NCBI RefSeq assembly: GCF_963576545.1
Contig: NC_083651.1
Location: 6,838,386-6,902,385, forward strand
Source of the DNA: Limanda limanda
Lineage: Eukaryota; Chordata; Actinopteri; Pleuronectiformes; Pleuronectidae
Reading direction: 5' to 3'
DNA length: 64,000 nucleotides
Shown here piece after piece: positions 1 through 64,000 of this stretch. The notes under the pieces were generated by a model, which was given only the letters and a program-made list of their open reading frames with translations, had not been told where the DNA came from and searched no databases. Each line of letters begins with the position of its first letter. Position 1 is the first letter of the stretch. Both the position numbers and the translations under genes were made by a program.

Positions 1-115
1 CAGACCAAAATACTTTGCTACTCTCTCACTCTTCCTGGAGGTGGTCAGGATGCCCCTCCCAGTTTGTGAAATGCTGACAAATTAACTCTCTGTACCAGCA
101 ATAACGTTCTGGCTG

Positions 116-2010
116 ATGCAGTTCCTCAGAAAACTGTCACAATACACAACCCTCAGAGTAAATCAGGTTGCAACTGATTACAGCTGGGTCCTTCTCCAAA
201 GTGAGGGAGAGCATTGTCAGCTACTTGGACAAGGCTTTTGTTATTTGTTCAAAACGGAAGACTTGGAAGGAAATCAGCATGTGTACCGTGCTACACATAT
301 GCTCGGCACTAGGGGTGCAACGATTAGTCGACGTCGTCAACAAAAATCGATGACAAGAATAGTCGCTGACGAATTTACTCGTCGATGATTCGTTGGTTAC
401 GTCACAGCACGTGTTTTTCGTGCCGCACAGCGGAACTAAACGGCGTTTTACCGGAGGTGCTGATGAAAGCAGCTGAGGAGTGAGCCATCTCGCTTCCTTC
501 CGATCTCTGAAAGTCGCGCATGTGCAATAGCGTCAAAACACGGAGCATTGCCGGCTTCCGCTGCAGCAGCATCGCGCACCAGAAAGTAAAAAGTTCGGGA
601 GAACTTCACCCGTAACAGCCCGAAAAAAACTACCTGCAGTATCTGTGCAGCGGACCTGTTCTCCATGGAAGCAGGACACGTGCATGTGAGGAGGAGGCAC
701 GTGTGACATCGTAACGGAGACGATGCGGACTCGCCTCTGTCAGATGTTATATATACACGTATATACCTGCACGCAGGATTCTAGAATCCATTACAAATAT
801 ATGGTTTAAACTTTTATTAACGAGTTTAAAAGCTAAAAGTTATCCTATTGCCTGACAAACGTCTTTTTTTAATCACAATGATTTAGTCAGAAGAAGACTG
901 TAGTTTCGTTTGTTGATGTTTTTATTGCTGTTACTTTCCCTGTTATTTTTGTTAACAGGAAAAATGGATACTTGATTTTTAATTTATTTGTTTTAATAGC
1001 ATTTTGCCTGTCCTTGCTTTTAAATGGACAAAAACTTGATTTGTCTTTGCTTTTGTGTCACAGTACCCTTATATGCAGCAAAGTTTATTAAAAGACATTT
1101 TTTTTAATGAAGAAACAATCTTTATTGCCTGTTTTTTCAGTCATCACATGCCTCGAACAACCTCAAGCAAAATTTAAAAGCTGTTTGCTAAATAAGAGCA
1201 ATTGAGAATTTGTGTCATTCATAATCCGAATAGTCGATTAATCGTTTCAATAATCGGTGACTAATCGACTATCAGAATAGTCGTTAGTTGCAGCCCTACT
1301 CGGCACACATGCTCAAAGCTGTCTCTCAGGGAATTGGTAGAATAAACGGGAGACAAAGGTTTAAAGGATTATCAACCTTTGCATTTTCCAGGTTGCAAAA
1401 CACTACCTCATTGACAACAGCACTCAAAATCTTCCGCTCACTCACCACTGTATTAATTGGCAAACACAGTACCAATACTATCCTGAATAATCTGAAGGCA
1501 GTGCAGGACTTAATAAAACATTGCAAGATTCCCAACATGTAAGACACTGAAACATTTTCTGACAGCCCCTTAGGTCAGGAGGAAGATGATGAGGAAAGAA
1601 GAAATGCACACACAATTATTGGAAGATCTCCCTTCACATATGAGTTCAGGAAGCTCTTGGAGGAGGTACGGGGAACGCTTGGAAAAAAGGATACCCTGAC
1701 CCCAGATGATGAGGAAAATCCATACTTATGCCAAGGCATTGTCAATGTCCTTTTTGAGAACTACCTAGGCATTTTCTCCTTTTGGAGTAGTCTTCTGTTG
1801 CGGAATTAAAAAAAGGTATACATCTGACAAAGAAGATGACACTTTTGGCCCACCAAAAACCAGGGACACAAATTGCCATGTAGAGAGATGGTTTGGAGTT
1901 GTAAAACACTCTATTCTGAAAAAGAAGAGGGGACTGAGACCAGAAACGTTTATCAGGAAGATGTATAGCTCAGTACAGGGAAGATACAGAGAACATATCA
2001 TGTCTCATAA
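116..2010 (+). pseudogene. Broken transposase-like ORF, split by a hAT insertion
   Basis: Reading frames on both sides of the 310-1298 insertion look like one protein. The left part ends in a segment containing CTVLHICSA, and the right part continues with HMLKAVSQGIG. Later parts around 1630-2005 include FTYEFRKLLEEV, then TNCHVERWFGVVKHSILKKK and RPETFIRKMYSSVQGRYREH. This type of protein is common and multicopy in fish genomes and looks transposon-derived; I cannot name the superfamily firmly (MULE-like is a guess). Frameshifts occur near 200, and stop codons near 1540 and 1806 break the frame. The copy is dead. Apart from the hAT insertion, the decay looks like ordinary neutral drift. Confidence 0.55.
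310..1298. mobile_element. Non-autonomous hAT element with 8-bp target duplication
   Basis: The left end starts TAGGGGTGCAACGATTAG and the right end, read inward on the other strand, starts TAGGGCTGCAACTAACGA, so the termini are imperfect inverted repeats. The 8-mer CTCGGCAC occurs directly outside both ends (302-309 and 1299-1306), the target-site length of hAT transposons. Both subterminal regions carry AATCG/CGATT-rich motifs, which are common in fish hAT elements. No transposase is recognisable in its 989 bp, so it would need enzyme supplied in trans. It lies inside a transposase-like ORF whose frame is continuous if the element and one target copy are ignored. Confidence 0.85.
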
Positions 2011-3181
2011 CTTCTCTTTGCAGTTACTCCTTAAACCAATGCTACCAAAGGACATCTCTCAATCTCGGGAGGGTTGGGCAAAGAGACAGAGCAAAGATTA
2101 TGTGATTGAGTCATTACTGTATGTCAATTCATGAAAATATGAATTAAAATGAGGTTCTAGTTTGTGGAAAATAAATACGGCCCCTTCTCACATGACTTCA
2201 ATGTTTGAGATTCTGGTTAAAATTTAACAATACTTTTTCTGTGGTTTCGTATAACCATCAAGGGTCTCCTTGTGTTTGACGTGCAGTTGGTGCCAAAACA
2301 CTTTCTTAAACAACTTTCAGACCATTAAAACGAACAAAATTTTATAAACTAAGTATTGTAGCATAGCCAGCAGGTGACCCTGGAACTTTGACGTGAATAT
2401 ACAGTATTACAGTGTTATTGAATATTTGTGTAATATCTCTTTTCGGTGTTGCACTTTGTAGACGGCTCTTGCGCACTCGTCTCACAGCCGGCTGTACATA
2501 GAGACCAATGTTCTGTGTTCATCCCGGAGGACGACTCATATTGATGAAAACTGGCCTGTACCCGGTTGTGCACTTTGCTACGGTGGGAAGTATGCAGCCT
2601 AAGTGTTTTAACAACTTTTAAGTTGTCAGAATCTGTGAATACCAACATGACCGAACTAACAAGGGCTTCTATCTTAAACCAGTTGAACAGCGCAGAAAAT
2701 GCACACGCAAAGCGGAGAGAAGAGACCACGGGTCGCCTCTGTGGTGATACAACTTTTGACGATAGGAAAATAGTTACAAACAGGCATAGAACCCACCCTA
2801 CAATTAACAGCGCGACTCCGCAGCATTACATACCCACCGTTGACTTGCCCATCATGAACATAATTGGCTTTTCAAATTGCGTGGGTTTAAGTGAGAAGAA
2901 CAGTGTCCACTAACAGAACTAGTTTCACGATGTGTTTATCAAACATACAAAATTAAAGAGTGCCTTATATGTAGTAGCCTGTCCCAAGTGACAGCAAGTT
3001 AGCATGTCCACTCTTTCTGCTACCATTACAATTGTAATTTTGTCCATGCCGGTTAGCAAATAATGATATGGTTAATTGAGCACTCATATTCTTAATCAAC
3101 AAAACCTGCATAAGCAATCGATGTATGATTAAGATCAATCCTCCTCAGGCGGGGAACTGCTTTTGATGCATGGCCAAAAAC
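2011..3181. other. Unassigned sequence
   Basis: There is no gene or repeat I can name. An open stretch of 100 codons at 2614-2913 (+) and an overlapping antisense one have no recognisable motif. The stretch lies between a transposase relic and a copia LTR and is probably further mobile-element debris. Confidence 0.4.
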
Positions 3182-3564
3182 TGTTGTGCTTCTTTAACCG
3201 ATGAGGGACGCCATCTGCTCCCGTCTTTGGTAATAATGAACAGCCTCGCTGGCTACAGCAGTGAAGGCTTCAGGTTGTGACTGTACAGCTGATGCGGGAC
3301 CTCATTGTACTGTTGTACAGTTGTACGGCTGTAGTTATATCTGTAATTTCACTTGGGGTGCAGTATCATTATTATGCCACTGTGAGGCGATGAAGCGCTA
3401 AGTAGGGATGCTTGTGTCATCACTGATAGTGAAGAAGTGTCTGTCTACCTGATGTGCCAGTGCTAAGACAATAAACACAGCCAAGGGCTAAACAGTTCAC
3501 CGTCTCCGTCAAGTTTTTTCTCTGCGAGTGCAACGCAGAAGAAACTGCCTTCATTAATGCAACA
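3182..3564 (+). mobile_element. Ty1/copia-type long terminal repeat
   Basis: The segment begins TGTTGTGCTTC and ends AATGCAACA, giving the TG...CA ends and short inverted repeat (TGTTG/CAACA) of an LTR. AATAAA lies near position 3470 as a possible polyadenylation signal. A primer-binding site of copia type follows at once, and copia gag and integrase fragments lie downstream. No second LTR was found, so this is the 5' LTR of a damaged element. Confidence 0.7.
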
Positions 3565-3579
3565 GGTTATGGGCCCAGG
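3565..3579 (+). promoter_or_regulatory. Primer-binding site for initiator tRNA-Met
   Basis: GGTTATGGGCCCAGG abuts the LTR end. Its complement matches the anticodon-arm region of initiator methionine tRNA (CTGGGCCCATAACC). Priming from an internal half-tRNA of this kind is typical of Ty1/copia elements. Confidence 0.7.
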
Positions 3580-3674
3580 AGTCATTCGGAAGAAACGTTT
3601 GATGTTTATCACCGTCAGAAAGTCACAAAGAACCCCGTGCTAACGGGATAGCAAGACAAGCTAACACCATGGAT

Positions 3675-4775
3675 CATCGAGGAACAAGCAGGTTGTCTCG
3701 ATTTATATTGACAGAGATGAAACTAAGAATGAACTGTGGGAGACCAAAGTGTTGGGACGCCTTCACCTATTACGGTTATAGAATACTATTCTGAAAGAAG
3801 CTAACAGACAAGATGAGGTAGCGGCAGATGCCAAGAAAAATGCTGATGCGTATGTAGAGCTAATTCAACTTTTAGACGATAGAAGCCTCTCGCTTATTAT
3901 GAGGGATGCGCCCGACATTGCAAGAAAAGCCCTGAGGATATTAAGGGGGTATTATGCCAGTGTAACAAACCAAATTAACCCCCGGCCATATTAAACCTGG
4001 GTATACTTTGGCCCAACACTACTGATATCATGGGGTTATAATCTGGTTTGAGGGGTAGGAATTGGCCTAGGCATTCACTGATGACTACTCAAGCACAGTG
4101 TTTGCATATTTTCTAAAAACAAAAAGTGACACAGTACAGGCAACGGAAAAATTCCTAGCAGTTACAGCCCCATACGGGGAAGTGAAATGTATCAGGTCTG
4201 ACAACAGCACAGAGTCCACAATCAGGGATTTCCAAACACTGTAAAGCAGGGGTGTCAAACTCAAATACACAGAGGGCCGAAATCAAAAAATTGCTTCAAG
4301 TCGAGGGCCACATGGGTTCAACGTTTATTGAAAACTTATTGAAAGAACCTTAGTGCACATATTGAACCTGGAACTAACAAGGCCTATAGAGTATTGCCGA
4401 TAAAACAACATTAATTATGAAATAAATGAAATACAAATAATAAATAATACATAAATAAATATAAAAGTAATAAAATCAGTTTCATTAATTGCTTTCTGGC
4501 TTTATCTGCAGTATTTCCAGAGTAATTTCCAGTGAAAACATTTTCTACAGACAAAAATAATTGACTTCAAAGAAAAATCAAATGTCCTGTAGTAGCAAGA
4601 GAAAAAACAGTTTTCCTGCAGCATCTGCGTCTCCCACAGGCGGAGATGGGTAGGTGTATGCTAGTTGAAAGTAAGCTACCAAAGCAGCTATGGAATTACG
4701 CAGTTCAAACGGCGGCCATTGTACGTAGCAGATGCTTTAATAGGGGTACAGGGCAAACACTGCATGAAAAGAAGA
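3675..4775 (+). pseudogene. Ty1/copia gag and integrase remnants
   Basis: Three pieces of a copia polyprotein can be read. A gag-like piece at about 3705-3960 contains ELWETKVLGRLHLLRL, a stop, then LIQLLDDRSLSLIMRDAP. An integrase-core piece at about 4075-4240 contains DDYSSTVFAYFLKTKSDTVQ and CIRSDNSTE. An integrase C-terminal piece at about 4644-4765 contains EMGRCMLVESKLPKQLWNYA. Most of gag, the protease and the reverse transcriptase are missing. A hAT-like fragment separates the last two pieces. Copia elements are much rarer than Gypsy in vertebrates but are known in fish. Confidence 0.7.
4247..4640. mobile_element. hAT-like MITE fragment inside copia integrase
   Basis: It starts CAGGGGTGTCAAACTC followed by a GAGGGCCG motif, a terminus frequent in fish non-autonomous hAT elements. 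It interrupts the copia integrase frame. The right end is not clear and I found no target duplication, so the right boundary is approximate. Confidence 0.5.
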
Positions 4776-6499
4776 GTTTGCGTCAGTTACTGCCGCTGGA
4801 AATTTCGGGAGAATTTTCGGTTAACGGTTGTTCACAGGAATCTGCAGGCAGCACAGAAAACTGCCAGGAACTGCCGGGAATTGACGCGGGGTTCCATTTT
4901 CTGGCAGTTTTACAAGCCTGAGAATGTTGGGAGGTGACCCCCCTGCTCCTAGGCCTAGGGGAGGCTTTCACATGTAGATGACAATGCAGTGAGCTTTACA
5001 AATGTAAATCAGGATAGTTTCACTCAGTGCTGAAGAGGTAACATCTTTTCTCAAATGTACTAACTAACGTACCAACTAAAATATCTGGCGTAAGTACACC
5101 AGGCTTAAAATAAATATAAAATCTGAATTTTTAGCTTATATGGATTTTTGTCTAATGTAAGTTAGTTTGCTATAATGAATTATATTGTATACCATGAGCA
5201 AAGGTCAATGCTATGAAAAAAATTTGAAACTGCAATTTATTTCAACATTTGCCTGTCAAGCTCATCCAAGATAATAAGTTGGAATGGAGAGTGTGGCACC
5301 ACTGTACAGGTTTCTAAAGTAAGTCTTTCTGCTGAAACCAAAACTGTGCATCACATAAAGTATATCAGTTGTGTCTTCACGCATCAAAGTCCCAAATATT
5401 TGTTCTCCCAAAATACTGGCAAATTCAGCACCATATTCACATATCCATCCCAAAATAAGCTGTTGACTGCTGAAATTCCCTCATAATTTGAACACTCAAC
5501 ACTTTTATCCAAAGCGACTTACATTGCATTCAAGTGCATTCAACTATGAGGTGACAAACACAGAACAGCAAGAATCATGTAAGTACATTTACTTAACACC
5601 AGAAAGAATAAACTGGTCCTCAGTCACATACTCATCCTATATAAAAGTACAATTTAAAAACTGTTACAACCGCTGCTTCAAAAGTGAAAAGGACATTTGT
5701 GAAGTTTTACTCCAGCTCGTGCTTTGCGAGGTCCGACCCTCAGTCTATGGGTCCGATGACTGTCTCTGTTTTCGGTGTAAAAAAAAAAAAGTCGACATGA
5801 CACTGTTTCCCTGGAGGAGAAGATGAGTGCGTTGGAAAGTTAGGCCGCGGGCCCAATGTGGAGGAGTCGAAGCGGAGAAGACGGGCGCACAGTCACAAAG
5901 TTACAGTAACAGCTACAGGGAGAAGCCATTGCTAACTTCTAAGCTAGATCTGTGTGTCCTGCACCAGATGGGTTAAAAGCAAAGGACAAATTTCCCTCAA
6001 TTGCATGAGTGTGTCTGTGCATGTGTTTGGGATAAATAAATGTATCTTGTATCTATCTAATATCTGAATAGCGTGTTAACAACTGTGTGATTAGCAAGAA
6101 AGTTGTTAAAAGAAGTCCTTTCACACCTCTGATGCAAATGGCTGGCGCCACAAACCGGAGTGAGGGTAAGATAAAAGAAGAGAGGTGCTGTGCGGTTTCA
6201 AATACATTCTCCAGGTTTACGTTATCTGATCCATTAATTGTTTGTTTCTTTGCTGTGGATCTTCCAACGGTGATGTAGCGAGGCTATTTCCGTTTATCAA
6301 TAATATACTCATGTTACTCATGTTGTTTTCCAGCTGCCTGTACTATGACGTACTAAGACACACTATGAGCCAGTATGAAGGAGCTTACCGTACATCCAAC
6401 CGGACCTTGCAGCTCTTGCAGCAGCATTGAGAAGTTCAGGAGTCAACAGAGAAGAAAGAGGGTTGATTCATTAGATAATTTTTCAGTTATATGTTTAGG
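4776..6499. other. Unassigned sequence with a possible repeat
   Basis: No gene was recognised. The motif around 5508-5535 (TTATCCAAAGCGACTTACA) is common in fish interspersed repeats. The open frames at 4646-4921, 5262-5453 and 5488-5826 have no recognisable domain and may be chance ORFs. Confidence 0.35.
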
Positions 6500-7088
6500 T
6501 AGCCTGGGTGCCAGACGAACTTAGCCCCGCCCACAACATTTTCGGTCGGGAAGTTTGGTCTGGAGTCTTTACGTTGGGGAGAAATTATCTCCGAACAGAA
6601 GCTGTTCGGACCAATCAAATTGTCAGGGCGGGCTTTATACGATGATGGACAGATGATCAACAGTTACGTGATCAACCACGTCATCAAAGAGCGCTTGGGT
6701 TGAATTTGTTTTCAACAAACATGCCTGCCGCTTGAGAGCTGAGATGTGTAGATGCTGCCATTGAGTCTGTTTTAGAAGACATCGACAGCGCATTCATTTT
6801 GAAAGAGGAACAGAGAAACGCGATCAAGGCATTTGTAGATCGAAAAGATGTTTTTGCCATCCTTCCTACGGGATTTGGAAAAAGTTTAATTTATCAGCTG
6901 GCCCCGATGGTCGCTTATTTAACTTAATCACATACTACGTTGCTCTGAATGGTTGTAGGTTTATCCAATTGAGCGAAGAGGCATTTTTTTTCCTGGTTCC
7001 GTTGAAACACGCCCCATATTCACAGCCCAATGGAGCGGTCTCAGACTCATATTCTGACTAGAATTATGAGTATGACAACATCAGGCTA
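6500..7088 (+). mobile_element. TIR element carrying a RecQ-like helicase fragment
   Basis: The ends are TAGCCTG at 6500 and CAGGCTA at 7088, a short inverted repeat. Inside, 6748-6927 reads through a helicase N terminus containing LKEEQRNAIKAFVDRKDVFA and the Walker A motif LPTGFGKS, then LIYQLAPMVA before a stop. This matches the start of RecQ-like helicases that occur in many copies in fish genomes. Motifs II to VI are absent, so the copy is non-functional. The segment may be a non-autonomous derivative of a larger element encoding the helicase. I could not define a target duplication beyond a possible TA. Confidence 0.5.
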
Positions 7089-7352
7089 GGACGAGACAGC
7101 AGACAAGAACTAACCATTAATGACCACATGTAAAAACGAGTGCAACCCGACAAAGGGGAACACAGAGGCTTAAATACACACAGGGAAAGCAGGGGCAATT
7201 ACGCACAGGTGTTACACATGAGGACTGAGGAAGATAATCACCGACAGGAAGTGAAGACAGAAACAACACACAAGGAACAGAGACTACAAAATAAAACAGG
7301 AAACAAAAAACCCAAAGAGACTGAAGTAACAAACTAAAATGACAGAACTTCA
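7089..7352 (-). mobile_element. LTR fragment, same family as the LTR at 47501
   Basis: The reverse complement matches the first 260 bp or so of the LTR at 47501, including the region that reads TATTTAAGCCTCTGTGTT. It abuts the TIR element at 6500-7088. Only part of the LTR is present. Confidence 0.65.
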
Positions 7353-7484
7353 CAAAAGCATTACTACAAACAAAACTTTTAATGCTTTGAAGAAAATTTT
7401 AAGTTTGGATGGTTTTCCTTAAATTGCTATTTTAAATTCTAAAAGAAATACTGTCCTGCAATTGAAAAATGTGTAATAACTTGG

Positions 7485-7690
7485 CAATGGGTCAGGAGGC
7501 AGAGCAAATCGTTTTCTTACCAAACGGTTGGTGGTTTGAGCCTTGTCTTCCTGCCTCCACATGCCGAAGTGTCCTTGGCCAAGATACTGAACGACAAGTG
7601 CTGTCCATAGATGCACTATATGAACTTGAGTGTGAATGCCAAAAATAAGTGTACTGTTAAGCTCTTGAACAACTTCAGTACAGATCATTT
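7485..7690 (+). mobile_element. tRNA-derived SINE
   Basis: A B-box-like motif GGTTTGAGCC lies at 7533-7542, with a weak A-box-like stretch about 45 bp upstream. It is followed by the conserved SINE body wording CATGCCGAAGTGTCCTTGG and CAAGATACTGAA and later TTGAGTGTGAATG, which is familiar from fish SINEs. It is old and degenerate. Confidence 0.55.
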
Positions 7691-8659
7691 ACCATTGATT
7701 GGGTTGGTGATAGTTGGCTTCAATAAATGCTGTATTTCAGGTGTATATTATACTTTAAACTGACACTCCCAAAAGTCTAGTATTGCAATGTGTTTCGTAG
7801 ATATTCATTTGATGGTATGCAAATCTTTTTTAAGTTTTAAGTGCAGCAACAAGCTCTGAGGTGATGTCAGTGTATTGTAATTAGTGCCTTTAGGTCCTCT
7901 ACTGTGACCTTCCTGCTGTGACAACTCCTCAGTGTTGAACAGGCCTCAGGGAAAGGGAGCGACTGCAGCCAGGCTTGATCCTGCTAATTGCTGACCCAGT
8001 GGCTACTGTTTGTTGGCCTTATGGGATGTTCCACCAAGCAACTCAAATCTCAACAAAACATCCCTTTAGCTGAAATAACTATTGACACCTAAACAAAATG
8101 ATTGTCAGGGAAATAAGAGATTCAGCAATATCTACAGATATCATTACTAATATTGTGAATATTTATTACTTTCAATTATCTTTTTGTCAAATTATCTGTT
8201 ATCATCATTATGTTTCTCACACAACTCATTTCTTGATGAAAAACTTAATGACCTTTTTCGTAGCACCACACTTACAATCCCATGGCCTTTTAAAATACTT
8301 ACTCATGATAAAATGTTATGTATTTTTAAGATTTTGGGAAGACGTCACATTTAAACCTCATTTCATATTTACTGTTCCTTACAGCTCCTTGCTTCAACTC
8401 CCTCTTTTAGTCCTTCGTCAGTATAATTATATTGAAAACATGATATTTGCATTTGAAACATTGTAGCCACAGAAACTTTCATAAATTGATTGAGGAGATT
8501 AGAATTTTAGGCAAATACATTACTTTTGACAACTTAAAAGATGTATACTCTGTAATGGATGTGTTAAAACAAACAGTTTCCTTGTTTTTCATTTAAAAGT
8601 GAACCTTAGCATGTGTGTGTGTATATATATATGTCAAAGTTTTATGTCCCAAAATTTTG
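7691..8659. other. AT-rich intergenic sequence
   Basis: No gene was recognised. The 122-codon frame at 8098-8466 is AT-rich, has no motif and is probably chance. Confidence 0.4.
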
Positions 8660-8740
8660 ACAAGCATTTAAAAAAATTTAAAGTTTAAAACAATCAACTA
8701 GAGGATTTGGAAGAGGCTGAATGACAAATTCTCCCTCAAG
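8660..8740 (-). pseudogene. Odorant receptor TM7 relic
   Basis: The reverse complement reads FVIQPLPNPLVDCFKL, then a stop and further residues. This aligns with MVIQPLLNPLIYGLKL in TM7 of the intact gene at 9434-10411. About 25 codons remain. It shows that at least one more minus-strand receptor of that type once stood here. Confidence 0.6.
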
Positions 8741-9433
8741 AGTACAAATCAGTCTTTAAACTTAAATATTACTTTTGTTGTATTAAATTCATATAAACTG
8801 ATAAGAAATGTTGTGTCCGTATAAGTTTTGGCTGTCTCGCCCAGCCCTAGTTAGTATGACTACATGAGCGCCTGTGTTTTTGCTGTCTGTAAAAACAGTC
8901 CTTAATAAGGACCACAATAACAACAAGCCTTTAGACATTAGTGTGTAATCATGATGCAGTGTCCTCTGTTTTATGTCAAACAAAAATACCTCAAATTATA
9001 ATTTGTTATTATTATTATGTAATTAATTAAAAATGCATTATCATAACCATACATTAAATCTGTTAAATATCTTTTAGTCTGCATGTGTTCAGACTAAATT
9101 CATTTAAATTTCAGATTAGGATTGACACAAATATTTCTGAATTATGTGTGAAAGTTTTGATGAAGCAGAATATGAGAGTATTTCAGATTTCATCTGTCAG
9201 ATCCCTTTGGAGAAGAGGGCTGAAATAGGATGACATATAATACTATTGAAAATTTAAATAATTGCATTTGTAACATTGAAAAATATTTCTTGCTTTAGTG
9301 AAAGGAATACACCTCGTTATAGCGTAGTAACGCGAGAAGATTCAAACTTTGTATTTAATGCAAAACTTTAATTGACAATTCAACAGATTTTCACATTCTG
9401 TATTTTAGCAAAAAGTGTTTCCTTTCACATTAG
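8741..9433. other. AT-rich intergenic sequence downstream of a minus-strand OR
   Basis: There is no recognisable gene. The stretch lies on the 3' side of the OR at 9434-10411. Confidence 0.4.
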
Positions 9434-10411
9434 TTAATAAACTGTAGAATTTGAATATGCTTCAAAAATGTAGATTTGTGATGTTTTTAATGTCAACAGA
9501 TTTTTACAAGCATGTTTAATTTTTGACAGTTTGAGACCATAAATTAAAGGATTAAGAAGAGGCTGAATGACCATCGCATACGTAGACAAGAAAACACAGA
9601 GAGGGTACGGCACTGTGGACACGTCAAATCTCTGACTGATCAAGCTATAAAAACAGGCAAACACAAAGCTAATGAGTGAAACTAAATGTGGAGTGCAGGT
9701 TTCTAAAGCCTTCATTCTGGTCTCTTTGGAACCTTTTAAACACACTGAAAAAATATTGACGTAACTGTATGATATATAACTGACAGGACCAGCAACAGTG
9801 ACAATAAGACCAAAAAACACATCATGAACGAGTGACACTGTTCTGTCTGATGAACAAGAAAGGTCAACAACTAAGTGATGTACACAGAAAACTTTGTTGA
9901 TAACAGTCCCACAAAAATTTAAACGAATAGTAAAAGACATTAAAACTCCAATCTCCAAAAAACAAAATATCCAGATAAAAAATATGACAATTTGTACTTT
10001 CCTTTTTGTAATTATGCTGTTGTAATGTAAAGGTTTACAAATGCATACATATCTGTCATGTGCCATAATTGTTAATGTTCCAAATTCAATAGTTCCATAT
10101 GTATGAATGTTAAATATTTGAATGAAGCAGAAGGAGGCAGAAATATCATGTGTGTCTGACAACATATGCACCATAAAGCAGGGCAGCAAAGACGTGCAGC
10201 CGTATATTTCATTAGCAAATAAACTACACAGGAATAAATACATAGGTTCATGGAGATTTTTGTCTGTATAAATAACGATAATAAGCAGAGAGTTTGCAAC
10301 AATCACTGATATGTAAAATATCAAAGCCAGAGTAAAGTACAGGTACTTTAACTGTCCTGTGTCACCATACATAGCCAACACAAATGACAAACTCTCTGTT
10401 GAGTTCTCCAT
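9434..10411 (-). CDS. Odorant receptor (fish type, intronless)
   Basis: This is a 325-residue seven-helix receptor, expected to bind odorants in olfactory cilia and signal through a G protein. It starts MENSTE with an N-glycosylation sequon at N3. Helix 1 is about residues 25-50, and KNLHEPMY sits at the start of TM2. The TM3 end reads MAHDRYVCICKPLHY, a variant of the usual MAYDRYVAIC. TM7 reads QPLLNPLIYGLKL. The frame is intact and the length is normal for the family. The start is the only ATG near the expected position. It is the sole minus-strand intact OR here and is distinct in sequence from all others in the window. A TM7 relic of a relative lies 700 bp downstream. Confidence 0.93.
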   Translation of the reverse strand: MENSTESLSFVLAMYGDTGQLKYLYFTLALIFYISVIVANSLLIIVIYTDKNLHEPMYLFLCSLFANEIYGCTSLLPCFMVHMLSDTHDISASFCFIQIFNIHTYGTIEFGTLTIMAHDRYVCICKPLHYNSIITKRKVQIVIFFIWIFCFLEIGVLMSFTIRLNFCGTVINKVFCVHHLVVDLSCSSDRTVSLVHDVFFGLIVTVAGPVSYISYSYVNIFSVCLKGSKETRMKALETCTPHLVSLISFVFACFYSLISQRFDVSTVPYPLCVFLSTYAMVIQPLLNPLIYGLKLSKIKHACKNLLTLKTSQIYIFEAYSNSTVY

Positions 10412-11165
10412 TGTAGTCCTAATAATGAGGGTTAATATGTTAAACTACTTGACTTTGGAGGATATGTGACAGCAGATGTAAAAAGTAAAATCAATCTTGA
10501 AATCCAAGTGTTTCAAGGGTAAATAAAGATAATCACTAAAGCATATTTCTTACCTTAAGAATTTAACCCTTAACAGAATAAAAAAGTTATAGCAATTTCT
10601 TAATGTCTGGTTCTAGAATCCAATTTATTTAATATTATATTACTTTGTTTAAATAAATGATAAACATTGTATATAAAACATGTCAAGATACAAGAGTTAA
10701 GATAAATGCACATTTATGAAGCCAACTTCCAAACAGTTAAAAGCTGTTGAACAATGTGATCGGAATTCTGTACATACCATTTTGCAATATATCACATTTT
10801 AATACATATCAAAACTTCACCAAAGAGTAAGACAGATTGATGATCAACAGAAAAGTGCAGACTGTAATCTCCACTCCCCACTGAGGCAGCAGCAGTTGCT
10901 CAACCTTTATACGAAAGTCCTGATGAAAAAAAAAAAACACGACGAGCAGAATGTGATGCAAGTGAAGACTGAGCCTGATTCTCTTGATCAATGTCGCCAT
11001 GTAAAGATAAATATGTATTTTGATGCCTCTGCACCGGCAACAAGAATACCTTTAGGGAATGTCATCAAATTTGGAAAAAGGACAAAGATCCATGTCACTC
11101 TGATCTCTCTCATTACATTTTGGGGAATTGTGAATATTATATCTCAGAATCACCCTGAGGGAGTA
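10412..11165. other. Intergenic sequence upstream of the minus-strand OR
   Basis: This is the 5' flank of the OR at 9434-10411. It is AT-rich with no recognised promoter motif, and the frames at 10809-11201 have no domain I recognise. Confidence 0.35.
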
Positions 11166-11965
11166 GGGATGGCCATAATTAATCGGCGATCGATTAATTG
11201 ATCATTAAGAATTTCGTCGATGACATTATTTTTTGCATGTTCTGTTGTGTAGTGTGAGTCTTGAAGGAATGCTATGGATTTCGCTATGTGGCAGCAATTA
11301 CACATTTTACCACGGAGGGGGCAATGTAAATCCCACAGGCCTACTCAGTTACCTGCGAGTTTCCGTGTATTTCAAAAGTAAACATGAATAGGTCACGGCG
11401 AAGTGTAGCGTGGGACCATTTTGATTTAAAAAAGACTCAGTTCACTGCCAACACTGTGAAGCTGTGTATAAGTACAACTCGGCCACGACTCAAATGATGT
11501 ACCACTTGAACAACGCACATCCGACCCTGGTTAGTGGCGGTGCATCCTGCTCTCGGTCTAAACCTAACATCAACTCGGTGTTAGCACGAAGGAGCTGAAA
11601 TGCACAACAAGCAAAGAAAATTAACCAATGTATCTGCAAGTTCATCAACATGGATATGCTACCGTTAAGTATTGTTGAGGGCGAAGGTTTTTGACAACTG
11701 ATAAACTTATTGGAACCGGCATGACACAAGCACCGGCTTCTAGCTGTCGGCTCCGCTGCTTAAACGTACAGCAGCGCATATTTTCAAGTGTAACCATTGA
11801 ACGGATCCTGTTTAACTGCCACAAGAGTTGTTCATCTTGTAATAAAGATCTCAATGAGGAAACACACTGTTTTTTTCTATTTTCACTGCATTTTTATAAA
11901 GCCTATAAATAGTGAATTTTAATTTAAAAATATTAATGATTAATCGAAAACCTATCGTTAATTCT
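11166..11965 (+). mobile_element. Degenerate hAT transposon with BED-finger fragment
   Basis: The left end is rich in ATTAATCG motifs (TAGGGATGGCCATAATTAAT) and the right end has GATTAATCGAAAACC, both typical of fish hAT ends. Around 11430-11525 one frame reads SVHCQHCEAVYKYNSATTQM followed by MYHLNNAHP, a BED-type zinc finger (C-x2-C ... H-x4-H). Around 11615-11695 a second piece reads AKKINQCICKF and DMLPLSIVEGEGF, a segment usual in hAT transposases. The catalytic core is missing and the frame is broken. The right boundary is uncertain, in a short run of CCTAA repeats. Confidence 0.6.
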
Positions 11966-12267
11966 AACCCTAACCCTATGAGGGAGAAAATCATATAATC
12001 AATAATCCGACTAGAGTGGATCTTCGAATGCATACCTCCACCAAGGGCCCTATCTCGGGATGTTAAAGAAAGGAATACAAATAATTCCCCTATAAATACC
12101 AACAATTTTTAATCAAGATAAATTGAGATGTAGTATTTTCTCTAACCGAATGTCGCATTCTTCCAAAAAGTTTCATGGAAAAATTGTTACGGTTTGTTGA
12201 TGGAGATGGACCAAGATGCAGAGTTTTAAAACAAAAGGTAATTTTAATTAAAGAAGTGAACAGGGAC

Positions 12268-12900
12268 CCCTGATGCCCTAAGAGGAGAGACGTCAACCGG
12301 GAGCCTCCGTCATGGGACAGGGACCGGAGCAGGCGACGCGAGGACCCCTGACGCCCGAAGAGGGAAGACGTTAGCCGGGAGCCTCCAACGTGGAGCAGGA
12401 ATCGGCGCAGACGACGCAAGATCCCCTGACGCCAGAAGAGGAGAGCCGTCAGCTGGGAGCCTCCCACGCGGGCCAGGGACTGGCGCAAGCAACGCTAGGA
12501 CCTCTGATGCCTTAAGAGGAGAAACGTCAGCCAGAAACCTCCGGCGCGGAGCAGAGACCGGGACAGGCGCCACTGAGAGAACCTCTGACGTCTGAAGAGG
12601 AGGGACGTCAGCCAGGAACCTCTGGCGCAGAGCAGGGAGCGGAACAGACGCCGCTGAGAAAAGCTCCGACGTCTGAAGAGGAGAGAAGTCAGCCAGGAAC
12701 CTTCGACTTGGGACAGGAGCAGGGACTGGAGCTGACACCGCGAAAGACCTCCGACGCCGGAACCAGAGTGGTGTCTGCCGGGACCCTCCGGCGAGGGACA
12801 GGGACTGGAGCTGGCACCGCTAAGACCTCCGACGCTGGAACCAGAGTGGCGTCTGCCGGGACCCTCCGGCGCGGGACAGGGACTGGAGCTAGCACTGGGG
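12268..12900 (-). repeat. Tandem repeat of about 80-bp units in a gag-like region
   Basis: About eight units of 78-84 bp follow each other, recognisable by CCTCTGACG/CCTCCGACG, a GAAGAGGAG block and GTCAGCC. Units toward 12720-12900 form a second subtype with ACCAGAGTGG. On the minus strand the repeat stays open over long stretches and gives repeated peptides such as RRFLADVSPL and LQTSEV. It is GC-rich, unlike its surroundings. Confidence 0.75.
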
Positions 12901-13295
12901 CCCAGTCGGGGCTGGAGGTGGCTGGGGCCTGTGAGCATGCTGCTGGAGAGAGAGGCTTCTGCTGTGGATGCCCCCTCTCCAACGTCCACCACCAAAAGCA
13001 GAACCCTTCTTGAGGCTGCGGGGTCCACCAATTGCCAGGCGACTGCTCCAGTACGGGTTAATGGATGAGGCTGGAGGGTTGAGGTCTGTCCCGCACCTCC
13101 CTGAGGTATGGGACAAAGTGACTCACCCAAGGGCAAACTTTCAGCCATAATTCAACCTCTGAGATCTCTTCGAGAATCCCAGCTTGGTGCTGGGTGCCCG
13201 TACAACCCAGCTCGTCCACTGAAGCATCAAAAATAAAAACTTTACGCCAAAATAAATCAAGCTCTGCTGGGTCCATAATATGGTCAGATTGTTCT

Positions 13296-14786
13296 GTTAC
13301 GGTTTGTTGATGGAGATGGAGCCAGATGCAGAGTTTTAAAACAAAAGGTAATTTTAATTAAAGTAGTTATTTTAACAAAACAAACGTGAACACTAAAGGG
13401 GAAAAAAACAAAACACAACAAAGCTTACACGGGCATTCAAAAGAGTAGAGGCTCAGGGGATTAGGACGGGACAGCACCATGGACGACAGCGGGTAGAAGA
13501 ACAAGCAATCCGACAGAGGACAAAGGGAAGGACAGAGGCTTAAATACACACAGGGAAGGCAGGGGCAATTGAAAACAGGTGTAACACATGACAGGGCTGA
13601 CTATCAGAGGCAGGAAGTTAAGACAGAAACAACACACAAGGAACAGAGACTACAAAATAAAACAGGAAACACAAAGATCTGTTATGAAGGACAACGTGTT
13701 AATATCCCTTTCTGCATACTCGAGACTCCGTGGGCTGGTCGAATGATTGATGGCATCCTATGGGTTGTCAAGTGGGCGCCCTCCTTCTTCGATGTTTCGC
13801 TGATTGACCCACGACACCTCCAGAGGGATCAGCAGTGAGATCCGGCGTCCCGGGCTCACTCCCTAGATGCCATCACTCATCCGACAGCCCAGGCGGAGAT
13901 GGTGGAGGAAGGGCATTGACGCTCATCCGTCGACTCTCCAGCACTGCCGCAAGACACTGTAGCACCTGGTTGTGCCGCCAGGTGTGCCGGCCTTGAGTGA
14001 GGCCGGTCTTGCAGCCCACCAGGATGTGCTTTAGTGTAGCTGGAGTCGGGCAGAGGGAGCATGTCGTGTCTTCTCCGTACCACTGGCTAAGATTCTTGGG
14101 AGACGGCAGTACATCATAAGCGGCCCTGATGGTGAAGCTTGCCTTAAATGCCTCCATCTCCCACAGCTCCTGCCAGGAGATCTTCCTCTTCTCCACTCCC
14201 TCCCAAGTCATCCACTGGAACGGAGTAGCCTTGTTCCAGGCCGGTGTACTGGCTCCGGCTCCAAGACCACTCCTCCCGTGCTGCACTCGGCCCACGATGT
14301 CCCTGTGCTTGAGTGCTGCCTTTGCCTGCTTGGTTGCTTCCAGTGGGGTCAACTTCCTCCCAGTAGCCAGGATGAGTGCAGCTTGGGCTACAAATGGATC
14401 ACTCGAATCCAATAGCATCATCTCCAGTCTAACTTTGGCGCATTTATACTCCTCTGCTAGACCGGAAATGGGCAGTTCTAATACTCCTTTGCCATAGAGC
14501 CCTATACTGCTGAGGCACCTGGGAAGCCCAAGCCACTTCCTTGCATATGAGCTGACCAGCCTCTCCAGCTTTTCCACCTTTGAGATCGGGACTTCATACA
14601 TGGTAAGTGGCCATAAGAGGCGTGGAAGGAGCCCAAACTGCATACACCAGAGCTTCAACTTGCCAGGTAGTGCGGTTCTGTTGATGTTCTCCAGGCCGCT
14701 GGCTACATCTTTCCTGAGCTGATCTACTTGCTCTTTGTCCTTAAGGAAACAGGCAAAGAGACTGAAAACAAACTAAAATGACAGAA
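13296..14786 (-). mobile_element. LTR interrupted by a LINE
   Basis: From 13296 to about 13678 the sequence parallels the reverse complement of the 47501 LTR. The last 40 bp or so of the LTR (AACAAACTAAAATGACAG and a terminal GACA) are found only at about 14746-14786, so the LTR was split. Confidence 0.6.
13679..14745 (-). pseudogene. LINE reverse-transcriptase C-terminal fragment (R2/NeSL-like)
   Basis: The frame at 13873-14658, extended upstream to about 14745, carries FGLLPRLLWPLTMYEVPIS, RKWLGLPRCLSSIGLYGKG and a CCHC-type finger TCSLCPTPATLKHILVGC. This is the post-RT thumb and knuckle region of a LINE family common in fish. A restriction-like endonuclease domain would normally follow but is absent, and the frame passes straight into the 3' UTR at about 13870. 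The UTR wording (GGATGCCATC, CCCACTTGAC on the minus strand) ends near 13679. The fragment is 5'-truncated and internally deleted. The clade (NeSL or HERO) is a judgement. Confidence 0.65.
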
Positions 14787-15034
14787 CATGACAAAAATCA
14801 GTTCAGTAGTACTCAGGGGTGACAACATGATGGCCTCGGTGGGGGTAATAATTCTGACAGTCTGGAAAATAGTACAGATGACAAATATACTAACTAATGA
14901 CTAACTTTGACCTGTCAAGTCTTTTTTGGTGTGTATGAGGTCCTTTCTCAATACTCTTGGTGTCACATTAGATCGTAACCTGGCCTGGAAGCATACTGAA
15001 AGTTCACTCACAGTTGAAAGCACTCATTCTTGCG
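14787..15034. other. Short unassigned spacer
   Basis: No feature was recognised between the LTR element and the OR-associated upstream block. Confidence 0.4.
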
Positions 15035-15252
15035 AAAACTCCCATTCTTGCCTTCAGCTTCATACACATAATATTGTCTGTAAAGAAAAAATGGCAAAAA
15101 ATATAAACGTCTATCTCAATATTGGGTTCAACATTGACAATATTAGGAAAGTTTCATTAATACTGGGCATGAAAGGTTCAGGTATGAGTTGGTAGACAAA
15201 TATTTAAAAACAACAAGGTGGGGGTGAATCTCCAGGTGCTTTCAGGTATCAC
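15035..15252 (+). repeat. OR upstream block, A type, orphaned
   Basis: The segment is nearly identical to 27920-28145 and 54500-54720, which lie upstream of intact OR genes. Here it is followed directly by the last codons of an OR, so the region between has been deleted. Confidence 0.75.
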
Positions 15253-15411
15253 AATTATTCAAAATTACCTCAACCCTTTGAAAACTTTATTGCAGTAGAA
15301 TTTCTTGTCATACCTCCACTCATGAATCCTCTCATTTATGGTTTCAAATTGACCAAAATTCGGAACAGACTTCGCGAAATTGTTACTTTATTTTCAGGAT
15401 TCCCATTCATT
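15253..15411 (+). pseudogene. Odorant receptor 3' relic (TM7 only)
   Basis: The frame reads KLPQPFENFIAVEFLVIPPL and then MNPLIYGFKLTKIRNRLREI, the last 45 or so residues of the MDNVS subfamily (A-type C terminus). The remaining 260 codons, including the start, are absent. It follows an A-type upstream block with no coding sequence in between. Confidence 0.85.
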
Positions 15412-15568
15412 TAGATATGTTTTCAAATGTACTAAAGATCTTTAGTGAGAGATTTCATTAGATTTGTTATAAGGTAACTGTTCTATTCATTTTGTGGGGG
15501 GGGGTATTAAGATATCGTTGCACAACAAATAAAACATTGAGAAAAAACAGACTTGCTAAAGGAGAGAG

Positions 15569-15828
15569 ATGAAAGTAGTCAATGTTCAACCTTTTCATTT
15601 AACACAGAGGTACCTGGCAAACATTTCTGCTGTAAACAGTTTGATTGAGTTTCCATTCTTGAGTTTCTCCTGGCCTTCACCACGATACAGACAATTACAA
15701 TAGAGTATTCAGGCATAATATACAGTAACATAAAGGCAATAAAAGCTGTAACAATATCAGTTACAAACAAAACCAAAGTTTTTACTCCTCACGTTGATTA
15801 TTCCCTGAGATTTAAACAGGGGGATTAA
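15569..15828 (+). repeat. Recurrent OR downstream block, copy 1
   Basis: This is the first of eight copies of a block found about 250-500 bp after each gene of the MDNVS OR subfamily. It begins ATGAAAGTAGTCAATG. This copy has a small deletion near 15640 that breaks the long frame seen in other copies. Confidence 0.75.
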
Positions 15829-15915
15829 ATTAAATCAACAAATTGATCGGAAAGTTTATTTAAGCAATACTAAGCTCTGTTTAATTCTCCAGAAAGAACA
15901 CTAATTCTTTCTATA

Positions 15916-16477
15916 TGTCACGGGTATGGTGAGGACCCAAAAGCAGCACAGGCAGACGAAATCTCAGTCGGTGATGACCTTTATTATTTACTGCAGTCTT
16001 TAACAGTTCATACAGTGGCAGGGTGAAAAGTCTTGGCTCACAGTGATCTTCTGCGAGATCGGAGAAGGAGTGAGCCTGGTGTTGCTGACTGAAGGCAAAG
16101 TCACAGCAGGTGGATTACCTAGTTGGTAGACAGGTCCAGTGGTGAGCTGTGTAGCCACAGAGATGAGCAGGTGCGTAACCAGGAGGGAATAGGCGAAACT
16201 CGTGGTCGAAGACAGAAGGCTGAGGTAATATCCAGGGCAGAGACGAGGCAGGCAGGTCGGCAACAGGTGATCAGTCCGGGGAAAGAAACGCTGGAGGTCA
16301 GGCATTACACAAGACAATCTGGCACTGAAGCAGAGACAGGAGCAGGCTTAAATGCAGCCAGGGCTGTCACAGGTGTGGAGAGTTGGCCTGATGAGGAGGC
16401 GTGGCTAACAGGTAGAGTGGAGCAGAGACAGGTCAGTGGAAAAATACCAGCAGACAGGTGATGAGCAGACTGTGACA
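15916..16477 (-). mobile_element. Solo LTR with 5-bp target duplication
   Basis: It begins TGTCACGGGT and ends GACTGTGACA, flanked by the direct repeat CTATA at 15911-15915 and 16478-16482. The matching places in the sister units (about 19060, 21640 and 59265) are empty and contain a single site. A TTTATTATTTA tract, read on the minus strand, supplies AATAAA, so the LTR probably points to the minus strand. No internal retroelement sequence is present. Confidence 0.75.
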
Positions 16478-17215
16478 CTATATCTGAGGTCACAGCCCGA
16501 CTCAAGGACAAAATGGGGAAGGCCACACATGAGATTAACCTGAAAATAAGTTTATTTAAAAAAAAGATGAACAGGAACTGTAAGTGTAGAAATCATAGTG
16601 GTCACGGATTGAAATTCTTTCCATCTTCAAAACAGTTATTGTTGTTTATCTTAATTCATACTGGTAAGAAATGCAACGGCAAGAGCAAAAAGAGCACCCA
16701 TTATTGCCTCCACTATCATAAAAAATCTTTCTTAAAAGTAGAAATAGCAAATATGTAACTTGTGTCTGAAGTTGGTTTCAAGTCTCAAAGGTGAAATTTA
16801 GATGTGTATGACACCAGTGGCAAAACATAAGGAAAATAAGGTATCCATGCTTTGGGCTTAAATATCTAATAGGATGTGAACACCTACATGTAACATAGAG
16901 AGTGACAGTAATACTAGCCAATCGTAGATGTGCTGTTGGAATGGGTGACGCAAGTAGAGGGAGATAAATTGTGATGCTGTGGGAGACATCTTCAGACTTG
17001 GTGGGGGGGGGGGCTGACAATTGCTCATGTAACTCTGTTTGTATATTGTTTCACCCTCTGGTCTCCTTGATGCATCAAGTCTACTTTAGAGTCTTCTGCG
17101 TGTCAGCTGCTGCCTGAGTTCTCCTTTCACCAGCTTCCAGAAAACTTCGATCACAGTGCACTGCTGCCTTCAGAGAAGTTCTAATAAGAGTGAGATAAGG
17201 GGACATCACCTGTGT

Positions 17216-17506
17216 TAATTATGCAGGTATACAACCCGAGGATAAAAATAGATATTGCACTTGTACTCATGATGGATAATGTATCTTGTTTATTTTGTAT
17301 CCAGTGGTGCTTAAACACATTAATGTTTAATGATGAAAGCTCTTCCAGTCCACTGGTTTGTTGGTTTAAATCCCCAGCTCATGCGCTGCCGTCTTCAGTC
17401 AAGATACTAATAACAGTGACACGAGGGGATGAGAGTGTTTTCATGAAGGAACACTGAACAGAAAACAGACAAAATAAATATATATCATTTAAAGCTTCTA
17501 TTCACA
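17216..17506 (+). promoter_or_regulatory. Double upstream region with a relic OR start codon
   Basis: 17217-17285 matches the 5' flank of the OR at 60055 up to and including the first bases of its coding sequence (ATGATGGATAATGT at 17269-17282). At that point the sequence switches to the 5' flank of the A-type genes (TTGTTTATTTTGTATCCAG), which leads to the real ATG at 17507. The relic start opens an out-of-context frame to 17457. A decayed SINE-like motif (GGTTTAAATCCCCAGC) lies near 17365. I cannot identify a TATA box or transcription start. Confidence 0.65.
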
Positions 17507-18424
17507 ATGGATAATGTCTCTGTGATAACAATATTCTATCTTTCAGGTTTAACTGAATCAAAGAACAACAGGTATATTCTCTTCTCTCTCAGTTTGTTAT
17601 GTTACTGTGTCATTTTGCTTGTTAATATAACTCTTATTGTGACCATCTTCTTGGATAAAAACCTCCATGAACCAATGTATATTCTGCTGTGTGCATTTTG
17701 CATGAATGGACTTTATGGAACAACAGGTTTCTTCCCCAAGTTTCTATGGGATCTGCTCTCTCCTGTTCATGTCATCTCTTATTCTGGATGTCTTGTTCAG
17801 GGTTTCGTAATTCACTCTTTTGTCAGCAGTGAACTCTCTTTTCTTGCAGTAATGGCATTTGACAGATATGTAGCCATATGTCGACCACTGCAGTATCACT
17901 CTATCATGTCAAAGCACAGACTCATGATGTTAGTGTGTTTCTCCTGGTTTACACCTTTCTGCATTATAGGTGTGAATATTGGTCTAACATCAAGACTGAA
18001 GTTATGCAGCCCTTATATTGCCAGACTGTTCTGCGTCAATGGGATTATTGTTACACTTGCTTGTTTCCCAGCTGAAACTATGGTTAACAACATCGTTGCA
18101 TATATTTCAATACTCTTTTATGTATTTCATGGTGTATTTATAGTTTGGTCGTACATATATCTTGTTAGAACATGTGTAAATTCTATAGAAAACAGGGCAA
18201 AGTTCATGCAAACATGTGTGCCACATTTATTCTCTTTGATCATTTTTCTACTCACGATACTTTTCGATATGCTGATTATACCATTTGGTTCAAAGAAATT
18301 ACCTCAAACCTTTAAAAACTTTATTGCAGTAGAATTTCTTGTCATACCTCCACTCATGAATCCTCTCATTTATGGTTTCAAATTGACCAAAATTCGGAAC
18401 AGACTTCAGAGACTGTTACTTTAA
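17507..18424 (+). CDS. Odorant receptor, MDNVS subfamily, A-B chimera
   Basis: This is an intact 305-residue intronless receptor. It opens MDNVS with an N3 sequon. KNLHEPMYILLC lies at residues 51-62. The TM3 end reads MAFDRYVAICRPLQY (117-130), with F in place of the subfamily Y at 118. TM7 reads IPPLMNPLIYGFKL (280-293). The N terminus (ITIFYLSGLTESKNNRY) is of the type in genes 28372 and 54943. The middle and the C terminus (VIHSFVSSELS, NGIIVTLAC, LQRLLL) are of the type in gene 60055. It is 11 residues different from the gene at 20088, all after residue 117. It acts as a G-protein-coupled odorant receptor. The ligand is unknown. Confidence 0.95.
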   Translation: MDNVSVITIFYLSGLTESKNNRYILFSLSLLCYCVILLVNITLIVTIFLDKNLHEPMYILLCAFCMNGLYGTTGFFPKFLWDLLSPVHVISYSGCLVQGFVIHSFVSSELSFLAVMAFDRYVAICRPLQYHSIMSKHRLMMLVCFSWFTPFCIIGVNIGLTSRLKLCSPYIARLFCVNGIIVTLACFPAETMVNNIVAYISILFYVFHGVFIVWSYIYLVRTCVNSIENRAKFMQTCVPHLFSLIIFLLTILFDMLIIPFGSKKLPQTFKNFIAVEFLVIPPLMNPLIYGFKLTKIRNRLQRLLL

Positions 18425-18706
18425 AAAAAGGTTGAAATTAGTATTGATGTGTGTAGAAAATTCTTTATTCCACTTTTAATTTAGTACTATTATTAAATCA
18501 TTTTGTATAACCATTTTCTGCATGTATATTAACTTGACTCAATTCATTTCAATATGTATGTTAAATGTACTACAGTTCTTTGTTAAGAAATGATGCGCAC
18601 ATTTGAGTTAATAATAACTGTTCTGTTCATTTTGTTAGGGGGTATTAAGATATCTTTGCACAAAAAATAAAACGTTGCGAAAAAAAAGATTTGCTAAAGG
18701 AGAGTA

Positions 18707-18973
18707 ATGAAAGAAGTCAATGTTCAAGCTTTTCATTTAACACAGAGGTACCTGCTAAACATTTCTGCTGGAAACATTTTGATTGTATCAAAAAGCTTCA
18801 TTCTTGCGTATGTCCTGGCCTTCACCACGATACAGACAATAACAATAGAGTATTCAGGTCTAATATACAGTAACACAAAGGCAATAAAAGCTGTCACAAT
18901 ATCAGTTACAAACAAAAGCAAAGTTTTTACTCCCAATGTTGATTATTCCCTGAGATTTAAACAGGGAGATTAA
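18707..18973 (+). repeat. Recurrent OR downstream block, copy 2 (88-codon frame)
   Basis: ATG at 18707 opens 88 codons starting MKEVNVQAFHLTQRYLLN and ending SLRFKQGD. AATAAA lies 40 bp upstream of the ATG, so the OR transcript may end just before this block. The antisense strand is also open over 67 codons. No homology was recognised. Copies differ by many replacement changes, which argues against a conserved protein. Confidence 0.55.
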
Positions 18974-19798
18974 ATTAAATCAACAAATTGATCGGAAAGT
19001 TTATTTAAGCTATACTAAGCTCTGTTTAATTTTCCAGGAAGAACACTAATTCTCTCTATACCTGAGGTCACAGCCTGACTCAAGGACAAAGTGGGGAAGG
19101 CCACACATGAGATTAACCTGAAAATAAGTATATTTAAAAAAAAAATGAACAGGAAATGTAAGTGTAGAAATCATAGTGGTCATGGATTGCAATTCTTTCC
19201 ATTTTCAAAACAGTTATTGTTGTTTATCTTAATTCATACTGGTAAGAAATGCAACGGCAAGAGCAAAAAGAGGAAGCACCCCTTATTGCCTCAACTATCA
19301 TAAAAAAGCTTTCTCAAAAGTAGAAATAGCAAATATGTAACTTGTGTCTGAAGTCGGTTTCAAGTCTCAAAGGTGAAATTTAGATGTGTATGACACCAGT
19401 GGCAAAACATAAGGAAAGTAAGGTATCCATGCCTTTGGCTTAACGATCCAATAGGATGTGAACACCTACATGTAACACAGAGAGTCACAGCAATTCTAGC
19501 CAATCATAGATGTGCTGTTGGAATGGGTGACGCAAGTAGAGGGAGATAAATTGTGATGCTGTGGGAGACATCTTCAGACTTGGTGGGGGGGGGGGCTGAT
19601 AATTGCTCATGTAACTCTGTTTGTATATTGTTTCACCCTCTGGTCTCCTTGATGCATCAAGTCTACTTTAGAGTCTTCTGCGTGTCAGCTGCTGCCTGAG
19701 TTCTCCTTTCACCAGCTTCCAGAAAACTTCGATCACAGTGCACTGCTGCCTTCAGAGAAGTTCTAATAAGAGTGAGATATGGGACATCACCTGTGTTA

Positions 19799-20087
19799 AT
19801 TATGCAGGTATACAACCCGAGGATAAAAATAGATATTGCACTTGTACTCATGATGGATAATGTATCTTGTTTATTTTGTATCCAGTGGTGCTTAAACACA
19901 TTAATGTTTAATGATGAAAGCTCTTCCAGTCCACTGGTTTGTTGGTTTAAATCCCCAGCTCATGCGCTGCCGTCTTCAGTCAAGATACTTATAACAGTGA
20001 CATGAGGGGATGAGAGTGTTTTCATGAAGGAACACTGAACAGAAAACAGACAAAATAAATATATATCATTTAAAGTTTCTATTCACA
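19799..20087 (+). promoter_or_regulatory. Double upstream region with a relic OR start codon, copy 2
   Basis: It has the same arrangement as at 17216-17506: a B-type flank ending in ATGATGGATAATGT, joined to an A-type flank that leads to the ATG at 20088. Confidence 0.65.
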
Positions 20088-21005
20088 ATGGATAATGTCT
20101 CTGTGATAACAATATTCTATCTTTCAGGTTTAACTGAATCAAAGAACAACAGGTATATTCTCTTCTCTCTCAGTTTGTTATGTTACTGTGTCATTTTGCT
20201 TGTTAATATAACTCTTATTGTGACCATCTTCTTGGATAAAAACCTCCATGAACCAATGTATATTCTGCTGTGTGCATTTTGCATGAATGGACTTTATGGA
20301 ACAACAGGTTTCTTCCCCAAGTTTCTATGGGATCTGCTCTCTCCTGTTCATGTCATCTCTTATTCTGGATGTCTTGTTCAAGGTTTCGTAATTCACTCTT
20401 TTGTCAGCAGTGAACTCTCTTTTCTTGCAGTAATGGCATATGACAGATATGTGGCCATATGTCAACCACTGCAGTATCACTCTATCATGTCAAAGCACAG
20501 ACTCATGAAGTTAGTGTGTTTCTCCTGGTTTACACCTTTCTGCATTGTAGGCACAAATATTGGTCTAACATCAAGACTGAAGTTATGCAGCCCGTATATT
20601 GCCAGACTGTTCTGCGTGAATGGGATTATTGTTACACTTGCTTGTTCCCGAAATGAAACTATGGTTAACAACATCGTTGCATATATTTCAATACTCTTTT
20701 ATGTATTTCATGGTGTATTTATAGTTTGGTCGTACATATATTTCGTTAGAACATGTCTAAATTCTATAGAAAACAGGGCAAAGTTCATGCAAACATGTGT
20801 GCCACATTTATTCTCTTTGATCATTTTTCTACTCACGGTACTTTTTGATATGCTGATTATACCATTTGGTTCAAAGAAATTACCTCAAACCTTTAAAAAC
20901 TTTATTGCAGTAGAATTTCTTGTCATACCTCCACTCATGAATCCTCTCATTTATGGTTTCAAATTGACCAAAATTCGGAACAGACTTCAGAGACTGTTAC
21001 TTTAA
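20088..21005 (+). CDS. Odorant receptor, MDNVS subfamily, A-B chimera
   Basis: This intact 305-residue receptor is the tandem sister of the gene at 17507. The first 117 residues are identical. The 11 differences are at 118, 126, 141, 154, 156, 187-189, 219, 224 and 251, within and between TM3 and TM6, the part that forms the ligand pocket in the family. MAYDRYVAICQPLQY has the usual Y118, and Q126 in place of R. Three changes in a row at 187-189 (FPA to SRN) lie in extracellular loop 2 or near the top of TM5. The start was chosen at MDNVS, as in the sisters. The 3' flank is of B type. Confidence 0.95.
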   Translation: MDNVSVITIFYLSGLTESKNNRYILFSLSLLCYCVILLVNITLIVTIFLDKNLHEPMYILLCAFCMNGLYGTTGFFPKFLWDLLSPVHVISYSGCLVQGFVIHSFVSSELSFLAVMAYDRYVAICQPLQYHSIMSKHRLMKLVCFSWFTPFCIVGTNIGLTSRLKLCSPYIARLFCVNGIIVTLACSRNETMVNNIVAYISILFYVFHGVFIVWSYIYFVRTCLNSIENRAKFMQTCVPHLFSLIIFLLTVLFDMLIIPFGSKKLPQTFKNFIAVEFLVIPPLMNPLIYGFKLTKIRNRLQRLLL

Positions 21006-21285
21006 GAACAGGTTGAAATTGGTATTGATGTGTGTAGACAATTCTTTATGCCACTTTTAATTTAGTACTATTATTAAATCATTTTGTATAACCATTTTCT
21101 GCATATATATTAACTTGACTCAATTAATTTCAATATGTATGTAAATGTACTACTGTTCTTTGTTGAGAAATTATGTGCACATTTCAGTTAATAATAACTG
21201 TGCTGTTCATTTTGTTAGGGGGTGTTAAGATATCTTTGCACAAAAAATAAAACGTTGCGAAAACAAGATTCGCTAAAGGAGAGTA

Positions 21286-21554
21286 ATGAAAGAAGTCAAT
21301 GTTCAAGCTTTTCATTTAACACAGAGGTACCTGGTAAACATTTCTGCTGGAAACATTTTGATTGTATCAAAAAGCTTCATTCTTGAGTTTGTCCTGGCCT
21401 TCACCACGATACAGACAATTACAATAGAGGATTCAGGTCTAATATACAGTAACACAAAGGCAATAAAAGCTGTCACAATATCAGTTACAAACAAAAGCAA
21501 AGTTTTTACTCCCAATGTTGATTATTCCCTGAGATTTAAACAGGGGGATTAAAT
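21286..21554 (+). repeat. Recurrent OR downstream block, copy 3 (88-codon frame)
   Basis: ATG at 21286 opens 88 codons nearly identical to copy 2 (MKEVNVQAFHLTQRYLVN...). AATAAA stands about 40 bp before the ATG. No domain was recognised. Confidence 0.55.
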
Positions 21555-22299
21555 TAAATCAACAAATTGATCGTAAAGTTTATTTAAACTATACTAAGGT
21601 CTGTTTAATTTTCCAGAAAGAACACTAATTCTCTCTATACCTGAGGTCACAGCCCGACTCAAGGACTAAGTGGGGAAGGCCACACATGAGATTAACCTGA
21701 AAATAAGTATATTTTTTTAAAAAATGAACAGGAAATGTAAGTGTAGAAATCATAGTGGTCACGGATTGAATTCTTTCCATTTTCAAAACAGTTATTGTTG
21801 TTTATCTTAATTCATACTGGTAAGAAATGCAAAGGCAAGAGCAAAAAAAGGAAGCACCCATTATTGCCTCCACTATCATAAAAAAGCTTTCTCAAAAGTA
21901 GAAATAGCAAATATGTAACTTGTGTCTTAAGTCAGGTTCAAGTCTCAAAGGTGAAATTTAGATGTGTATGACACCAGTGGCAAAACATAAGGAAAATAAG
22001 GTAACCATGCCTTTGGCTTAACGATCCAATAGGATGTGAACACCTACATGTAACATAGAGAGTGACAGTAATTCTAGCCAATCATAGATGTGCTGTTGGA
22101 ATGGGTGACGCAAGTAGAGGGAGATAAATTGTGATGCTGTGGGAGACATCTTCAGACTTGGGGGGGGGGGGGGCTGACAATTGCTCATGTTACACTGTTT
22201 GTATATTGTTTCACCTTCTGGTCTCCTTGATGCATCAAGTCTACTTTAGAGTCTTCTGTGTGTCAGCTGCTAAAAATAGATATTGCACTTCTACTCATA

Positions 22300-23229
22300 A
22301 TGGATAATGTCTCTATGATAAAAGTGTTCTATCTTTCAGGTTTAAGTGAAACAATGAACTACAGGTCTGTTCTCTTCTCTCTCACTTTACTGTGTTACTG
22401 TGTCATTTTGCTGGTAAATATAACTCTTATTGTGACCATCATCTCGGATAAAAACCTCCATGAACCAATGTATATTCTGCTGTGTGCATTTTGCATGAAT
22501 GGACTTTATGGAACAACAGGTTTCTTCCCCAAGTTTCTGTGGGATCTGCTCTCTCCTGTTCATGTCATCTCTTACTGTGGATGTCTTCTTCAGGTTCAAG
22601 TACTGTACTCATTTGTAGGCATTGATCTCTCCATTCTTGCAGTAATGGCATATGACAGATATGTGGCTATATGTCGACCACTGCAGTATCACTCTATCAT
22701 GTCAAAGCAAAGACTCATGAAGTTAGTGTTTTTCTCCTGGTTTACACCCTTATGCATTTTAGGCACAAATATTTATCTAACATCAAGACTGAAGTTATGC
22801 AGCCCGTATATTGGCAGACTGTTCTGTGTGAATTGGATTATTGTTACACTTGCTTGTTTCCAGGCTGAAACTATGGTTAACAACATTGTTGCTTATATAA
22901 CAATCATCTTTTATATATTTCATGGTGTATTTATAGTTTGGTCCTACATATATATCATTAGAATATGTGTAAATTCTATAGAAAACAGGGCAAAGTTCAT
23001 GCAAACATGTGTGCCACATTTATTCTCTTTGATTACTTTCATTTTCACAATACTTTTTGACATTATGTATATACGATTTGGTTCAAAGACATTACCTCAA
23101 ACCTTTAAAAACTTTGTTGCAATAGAATTTCTTGTCATACCTCCACTCATGAATCCTCTCATTTATGGTTTCAAATTGACCAAAATTCGGAAGAGACTTC
23201 GCGAAATTGTTACTTTACAAAGAAGTTAA
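22300..23229 (+). CDS. Odorant receptor, MDNVS subfamily, B-A chimera
   Basis: This is an intact 309-residue intronless receptor. The start is at the ATG of MDNVSMIKVF. The open frame extends 14 codons upstream but only to a GTG, and sister genes all start at MDNVS. The N terminus (IKVFYLSGLSETMNYRSV) is of B type as in gene 60055. From about residue 95 onward it is of A type (LLQVQVLYSF, NWIIVTLAC, LREIVTL), as in genes 28372 and 54943. KNLHEPMY, MAYDRYVAICRPLQY and PPLMNPLIYGFKL are all intact. The 3' flank is of A type. Role: an olfactory G-protein-coupled receptor of unknown ligand. Confidence 0.94.
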   Translation: MDNVSMIKVFYLSGLSETMNYRSVLFSLTLLCYCVILLVNITLIVTIISDKNLHEPMYILLCAFCMNGLYGTTGFFPKFLWDLLSPVHVISYCGCLLQVQVLYSFVGIDLSILAVMAYDRYVAICRPLQYHSIMSKQRLMKLVFFSWFTPLCILGTNIYLTSRLKLCSPYIGRLFCVNWIIVTLACFQAETMVNNIVAYITIIFYIFHGVFIVWSYIYIIRICVNSIENRAKFMQTCVPHLFSLITFIFTILFDIMYIRFGSKTLPQTFKNFVAIEFLVIPPLMNPLIYGFKLTKIRKRLREIVTLQRS

Positions 23230-23661
23230 GTCTTTGTGTACATTAAGGAAACTTAAAACCTTGCTTGTATTGTACATACTTTAAATATGTACTGCTGAAC
23301 CAGCTGTTATTTTGAAGTCTGTTATATATCTAACTTTTTATTTTCGGTTGAAATTGGTATTAATGTGTGTAGAAAATTCTTTATGCTCAAGGTTTAGGGT
23401 GATGAATCCTCTGCGTCTTTTTATTTAGTGCTATTATTAAATTCATTTTGTATAACCATTTTCTGTACGTATATTGACATGATTCCCCTTCATTTAAATA
23501 TGTATGTAAATTTACTAAAGTTCTTTGGTGAGAAATGATGTGCACATTTCATTAGATTTGTTATAAGTTAACTGTTCTGTTCATTTTGTGGGGTGGGGTT
23601 TAAGATATCTTTTCACAAAAATAAAACACTGAGAAAACCCAGACTTGCTAAAGGAGAGAGA

Positions 23662-24044
23662 TGAAAGTAGTCAATGTTTAACCTTTTCATTTAACAAAGA
23701 GGTTCCTGCTAAACATTTTTGCTGGAATCATTTAGATTTTTGCAAAAAGCTCCATTCTTGAGTTTGTCCTGGCCTTCACCACGATACAGAACATTACAAT
23801 AGAGTATTCAGGCCAAATATACAGTAACACAATGGCAATAAAAGCTGTAACAATATCAGTTACAGACAAAACCAAAGTTTTTACTCCCCACATTGATTAT
23901 TCCCTGAGATTTAAAAACGGTGAAATGAAGTCTTCATTAAAGCCAGATAAAGTGAGCTGTGTTATTTCATTGCATCTTATATTCAGTGTTCACTGCTCTA
24001 TTCTCCCAAGTAATTGTGATTGTTGCAAGAAAGAAATCTGTTGA
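23662..24044 (+). repeat. Recurrent OR downstream block, copy 4 (broken frame)
   Basis: The same block begins ATGAAAGTAGTCAATG but has a TAA six codons in and a later insertion near 23788. Its 3' extension (GTGAAATGAAGTCTTC) is shared with the copy at 61268. Confidence 0.7.
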
Positions 24045-24385
24045 GTAAAGCACATGATGCCTCGTTGAATACATCCTATAACATTATTCATATTCTGTAT
24101 GAAAGACATAATACATGTACGGTGAAGATCAGTAAACTTTAATTATAGTTTTCAAGCCGTTAGAGCCAGAATAATGTCACCATGAACATGTGTAAAACAT
24201 TGTTGATCAGGAAATCAAATGCTTCAACCATCACATTTTAATTCTCAACACAATGTCTGACACTGAAAAGGAGGGTAGACAAAGGGGGGGGGGGGAGCAT
24301 CCCATTCGGATGGACCAATGGACACTGACATATGGCAAAGGAAATACAACGACGAGTACAGAATGTATTTGCGGTAAGGTGTTTA

Positions 24386-24854
24386 TGTCAGGGTGGGCAA
24401 AATGGCAAGCGTGAACCCAAAAGCACGACAATGGAGCAGGTTTGGAAATAACAAAATTCTTCTTTATTAACGGATCAGGGGTCAGAAGCCAGGCAGTCAG
24501 TCAGAGAAGGCAAACAAATCCGGTAGGGAGCAGGCAAAACGGTAGTCCAGGGTACAGCTGGCAGTTTACAATGGAGATCAGGCACAGAACACTAAGTCAG
24601 AAGATAACGCCGGAAGGCTAGGGGAAAACACACTAGATGATCTGGCAGAGAACAAAGGAAACAGGCAGGTGGATATACTGGGAGACTAATGATTTGATAG
24701 AAGGCAGGTGCGTCTGTGGGTGGGGCAGGTAATGGGATTTGTGGAATGAGGAATTGCAGAGCAGGGAGGAGTGGCTTAGTTCTGAAATGACATTAGGATT
24801 AGTATATACAAAAAAAAGATAAGACATTGTTAATAACAGGCTGAAGTCGTGACG
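24386..24854 (-). mobile_element. 3' LTR of a Gypsy-type element with polypurine tract
   Basis: Read on the minus strand it starts GTCACGACTTCAG (the initial T is mutated to C) and ends CCACCCTGACA. CTTTATTAA at about 24463 gives AATAAAG on the minus strand. A GAGGGAGGGG polypurine tract lies at its minus-strand upstream edge. The same LTR with the same left flank occurs at 61983-62297. Confidence 0.6.
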
Positions 24855-24875
24855 GAACCCCTCCCTCTATGGACG
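24855..24875 (-). other. Polypurine tract of the LTR element
   Basis: The minus strand reads AGAGGGAGGGGTTC directly before the LTR, the usual position of the plus-strand primer in LTR retrotransposons. Confidence 0.5.
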
Positions 24876-25500
24876 GCTCCTGACGTCCCACCAGGCTGGT
24901 CAAGATAGACCCTATGGAACTTATTGACAATACACCACTGTTCACACACATACACACACTTTAACATGTGGTCAGATACACATCATGTCCTTTGAGCGTA
25001 AACGCACACACATTCACACACCGTAGCCAACTCACACACACACACACATAACAGTACGTCATACTTCTTTTCAACTTCAGATGATTCATGCTTAAACTCT
25101 GATACAGGCTTCTCTCTCACCACACATCAGTACACACACACATCTCCAGCTAGTTGCAAGATTGAACAGGGAGTCTGCCACACAGCAGATTAGACGTAGG
25201 GGAGGCTTTCTCTCACAGTGCTTTCATGAACCACTCCATTATATTAAATTCTGAGATGTCCTCTCTCCTGTGAAATTATCAGTCTTGGAATGCTTTGAGG
25301 CCGGAACACTGTGACCTCTGGTTTCACTTCACTTCACACATGTAATGAGCACACACTCAGGCAATATGCTTAGGACCTCTGGTGGCCACAAGTGGCATGC
25401 AGATCATCATCATCAACACGCAACGCCAGGAGGACGACCCAACGAGCCAGGAAGGCACGACTGCCTTGTGCTCCGACCAATCCCAATCCAAGAAGAACCT
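24876..25500. other. Unassigned sequence with CA repeats
   Basis: Short CACACA runs occur at about 24945-24960, 25010-25050 and 25130-25145. No gene was recognised. Confidence 0.4.
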
Positions 25501-25569
25501 CTGTCATGACCAGTATCAATATATAAGCTTTGTGCGCACTCTGTCTAAGCGCCATTTTTCCTTTGCAGC

Positions 25570-26640
25570 TTACTGTGTAGGATCAGTGGTCCATGCATGA
25601 TAATTTGCTGGACACAGCAGTTTCCTGACCTGTGAGATACTGGAAGCCTCTTTCCCGCGGTCGGGACTTAAGGAGACGATTAACGGTGTGAGCAGGGGCC
25701 CCGTCAATAAGCCGGGGGGGTGTTTGGGGTCTGGAGGCAGGCTGAAGCTGGCTTTCTTTGACAGCTCGGGCTTCTTCTTCTGAACTGTGCCGACCAGGGT
25801 GATCTTCCTCTCCAGCAGCTGCCGTGCAAGTTCGTAGGAGGTGAAGTAATTGTCGCATGTGACGTTACGACCATGTAGTCCCTCCGTTACATCAAGCACT
25901 ACCCGCAACCCCAAGTTCCATTTTGGGTGTCCGTTGCCCGGCTTTCCGGTGTACAGTTGCATCTTCCAAGCGTAGCTGGATTTTGCATTGCAGGTCACCC
26001 ACGACTTGATCCCCTATTTCTCCAGCTTGCTGGGCATGAACTGACGGAAAGGACACCGGCCTATGGAGAAGGAGAAGAAGAAGAAGGAGAGGAGATGAGG
26101 ACTAATAGCCGCTTTGTACATGACATAATAACATAACACAATAATAATAATAATAATAATAGTAATATAAAATAAAGACGAACCTCTGAACGGAAGCAGG
26201 TGCTCACCCACGGTCCCAGGTTGTAGAGACACGGTAGCCACGCCACCCACGTGTCCCAGACATCGCATGCTCAGTGACTCCCCTCTGGGCCGTACGCCCG
26301 CGATGCCCATTTTATTTCCCCCTTTCTTGACTTTAAGGTCTCTCTTTCCACGAGTCCGGTGGGGGTGGTGGTGCAGCCGTGGACATGACCCTCTTATTCT
26401 TCATCCAATGATGATAAATCTGCAGAAGCATCACCCACTGGGTCGTAGTCCTTGTTGTCTCTGTTGTCTTCTACCTCAACATCCAAGTTGTCCTCCACGT
26501 CGTCCTCAAAGTCATCTCTGTCTTCTTCCCGGTCTGCTACTCCATGTTGTTGTCCTTCCCCTTCTAGGTCTGGCTCTTTTGCGTCCTCTTCGGGCTCAGA
26601 GGAAGGATCCTCGGAGAATAGATGTTTCAATCGTGCAAAC
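25570..26640 (-). pseudogene. piggyBac transposase relic
   Basis: On the minus strand the acidic N-terminal region comes first (LKHLFSEDPSSEPEED, 26630 downwards). After a deletion comes CPFRQFMPSKLEK, a stop, and GIKSWVTCNAKSSYAWKMQ. This continues with GLRVVLDVTEGLHGRNVTC and DNYFTSYELARQLLERKITL. These segments match the core of fish PiggyBac-type transposases. A TAG stop lies near 26015 and most of the catalytic region between the N terminus and FRQFMPSK is missing. The C terminus after KKPELS is not of family type. An AAT repeat at about 26142-26168 fills part of the gap. Confidence 0.7.
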
Positions 26641-27915
26641 GCGCCGACGTGATATCATTGCATGGTCAGGGAGGGTGGCACACGGTGAATGGGACACCTG
26701 CTTCTCTATATACCCCTCTAGATTACAATTGAAATCAGGCGGTTCAAGGAGGCGAAGGGACCTCTCACAGAGCTGTGCAGCATCCTCCACAAGAAGCTCA
26801 CGACCTTGAGGAGGGCCAAGTGGCATAGAAGGGGGAGGAAGGAGAGGACCAGGAAGCGAACTGCCTTTCTAGCAAAACCATTTGGGTTTACAAAACAGCT
26901 GCTCGGTAGAAGCGCATTGGCCAGCTCACCTGCTCCAAAGCTGAGATCGACCTCCACCTCAGAGTTACTTTCAGCGATGAATCCAGGAAGCAAGATCTGG
27001 GCCTCTTTGAGTCCTTGATTAATGCACCTGCACCAACTATGGACTTCGAAGGGAAGGAGCCCAGCTGGAAGGAGGTCCAGGAGGGGGTCAAGAAGGCAAG
27101 AGCAAGCTCAGCCCCAGGACAGAGTGGGGTAACTTACAAGTTACACAAGAACTACCCAAGGTTACTCTTCAGGTTCTGGAGGATCCTGAAGGTGATCTGG
27201 AGGAGAGGCAAGGTAGCTCATCAGTGGAGGCATACAGACGGGGTGTGGAGTCTAAAGGAGGCAGACTCGAAGAACATTGATTACTTCAGAACCATCTCGC
27301 TGCTCACTGATGAGGGGAAGATATTCTTCAGCATTGTTGCCGGGAGCCTGATAGACTACATCCTGAGTAACTCCTACATTGATCACTCGATCCAGAAAGG
27401 AGGGATCCCGAAGGTATCGGGTTGTCCTGAACACACAGGCGTGGTCACCCAGTTGATCGGGGAAGCCCGGCAAAACAAGGGAGACCTGGTGGTGTTGTGG
27501 CTGGACCTGTCAACGCCTATTGATTCATACCCCACAAGCTGGTCGAAGTGGGACTAAACCGGCACCATCTACCAGGCAAGTTCCGGGATCTCATGCTGGA
27601 CTACTACAACAGCTTCAGTCTGAGAGTGTCTGCTGGGTCTACAACCTCAGAGTGGCACAAGCTCGAGAAGGGCATCATCAGTTGATTTACCATTTCAGTG
27701 ATCCTTTTCACGCTCACCATGAACATGGTGTTGAAGTTGGCAGAGGTTCAGTGCAGACAGCCCCTCACCAAATCCGCTGTAAGACAGCCCCCCAATAGGG
27801 CCTTCATCGATGACCTGACTGTTACAATAAAATCTGTCCCAGGGAGAAGGTGGATCCTGAAGGGCCTCAAGGAGTTGGTCACCTGGGCTCGTATAAGCTT
27901 CAAGCCCAACTAGTA
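26640..27915 (+). pseudogene. LINE reverse-transcriptase relic (R2/NeSL-like)
   Basis: Frames in order carry ELCSILHKKLTTLRRAKWHR, then KRTAFLAKPFGFTKQLLG, then PSWKEVQEGVKKARASSAPG and GKIFFSIVAGSLIDYILSN, then QKGGIPKVSGCPEHTGVV. Later pieces are DYYNSFSLRVSAGSTTSEWH and FIDDLTVTIKSVPGRRWILK, the last holding the catalytic-site pattern (F/Y)xDD as FIDD. At least three frameshifts separate the parts. This is the middle of the LINE family whose C terminus is at 13679-14745. It is dead and truncated at both ends. Confidence 0.7.
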
Positions 27916-27919
27916 ATAA

Positions 27920-28371
27920 ATGCGAAAATTCCCATTCTTTCCTTCAGCTTCATACACATATAATATTGTCTCTAAAGAACAAATGGCAAAAAAATAAACG
28001 TCCGTCTCAGGTTGGGTTCAAAATTCTAAATTGACAATATAAAGAAGGTTTAATTTATACTGGGCATCAAAGGTTCAGGTATGAGTTGGTGTACAAATAT
28101 TTAAAGACAATAACGTGGGCGTGAATCTCCAGGTGCTTTCAGGTATTACCTTGTTTATTTTGTATCCAGTGGTGCTTAAACACATTAATGTTTAATGATG
28201 AAAGCTCTTCCTGTCCACTGATTGGTTGGTTTAAATCCCCAGCTCATGCACTGTCGTCTTCAGGCAAGATACTAATAACAGTGAGATGATGGGATGAGAG
28301 TGTTTTCATGAAGGAACACTGAACAGGACACAGACAAAATAACTTTATATCATTTAAGGATTTTATTCACA
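27920..28371 (+). promoter_or_regulatory. A-type OR upstream region
   Basis: The segment is shared with 54500-54942 and partly with 15035-15252, 17283-17506 and 19865-20087. It contains a decayed tRNA-SINE-like part (GGTTTAAATCCCCAGC near 28230, then GTCTTCAGGCAAGATACT). It leads directly to the ATG at 28372. No core promoter motif was identified with confidence. Confidence 0.5.
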
Positions 28372-29376
28372 ATGGATAATGTCTCTGTGATAACAATATT
28401 CTATCTTTCAGGTTTAACTGAATCAAAGAACAACAGGTATATTTTCTTCTCTCTCAGTTTGTTGTGTTACTGTCTAATTTTGCTGGTAAATATAACTCTC
28501 ATTGTGACCATCATCTTGGATAAAAACCTCCACGAACCAATGTATATTCTGCTTTGTGCATTTTGCATGAATGGACTTTATGGAACAGCAGGTTTCTTCC
28601 CCAAGTTTCTGTGGGATCTGCTCTCTCCTGTTCATGTCATCTCTTATTCTGGATGTCTTCTTCAGGCTCAAGTACTGTACTCTTTTGCCTGTAGTGATGT
28701 CTCCATTCTTGCAGTAATGGCCTATGACAGATATGTGGCTATATGTCGACCACTGCAGTATCACTCTATCATGTCAAGGCAAAGACTCATGAAGTTAGTG
28801 TGTTTCTCCTGGTTAACACCTTTCTGCATTCATGGTGCGAATATTTGTCTAACATCAAGACTGAAGTTATGCAGCCCTTATATTGCCAGACTGTTCTGTG
28901 TGAATTGGATTATTGTTGCACTTGCTTGTTTCCCAGCTGAAACTATGGTTAACAGCATAGTTGCATATTTTACAATACTCATTTATGTATTTCATGGTGT
29001 ATTTATAGTTTGGTCCTACATATATATCATTAGAAAATGTGTAAATTCTATAGAGAACAGGGCAAAGTTCATGCAAACATGTGTGCCACATTTATTCTCT
29101 TTGATCACTTTTCTTTTCGCAATACTTTTTGATATTATGAACATACGATTTGAGTCGAAAAATTTACCTCAACCGTTTAAAAACTTTATTGCAATAGAAT
29201 TTCTTGTCATACCTCCACTAATGAATCCTCTCATTTATGGTTTCAAATTGACCAAAATTCGGAACAGACTCCGCGAAATTGTAACTTTAAAAAACAAGTT
29301 AAGTCTTGGTGTACATTTAGGAAACTTAAAACCTTGCTTGTATTGTACATACTTTAGAAATGCTATTCTGAACTAG
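28372..29376 (+). CDS. Odorant receptor, MDNVS subfamily, A type, extended C terminus
   Basis: This is an intact receptor of 334 residues; its sisters have 305-309. Landmarks are the MDNVS start with sequon, KNLHEPMYILLC at 51-62, MAYDRYVAICRPLQY and PPLMNPLIYGFKL. After LREIVTLK the sister at 54943 ends in TS and a stop. Here a run of six A instead of five (29288-29293) shifts the frame, adding NKLSLGVHLGNLKPCLYCTY and a few more residues. The extra tail is cytoplasmic. Whether it matters is unknown. The gene has A-type features at both ends. Confidence 0.93.
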   Translation: MDNVSVITIFYLSGLTESKNNRYIFFSLSLLCYCLILLVNITLIVTIILDKNLHEPMYILLCAFCMNGLYGTAGFFPKFLWDLLSPVHVISYSGCLLQAQVLYSFACSDVSILAVMAYDRYVAICRPLQYHSIMSRQRLMKLVCFSWLTPFCIHGANICLTSRLKLCSPYIARLFCVNWIIVALACFPAETMVNSIVAYFTILIYVFHGVFIVWSYIYIIRKCVNSIENRAKFMQTCVPHLFSLITFLFAILFDIMNIRFESKNLPQPFKNFIAIEFLVIPPLMNPLIYGFKLTKIRNRLREIVTLKNKLSLGVHLGNLKPCLYCTYFRNAILN

Positions 29377-29729
29377 CTTTTATTTCGAAGTTAGTTACAT
29401 TTCTAACTTTTTATTTTCAGTTGAAATTTGTATTCATGTGTTTAGAATATTCTTTATGCTCAAGGTTTACGGTGATGAATTCTCAATCTGTTTTATTTAG
29501 TACTATTATTTAATCATTTTGAATTCCCATTTTCTGTATGTGTATTTTCATGATTCCCATCCATTTAGATATGTATTTAAATGTACTAAAGTTCTTTGTT
29601 GAGAAATGATGTGCACATTTTTGTAAATTTGTTATTAAGTAACTGTTCTGGTCTTAATTTTTTGCTATTAAGATATCTTTGCAAAGAAGAAAAAAAAATT
29701 GAAGAAACCAGACTTGCTAAAGGAGAGAG

Positions 29730-29987
29730 ATGAAAGTAGTCAATGTTCAACCTTTTCATTTAACACGGAGGTACCTGCTAAACATTTCTGCTGGAAACAT
29801 TTTGATTGTGGCAAAAAGCTCCATTCTTGCGTATGTTCTGGCCTTCACCACGATACAGACAATTACAATAGAGTATTCGGATCTGATATACAGTAACACC
29901 GTGGCAATGAAAGCTATAACAATATCAGTTACAGACAAAACCAAAGTTTTTATTCCCCACGTTGATTATTCCTTGAGATTTAAGTGA
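29730..29987 (+). repeat. Recurrent OR downstream block, copy 5 (85-codon frame)
   Basis: ATG at 29730 opens 85 codons starting MKVVNVQPFHLTRRYLLN. It lies about 350 bp after the OR stop. No domain was recognised. Confidence 0.55.
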
Positions 29988-31769
29988 AATTAAGTCTTCA
30001 TTAAAAAGCCAGATAAAGTGAGATGTGTTATTTCATTGCAGCTTATATTCAGTGTTCACTGTTATATTCTCCCATGTCGTTGTGATTGTTGCTATGAAAA
30101 ACCAAGGTGATGTTTATATAAAGGGGCATTCATGTACAATTTAATTTTTATTTAAAACCCAGGAACAGACCAACACTATTTCCCGGCAGCTTGACACTTC
30201 TGCCCCTCTATTCAAATCAAAATCTGTTTATTGAAGGATTTTCAATATATATAAGTGCAATGCTGAATGGACATTACAGAGACAGGAGGTAAACATGAGT
30301 ACAACAATCAACACCAATGTGTCCAGAGAGACATGAATTGGGCAATATAACTTCAGGAAAATAAAAAACACAAGGTAACAACAGAAAAAGAAAAACAGAA
30401 AAAAAACAAATGCAACGTTATACAGAAAAGAAAGAGAATATATCAAATGAAATCTTCAAATGAAAATGAATCCCTTCCCAGTCACTGCCAATACACTACA
30501 ATAATATGAGCACATTGTCACATCTAAAGCCTGCTTTAAAAATAAGCATAAGCAAAGAGTACAAAGTGTTGTTAAGCTGCATCTAATGGCCAGGTTTTCA
30601 CAAAGTCTGGAATGCATTAAGAAAAGGACCCCACGCCTTCTGAAAACTCCCGCTTGAATGCTTAAGCGACTATCTAACCTTCTCCAATTTTAAGCAGGAC
30701 ATGATTTCTTCTAGCTGTTGGGACATGGTTTTTGTGCAAAAAGCAGGCCTCTCTTTCAGCCTAAATGTGTGGACAAAACCTGAAAGCACATGTTCTTTGT
30801 CTTGAGAATGCCGCATGTGCTGGAGCGAACTCAATCTCCCAAGAAGCCACAGGTTCCATTGTTCTGAGACATTAAAGGAACTCAGTCTCCCAGGGGGCCA
30901 CAGGTTCCTTCTGCTCTGGGCATCTTCACACATAGTTGCGACGTTCTACCAAGTCAACTCCAATTGGTCAATTTGGCCACATGACCTGGGGGTCACTGGG
31001 CCTATTTAAGAGCAGGCCTCCTCCAGAGTCTCTCTCTTTCTCCACCGACCACCACTGAGGACAGCGGGCTGTCCAGCCTCTCCTCTCCTGCATCGCCTAG
31101 CGGGGGCCTGACTGCTCCTGCCTGGCATCTTCTCTTTGCATCCAACTCTACGAGAGGAGCGCAAAGGTGCAGCTTCCAGCCCACCTTCTCAAGGAAACCT
31201 CCTCGCCCTTCAAAGGTCGAGCTTTCAGCTCATCTTCTCAAGGAAATCTCCTCGCCCTTCAAGCTCTTCCAATCTCCTTGCAGCGATTCGATATCCTGCA
31301 GGTAAATCAACAAGCGAGAGCATCACAGCTCAACAGAACCGCAGTAGCAGAGACCACACGAACCAGAGACTTCAAAAGCCAGGACGAACGGCAAACCGCA
31401 CAGCAACTTTCTCCCTGTTCAAGGACTGGTAACATACTGGGCTTAATAATTATACTACGCTAAGCAAGACTGTTTATTTGATTCTGTGTGGTGTTTTTAA
31501 AGTTTGATATATGTGGTGTTATTGTGGTTACAAGTAAAATGAAAGTTAAATGTTAGATACGCTCCTCACAGGATTTCTCTGACCCTTTCAGGTATCTGTT
31601 TAACATCCACACAGACACGCATATCTCCTCACCTCATTAGCCCAGACCCCACTGCATGTCGTAAAACCAGTTCTGCAAAAGAAGGGGGATGCTATCTAAG
31701 GGGGTCAAACCACCATTCTGAAAGCACCCTTATTTACATACGCACACACACATCTTTGTTAGTTAGTAT
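29988..31769. other. Unassigned sequence; possible retroelement promoter
   Basis: No gene is recognised. Around 30985-31015 GGCCTATTTAAGAGCAGG resembles a TATA-containing LTR or promoter. A direct repeat of about 45 bp (TCTCAAGGAAACCTCCTCGC at 31188 and again at 31233) follows. The frames at 31136-31463 have no domain. An LTR element is plausible but not shown. Confidence 0.35.
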
Positions 31770-31977
31770 TAGGGATGAGTGAGTACAGCATTATCTGTAT
31801 CTGTATCTGTTAACCATATGAATTATCCGTATCCGTACTCGGAGTGGGCGGGGTCTAACCCAGAAGTGGGTGTGATTTAACCCGGAAGTGGGCTGGTTCA
31901 ACATAACTTTCTTTTTTAACTTTGAATTTTTTTTATGATTTTTTTATTTTTATTTTTTTTAAATTTATTTCCACACC

Positions 31978-32457
<480 letters not shown>

Positions 32458-32807
32458 ATCTCCAGCGCTCCTCTACTGAGCCAATGCAGGTCACGTGAAA
32501 AATGATCCAAAGACTCGTACCCGAAAACCCAGTCGGGAAATTAACTAATCATTTCTGCTTCCTTGACTGAGCCTATGGAACAGTCCCGATGCGCAGTGAA
32601 CCTGAGTGACTGAGAGACAGAGAGCTGTTCTGTGAGTGAGTGAGCAGAGCCGTGTGTGACGGGAGGAGCGCTGTGACGCTGTGTGAGGATTTTCATTCAG
32701 TCCGAGCACAGATAATGACTCCGATTACTCGTATAATACTCGTGATCGGCAAAAGTGCTTTATCCGTACCGGATACTCGTTTCAGCCGAGTATCCGGCTC
32801 ATCTCTA

Positions 32808-33649
32808 GTTAGTATTTTGTTTAGTAATTGGTGTTTTTATACTTATTATGTTTATAATAAATGTTTTCTTTTAACCTTGTCCTTTCATTAATGTTGCATA
32901 AGTGAATTTTGCCAACCGTTACACTGTCAAGAACTCTATAAACCTTAACTGTTCATTATATAATCTTTAATAGTAAATATTAAGATTTCTTATTGAACTA
33001 GATCTAAATGAGACTGATCTTAATCAATAAATTGGCTATCTTTTCCCTTCTGTGAAGGGTGGTGCCCCGATAGAAACAAACTAAAGTTATAATCTAATGT
33101 TAATATTTTAAATATTAATGTTTTATATTTTATTTTGATAACCAAATTTATTGAACGCCTAAAGGCACCCCAGCTTATGGTATCACTCCTAACCATTATT
33201 GCAACAACACATAATATCCAATAGATGGCGATGTTGTGCAATGTGATGATATCTGCCAGATAAGTTTGTGTAAGTGTGATGAATCCTCTCTGAACACGTG
33301 TAATCTTACATCGTAAAGGTAATATGCTGTCTTCATACTCACAGCCCACTGATTTCTAGTGTCCCATGGTAAATGGACACATTTGCTTGTGATGGGACTC
33401 TGATCTTTCAATATGTAGATATATGAACAGATCATGACTATATGAATGGTTCCCTGAAGTACCCGTGTCAGCAGGATTGATCCCTGTTATTATTATCATG
33501 CTGCTACATATGCTTTTCATTTACTTTATCATGTGTCCTGACATGTTAGTTTATCTATAACAGGAAAAACATTTGATAACTGTATTCATGTGCACATTCC
33601 CAGTAACCTCTCTCACTCTGCGTGTACCTCTGTGCAGACTTGGTTGAGT
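32808..33649. other. AT-rich intergenic sequence
   Basis: No gene or named repeat was recognised. Confidence 0.4.
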
Positions 33650-34870
33650 GATTGCGAGGAACAGCCGCCATAGCTGAGCAGAAACAAGCAGCTGCGGGGC
33701 TTCAGGACTGTGGGCCTCCAGGGGAAGCGTGGCCTATCGAACCAGTGGAATGCAGTCATTACCGTCACCAGGTCCACTGAGCTGTCAGCCAACGGCAGCT
33801 CCTCAGCCGCACACTCTCTGAAGATGGGAAGGTAGCAGGAACTGAATCAATCTCCACACACTCCAGGTGGACAACGTGGGCCAATCCACATTTTATAGCT
33901 TATGAATTTTTAAATACAAAAATTACTCAGTCAGATTAAACAATTAATTTCTGAGTTTTAATGTTGCACCAATGCAATAAATGATTAACTCCACCATGTA
34001 TCCATCGTGGTTTAACTGATAGTAATGTAGATATTATAAAATATCTCAAACACCGGGACTAAATACTCCATTGATACTGGGTTTATTCAATCGATGTTTC
34101 CATGCTTTGCATATTCATTTTTTAAATATTAGTATTCTTTATATTATTTTGTCAAACAATACATGGGGGTTTATTATTCAGTTGACCGTATGTTGGTTCT
34201 GCAGTGTGGGCCTCACAGCAGGACCAACTTTCACCAGACAAGGTTCCCATTGTTGTCTCTTGTAGCCAAGTTGCTCAACAGAGCAGTAAATATAGAATGT
34301 TATCTTGATATCTCGCCATGCATTTTTTGAATGGTTGGCTTGTTTTCTCCCTCTGTAGCCAAGTTAACATGGCACAAACAAACTAAAAAGTGACCCATGC
34401 AGCTTTCAGGTAGCATTGAATTAGCCTTTCTTCTACGGTCTCATGTAAAAACCCTGTTAAGTTCAAGAATAAAATATGAATCCTGACTGCAGGTTGGTCC
34501 ATGCTCACCTATATGTGATGTTTGCCTCCAGAGCATACTGCAAAGCCAAATCCAGCTGGGCAGGACTCACATCTGTCCCCACCACGGAAGCAAAGTGTTG
34601 GGCCAGCAGCCAAGTGCCCTGTCCCGAGCCACAACCCACATCCACTGCCAGCTCAAAGGGACGAGCTTTCTGTCAAAATGAAATCGCTGTGCAGTTAGTT
34701 TGGACATTTGTCCTCCAGTACTTAATATTCCGGGGGCTGCCATCCTCTTCCTACTTGCACTTACCCGTTTTTCCAGGAATCCAAGGACCTGTTGTATAAG
34801 AAGTTCTGATGGAGAGACCTTGCAATGGATGTTACCTTCTTTTTCGTCTGCAGGCAGGCAGTCAGAACCA
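33650..34870 (-). pseudogene. SAM-dependent methyltransferase, second copy, decayed
   Basis: Three exon-like parts occur on the minus strand. Exon 1 (about 34850-34765) carries VSPSELLIQQVLGFLEKR before a GTAAG donor. Its 5' end is degenerate and a CA repeat lies just upstream. Exon 2 (34669-34509, 161 nt) has an intact frame with motif I (VDVGCGSGQGTWLLAQHF) and VVGTDVSPAQLDLAL before a GTGAGC donor. Exon 3 (33817 to about 33665) carries AEELPLADSSVDLVTVMTAF and HWFDRPRF, then degrades. Exons 4-6 seen in the neighbouring copy are missing. The family resembles fish proteins annotated as putative methyltransferase DDB_G0268948. It is probably a pseudogene. Confidence 0.65.
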
Positions 34871-35871
34871 CATACACACACACACACATACACTCACACA
34901 AACACACACACACACATGCATGCACGGACAGGACGGACACACACAAGAAGGAAACACAGGGTGCAAGGGAACTGGGAGGCTCTATTATCTCTGATGGTAT
35001 GTGGTGTGTTTCATAATGAGGGTGTTTAAAGGGACAGCTCCCTCTCTGTGTGCAACAATGCCGAGTGACCTGAATGTAATCATAAAAATAACACATTTAG
35101 GGCAAAGCTCACAGGTCTGGGTCGGTTCATGGGTCATGTCAGAACAAGCTGGTGAGGACGATGTGGCCGAGGTACGATTTGAATGTGTGTAATTATAGTA
35201 TTGACGTCATGTGTGCAACTGTGTCTGTACGTCTGTTGGCTTCTAAATCTCATGGTACTCTTTAACTAAAGGTTGTTAACTGGCACTGCTTATAAACCTC
35301 TACAGCTGCTGGTCAGCAGAATTTAGTTCAGTCCATTTCCTGCACGGGCTGTGAGGACATGTCAACACTGACTTCATAGGATTAATAATAAACTGCTCGG
35401 TAGTTGTGATCCCAAATGATCAGCTCTCTGGATATTGCAGTGTTTCATATGCTTGTTATTGGTATTTTAAACGTATCTCTGCAATGTATCAGTTATATCT
35501 GGTTGTCAATTAAATATAAAAAGTATTTAGTATCTTTTTTTGTATTATCGGCGTCTTCAGAAAGTACTTTTAGTGGTAATGCAGTATGATGTCATCATTA
35601 AACTAAACATATTTTCATGTTGCACAAAGTAAAAACAGTAAACAATGTCAGAAGTGACAAGCTACCTTCAACAGAAATAAAAACACTGTGTGTTGAAGAT
35701 TAGTTTGTAAAACTTTTGAGACAGAATTTACATTACACACCAAAAGTTCAGTAACAGTTCGACTGGGGAAAAACACAGAAATGTCCAAATTCAATATGCA
35801 CACCCTTTAATACATCAGAGGCTTTAACATCCCAGAATCAGTTTCTTCTATTTCTTTTTCTGTAGCATTGA

Positions 35872-38564
35872 TCAGTGTGGCCTAGATGCCAGGACACAGA
35901 AATATTCCATCGTCCACTCTATTTCAGTGTCCGGAGACGTGACTCCCATTTCATCCAGAAACCTGTGAAGCAGTGAGAAACAGAGTCGGATTATATAACT
36001 TGTAGAGCTCCAGGAAGACATTCAGTAAATTATTAAAAATATTCCCAAAATGGATAACTGGAGAAATGCTAGTGTGTGTGTGTGTTACCTCTTCTCAGTG
36101 TTGAGCAGCAGGTCGTTAGCCTCCTTTCTTCTTGTAAGTTTGGAACATGGACAGGGTCTCAATAAATCCCACCAGGTTTTTCAAAATGATGAAAGATTTC
36201 ACTTCTGTTTCAATCATGTATCAATATAGTAGATACATTTTTGTATTCAATACAAAATAGTGAGAAATACAATGTCACTCAGTAAAGTACATGTCTCTTG
36301 TCTGTTCCAGAGGCCCGGACCAAAATGTTTAAACACCTTTGTTACCCGCATTTTATAGGCTAGGGTATAAAATGAGGCCTAATTTGTCTATTTAAAGTTC
36401 AGCCGACAGTTCCTTCTAGGTATTGCAGAGGTGCTTAGCATTGGTCAGTTAAGTGTCTGTGTTGCAATTACCGCTCTTTGTCTGGAAAAGGGATGGCAGT
36501 ATAACTCCACCAGTTTACTGTTACACAGAGCTACTGGGATGTTGCTGGTGTAAGGCATCAGCAGCTGTTTCACCTAGAAGTGAATATAGATAAAAACATG
36601 AATCCTTTACTGTATGCACTGACTTTTGTTGTGTGTCTGAATGTATGTGAAAATAATATATAGTGTCAGTAATATAAGCTAACATTGAAAAAAAGCAAAA
36701 CAGTAAAACAGTAAAAACTGCAGTTTGATAAATCTGTATGTTTGCTGTAGTTATTAATGTTGGTAGTGACAGGAGCTAGAGAGCAGCTCCAAGTGAACCT
36801 GGGGGAGTTGATTGGCTGATTAGTCGGACAATTAACTCTCCCTTGATTCAAAAGAGCGGCCACAGGGGAAGAGACACGAAGGAGACACATGAGGGGAAAC
36901 TCATGAGAGTCACTAAGACGGAAAAAGAGACATCAGCAGAAACTTCTGGTCAATTTATGTTTAGTGTTTTGGAATTTATGTTTGGTGCAGTTTAATTTAT
37001 AAAAAGAGGCTTAAAAGCAACAGTTTCACTTCTGGCTGTTGTGGGGGAGACCCCGGTGGCATCGACATGTGCCACAGTACCATTATCTGCTCTTTAGTGG
37101 AGACCTTTGGAAGTTGTGGTTTTATCCTTATTTTTACATTTGGCTAGAACAATGGTTTAAGTAATTGCACCCTCCTCTTCATAGAGGCCGTTAAGTTGTT
37201 CTCCACAGTTCTGGTAGGAAAGTCTGTTGTTCTGATTGCTGTAACTTAGCAGAGCAATGCAGCCCCGGGGCTTCAGAACCCGATCGGCCTCAGCCAGGAA
37301 CCTGGAGTGATCAAACCAGTGGGCTGCTGCTGATGCCGTCACCAAGTCTACAGAGCCTTCAGAGAAAGGAAGCTCCTCTGCTCTCCTGTTCCTGCAGGTG
37401 CAACGGACAGAACAGCATGTGAGTCCAGATAAATAGCACAAAGAAAGACAACCGAACACTGTTCACTGACACAACCATTACACTGGTTATATGAACACTT
37501 CTCTTTGAAGTCTGAAATTCATTCAAGTGATTTTGCCCAAGAATAAACCACTACAGGTAGGTATGTGGGAAACCATAGAAACAGAACTCAACCTTGCAGT
37601 TAAGTCTCCTTTAGTGACTTATCCATAAAGATTACAGACCATGAGAATACTTTAATTGACCTCAGAAAAGGAGCGAGGTATTTCTGGAATTCCTGGGGGC
37701 CTGTAACACATTGCAGTTGTCGCCCAGCTCATCCGAGAGTTGCACAAAGGGAAGGGGGGCCTAGTTGTGTATTGACTTGTCCCCATTAAGACATTTGACT
37801 TAATACCCAATGGGTGACATTACTAAGGAGTGACACCATGTATCCTGTAAGATCAAGAATCTCATCCTAAACTTCTCCGGGAACATTAGGCACAGAGTCA
37901 CTTCTAGACATACAACATCACATTAGAACCAGTTTGAAAAGTGATAGGTGTGGATCCTGGTAAAGCTCATTTCTGCAGTCTAGGCAGGGCACTTTATGAG
38001 AGGAGCAATAAACTCCAGATCACAATCAGGAGCCTCGAAGAATATTTGTACACAAATTAACAATCAATATTTTACACAATTCAGGTTGTGTTCAGGTTAG
38101 CGTAACAGCGCCTCCAGATGTCTTACCTGTACTCGATGTTGGAGAACCCAGGGCACAGCTCTGGCCTCCTCCAGCTGACGCACAGATGTCAATTCCCACG
38201 ACTTCTTTAAAGTGCGGCGCCAACAGACGAGAGGTCCGGCCTGTCCCACATCCCAGATCTACTGCCAGCACATGTGGCTGTCCCTTCTGAGGATGTCAAC
38301 ATATGTAGTATTTGCTGTAAGTATGATGAATGTTGCAGGTTCACCAACAACTCTCAGTTTTTACAACAAATAAGCAGAATACCCTATTCCAGAGCTCGTT
38401 ATGCACTTTGCTAAGAGAGTGCATTGTATCTTCATAGTACTGACCACCTCTTACCTTTTCATCTAAGTATCACAGAATAATATCTTGACCTCATCCGGAG
38501 GCGCAAAGCGATACTTTTGGTAGATGGAGGCGTGATCCTTCCCCTCACAGAACCGGTGTGTCAT
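35872..38564 (-). pseudogene. SAM-dependent methyltransferase, six-exon copy, decayed
   Basis: Six exons follow in order on the minus strand. E1 38564-38455 holds MTHRFCEGKDHASIYQKYRF. E2 38286-38127 holds VDLGCGTGRTSRLLAPHF (SAM motif I) and VVGID. E3 from 37391 holds AEELPFSEGSVDLVTASAAA, HWFDHSRFLAEADRVLKPRG. E4 36573-36472 holds VKQLLMPYTSN. E5 about 36175-36096 holds SMFQTYKKK. E6 35962-35872 holds FLDEMGVTSPDTEIEW and FCVLASRP with the stop. Splice sites are mostly GT/AG. E1 has a 1-nt deletion and a UGA; E2, E4 and E5 have frameshifts; the E3 donor is unclear. The catalytic fold would be lost, so I call it a pseudogene. Its product would have been a small-molecule or lipid class I methyltransferase. 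Confidence 0.75.
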
Positions 38565-41045
38565 GGTGCTGTTTCTTTCAGTCTCATCTATCTGATATGT
38601 TTTCAGCTGTGCCTTCCCTGACCTTTGTTCCAGAAGTCCACCTTTTTGAGTAAAGCTCCTCCTTATTTTGTATTTCAGTCTCTTGTCAGCATTTGTTTGT
38701 TCCCTTCTTCTTTTTAATACCTAACAAGCTGGGGAATAATCACTATTTTCAACAGAGTTAAGTTACTAAGTAAATCCAGCTGCAGTGTCAAACAATGGAG
38801 AACGCAGACATTCAACACCTTGAAGGAAGAGCGGTTTTGTGTATAGAGTTTTTTTCTACTTGTTCAATGTGAAATGAAGAACTCAAGTTTACTGAGCTGC
38901 AGACATGTTGACAGTGAGTCACAGGGAAAGGGCCTCTTGCTTACCATGTCATTGCCGAATCATTTTTGCACAGTGTATTTAACAACTGCATACTCACAAA
39001 AGAATGAATAAATCTTTTCGAGTCGAATATGGATGTCGGGGCTTGTGGACACTTGGATGACACCACACGAGAAGTAGGGAGACATGTAAGGTTTTTTTAC
39101 TGTTGTTTTTTTTTACGTCTGAAGATAAGTCCCTAATATCTTAAGACGTATTGGATTGACTGCTACACCTTTTACCCCTGAAGCTCCAGCGGTGTTTTGT
39201 GGACTCAAACACTTCGCCCATCCCTCCATCGGCACAGTGGGGAGTAGATGATGAGTTGATTATCATTTTTGGGTGAACTATTTCCTGTTTAATACCGGCT
39301 GTTTCTACCCCTACATAAATAAAGTAATTTGTCTTAATCATTGCGTTTCTGGCAGTCGTTTGCTATTTGTTTGTGGCATAAGTTCATATATGTGTAAACA
39401 CAATCGCTATTAGTCAAATCTACCAGAGCTTTGAGATTGTTAATTCATTTTTGCTCACCACTATCTTTGTCTCTTTCAACCCTCTCATTCGTCACCAGTT
39501 GACAACTGAACAGACGTTACTTTTTTGGAAAGTTGAAACCAGGACCACCACAAGTGCATGATCCATTCACATGACAGAACAGGCTGCTACTTGAATCCAA
39601 AGATCATAGAGATTCACTATAACGCCAGCTGTAATGAACTTGCAAGGGCCCTTCAATGTTGCATGTTGCTTTAATCTAAGTTTATTGTTCATTCTCTTGA
39701 CCAACACTGAAAAACATCTTTGTTTTGTCTTGGTTGCCGAGGATGGGCCTCCAGGGTGGCCAAGTGTGTTTAATTGCTCTTGAGGGATGATGGAGTTAAT
39801 GACCTGTTGACCACTTCCAAATGAGTTACTTAGTATTTATAACCTTTGAAAAACAAAGCATGCCGTGTTCTGCCCCATGGGCTCTCATTAAAGTCTAGAC
39901 ATCATTAACCGATGGAAACCAAACCAATATCTATCCTTTAAAGTAGCATTTCATGTATAGTTTTTTCTTTCAATGAAAAAACTAAGCAAAAGTAATACTA
40001 ATTGCTCCAGTTCCCTAGCACCTGGTGAAGATACTCAAGGGACCTCAGTGGTGGGCATTGAAGAGGGAACTGGGACTAACACAAGTCATTGCAGTAGCCT
40101 TACATCACTCTGGAAATATGGCCAGCTCTTTTGAAACTTTTGAAGTGTATTATGGTCATAAAGTTTTAAAGACTTACACAGTCTTTAAACATATAGTTGA
40201 GTAACAAAAGTTGTTGTTGTACACTTGTTACCAGTATCGTACTATGAAGTCTTTAGGTCTAAGCAGTTATCTCTGTATCGGACATCATGCCAAAAGGTTT
40301 TAGATGTGTGCATTTGATTCCTACACACATTTATCTGGTGACTAGAGTATCATTCAACAAGAGTCAAAAGTCACATTCTATAAGTCTAACCATACTGTAT
40401 TGAACGATGAGGGTAGCGATATTTGATATATATCTTACTGCCAGTAAGTCCAATGAAAACGCTGTAACTAACAATAAACTGAAAAGTACTGACTAGTAAT
40501 GTCCATGTACCCAAGACACATGCTAGGGTGTGGGACTTGGTGTAGAGCCAATGCTCAAGTGACCAACGACTGAATGGAGCTGACAGAAAATCTACAGTAG
40601 CTCAGACTCTTCACAACTGCAGTGAGCAGAAAACAATCACAGAATGAACAGCAGGTCGAGTCTTGAGGTGGTTTGGCTACAACAGTAGAAGAACATGTTG
40701 GCTTCCTCTTCTGTCCGCCAAGAGCTGCAGTCGCCAACACTGGACAGTCAAAGACTGAAAAGATGTAATTCTGGATTTCTGCTGAGGCTGCAGATGACAA
40801 GCTCAGAATCTGGCATCGATAGCACGTAAACCAACCTGCTTTGTGTCAACAGTCCAGGCTACTGGGGCCCTTACTACCAATCAATCATGCTCTGAATGCA
40901 ACAGTCTGTCTGAGTGTTATTATAGACCATGTTCATCCCTTGAAGGCTACGGTGTACTGTCTTCTGCCTTCTATTTCAGCATGGTAATGCACCTTGTCAC
41001 AAAGCAAAAATCTTCTCACTTGTTTGTTTCAAGTGAGAAGATTGG
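38565..41045. other. Intergenic sequence, no gene recognised
   Basis: Apart from a MITE piece at about 39145-39295, nothing could be assigned. Short frames such as 40555-40800 show no domain. Confidence 0.4.
39145..39295 (-). mobile_element. Fish MITE fragment
   Basis: The reverse complement (motifs CACTGTGCCGATGGAGGG, GTTTGAGTCCACAAAACACC and TTCAGGGGTAAAAGG) is also recognisable in the copy at 49013-49170 on the plus strand. The outer end carries CACCCAAAAATGATAATC, a terminal motif repeated widely in fish. Confidence 0.55.
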
Positions 41046-43927
41046 CCTGTCCTTGGTGACTTTTTGTTGACTCAGTAGTCCAACAAATATAAAACCTCAG
41101 CTCCAGACTGACAGGTTAAGGAGCAAAGTTAGTCTCAAAAAGGTCACAAATGTGTAAAACATGATCTAGAAATGAAAGATAAGATGACAAATTAATAAAA
41201 TAAGATAAGAAAATGTTTTTTAGTCCAAATATGGAGACATTTGCTGCAGATGAATATCTGATAATATATAAAGATGAACCATCCTCACCAGTCCCAGGAC
41301 AACTGAAGTGAACACAAACGTTCTTTAAACCAATCTAATTATAATAATATTACTACTCAAATTTACCAACATTAATGAGGTAATCCTATATAAGGAGTGA
41401 TGCATTAGCATTTATTTGATTTTATAATATTAAAATGGCACATGGTATGAATCATTATTAACAGCATTCTGTCTTAAAAAAAGTTTATTATGATCAGTAA
41501 ACGCTTTTAATCTTAGAGAGCAAACATTTTTTAACACTTTCATGTCCAGTTTCCCAAAGGAGTGGTGCCTGTGATGATGTAATAACAGTGTGTGTGTGAC
41601 CAGTTAAAGAGGCTCTCAGCTGCTTTGGTGAAACCAGTGGTAACCTTCCCTGCCACAGGCCACACACAGCCAGCTTGAGGATCATTCAGGAGCAGAGGGA
41701 CCTCAAAGACTTTATTCTGATTCACTTTCTTACGATGATATTTACTACTATTTATTGACATACGTATATACCTCTAACTCATAATTGTATTGTATCATTT
41801 ATCAGAGTAACTTTCTAAGTTAGTGACTCAACAGGTCAACGGGAGGGGCAGCTGCACTGTAACTGTTGTAGAGTTTTCTCATCACTGAACCACCTCTGGC
41901 TCTGTCTATAAGGGTAAATGGAAAACCATACTAATCCCCCTTATTTTAACCTCACCATGTTTGTGAACTTAGGCAGCTACCGCTACCCGACATTTGTCTT
42001 GTGTTTCTCGCTGTATGCATTTATTGGCTCCGCTAATCTGGTCATAATACTGGCGATATCACAAGAGAAGAAATTACATGAGCCAATGTATATTTTCATC
42101 ATGTGCCTCTCTATTAACTCTATGTACGGCTCTGCTGGCTTCTTCCTCAGATTTCTCAGAGACCTTTTGTCTGATACTCATATGATCTCACGGTCGGCAT
42201 GTTTAACTCAGGTCTTCATCATTTACTCCTATGCATCGTATGAGCTCACCATTTTAGGCATCATGGCATATGATCGATATGTCGCTGTATGTCAGCCTTT
42301 GCACTACCACAACAAAATAACCTTGATGGTAGTGTCTAAGCTGATTTTGGTAGCATGGATTTTTCCATCCTTTTTTGTTGGAGTTTGTGTGTATATGTCC
42401 TCCAGGCTTCCTTTGTGTGGCAATAAGATACCAAAGGTGTTTTGTGCAAACTGGCCTGTTGTCAAACTGTCATGTGTTGCTACTCTGATCAATAACCTTA
42501 TTGGAATGCTTTTTACTTCATGCGCAATATTACTTCCCCTGGCTTTTGTCCTGTTTACATATGTACGAATCTTTTTGGTTTGTAGAAAACGCAGTTTAAA
42601 ATTCAAGGGCAAAGTACTACAAAGCTGTGTGCCACACATTGTTACTTTCGTCAGTTTTTCCATCACTCTGTTTTGTGACATAACCCTGAGCAGAATTAAT
42701 GTTGAAGAGCTGAATCAATTTCTAGGTGTAATTCTGTCACTTGAGTTTGTTGTGATTCCTCCGATTCTGAATCCTCTTGTGTATGGCCTGAAGTTACCAG
42801 AAATTAGAAAAACGATATCCAGAATGCTCTCCTGCTCAAAACATGACAAAAAAGCTAAACCTTAGAAATAAGAGTGATATAATGTCCTGCTGCTGATGTG
42901 ACCTTCTTTCATCATTAACTTACTATTTATTTGACCTTACTAATTAGAGGTAAGTAACATGAATGTTGTGAATACTGGGTATTTTTTCCTTTGGATCAAT
43001 TAACCAAACAAAATACAAATATATAAATAATGAATAAAACATGAAATGCTGATTGATGAAAAAGGAGTTTGTGTATTATTTGTCAAAGAGCCACAGTGAT
43101 ACTGGAGTAAAGATGACCTGCAGTAAACTCAAATAAGACTTCTTAAAATCTACCTTAAATTTTTGGTTGTCTTTGCTGATATTATACATTTTATGATTAT
43201 TATTTATACAACGTATTACTAAACGTTTATAAATATTGATACAATACATTATTTAATGAGATTTGGTTACATAATGTTACTGAATAAAAAAGATTGTTCA
43301 AAAACTTGAATGCAAATATTAATCTAGATGTATAACGGAGCAAGATGACCAGGTGCATATGTAAAGTATATGATAACTTGTGTTTAATATTAATGAAGTA
43401 ATTGCAAATTAAGTTCCAATTCTGCAGTATCACATGCCCATTGTGATTATTTGGATGTATAAGTATATTATATAATTAATAAGTAAATGAGTAGTTCTAA
43501 TAGTAATTAGAAGGAGAGAGATAAACAAGAAATAACCAGATTTTTGTAACATAAACTTAGTTATTAGGTAAAACCTGTTCATTGAGCCATCAGGGCTCCT
43601 GCTGCATACAGATGGATGGGTTCTCATCGGGCCTGGAAACCTAAAGCAAAGGCTCAGAGACCTGCTGCTACATCAGTATCTCAATGGTTGACCTTCTGGA
43701 GAGTTCCACCACCTGTATGACAAAGGTATCTGAGGCTCGACCACAAAGTGTCTGGGCCTCTCTGGCCTTCTGTGGCATTGACAAGACGGCCACTGCTGCA
43801 TGAACAGAGAGTATTTTCATACTGTGGGGTGCAGATAAGGGGGGGGGGGGGCACTGTTCCTCCGGTTTTAAAACAAGTCAGATGTTTACAATTGATTGCT
43901 GCCTTAAGCCAAGCAGGTCTCCTACTT
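41046..43927 (+). repeat. OR tandem duplication, unit 1
   Basis: The anchor CCTGTCCTTGGTGACT occurs at 41046, 43928 and 48949, bounding two units that each contain one OR. The unit of 2.88 kb is free of large insertions compared with unit 2. Confidence 0.85.
41918..42865 (+). CDS. Odorant receptor, MENHTN subfamily
   Basis: This intact 315-residue intronless receptor starts MENHTNPPYF with a sequon at N3. TM1 is about residues 25-50. KKLHEPMYIFIMCLSIN lies at the TM2 start. The TM3 end reads GIMAYDRYVAVCQPLHYH. TM7 reads IPPILNPLVYGLKLPEIRK, and the tail is lysine-rich. All subfamily landmarks are present and the length is typical. It is the tandem sister of the gene at 44898. Differences between the two lie mainly in TM1, TM4 and its extracellular end, and a few later positions. 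It is likely an olfactory G-protein-coupled receptor; the ligand is unknown. The preceding 150 bp is also duplicated, so the promoter probably was copied with the gene. Confidence 0.95.
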   Translation: MENHTNPPYFNLTMFVNLGSYRYPTFVLCFSLYAFIGSANLVIILAISQEKKLHEPMYIFIMCLSINSMYGSAGFFLRFLRDLLSDTHMISRSACLTQVFIIYSYASYELTILGIMAYDRYVAVCQPLHYHNKITLMVVSKLILVAWIFPSFFVGVCVYMSSRLPLCGNKIPKVFCANWPVVKLSCVATLINNLIGMLFTSCAILLPLAFVLFTYVRIFLVCRKRSLKFKGKVLQSCVPHIVTFVSFSITLFCDITLSRINVEELNQFLGVILSLEFVVIPPILNPLVYGLKLPEIRKTISRMLSCSKHDKKAKP

Positions 43928-44897
43928 CCTGTCCTTGGTGACTTGTTGTTGACTCAGTAGTCCAACAAATATAAAAAAAATATATAAAAAAGGTTCTACA
44001 ATATTTAGACGTTAAAATGACTGATGGCACAATTTAGGTTCCTCTCAGTATCTTATAAGGTCATTTTAAGTGACATCTGTTCCAGACTGACAGATTAAGG
44101 AGCAAAGTTAGACTCAAAAAGGTCACAAATGTGTAAAACATGATCTAGAAATGAAAGATGAAAATGAATAAGATAAGATAAGAGATGGTTTTTAGTCCAA
44201 ATATGGAGACATTTGCTGCAGATGAATATATGTTCATCTAAGAAGATGAAACATCCTCACTGGTCCCAGGACACCTGAAGTGACCACAAACGTTTTTTAA
44301 ACCAATATAATTATAATAATAATAATAACTCAAATGTAACCACATTAATGTGGTCCCCCTACATTAGGAGTCTCACATTAGCATTTATTTGATTTTATAA
44401 TGTTAAAATGGTACATGATATGAATCATTATTGAAAGCAGTCTATCTTTAAGAAAAAGTTTATTATGATCAGTAAACGCTTTTAATCTTAGAAAGCAAAC
44501 AGATGTTTACACTTTCATGTCCAGTTTCCCAAAGGAGTGATGCCTGTGATGATGTAATAACAGTGTGTGTGTGACCAGTTAAAGAGGCTCTCAGCTGCTT
44601 TGGTGAAACCAGTGGTAACCTTCCCTGCCACAGGCCACACACAGCCAGCTTGAGGATCATTCAGGAGCAGAGTGACCACAAAGACTTTATTCTGATTCAC
44701 TTTCTTACTAATTGATGAGATTTACTTCTTTATATTGACATACGTATATAGCTCTAACTCATAATTGTATTGTATCATTTATGAGAGTAACTTTCTAAGT
44801 TAGTGACTCAACAGGTCAACGGGAGGGGCAGCTGCACTGTAACTGTTGTAGAGTTTTCTCATCACTGAACCACGTCTGGCTCTGTCTATAAGGGTAA

Positions 44898-45845
44898 ATG
44901 GAAAATCATACTAATCCCCCTTATTTTAACCTCACCATGTTTGTGAACTTAGGCAGCTACCGCTATCCGACATTTGTCTTGTGTTTCTTGCTGTATGCGT
45001 TTATTGTCGCAGCTAATCTGGTCATAATACTGGCAATATCACAAGAGAAGAAATTACATGAGCCAATGTATATTTTCATCATGTGCCTCTCTATTAACTC
45101 TATGTACGGCTCTGCTGGCTTCTTCCTCAGATTTCTCAGAGACCTTTTGTCTGATACTCATATGATCTCACGGTCGGCATGTTTTACTCAGGTCTACATA
45201 ATTTACTCCTATGCATCCTATGAGCTCACCATTTTAGGCATCATGGCATATGATCGATATGTCGCTGTATGTCAGCCTTTGCACTACCACAACAAAATAA
45301 CCTTGATGGTAATGTCTAAGCTGATTGTGTTAGCATGGATCTATCCGTCGATTTGTGTTGCAGTTTGTCTTTATCTGTCCTCCACTCTTCCTTTGTGTGG
45401 CAATATGATACCAAAGGTGTTTTGTGCAAACTGGCCTGTTGTCAAACTGTCATGTGTTGCTACTCTGATCAATAACCTTGTTGGAATGCTTTTTACTTCA
45501 TGCGCAATATTACTTCCCCTGGCTTTTGTCCTGTTTACATATGTACGAATCTTTTTGGTGTGTAGAAAACGCAGTTTAAAATTCCAGGGCAAAGTACTAC
45601 AAAGCTGTGTGCCACACATTGTTACATTTGTCAGTTATTCCATCACTATGTTTTGTGACATTTCCCTGAGCAGAATTAATGTTGAAGAGCTGAATCCATT
45701 TCTAGGAGTAATTCTGTCACTTGAAGTTGTTGTGATTCCTCCGATTCTGAATCCTCTTGTATATGGCCTGAAGTTACCAGAAATTAGAAAAACGATATCC
45801 AGAATGCTCTCCTGCTCAAAACATGACAAAAAAGCTAAATTTTAG
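44898..45845 (+). CDS. Odorant receptor, MENHTN subfamily
   Basis: This intact 315-residue receptor is the duplicate of the gene at 41918. It has the same MENHTNPPYF start, HEPMYIFIMC, MAYDRYVAVCQPLHYH and PPILNPLVYGLKL. The TM4 region reads LIVLAWIYPSICVAVCLYLS against LILVAWIFPSFFVGVCVYMS in the sister, the densest cluster of changes. The 5' flank from about 44460 is highly similar to that of the sister. The start is the ATG in GGGTAAATGG, the same context in both. The ligand is unknown. Confidence 0.95.
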   Translation: MENHTNPPYFNLTMFVNLGSYRYPTFVLCFLLYAFIVAANLVIILAISQEKKLHEPMYIFIMCLSINSMYGSAGFFLRFLRDLLSDTHMISRSACFTQVYIIYSYASYELTILGIMAYDRYVAVCQPLHYHNKITLMVMSKLIVLAWIYPSICVAVCLYLSSTLPLCGNMIPKVFCANWPVVKLSCVATLINNLVGMLFTSCAILLPLAFVLFTYVRIFLVCRKRSLKFQGKVLQSCVPHIVTFVSYSITMFCDISLSRINVEELNPFLGVILSLEVVVIPPILNPLVYGLKLPEIRKTISRMLSCSKHDKKAKF

Positions 45846-45865
45846 AAATAAGAGTGATATAATGT

Positions 45866-46250
45866 AAGACTATGATTGCAGCAGGACTGCTTTATATATA
45901 GCATTTCTCCTCAGACACTTGACCATTACTGACAATAATCCATCAATGAATTGACCCTCAGTTATGCTTCAAAATGTTTACCCTTATCACTGCTGCTAAA
46001 ACATTTGTCTTGATGATGTTTTCCTTTACACTTGACATCTATTTCACCTCTGTCCATCCTGGGAGAGGGATCCCACACATGTGGCTCTCTCTCTGAAGTT
46101 CTTTTTACCCTGTTAAAAGGGTTTTTAGTAGTTTTTCTTAACTCTTGTTGAGGGTTAAGGGCAGAGGATGTCACAACCTGTTAAAGCACTATGAGACAAA
46201 CTGTGATTTGTGAATATGGACTATACAAATAAAATTGTATTGATTGATTG
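45866..46250 (+). mobile_element. LINE 3' tail (L2/Rex-like)
   Basis: It contains GGGAGAGGGATCCC, ACCCTGTTAAAAGGGTTTTT, GAGGGTTAAGGGCAGAGGAT and ATACAAATAAAATTGTATTG followed by (ATTG)3. These are the 3' UTR motifs of a LINE family widespread in fish. It is absent from the sister unit, so it inserted after the duplication or was lost from the other. No coding part remains. Confidence 0.7.
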
Positions 46251-46494
46251 ACTAATTATTTGACCTAACTAAATAAAAGTAAGTCAATATGAATGTTATG
46301 AATACCTGTCTTAATTTTTATGGAGATTGATATCTAGGTATTTTTCCTTGTGATCAATTAACCATACAAAATACAAACATTTAAATAATGAATAAAACAT
46401 GAAATGCTGATTGATGAACAAAGAGTCTGTGTATCATTTGTAAGAGCCACAGTAATACTGGAGTAAAGATGACCTGCAGTAAACTCAAATATTA

Positions 46495-46995
46495 CATAAC
46501 AAGAATTTTATCAATAAATGTATATCTCAGTATATCTCTCCTCTCTCATCAGCTGGAATTCTAATACCCACAATACTCGCTCCCAGAGCTGGCTTTCAAT
46601 GTATGTACCTCGTGTTAAGACCAACTTGGGGAAGACAGCTTTCTATTATAAAGCCCCCTACATCTGGAATGAGGTCCAAAAATCTTTAAAGTTGCGCTCA
46701 TTTGTTTCATTGACAGAGTTTTCGAGTCTGGTCTCATGTACAGCTGACTTCTCCTGCAATGACTGTAACTGCTAGTTGACTTTGCCATAGTATTTTATTG
46801 ACGAATTGTTTTATACCTTGTATTACTGTGTATATATATATGCATATTTATTTCATTCCTATTTATTCAATGTATTAACTTTTAATGTATCAACTTTTTT
46901 ATTGTACCCTCGGCACCATTGAAAATGAGGGTCTTATCCCTCAATGTGTCTTCCGAGGCTTAAATAAATATTCAATCAATCAATCAATCAATGTA
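46495..46995 (+). mobile_element. 5'-truncated LINE with (CAAT)n tail
   Basis: The frame at 46518-46775 reads RVKTNLGKTAFYYKAPYIWN and EVQKSLKLRSFVSLTEF, the extreme C terminus of an L2/CR1-like LINE ORF2. A 3' UTR follows with GAAAATGAGGGTCTTATCCC, ending in (AATC)n at about 46970-46990. The sister OR unit lacks it. Confidence 0.65.
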
Positions 46996-47500
46996 TGATT
47001 GTTATTGTGACAAGGAACAAGATGAAATCAAATTTCAAAATACACTGCAATTTAAAAAAATCTTTCTTTGATGCTTGGTTGTCTTATATTCTACATTTTA
47101 AGTGATCATTATTTATACAACGTATAACTATACGTTGCTAACTATTTTGACTAAATTCTTTGATGAGATGTGTTTACATAATGTTACTGAATAAAAAAGA
47201 TTGTTCAATCACTTGAATGCAAATATGAATCTAGATGTATAACGGAGCAACCTGACCAGGTGTATATGTAAAGTATTTGATAACTTGTGTTTAATATGAA
47301 TAGAGTAATTGCAAATGAAGTTCTAATTCTACAGTATCACATGCCCATAGTGATTATTTGGATGTATAAATATATTATATAATTAATAAGTAAATGAGTA
47401 GTTCTAAAAGTAATAAGGAGAGAGATAAACAAGAAATAACCAGATTTTTGTAACATAACCCTTGTTATTAGGTAAAACCTGTTCATTGAGCCATTGGGGC

Positions 47501-48615
47501 TGTGATGATCTGTCATTTTAGTTTGTTATTTCAGTCTCTAGGTTTTCTGTTTCCTGTTTTATTTTGTAGTCTCGTGTTCCTTGTGTGTTGTCTCTGTCTT
47601 CACTTCCTGTCGGTGATTGTCTTGCCCATTCCTCATGTGTTTCACCTGTGTCTAATTGCCCCTGCCTTCCTCCTTTTGTATTTAAGCCTCTGTGTTCCCC
47701 TTTGTCCCTGGTGGGGTTGTACTCGTTGTTTCACGTCGTCTTAATGGTTAGTTCTTGTCTGCTGTTTCGTCCAGCTTCCCCTGCTTCTTTCCTTGTGCGC
47801 CTTGTCGCCAGTGCTTACCTGCTAGTGTTCCTGTTTTGTTTGTTTCTTGTTAAAATTACTTTTGTTAGTAGTATTGTGATTGAAATGACTGCTATCTTTG
47901 GTGTCCCAATACGGATGGACCCTATGTGCCTGATACTTGGTCTCCCGGAGGGTCGGATTACTGACAGTAAACACAGGAGACTTTTCAATATACTATCGTT
48001 TGCTGCTAGAAAAAACATTCTACTCTTTTGGAACAAGAATTTTGTTCCCACAAAAAAGTCATGGCACAACATTGTCATGAACTTCATTCCTAGTGAATAC
48101 ATCACGTGCATGCTTCACTCCAAAACAGACGCCTTCTATAAGGTCTGGGACCCTTACTTGCAGCATATCGGGTCCACACTGTCATCTTCCTTGCTTCGTG
48201 GATTTCCCAGCTCAGCCTGTCCTCGTAACTTTGTCTTAAGGGGTAACGTTCATCTTGGTACGCCTCGTTATGTCTGTATGCTCTGTATTGACTCCTATCT
48301 GACTCTGCCTTGTCTTGATGTGGGGGTCTGAAGGCGAGGGGGGGGGCGGGATGGAAATTGTGCCCACTGTCATTAATTCTTATTTTCTTAATTAATTTCT
48401 CAATTATTTTCTATTTTACTGTATCCACATGCCCACATTCTGTTGTTTCCATTTTTTGTCGTGTCTGAGCAGTTCTGTATGTTTTGTGTTGTCTAAAAAA
48501 AATGTGTAATAAAAATATATAAAAAAAAATAATAATTACTTTTGTTTATATTAAATTACCTTTATTTTGATACCTCTGCATCCTGGGTCCATCTCTCCCT
48601 CATCTAACTGTGACA
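47501..48615 (+). mobile_element. LTR with 5-bp target duplication, containing an L1
   Basis: It starts TGTGATGATC and ends ACTGTGACA. GGGGC is duplicated at 47496-47500 and 48616-48620. A TATTTAAGCC motif near 47680 fits an LTR promoter on the plus strand. The paralogous place in unit 1 (about 43590) has no insertion. The LTR is a solo copy. A truncated L1 lies inside it. Partial copies of the family occur at 7089 and 13296 in reverse. Confidence 0.8.
47867..48533 (+). mobile_element. 5'-truncated L1 nested in the LTR
   Basis: AATTACTTTTGTT is repeated at 47854-47866 and 48534-48546, a 13-bp target duplication. The insert ends in an A-rich tail. The frame to 48331 reads LPEGRITDSKHRRLFNILSF, AARKNILLFWNKNFVPTKKS and DAFYKVWDPYLQHIG, the C-terminal end of an L1/Tx1-type ORF2. 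It is only 0.67 kb and inactive. Confidence 0.8.
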
Positions 48616-49012
48616 GGGGCTCCTGCTGCATACAGTTGGATGGGTTCTCATCGGGCCTGGAAACCTAAAGCAAAGGCTCAGAGACCTGCTGCTACATCAG
48701 TATCTCAATGGTTGACCTTCTGGAGCGTTTCACCACCTGTATGAGAAAGGTATCTGAGGCTCGACCACAAAGTGTCTGGGCCTCTCTGGCCTTCTGTGGC
48801 ATTGACAAGACGGCCACTGCTGCATGAACAGAGAGTATTTTCACACTGTGGGGTGCAGATTGGGGGGGGGGGCACTGTTCCTCCGGTTTTAAAACAAGTC
48901 GGATGTTTACAATTGATTGCTGCCTTAAGCCAAGCAGGTCTCCCACTTCCTGTCCTTGGTGACTTGTTGTTGACTCAGTTGTCCAACAAGTATAAAACAG
49001 GCTTAAAAGGAT

Positions 49013-49250
49013 AGTTTTACCAAAAAATGAAAATTAAGTCATTATCTATTCCCCACTGTGCTGATGGTGGGGTGGGTGAAGTGTTTTAGTCCACAAAACA
49101 CTTTTGGAGTCTCAGGGGTAAACGGTGTTGCATTCCAAATCCAATTCAAGTCAAGTAACTGGTGATATTATTTGCTAATGTAAAAAAACAACAGAAAAAC
49201 AACATAAACTTCCTCCATACTGCTCCATTGTGACATCGGCATGAAGAGGA
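49013..49250 (+). mobile_element. Fish MITE fragment
   Basis: The motifs CCCACTGTGCTGATGG and GTGTTTTAGTCCACAAAACA, with CTCAGGGGTAAACGG, are shared with 39145-39295. The left end carries AAAGGATAGTTTTACC. The right end was not found; it may reach about 49560. Confidence 0.5.
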
Positions 49251-49982
49251 AAGGAAATGTTACAACGACAGGTAAGAAACCTAAAGCTAAAGTTCCCTCG
49301 GTGATGGCGTTTCACTTCCAGTGTCTTATATTTAGAGGTTATTGGCTGAGACTGAGATTTTACATAAATTCTAGGAGTCTGCATCTTCTACTTGGGAGCC
49401 AACGCTAGCTAGCATCAGGCTAATGCTAAATAACGCTAGTTTGGAGCAGAACAGGAAGTGGATTCTTTATGTCAACGTGACGAAAAGAGTGAGTGGGAGT
49501 TACGTCAGAATGGTTTATAGTATCTCTTCTGTAATGTAGGTTAATTTAAATAGGTTGTGCAAATGTTTGTCAGCCAGGAAACCTGGGGGGGGGGGGGGAG
49601 CTAGCTAAGAAAGCTAGCTAGATTATCTTGACAATGATGAGTCAGCAGTGCCATTTAGTTCATTGTTCTGCTGATGCTAATAAATGTGTGCAAGTCTCAA
49701 CAGATTCAAAGTTTTGCAAATTGTTGTGAGAACAGCCACCTTGTTTTGAATGTCAGCAAGACACAGGAGGGACATGGTGTTTGTCCCTCCCACCATGGCT
49801 TCAACAACCCACTGATTGGTCTGGTTGATTCTCAAATCGCTGTTGTTGTTCTCAGATAACGTTTTAAATGTGAGAGGCAGTCACTAGACTTACTGACTTC
49901 ACATGGTGCCGCAGAGAGGTTCTCCACGCCAGTACTTAGGTAACATGTTCTTTTTTGTCAAAGGGATTCTTCATGTTTTAAA
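49251..49982. other. Intergenic sequence upstream of an OR
   Basis: A G-rich run lies at about 49586-49600, next to a short AGCTAGCTAAGAAAGCTAGCT palindrome-like motif. No gene was recognised. Some of it may belong to the MITE at 49013. Confidence 0.35.
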
Positions 49983-50966
49983 ATGATGGAAAATGCTTCA
50001 GCTGTCACACTGTTAACTCTTACAGGTTTAGATTTTGCATTGGAGTATAAAATTACTCTCTTCTTGTTGACCTTACTGTGGTACTTCATTATTCTGTTGG
50101 GAAACATTAGTATCATTGTTGCTATTGTTGTGGATAAAAACCTCCATGAGCCGATGTATATCTTTTTGTGTAATCACTGCATCAATGCTTTGTATGGGAC
50201 GCTTGGTTTTTACCCCAAATTCCTTCTGGATCTTCTGTCATCTCATGTAATTTCTTATGCTGGATGCATGCTGCAGGGTTTTGTGATACATTCAGCGATT
50301 TGCTGTGATTTTTCTATCTTGACCCTGATGGCATACGACAGATATTTGGCCATATGTCAACCTTTAACCTACCACTCATTCATGACAAAGCAGAGAATCA
50401 CCCTCTTTGTGTTTTTCTCGTGGCTCATACCTCTTTATTGTATGTTTATGAACACAGCAACATTATTAGGATCAAGTTTATGTGGCTCACACGTGAAGAA
50501 GATCTACTGCGTTAACTGGATGATATTTACTCTTACCTGCTCACCACCCGCAGCAAACATTGGAGTCACATATTTTAATCTTCTGTTTTATTTTGCGCAT
50601 TTTTGGTTTATTATTTGGACTTATGTGTATTTGATAAGAACATGCTTAAGATCCACAGAAAACTGGGGGAGGTTTATGCAAACATGTTTGCCGCATGTGA
50701 TCTCTCTTGCCACTTTTACCATATCTGTCCTTTTAGATATTCTGTACATGAGATTTGGGTCGCCGAATTTATCTCAGGATCTCAGTAATTTTATGGCAAT
50801 GGAGTTTCTACTCATTCCTCCGGTAGTGAATCCATTTGTGTATGGATTCAAACTTACCAAAATTCGCAAAAAATTTGTGAATTTAGTTTATATTAAAAGG
50901 AAAGTTTCAAAGTGTCAACCTATGGATCTTCACATTAAAAGTGATCTCTCTGAAACTGTGACATAA
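49983..50966 (+). CDS. Odorant receptor, MENAS type, single copy here
   Basis: This intact 327-residue intronless receptor has ATGATGG at the start, so initiation could be at 49983 or 49986. I give the first; either leaves the sequon in MENAS. KNLHEPMYIFLC starts TM2. The TM3 end reads LMAYDRYLAICQPLTYH. TM7 reads IPPVVNPFVYGFKLTKIRKK, and the tail is about 30 residues longer than in the MDNVS subfamily. It is related to the MDNVS genes (KNLHEPMY, IRTC, MQTC.PH, FKLTKIR) but clearly diverged, and is not part of a recent duplication in this window. Confidence 0.94.
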   Translation: MMENASAVTLLTLTGLDFALEYKITLFLLTLLWYFIILLGNISIIVAIVVDKNLHEPMYIFLCNHCINALYGTLGFYPKFLLDLLSSHVISYAGCMLQGFVIHSAICCDFSILTLMAYDRYLAICQPLTYHSFMTKQRITLFVFFSWLIPLYCMFMNTATLLGSSLCGSHVKKIYCVNWMIFTLTCSPPAANIGVTYFNLLFYFAHFWFIIWTYVYLIRTCLRSTENWGRFMQTCLPHVISLATFTISVLLDILYMRFGSPNLSQDLSNFMAMEFLLIPPVVNPFVYGFKLTKIRKKFVNLVYIKRKVSKCQPMDLHIKSDLSETVT

Positions 50967-52254
50967 ACATGGAAAAGAAGTCACTGCCTTTGTCAAAAAA
51001 GGGCAATTGTGTGGAAAATAGATTTAATCCTGAACATTTTTTTTCTTTTTGTTGTTAGTTGAAAGTGTTTATCAGAATGTTGTTGATATCGAATATATCA
51101 GTGATTTAGTGACAGTCTGTTCCTTTTAAAACTGTACAAATCTTATCAACAGTAATAAATGTTCTGTCTTCACGTGTTACAGTATGATGCATGTTTCAAA
51201 AAAAATTCTGTCAAGCATTTAAACAGTTCTGATATTTAATAAATATTTGTAATTGTCCAATGATCATAAATGGCTACAAACTGATAGAACTGCATGTTAA
51301 AGAAATCAAATTCTATACAATAAATAATCCACAGCAAAATCTTTGTTTGCATTTATCATGTTAGGCTGTTTCACTGTCAACAGGTCTGATACTCCATACG
51401 TCAACATATAGCAGTTCTTATATTTCAGAAAGTCAACAGAAACGCCTACATGTTTATGCTTTGAAACGGATACAGAAGGTTTAAATATGTCACATATTCC
51501 AAAAGATGGAAAGTGAAGGATCATTTTCATTCTCTCTTTTGCTGTGAACCATGCCCAGCACAGAGAAAATAGACCGGACTCCTTCTCTCTAGAGCTGCTT
51601 TCAGACATGCAATGATATTCTCCATGAAGCCTTGAGCCATTACCTGTAAGCTGTCAAGGTATGAAATTTTCTCTCTCGCTCAGCTGTGTCACTTTTATGC
51701 AGGTTAGACCCATCAAGCAGACACAGACTTGAGTGAAACCACAAAGTCCGGCTTTCATGAGCTGCTGGCAGACTCAAGACACTGCAAGGCAGGCAGACTG
51801 TTAAACTGCACAGACAGAAATTACGTTTTAAACAAGATTCAGAATTAGCTGGCTTAGGTGAGTTGGTCAGAAAAGACGAGATTTCACTGTTATAACAAAC
51901 AGTTATACAGAGAGTGGATATACTGGAAACCATGGGAGCTTGATCCCTGAGGATTTCTTTAGACTTTAGTGTCCTGTCGCGATCAGTTGTAAATCTTGAT
52001 ACTGATCAATCGTCATAAGAGCAAGGACATGGGGAAAATCAGCCCCCGGTAGAAAAAATTTAAAAAAGATACAAACCTCTTTGTCTAGAGACCAGTGTCA
52101 AAGGTTTTTCGCTTGTTAAACTCCATTCGCTCCAGTTAATTGAGAAATACGTCGTAACTGCACTCTAGGGGATTTGCAGCTATTTTTGGTGCAATGGGAT
52201 AAATAGGAAGTAGACAGCAGGCTCTCCATAGAGGCTCTCCATAGATGACCTCTG
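50967..52254. other. Intergenic sequence, no gene recognised
   Basis: AT-rich. The minus-strand frames at 51306-51608 and 51640-51933 have no recognisable domain. Confidence 0.4.
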
Positions 52255-52410
52255 GTATTACCTTGGTAATTGTTGTGTTCACAGATTGATGCTTAGTTAT
52301 GAAAGTGTTTCCAGACCACTAATTGGTTGGTTTTAATTCCCAGTTTGTGCACGACTGACTTCAGAGAAGATACAAAGTGAGACGACGGGACAGACTCTTT
52401 GCTAATCTCG

Positions 52411-53005
52411 ATCTGTACTGTACTCGCCTGCAGTGATCTCTCCATTCTTGCAGTAATGGCATATGAGAGATGATGTGGCTATATGTCGACCACTGCAGTA
52501 TCACTCTATCATGTCAAAGCAAACACTCATGAAGTTAGTCAGTTTCTCCTGGTTAACACCCTTCTGCATTATAGGTGCGAATATGAAGTTATGCAGCCCG
52601 TATACTGCAAGTCTCTTCTGTGTGAATTGGCTCATTGTTGCACTTGCTTGTTTCCCCGCTGAAACTATGGTTAACAGCATAACTGCATATATGACAATGT
52701 TCATTTATGTATTTCATATTTATAGTTTGGTCCTACATATATATCATAAGAACATGTGTAAATTCTATAGAAAACAGGGCAAAGTTCATGCAAACATGTG
52801 TGCCACATTTATTCTCTTTGATCACTTTACTTTTCGCAATACTTTTTGATATTATAAGTTTCCGATTTGAGTTGAAAAAATTACCTCAACCCTTTAAAAA
52901 ACTTTATTGCAATAGAATTGAATCCTCTCATGTATGGTTTCAAATTGACCAAAATTCGGAACAGACTTCGCAAAATTGTTACTTTAAAAAACAAGTTAAG
53001 TCTTG
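52411..53005 (+). pseudogene. Odorant receptor pseudogene, MDNVS subfamily, A type
   Basis: It starts mid-gene at TM3 (about residue 100), after a decayed A-type upstream region (52255-52390), so the first third is deleted. Visible defects are an extra base in the MAYDRY segment at about 52468, an 18-bp in-frame deletion after GAN (52583), a 5-bp deletion near 52719, an extra A at 52896-52901 and a deletion of about 24 bp that removes most of VIPPLM at 52919. Pieces such as AICRPLQYHSIMSKQ, NSIENRAKFMQTCVPH and LKKLPQPF are still readable. It has the six-A tail seen in gene 28372. It is clearly non-functional. Confidence 0.93.
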
Positions 53006-53360
53006 GTGTACATTAAGGAAACTTAAAACCTTGTTTGTATTGCACATACTTTAAATATGCATCGCTGAACCACCTGTTATTTTGAAGTAAGTTATATATT
53101 TACAATTTATGTTCGGTTGCAATTGGTATTGATGTGTGTAGAGAATTCTTTATCCTCAAGGTTTACGTTGATGAATCCTCTGCAACTTTTTAATTATTTC
53201 TATTATTATGTAATTTTTAAATATACTTAAGTTCTTTGTTGAGAAATGATGTGCACATTTCAGTAAATAATAACTGTTCTGTTTTGTGGGGTGGGAATAA
53301 AAAATATTTTTGGACAAAAAATAAAACATTGAGAAAAACAAGACTTGCTAAAGGAGAGAC

Positions 53361-53639
53361 ATGAAAGTAGTCAATGTTCAACCTTTTCATTTAACACAGA
53401 GGTACCTGCTAAACATTTCTGCTGGAAGCTTTTTAATTGTGACAAAAAGCTCCATTCTTGAGTTTCTCCTGGCCTTCACCACGATACAGACAATTACAAT
53501 AGAGGGTTCAGGTCTAATATACAGTAACACAATGGCAATAAAAGCTGTAACAATATCAGTTATAGACAAAACCAAAGTTTTTACTCCCCACGTTATTTAT
53601 TCGCTGAGATTTAAACAGGGGGATGGAAATAAATCATAA
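53361..53639 (+). repeat. Recurrent OR downstream block, copy 6 (92-codon frame)
   Basis: ATG at 53361 opens 92 codons starting MKVVNVQPFHLTQRYLLN. It follows a pseudogene, yet its frame is open. Antisense is open too. Confidence 0.55.
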
Positions 53640-54499
53640 TTTGAATGCCAGATAAAGTGAGTTGTGTTATTTCATTGCAGCTTATATTCACTGTTCACTG
53701 TTCTATTCTCCCAAGTCATTGTGATTGTTGCTATGGGAAACCATGGTGATGTTTATATAATTCAATTATAATTGCTTTAATAATCTGAATAATCTGAGAA
53801 ATCTGCTGAATAAAGCACATGCTGCCTCTTTGAATACATCCTGTAACATTATACATATTCTGTATGAAAGACAGAATACATGTACGTTGAATATCAATAA
53901 ACTTTACTTATCGTTTTCAATCCGTTAGAGCCAGACTAATGTCACCATGAACATGTGTAAAACATTGTTGAGCAGGAAATCAAATGCTTCAACCATCACA
54001 TTTAAATGATCAACACTATGTCTGACACTGAAAAGGAGGGTAGACAAAGGATAAAGATACATATGAAACTACATTAACTGGGTTATCTCTGCTCTTTAGT
54101 TACTAGCGGGACAATTCATCAAAGCTGACTTTGTTTGTTCTCATTATATAAATAAAATAAAATCAACTGAGATGTTACTGAATCTAAAGTCAACATATAT
54201 AAAGGGGCCTTCAGGTACTATTTAAAACCCAGGAACAGACCAACACCTTTTCCCTGCAGTTTGATACTTCCACCCCTCTGTCAAATCACATGGAATAAAT
54301 CTTGGTCTTGGTCTTGGAGTTGATTGAAGACTGAAGATTGGCAAACAAATTAATAAGATACTATATTTACAATAAACACTGCTCTGCATAATTTTCAAGC
54401 TCAAATAAATTTTCTCTATTTCGGTCATCGGGAAAGAATTTCCTTCTTTCATATCCTCCCACCTTGATCACTGCAATTCTTTGGTAAGCACTCGTTCTT
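53640..54499. other. Intergenic sequence between OR units
   Basis: Part of it (53640-54050) parallels 24000-24270 and 61560-61880, so it belongs to the duplicated OR flank. The rest has no recognised feature. Confidence 0.5.
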
Positions 54500-54942
54500 G
54501 CGAAAACTCCCATTCTTGCCTTCAGCTTCATACACATATAATATTGTCTGTAAAGAAAAAATTGCAAAAAATATAAACATCTGTCTCAAATTGGGTTCAA
54601 CCTTGACAATATTAGGAAGGTTTCATTAATACTGGGCATGAAAGGTTCAGGTATGAGTTGGTAGACAAATATTTAAAAACAACAAGGTGGGGGTGAATCT
54701 CCAGGTGCTTTCAGGTATTACCTTGTTTATTTTGTATCCAGTGGTGATTTAACACATTAGTGTTTAATGATGAAAGCTCTTGCAGTCCACTGATTGGTTG
54801 ATTTAAATCTCAGGTCATGCACTGACGTCTTCAGTCAAGATACTAATAACAGTGAGATGAGGGGATGAGAAAGTTTTCATGAAGGAACACTGAACAGAAA
54901 ACAGACAAAATAACTTTATATCACTTAAATCTTCTTTTCATA
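54500..54942 (+). promoter_or_regulatory. A-type OR upstream region
   Basis: It is shared with 27920-28371. It includes the decayed SINE-like part near 54795-54845. No core promoter motif could be assigned. Confidence 0.5.
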
Positions 54943-55872
54943 ATGGATAATGTCTCTGTGATAACAATATTCTATCTTTCAGGTTTAACTGAATCAAAGA
55001 ACAACAGGTATATTTTCTTCTCTCTCAGTTTGTTGTGTTACTGTGTCATTTTGCTTGTTAATATGACTCTTATTGTGATCATCATCTTGGATAAAAACCT
55101 CCATGAACCAATGTATATTCTGCTGTGTGCATTTTGCATGAATGGACTTTATGGAACAACAGGTTTCTTCCCAAAGTTTCTGTGGGATCTGCTCTCTCCT
55201 GTTCATGTCATCTCTTATTCTGGATGTCTTCTTCAGGCTCAAGTACTGTACTCATTTGCCTGCAGTGATGTCTCCATTCTTGCACTAATGGCCTATGACA
55301 GATATGTGGCTATATGTCGACCACTGCAGTATCACTCTGTCATGTCAAAGCAAAGACTCATGAAGTTAATGTGTTTCTCCTGGTTTACACCTTTCTGCAT
55401 TCAAGGTGCGAATATTTGTCTAACATCAAGACTGAAGTTATGCAGCCCGTATATTGCCAGACTGTTCTGTGTGAATTGGATTATTGTTGCACTTGCTTGT
55501 TTCCCCGCTGAAACTATGGTTAACAGCGTAGTTTCATATATTACAATACTCATTTATGTATTTCATGGTGTATTTATAGTTTGGTCCTACATATATATCA
55601 TTAGAAAATGTGTCAATTCTATAGAAAACAGGGCAAAGTTCATGCAAACATGTGTGCCACATTTATTCTCTTTAATCACTTTTCTTTTCGCAGTACTTTT
55701 TGATGTTATGAATATACGATTTGAGTTGAAAAAATTACCTCAACCCTTTAAAAACTTTATTGCAGTAGAATTTGTTGTCATACCTCCACTCATGAATCCT
55801 CTCATTTATGGTTTCAAATTGACCAAAATTCGGAACAGACTTCGCGAAATTGTTACTTTAAAAACAAGTTAA
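54943..55872 (+). CDS. Odorant receptor, MDNVS subfamily, A type
   Basis: This intact 309-residue intronless receptor serves as the reference for the A haplotype. N terminus ITIFYLSGLTESKNNRY, then KNLHEPMYILLC, LLQAQVLYSFACSDVS, MAYDRYVAICRPLQYHSVMS, FCVNWIIVALACFPAE, IIRKCVNSIEN, KLPQPFKNFIAVEF, PPLMNPLIYGFKLTKIR and LREIVTLKTS before the stop. The N3 sequon is present. It differs from gene 28372 at few positions and in the normal five-A end. Gene and flanks are A type throughout. Confidence 0.95.
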   Translation: MDNVSVITIFYLSGLTESKNNRYIFFSLSLLCYCVILLVNMTLIVIIILDKNLHEPMYILLCAFCMNGLYGTTGFFPKFLWDLLSPVHVISYSGCLLQAQVLYSFACSDVSILALMAYDRYVAICRPLQYHSVMSKQRLMKLMCFSWFTPFCIQGANICLTSRLKLCSPYIARLFCVNWIIVALACFPAETMVNSVVSYITILIYVFHGVFIVWSYIYIIRKCVNSIENRAKFMQTCVPHLFSLITFLFAVLFDVMNIRFELKKLPQPFKNFIAVEFVVIPPLMNPLIYGFKLTKIRNRLREIVTLKTS

Positions 55873-56277
55873 GTCTTGGTGTACATTAAGGAAACTTAAA
55901 ACATTGTTTTTATTGCACATACTTTAAATATGCACCGCTGAACCAGCTGTTATTTTGAAGTTAGTTGCATATCTAACTTTTTATTTTATTTTCAGATGAA
56001 ATTGGTAGTGATGTGTGATGAATCCTCTGCCTGTTTTATTTGGTACTATTATTAAATCATTTTGAATTCCTATTTTCTGCATGTGTATTTTCAGGATTCC
56101 CATTCATTTAGATATGTTTTTAAATGTACTAAAGATCTTTAGTGAGAGATGATGTGCACATGTCATTAGATTTGTTATTAGGTAACTGTTCTGTTCATTT
56201 TGTGGGAGGGAGGTATTAAGATATATTTGCACAAAAAATAAAACAATGAGAAAAACCAGAAATGCTAAAGGAGAGAG

Positions 56278-56544
56278 ATGAAAGTAGTCAATTTCCAACC
56301 TTTTCATTTAACAAAGAGGTACCTGCTAAACATTTTTGCTGGAATCATTTTGATTGTGTCAAAAAGCAACATTCTTGCGTATGTCCTGGCCTTCACCACG
56401 ATACAGACAATTACAATAGAGTATTCAGGCCTAGTATACAGTAACACAATGGCAATAAAAGCTGTAACAATATCAGTTACAAACAAAACCAAAGTTTTTA
56501 ATCCCAATGTTGATTATTCCCTGAGATTTAAACAGGGGGATTAA
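56278..56544 (+). repeat. Recurrent OR downstream block, copy 7 (88-codon frame)
   Basis: ATG at 56278 opens 88 codons starting MKVVNFQPFHLTKRYLLN and ending in RFKQGD. AATAAA lies about 40 bp upstream of the ATG. Confidence 0.55.
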
Positions 56545-57247
56545 ATTAAATCAACAAATTGATCGGAAAGTTTATTTAAAGGAGACATATTATGCCCATT
56601 TTACCGCAGTTGATATGGTTCATTGAGGTCTTAATAAAATGTCTGAAACATATTTTGGTCAAAATACCACAAGGATCATTTAAAACAGCACCCTTTTTAC
56701 CCTGTCTAAAGCAGCCCTCCTCAGATTGACCTGTATTGAGTGCCACCCCCCCCCCCCCCCCCCCGTCCTCCCTCCTTCACGAGATACAAGCGCCCAGATT
56801 TTTAGCTATCCATTACCTCTGTAGAAATATGGCTACTGGAGACGAAGATACAATCTTGCAACCATATCGTTTTGAACCAGAGTCAGGTGGGCTGAAGCCT
56901 GGCTCCGGGGAGAGACAGCCCGGCTCCACCGGCCCGGTTAGCTCGAGCTAATGCTAGCCGGGGAGCCGGGCCGCCCCGCGAGCTGACCCAGCCGGCAGTG
57001 AGCTGACCGTCGGGCCGGCCCGACCCCCAAACAGGTGGAGAGATGGAGCAGGGACCCCCTACTGTATATATTGCATAAAATTGTGCTTATATTAAACTGG
57101 GCCTAGTGCCATGTTCAACATAACTACCCTGATATTATGCATTCAATACAAAGCTATTCAAATATTACACGGGTTCATATATTCATGTTTTTAATTTAAA
57201 CATGTGCAAAGTACAGGGTGGCCATGCCACTGCCATTTATAAACATA

Positions 57248-58863
57248 CAGTGGGTACGGAAAGTATTCAGACCCCTTTAAACTTTTCACTCTGTTTCATT
57301 GCAGCCATTTGCTAAAATCTAAAAAAGTTCATTTTATTTCTCATCAATGTACACTCAGCACCCCATCTTGACAGAAAAAAAAAAACAGAAATGTAGAAAT
57401 TTTTGCAAATTTATTAAAAAAGAAAAACTGAAATATCACATGGTCATAAGTATTCAGACCCTTTGCTCAGTATTGAGTAGAAGCAGCCTTTTGAGCTAGT
57501 ACAGCCATGAGTCTTCTTGGGAATGATGCAACAAGTTTTTCACACCTGGATTTGGGGATCCTCTGCCATTCTTCCTTGCAGATCCTCTCCAGTTCCATCA
57601 GGTTGGATGGTGAACGTTGGTGGACAGCCATTTTCAGGTCTCTCCAGAGATGCTCAATTGGGTTTAGGTCAGGGCTCTGGCTGGGCCAGTCAAGAATGGT
57701 CACAGAGTTGTTCCGAAGCCACTCCTTTGTTATTTTAGCTGTCTGCTTAGGGTCATTGCCTTGTTGGAAGGTGAACCGTCGGCCCAGTCTGAGGTCCAGA
57801 GCACTCTGGAAGAGGTTTTCTTCCAGGATATCTCTGTACTTTGCCGCTTTCATCTTTCCTTCAATTGCAACCAGTCGTCCTGTCCCTGCAGCTGAAAAAC
57901 ACCCCCATAGCATGATGCTGCCACCACCATGTTTCACTGTTGGGATTGTATTGGGCAGGTGATGAGCAGTGCCTGGTTTTCTCCACACATACCGCTTAGA
58001 ATTAACGCCAACAAGTTCAATCTTGGTCTCATCAGACCAGAGAATCTTATTTCTCATAGTCTGGGAGTCCTTCATGTGTTTTTTGGAAAACTCTATGCGG
58101 GCTTTCATATGTCTTGCACTGAGTAGAGGCTTCTGTCAGGCCACTCTGCCATAAAGCCCCGACTGGTCGAGGGCTGCAGTGATAGTTGACTTTGTGGAAC
58201 TTTCTCCCATCTCCCTACTGCATCTCTGGAGCTCAGTCACAGTGATCTTTGGGTTCTTCTTTACCTCTCTCACCAAGGCTCTTCTCCCACGATTGCTCAG
58301 TTTGGCTGGACGGCCAGGTCTAGGAAGAGTTCTGGTCATCCCAAACTTCTTCCATTTAAAGATTATGGAGGCCATTGTGCTCTTAGGAACCTTGAGTGCT
58401 GCAGAAATTATTTTGTAACCTTGGCCAGAGCTGTGCCTTGCCACAATTCTGTTCCTTCGACCTCATGATTCTCATTTGCTCTGACATGCACTGTGAGCTG
58501 TAAGGTCTTATATAGACAGGTGTGTGCCTTTCCTAATCAAGTCCAATCAGTTTAATTAAACACAGCTGGACTCCAATGAAGGAGTAGAACCATCTCAAGA
58601 AGGATCAGAAGAAATGGACAGCATGTGAGTTAAATATGAGTGTCACAGCAAAGGGTCTGAATACCTATGACCATGTGATATTTCAGTTTTTCTTTTTTAA
58701 TAAATTTGCAAAAATGTATACATTTCTGTTTTTTTCTGTCAAGATGGGGTGCTGATTGTACATTAATGAGAAATAAAATGAACTTTTTTGATTTTTGCAA
58801 ATTGCTGCAATGAAACAAAGAGTGAAATATTTAAAGGGGTCTGAATACTTCCCGTACCCACTG
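57248..58863 (-). mobile_element. Tc1-like transposon
   Basis: Ends start CAGTGGGTACGGAAAGTATT and, on the other strand, CAGTGGGTACGGGAAGTATT, nearly perfect inverted repeats of at least 34 bp. TA is duplicated at 57246-57247 and 58864-58865. It contains one transposase gene on the minus strand. The 1.6-kb length is normal for the family, so the element is structurally complete. Confidence 0.95.
57467..58444 (-). pseudogene. Tc1 transposase with one stop and a lost catalytic Asp
   Basis: Two frames in the same phase are split by one TGA (58136-58138). The N-terminal part has a helix-turn-helix type DNA-binding region (GQGYKIISAALKVPKSTMA, GRPAKLSNRG). The C-terminal part has the first catalytic Asp in LWSDETKIEL and the Glu in QSPDLNPIEHLW. 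The second catalytic Asp should be in QQDNDPKHT, but here the wording is QQGNDPKQT, so a Gly is in its place. The protein cannot be active. The true start lies upstream of 58444 (frames with MRIMRSKEQ). All other core motifs are well preserved, so inactivation looks fairly recent. Confidence 0.9.
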
Positions 58864-59264
58864 TACATCTTGCATACAACACTGAGCTATTCAAGTAATT
58901 CACAGATTCATGTTTTTATTTTAAACATACATGTAGAAGAGACAGTGAATCCTCAAGCTATCTGTGGATGGCACACATACTCCCACATTAGTGAGATGTC
59001 GGACCCTGATGGGTAGCACACAACTTATCGAATCTTGGATGGATGGAGGTTGTCACACAGAGGGTCAAATCAGCCTCACAATATGTTGGATGCATGTTAA
59101 TGTGTATTGAAAGACAATTAAATTCGTGAAAAAAAAAATTAAAAAAATGGTCTAATCAACCAAAGATTTCGCGGCCCACCTGCAGGACCCCCTGTTGAAG
59201 ACCTCTGCTTTAAGGTATACTTAGCTCTGTTTAATTTTTTTCCAGGAAGAACACTAATTCTCTC

Positions 59265-60054
59265 TATACCTGAGGTCACAGCCCGACTTAAGGACAAAGT
59301 GGGCAAGGCCACACATGAGATTAACCTGAAAATAAGTATATTTAAAAAAAAAGATGAACAGGAACTGTAAGTGTAGAAATCATAGTGGTCACGGATTGCA
59401 ATTCTTTCCATTTGCAAAACAGTTATTGTTGTTTATCTTAATTCATACTGGTAAGAAATGCAAAGGCAAGAGCAAAAAGAGGAAGCACCCATTATTGCCT
59501 CCACTATCATAAAAAAGCTTTCTCAAAAGTAGAAATAGCAAATATGTAACTTGCGTCTCAAGTCGGTTTCAAGTCTCAAAGGTGAAATTTAGATGTGTAT
59601 GACACCAGTGGCAAAACATAAGGAAAATAAGGTATCCATGCTGTAGGCTTAACTATCCAATAGGATGTGAACACCTACATGTAACAAAGGGGGGCAGCAA
59701 TTCTAGCCAATCATAGATGTGCTGTTGGAATGGGTGACGCAAGTAGAGGGAGATAAATTGTGATGCTGGTCGAGACATCTTCAGACTGGGGGGGGGGGGG
59801 GGCTGACAATTGCTCATGTAACTCTGTTTAAATATTGTTTCACCCTCTGTTCTCCTTGATGCATCAAGTCTACCTTAGAGTCTTCTGCGTGTCAGCTGCT
59901 GCCTGAGTTCTCCTTTCACCAGCTTCCAGAAAACTTCCATCACAGTGCTAATAACAGTGAGTTCTAATAACAGTGAGATAAGGGGACATCACCTGTGTTA
60001 ATTATGCAGGTATACAACCCGAGGATAAAAATAGATATTGCACTTGTACTCATG
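59265..60054 (+). promoter_or_regulatory. B-type OR upstream region
   Basis: The block is shared with 16484-17285, 19062-19865 and 21641-22299. It carries a G run (15 G here at about 59788-59802) before CTGACAATTGCTCATG and ends in ACTCATGATGGATAATG, running without a break into the coding sequence of 60055. No TATA box was identified with confidence. Confidence 0.5.
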
Positions 60055-60972
60055 ATGGATAATGTCTCTGTGATAAAAGTGTTCTATCTTTCAGGTTTAA
60101 GTGAATCAATGAACTACAGGTCTGTTCTCTTCTCTCTCACTTTACTGTGTTACTGTGTCATTTTGCTGGTAAATATAACTCTTATTGTGACCATCATCTT
60201 GGATAAAAACCTCCATGAACCAATGTATATTCTGCTGTGTGCATTTTGCATGAATGGACTTTATGGAACAACAGGTTTCTTCCCCAAGTTTCTGTGGGAT
60301 CTGCTCTCTCCTGTTCATGTCATCTCTTACTCTGGATGTTTTGTTCAGGGTTTAGTAATTCACTCTTTTGTCAGCAGTGACCTCTCTTTTCTTGCAGTAA
60401 TGGCATATGACAGATATGTGGCTATATGTCGACCACTGCAGTATCACTCTGTCATGTCAAAGCAAAGACTCATGAAGTTAGTGTGTTTCTCCTGCTTAAC
60501 ACCTTTCTGCATTGTAGGCATAAATATTTGTCTAACATCAAGACTGAAGTTATGCAGCCCTTATATTGCCAGACTCTTTTGTGTGAATGGGATTATTGTT
60601 ACACTTGCTTGTTCCCCAGATGAAACTATGGTTAACAACATCGTTGCATATGTTTCAATACTCTTTTATGTATTTCATGGTGTATTTATAGTTTGGTCCT
60701 ACATATATCTTGTTAGAACATGTGTAAATTCTACAGAAAACAGGGCAAAGTTCATGCAAACATGTGTGCCACATTTATTCTCTTTGATCACTTTTCTTTT
60801 CACGGTACTTTTTGATCTTATGAATGTACGATTTGGTTCAAAGAAATTACCTCAAACCTTTAAAAACTTTATTGCAGTAGAATTTCTTGTCATACCTCCA
60901 CTCATGAATCCTCTCATTTATGGTTTCAAATTGACCAAAATTCGGAACAGACTTCAGAGACTGTTATTTTAA
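60055..60972 (+). CDS. Odorant receptor, MDNVS subfamily, B type
   Basis: This is an intact 305-residue intronless receptor. The frame is open 20 codons upstream and has other ATGs at 60004 and 60052, but MDNVS at 60055 matches all sisters. Landmarks are IKVFYLSGLSESMNYRSV at the N terminus, KNLHEPMYILLC, VQGLVIHSFVSSDLS, MAYDRYVAICRPLQYHSVMS, NGIIVTLACS, LVRTCVNSTEN, PPLMNPLIYGFKL and LQRLLF at the end. This is the reference for the B haplotype. It has B-type flanks at both ends. Confidence 0.95.
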   Translation: MDNVSVIKVFYLSGLSESMNYRSVLFSLTLLCYCVILLVNITLIVTIILDKNLHEPMYILLCAFCMNGLYGTTGFFPKFLWDLLSPVHVISYSGCFVQGLVIHSFVSSDLSFLAVMAYDRYVAICRPLQYHSVMSKQRLMKLVCFSCLTPFCIVGINICLTSRLKLCSPYIARLFCVNGIIVTLACSPDETMVNNIVAYVSILFYVFHGVFIVWSYIYLVRTCVNSTENRAKFMQTCVPHLFSLITFLFTVLFDLMNVRFGSKKLPQTFKNFIAVEFLVIPPLMNPLIYGFKLTKIRNRLQRLLF

Positions 60973-61267
60973 AAACAGGCTGAAATCGGTATTGATGTGT
61001 GTAGGTAGAAAATTCTTTATGCCACTTTTAATTCAGTACTATTATTTAATCATTTTGTATAACCATTTTCTGCATGTATATGAACTTGACTCCAATTTAT
61101 TTAGATATGTATGTACATGTAATAAAGTTCTTTGGTGAGAAATGATGTGCACATTTCATTAGATTTGTTGTAAGGTAACTGTTCTGTTCATTTTTTGGGG
61201 TGGGGTTTAAGATATCTTTGCACAAAAATAAAACACTGAGAAAACCCAGACCTGCTAGAGGAGAGAG

Positions 61268-61651
61268 ATGAAAGTAGTCAATGTCCAACCTTTTCATTTA
61301 ACAAAGAGGTACCTGCTAAACATTTTAGCTGGAATCATTTTGATAGTGGCCAAAAGCTCCATTCTTGAGTTTGTCCTGGCCTTCACCACGATACAGACCA
61401 TTACACTAGAGTATTCAGGCCAAATATACAGTAACACAATGGCAATAAAAGCTGTAACAATATCAGTTACAGACAAAACCAAAGTTTTTACTCCCCACAT
61501 TGATTATTCCCTGAGATTTAAAAACAGTGAAATGAAGTCTTCATTAAAGCCAGATAAAGTGAGCTGTGTTATTTCATTGCAGCTTATATTCAGTGTTCAC
61601 TGTTCTATTCTCTCAAGTTATTGTGATTGTTGCAAGAAAGAAATCTGTTGA
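61268..61651 (+). repeat. Recurrent OR downstream block, copy 8 (127-codon frame)
   Basis: ATG at 61268 opens 127 codons starting MKVVNVQPFHLTKRYLLN. The frame runs into the next part of the flank and ends in CCKKEIC. The longer frame is due to a changed 3' segment shared with copy 4. No domain was recognised. Confidence 0.55.
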
Positions 61652-61982
61652 GTAAAGCACATGATGCCTCGTTTAATACATCTTATAACATTATACAAAT
61701 TCTGTATGAAAGACAGAATACATGTACGGTGAAGATCAGTAAACTGTTTTTATAGTTTTCAAGCCGTTAGAGACATGAACATGTGTAAAACATTGTTGAT
61801 CAGGAAATCAAATCCTTCGACCATCACATTTTAATTCTCAACACAATGTCTGACACTGAAAAGGAGGGTAGACAAAGAGGGGGGGGGGGAAGCATCCAAT
61901 TCGGATGGACCAATGGACACTGACATATGGCAAAGGAAATACAACAACGAGTACAGAATGTATTTGCGGTAAGGTGTTTATG
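61652..61982. repeat. Duplicated OR 3' flank
   Basis: The stretch parallels 24046-24385, including a G run (about 61880-61889). It carries no gene. Confidence 0.7.
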
Positions 61983-62297
61983 TCAGGGTGGGCAAAATTG
62001 CAAGCGTGAACCCAAAAGCACGACAGTGGAGCAGGTTTGGAAATAGCAAAATTCTTCTTTATTAACGGATCAGGGGTCAGAAGCCAGGCAGTCAGTCAGA
62101 GAAGGCAAACGAATCCGGTAGGGAGCAGGCAAAACGGTAGTCCAGGGTACAGCAGGCAGGTTACAATGGAGATCAGGCACAGAACACTAAGTCAGAAGAT
62201 AACGCCGGAAGGCTAGGGTAAAACACACTAGACGATCTGGCAGAGAACAAAGGAAACAGGCAGGTGGATATACTTGGAGACTAATGATTTGATAGAA
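61983..62297 (-). mobile_element. LTR, duplicate of 24386-24854, truncated
   Basis: It has the same sequence and the same left flank as the LTR at 24386, so the LTR was present before the flank was duplicated. Homology stops at about 62297 after GATTTGATAGAA, where a LINE begins. Confidence 0.7.
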
Positions 62298-62426
62298 TGT
62301 CTTTCTGTTCTACTACGGCTAAAATCACCGGTATATAGTTAAGGACCCTCACATACCAGCCCCTCCTCTCTGGTGCTTTGTGATTCTGTGTTCTGTTTAA
62401 ATCTCACACTCATAGTTTTAGCAGCG

Positions 62427-63302
62427 ATGTGTTCTCTCTCTCCCTCTCGCTCCACCGCTCTCACTTGCTCCGAGTGTCTCATGTTTACTTACTCCTCCGC
62501 CTCCATTAACAGTAGTGGTAAATGTAATAAATGTAGTATGTTGGTAGACATGGAGGCGAGGCTTAGCAACTTAGAAGCTCGGCTCCTCAGCTTAGAACCC
62601 CCGTTAGCTATAGTTAGCCGGCCCGTGCTAGCCGCAGCGAAGCCATCTAGCTTAGCTTCAGCTAGCAGTCCCTCGACTTGCCCCGGGCAGCCGGGAGCCC
62701 AGGGTGGCTGGGTGACGGTCCGGAGGGGGCATAGTACCACCCATAGAAAGCCCACGATTAAAGAGCCACCAGTTCACGTCTCAAATAGATTTTCTCCACT
62801 CAGCGACACACCCGCTGAGAATCAAACTCTGGTTATTGGCGACTCGGTTCTCAGAAACGTGAGATTAGCGACACCAGCGGCCATAGTCAATTGTATCCCG
62901 GGGGCCAGAGCCGGCGACATCCAATCCAAATTGAAGCTGCTGGCTAAAACTAAACGTAAATACAGTAAAATCGTAATTCACGTCGGCAGCAACGACTCCC
63001 GGCTTCGTATGTCGGAGGTCACTAAAGTTAATGTTGAGTCTGTGTGTGCTTTTGCTAAAACGATGTCGGACACAGTAGTTTTCTCTGGCCCTCTCCCTAA
63101 CACATCAGGTGATGACATGTTTAGTCGCATATTGTCTTTTAACCGCTGGCTGTCGAGGTGGTGTCCTGTAAACGGTGTGGGCTTTATAGATAATTGGCAA
63201 ACTTTTTGGAGGAAACCTGGTCTTGTTAGGAGAGATGGCGTTCATCCCACTTGGGATTTAGCAGCTCTCTTATCTAAGAATATTACTAAGTCTATCACAT
63301 GA
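62427..63302 (+). CDS. LINE ORF1 with zinc-finger, coiled coil and SGNH hydrolase domain
   Basis: The protein has 291 residues from the first ATG (62427). The frame also extends 18 codons upstream without an ATG. Near the start are CSEC and CNKC pairs, possibly a zinc ribbon, then a short coiled coil ([16 protein letters not shown]). A proline/serine-rich linker follows. The C-terminal half has the SGNH/GDSL esterase-type pattern: [10 protein letters not shown] (nucleophile Ser in GDS), IHVGSNDSR (the N block), and [10 protein letters not shown] with the catalytic Asp and His. Such ORF1 esterases are known in CR1-type LINEs. It would bind the element RNA or act on lipids; its role is not settled. 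It ends in TGA at 63300. Confidence 0.75.
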
Positions 63303-64000
63303 CAACCCAGAGTTGGGACCAGGAAGCAGAGCTGCAGTGCTAAACACTTCTCTGCGCTCCCTCTGGATCAGTCACCCAACCGCATAGAGACTGTCTCTGT
63401 CTACCGTCCGATTAAATTATTTAAATTAAACAATAACAGAGCGAGAACTCACAATAATCTTATACAAATTAACACAACCTCTGGAACAACACAGGAAACT
63501 AAGACTTTCAAATGTGGTCTTTTAAACATTAGATCACTGTCCTCAAAGGCTATTTTAGTTAATGAACTAGTCTCAGACTACAATATAGATTTATTGTCCC
63601 TTACTGAGACGTGGCTGCATCCTGATGAATATGTCAGTTTAAATGAATCTACTCCCCCCAGTCATATAAATTCACACGTTCCCAGGGAACTCGGGCGAGG
63701 AGGTGGAGTTGCTGCTATTTTTAACTCCAGTCTATCAATTAATCCTAAACCTAAACTTAGCTACAACTCATTTGAATGTCTTGTTCTTAATCTTCCACGT
63801 CAATCCAGGAAACACCAACAGCCAATCATATGTGCTGTAGTTTATCGTGCTCCTGGGGCTTATACTGAATTTCTAACAGAATTCCCTGAGTTTTTATCAA
63901 ACCTAGTCCTAAAGACAGATAAAATTATAATTGTTGGTGACTTTAATATTCATGTTGACAATAATAAAGATAGCCTGAGCGTAGCATTTATTTCAATACT
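63303..64000 (+). CDS. LINE ORF2, endonuclease domain, partial
   Basis: It starts at the codon after the ORF1 stop and stays open in the same frame to the end of the window. No ATG lies in frame between 63303 and the endonuclease part. The domain begins at [14 protein letters not shown] (63509-63550), continues with [10 protein letters not shown] (the Glu of the AP endonuclease active site), [16 protein letters not shown] and [10 protein letters not shown] (the catalytic GDFN motif). The reverse transcriptase is beyond the window. How ORF2 is translated is open: stop readthrough or reinitiation. Confidence 0.75.

What the first reader, a model, noticed from the sequence alone, without database searches (positions are those of the whole stretch)
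16484..60972. Odorant receptors that are reciprocal recombinants of two haplotypes
In the MDNVS subfamily the 5' half (upstream block, N terminus) and the 3' half (C terminus, 3' flank) each occur in two forms, A and B. Genes 28372 and 54943 are A-A, 60055 is B-B, 17507 and 20088 are A-B, and 22300 is B-A. A-B and B-A next to each other look like reciprocal products of unequal crossover or gene conversion within the coding sequence. The likely switch lies in the almost invariant stretch from about residue 50 to 95. Such shuffling joins one upstream region to a different binding-pocket sequence.
Basis: partly seen in the sequence, partly recalled or inferred. Interest (0 to 1): 0.75.

Follow-up and report, generated by a model that had tools for sequence, protein, structure and literature searches.

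The report
Patchwork smell-receptor genes in a flatfish
A row of near-duplicate smell-receptor genes in a flatfish genome has swapped pieces among its members, so that one receptor front end and start region is joined to different odour-binding parts; this is a clean example of a known kind of gene shuffling, with a few genes that carry two start regions stacked one behind the other.

Summary
The coding mosaic is real: up to CDS position 95 genes 17507, 20088, 28372, 54943 go together against 22300, 60055; from 286 on, 60055 joins 17507/20088. The reading as reciprocal crossover products fails. About 120 bases after the stop of 60055 (260 in 22300) the 5' grouping returns, so the discordant piece is a two-sided tract of roughly 0.75-1.1 kb from near the start of TM3 into the 3' flank. 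A two-breakpoint model beats one tree by 343 AICc units. Gene 22300 is not A in its 3' half but a separate lineage. The source is common dab, Limanda limanda; 18 copies were found, with a third 5' type, C. Genes 17507 and 20088 carry a B upstream block with a dead B start, then the A block and A start; copies outside the window show comparable stacks. Codons 32-95 are unusually alike, synonymous sites included. Best explanation: repeated interlocus gene conversion plus breakpoints inside gene starts. Mosaic odorant receptors are a known kind.

The parts
15027..15249 (+). A-type distal upstream block (U) of a relic gene, ending near the site that corresponds to -222 of intact A genes
   Evidence: 96.4% to the block of gene 54943; sequence read
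15262..15390 (+). C-terminal coding remnant of the same relic (CDS 789-918), A type
   Evidence: 98.5% to 54943; about 1 kb (-222 to +788) missing between the two pieces
16936..17259 (+). B-type upstream block in front of gene 17507
   Evidence: 92.9% to the block of 60055
17272..17286 (+). Relic B start (ATGGATAATGT...), 235 bases before the real ATG; opens a 61-codon uORF
17285..17493 (+). A-type proximal upstream block (V) joined directly to the relic B start
   Evidence: 90.9% to 54943
17507..18424 (+). Odorant receptor, A 5' end (codons 1-31), B-type from about codon 97 to the end; some A-like sites near 465-566
19518..19840 (+). B-type upstream block in front of gene 20088
   Evidence: 92.0%
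19853..19867 (+). Relic B start before gene 20088; 50-codon uORF
19866..20074 (+). A-type proximal upstream block (V)
   Evidence: 90.9%
20088..21005 (+). Odorant receptor, tandem duplicate of 17507, same mosaic
   Evidence: 96.6% over 3.2 kb
22096..22271 (+). B-type upstream block of gene 22300 (lacks part of the proximal block)
22300..23229 (+). Odorant receptor with B 5' end and a 3' half of its own lineage (not A)
23417..24702 (+). 3' flank of 22300, B type: returns to the 60055 grouping
   Evidence: 93.9% to 61025-62297; distal-flank tree 97%
27921..28357 (+). A-type upstream blocks U and V of gene 28372, with a 64-base GT...AG intron-like element
28372..29376 (+). Odorant receptor, A 5' end and A-group 3' half
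54493..54930 (+). A-type upstream blocks U and V of gene 54943
   Evidence: reference copy
54943..55872 (+). Odorant receptor, A 5' end and A-group 3' half
59725..60042 (+). B-type upstream block of gene 60055
   Evidence: reference copy
60055..60972 (+). Odorant receptor, B 5' end; tract from about CDS 277 to 1040 is discordant and shared with 17507/20088
61025..62297 (+). 3' flank of 60055, shared with 22300

Best explanation
A tandem array of one odorant-receptor subfamily in common dab evolves by repeated interlocus gene conversion and by duplications or template-switch repairs with breakpoints inside gene starts. SHOWN: a two-sided tract, starting somewhere between codons 31 and 97 and ending in the proximal 3' flank, is shared by 17507/20088 and 60055/75248 although their outer sequences differ; the 5' module (upstream block plus codons 1-31) comes in at least three types that do not follow the body; some copies carry two stacked 5' modules, the outer one a dead gene start. 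INFERRED: the tract moved by gene conversion (or an equivalent double crossover); the uniform codon 32-95 stretch is kept alike by conversion and is where front/body switches fall; the inner upstream block drives expression, since a transcript from the outer one would meet the relic start first. The direction of the transfer is not settled.
For: Quartet support flips and flips back, means of 20 quartets as (17/20+60/75)|(22+A), (17/20+22)|(60/75+A), (17/20+A)|(60/75+22): -12..95 0/0/12.8; 95-286 0/0.4/1.7; 286-450 9.2/0.7/0.1; 450-600 2.4/0.3/1.6; 600-750 3.6/0/0; 750-905 2.2/0.1/0; 905-1190 6.6/0.2/0; 1190-1400 0/1.5/6.0; 1400-1600 0/0/4.9. Segment trees and AU tests. Two breakpoints at 286 and 1190 beat one tree by 343 AICc and the best of three single breakpoints tried by 139; by BIC the margins are 110 and 23 (breakpoints chosen by me, not searched). 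Deletions of 1, about 125 and about 30 bases are shared by 17507, 20088, 60055, 75248 and absent from the other 7 of 11 copies aligned. Stacked modules. Codons 32-95: mean pS within 15 intact copies 0.089 against 0.165 for codons 96-300, while pS to three outgroup genes is not lower (0.765 against 0.637); codon bootstrap 0.0058 for pS, 0.0002 for the ratio. Other fish: next to the dab clade 17/20/60/75 (100%) in the tree of residues 96-305 stand P0015 (7 of 10 diagnostic N-terminal residues B), P0003 (9 of 10 B) and P0005 (8 of 10 A).
Against: Two crossovers at different times would leave the same pattern; conversion is preferred for parsimony only. In the fourfold-site count the core is not clearly less variable (6 of 21 sites polymorphic, against 9 of 24 in codons 96-200 and 8 of 17 in 201-300). 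Many sites in 286-902 fit neither grouping (39 of 59 other splits). In 450-600 gene 17507 departs from the pattern (1-3 sites for, 2-4 against, over its ten quartets), needing a further small patch. Tract ends vary with the triplet: in 60055 coordinates from 996 to 1187 in most, 1341-1358 with g70 as backbone of g20. Rooted trees disagree about 22300 between 286-600 and 600-903. No second individual or raw reads were available.
Confidence: 0.78

Rival explanations
1. Reciprocal products of one unequal crossover within the coding sequence: 17507/20088 and 22300 are the two halves.
For: Opposite 5'/3' groupings in neighbouring genes; modest permutation support for 22300 as a mosaic of 60055/75248 and A genes (1140 to 10913 of 500000).
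Against: Distal 3' flank returns to the 5' grouping; 22300 has no A 3' half; 17507/20088 have a B upstream block before the A block.
Confidence: 0.06
2. Gene 17507/20088 descends from a B gene whose front end was replaced by an A module (V plus codons 1 to about 32-95) and whose distal 3' flank was exchanged separately; the C-terminal sharing with 60055 is then plain descent.
For: B upstream and a B start codon are still present in front of the A block; the last third of 22300 groups with the 17/20/60/75 set.
Against: Needs a separate breakpoint in the 3' flank of 17507/20088 and a converted stretch around 286-600 in 22300; by my count no fewer events than the main reading (inference).
Confidence: 0.3
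3. No recombination: selection or rate differences make front and rear halves look alike in different sets.
For: Front-end differences include amino-acid changes (8-11 of 31 residues between A-front and B-front genes).
Against: Non-coding upstream blocks and 3' deletions agree with the switches; AU tests reject the swapped topologies.
Confidence: 0.02
4. Assembly chimera of haplotypes or copies.
For: None seen; near-identical arrays are prone to it.
Against: The shared tract differs by about 4-7% between 17507/20088 and 60055 and the hybrid exists in two diverged copies (96.6%); a chimera would give near-identical stretches.
Confidence: 0.03

Closest known systems
Mosaic odorant receptors by gene conversion (primate OR cluster; Sharon et al. 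1999, cited as ref 56 in the review PMC1995454, of which passages were read; the 1999 paper itself not seen)
   Same: Tandem OR copies exchange segments inside the coding exon, giving mosaic receptors
   Different: Here tract boundaries, the 3' flank return and the link of upstream block to N terminus are mapped in a flatfish; stacked 5' modules are added
Interlocus gene conversion between duplicated genes (review PMC3924818; listing and start of the abstract only)
   Same: Tract copied between paralogous regions
   Different: Direction not resolved here
Teleost OR clusters growing by tandem duplication (PMC1325023, passages read)
   Same: Subfamily members largely contiguous and usually in one orientation
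   Different: In the passages seen, gene conversion is named only as a possibility between families E and F and among ways of gene loss

Membership tests
Vertebrate odorant receptors | PF13853 (7tm_4) above the curated cut-off | tested here: met
   Six of six proteins given: 114-136 bits against 27; they were 17507, 22300, 28372, 60055 and two ORs of other groups (49983, 41918); 20088 and 54943 were not given
Vertebrate odorant receptors | Intact single coding exon of about 300 codons | tested here: met
   All six window genes; of the 18 copies g78, h08 and h10 are broken
Reciprocal unequal-crossover products | Flanks exchanged from the breakpoint outward | tested here: not met
Reciprocal unequal-crossover products | Complementary partner carries the other two halves | tested here: not met
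   22300 lacks an A 3' half
Interlocus gene-conversion tract | Discordant tract with a boundary on both sides in an otherwise concordant unit | tested here: met
Interlocus gene-conversion tract | One-way transfer: donor unchanged | tested here: inconclusive
   Trees allow either polarity
Interlocus gene-conversion tract | Synonymous divergence lowered in the exchanged region | tested here: inconclusive
   Lowered for codons 32-95 by mean pS and codon bootstrap; the fourfold-site count does not show it clearly, and this is the shared core rather than the tract itself

The most novel reading that the evidence does not exclude
The 5' end of these receptors turns over as a module by stacking: a new upstream block with its own start and N terminus is set into the N-terminal coding sequence of an older copy, so that the old promoter and a dead start codon stay in front. 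Three arrangements are seen (B then A in 17507/20088; C then B in 89907/98747; A then B in 85728), which would make the array a natural set of promoter-swap and double-promoter receptors.
Probability: 0.3. Interest if true: 0.5.

Novelty: new member of a known kind. Interest (0 to 1): 0.36.

Why it matters
It shows with defined boundaries how a receptor's ligand-binding part can become detached from its upstream region and N terminus, in a cluster where several combinations still have open reading frames. Genes with a related binding half under A or B upstream blocks, and with two stacked blocks, are ready-made material to ask whether the upstream block or the coding sequence decides where and how often an odorant receptor is chosen.

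Tried and rejected
Reciprocal crossover: rejected by the flip-back of the 3' flank. 22300 as a B-A recombinant: modest support only. Link between the relic 15027-15390 and gene 17507: the relic's A upstream ends within a few bases of where the A block starts in 17507, as if a 2-kb spacer fragment had been inserted at -222; an ordinary deletion in the relic plus a tandem-duplication junction cannot be excluded, so no claim is made. Retrocopy origin of the A block: the 64-base intron-like element ends at -228 or -229, next to the junction, in 5 of 5 copies looked at, but nothing else points to retroposition. Nucleotide constraint as the cause of the uniform core: not favoured, since pS to the outgroup subfamily is high there. 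A first wording of mine, that nearly all separating sites after 289 put 60055 with 17507/20088, was withdrawn after the recount.

Literature: eight searches. Searches listed 20 of 212, 20 of 157, 20 of 107, 20 of 68, 4 of 4, 12 of 43 and 10 of 36 papers; no listed title or abstract start describes stacked OR start modules, but unlisted papers were not seen. Limanda limanda with olfactory receptor gave one paper, on brittle-star opsins. The library lacks most subscription journals. The whole-genome search for the relic/A-block junction did not complete.

Rows left out: analyses with flanks (quartets, 48) used 10 of 18 copies; g78, g81, g85, g89, g93, g96, g98 and h08 were not put in (3' flanks of g78 and g81 are interrupted; the others were not tried). 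One search aligned 11 of 18. Fragments at 15262, 52415, 84672, 89343 and 98391 were not put in trees. In one search, 704 triplets were scored and 116 kept after a screen and p<0.002; at most 14 per child were printed. pS used 15 of 18 copies, the three broken ones left out. One search found 4972 proteins, of which 120 were listed; 43 were classified and 22 put in the protein trees.
Full report
Setting. The window is contig C16 6838386-6902385 of a 717-Mb genome. Listed proteins of the family that carry the name Limanda limanda lie on a contig of exactly C16's length, 26641247 bases, so the source is common dab, a flatfish. The genes are odorant receptors: PF13853 at 114-136 bits in six of six proteins given, four of them from the six genes of the finding; the best solved relatives of 60055 are consensus ORs.

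Copies. One protein search of the own genome scored 120 of 270 candidates. Full-length or nearly full-length copies of this subfamily at 78% protein identity or more are 15 in the array (six in the window, nine beyond its right end, window coordinates 70153 to 98747) and three at C16 24.148-24.153 Mb; a fragment at 52415 is not counted. Three more distant relatives at 21.59 Mb served as outgroup. Names: g17 = 17507 and so on; h = second site; o = outgroup.

The observation. In the six genes, 11 of 13 informative sites in CDS 1-95 show g17, g20, g28, g54 against g22, g60; of 59 informative sites in 286-902, 13 show g17, g20, g60 against g22, g28, g54 and none shows the first split, while 39 show other splits and 7 have three alleles. 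Upstream blocks agree with codons 1-31 in 7 of 9 A-start copies and 7 of 9 copies whose start is nearest to B; g78 and h08 have lost the block, g93 and g96 have a C block. Segment trees of ten copies: -12..95 joins g22, g60, g75 (100%); 286-1060 joins g17, g20, g60, g75 (100%); 1190-1600, in the 3' flank, again joins g22, g60, g75 (97%) and sets g17, g20 apart (100%). AU tests: the middle tree is rejected on the left (1.4e-6) and on the right (3.5e-54); the right tree is not rejected on the left (0.159), though the left tree is rejected on the right (0.00012), the left segment being short and poorly resolved among the A genes. Averages over 20 quartets flip and flip back. Two breakpoints at 286 and 1190 (g22 coordinates, chosen, not searched) give AICc 11157.7 against 11501.0 for one tree and 11296.4 for the best of three single breakpoints; the other two-breakpoint and two three-breakpoint models tried were worse. 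So the discordant part is a tract with two ends, from the interval codon 31-97 to about 120 bases past the stop of g60 (260 in g22, which keeps a stretch that g60 has lost). Other triplets put the end at 996-1187 in g60 coordinates, and two at 1341-1358.

What 22300 is. Its 3' half is 85-93% identical to the 13 copies outside the g17/g20/g60/g75 set and 88-92% to that set, and not closer to the A genes in particular. In rooted trees it stands apart for 286-600 and beside the g17/g20/g60/g75 set for 600-903 (97%). Its 3' flank from 23417 on is 93.9% identical to that of 60055. It is therefore not the reciprocal partner of 17507/20088. A better B-front/A-body case is g81 (81363, outside the window): 98-100% to g22, g60, g75, g85, g89, g98 in the first 95 bases and 95-96% to g70/g78 in 286-600, although quartet support in its rear half is thin.

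Stacked front ends. In front of 17507 and 20088 lies a B upstream block, a B start (ATGGATAATGT) 235 bases before the real ATG, then directly the A block V and the A start. From the dead start an open frame of 61 (17507) or 50 (20088) codons runs and stops before the real start. Two copies outside the window, g89 and g98, show a third upstream type (C) with a C start and about 45 codons, then B upstream sequence (in g98 only partly matched) and a B start; g85 shows an A upstream block and a worn coding piece before its B block. g93 and g96 have the C block in front of a start that becomes B within about the first 15 codons, read by eye. Whether these stacks arose as tandem-duplication junctions inside gene starts or by insertion at a break cannot be told from one genome. 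The relic at 15027-15390 (A upstream joined to an A C-terminal remnant) has its break within a few bases of the A-block start in 17507; this is noted, not explained.

The uniform core. Codons 32-95 have mean synonymous difference 0.089 within 15 intact copies against 0.165 for codons 96-300, but 0.765 against 0.637 to the outgroup, so the likeness is not due to nucleotide constraint shared with the outgroup; bootstrap over codons gives 0.0058 and 0.0002. Against this, the fourfold-site count (6 of 21; 9 of 24; 8 of 17) is not decisive, and gene pairs are not independent. Codons 1-31 also have low pS (0.107), each type being nearly uniform. Cys95 aligns with a conserved cysteine of solved ORs; that it opens TM3, so that switches in the core keep TM1-TM2 and exchange TM3 to the tail, and that the odour pocket lies mostly in TM3-TM6, is recalled.

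Other species. Of 43 proteins classified out of the 120 listed (flatfish, ten of them dab, and eight unnamed), N termini are A-like, B-like or mixed and occur with several tails. In the tree of residues 96-305, dab g17, g20, g60, g75 form a clade (100%) with P0015 (Platichthys), P0003 (Hippoglossus) and P0005 (unnamed) next to it; their N termini are mostly B, B and mostly A. The tail alone is no safe lineage mark: P0018 has the short tail but its body groups with P0021 and g22. So mixing of front and rear recurs in this subfamily, and the dab exchange looks younger than the split from the sampled Platichthys gene. Sampling is partial.

Known or new. A review read in passages (PMC1995454) states that gene conversion and recombination generate mosaic receptor sequences, citing a 1999 primate cluster paper that was not seen. 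The passages seen of the zebrafish repertoire paper (PMC1325023) name conversion as a possibility. The finding is a well-resolved member of a known kind; the stacked start modules are the less usual part, and no listed paper of eight searches described them, within the limits told under Tried and rejected.

Noticed in passing
15027-15390: Relic A-type gene: upstream block joined to the last 130 coding bases, about 1 kb missing, with its break at nearly the same place where the A block begins in 17507.
   Followed up: partly
52415-52990: A further broken copy of the subfamily (coding part from about base 300 on), about 81-85% to the intact genes, with 3' flank of the same kind.
   Followed up: no
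60055 and 75248 (the latter outside the window): 99% identical coding sequence and 97% over 3.7 kb: a recent duplication about 15 kb apart.
   Followed up: no
57246-58865: Transposon-like element: ORF 57467-58108 (minus strand) matches DDE_3 (PF13358), flanked by about 220-base inverted repeats 92% alike; Tc1-like by recall.
   Followed up: partly
62373-63302: ORF with a below-cut-off GDSL-like match (31.0 against 32.9 bits); probably part of a LINE by recall.
   Followed up: no
27015-27557: ORF that looks reverse-transcriptase-like by eye; Pfam gave no match.
   Followed up: partly
41918-42865 and 44898-45845: Pair of similar ORs of another subfamily (MENHTN), the first a PF13853 match; 49983-50966 and, on the minus strand, 9434-10411 belong to other OR groups too.
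   Followed up: no
L017/L018 (C16 21.592-21.599 Mb): In the three outgroup genes synonymous difference runs from about 0.6 (codons 196-225) to 0 (codons 256-285), so conversion-like patchiness is present there too.
   Followed up: no
17507-18424: A few A-like sites at about CDS 465-566 in 17507 that its sister 20088 lacks.
   Followed up: partly
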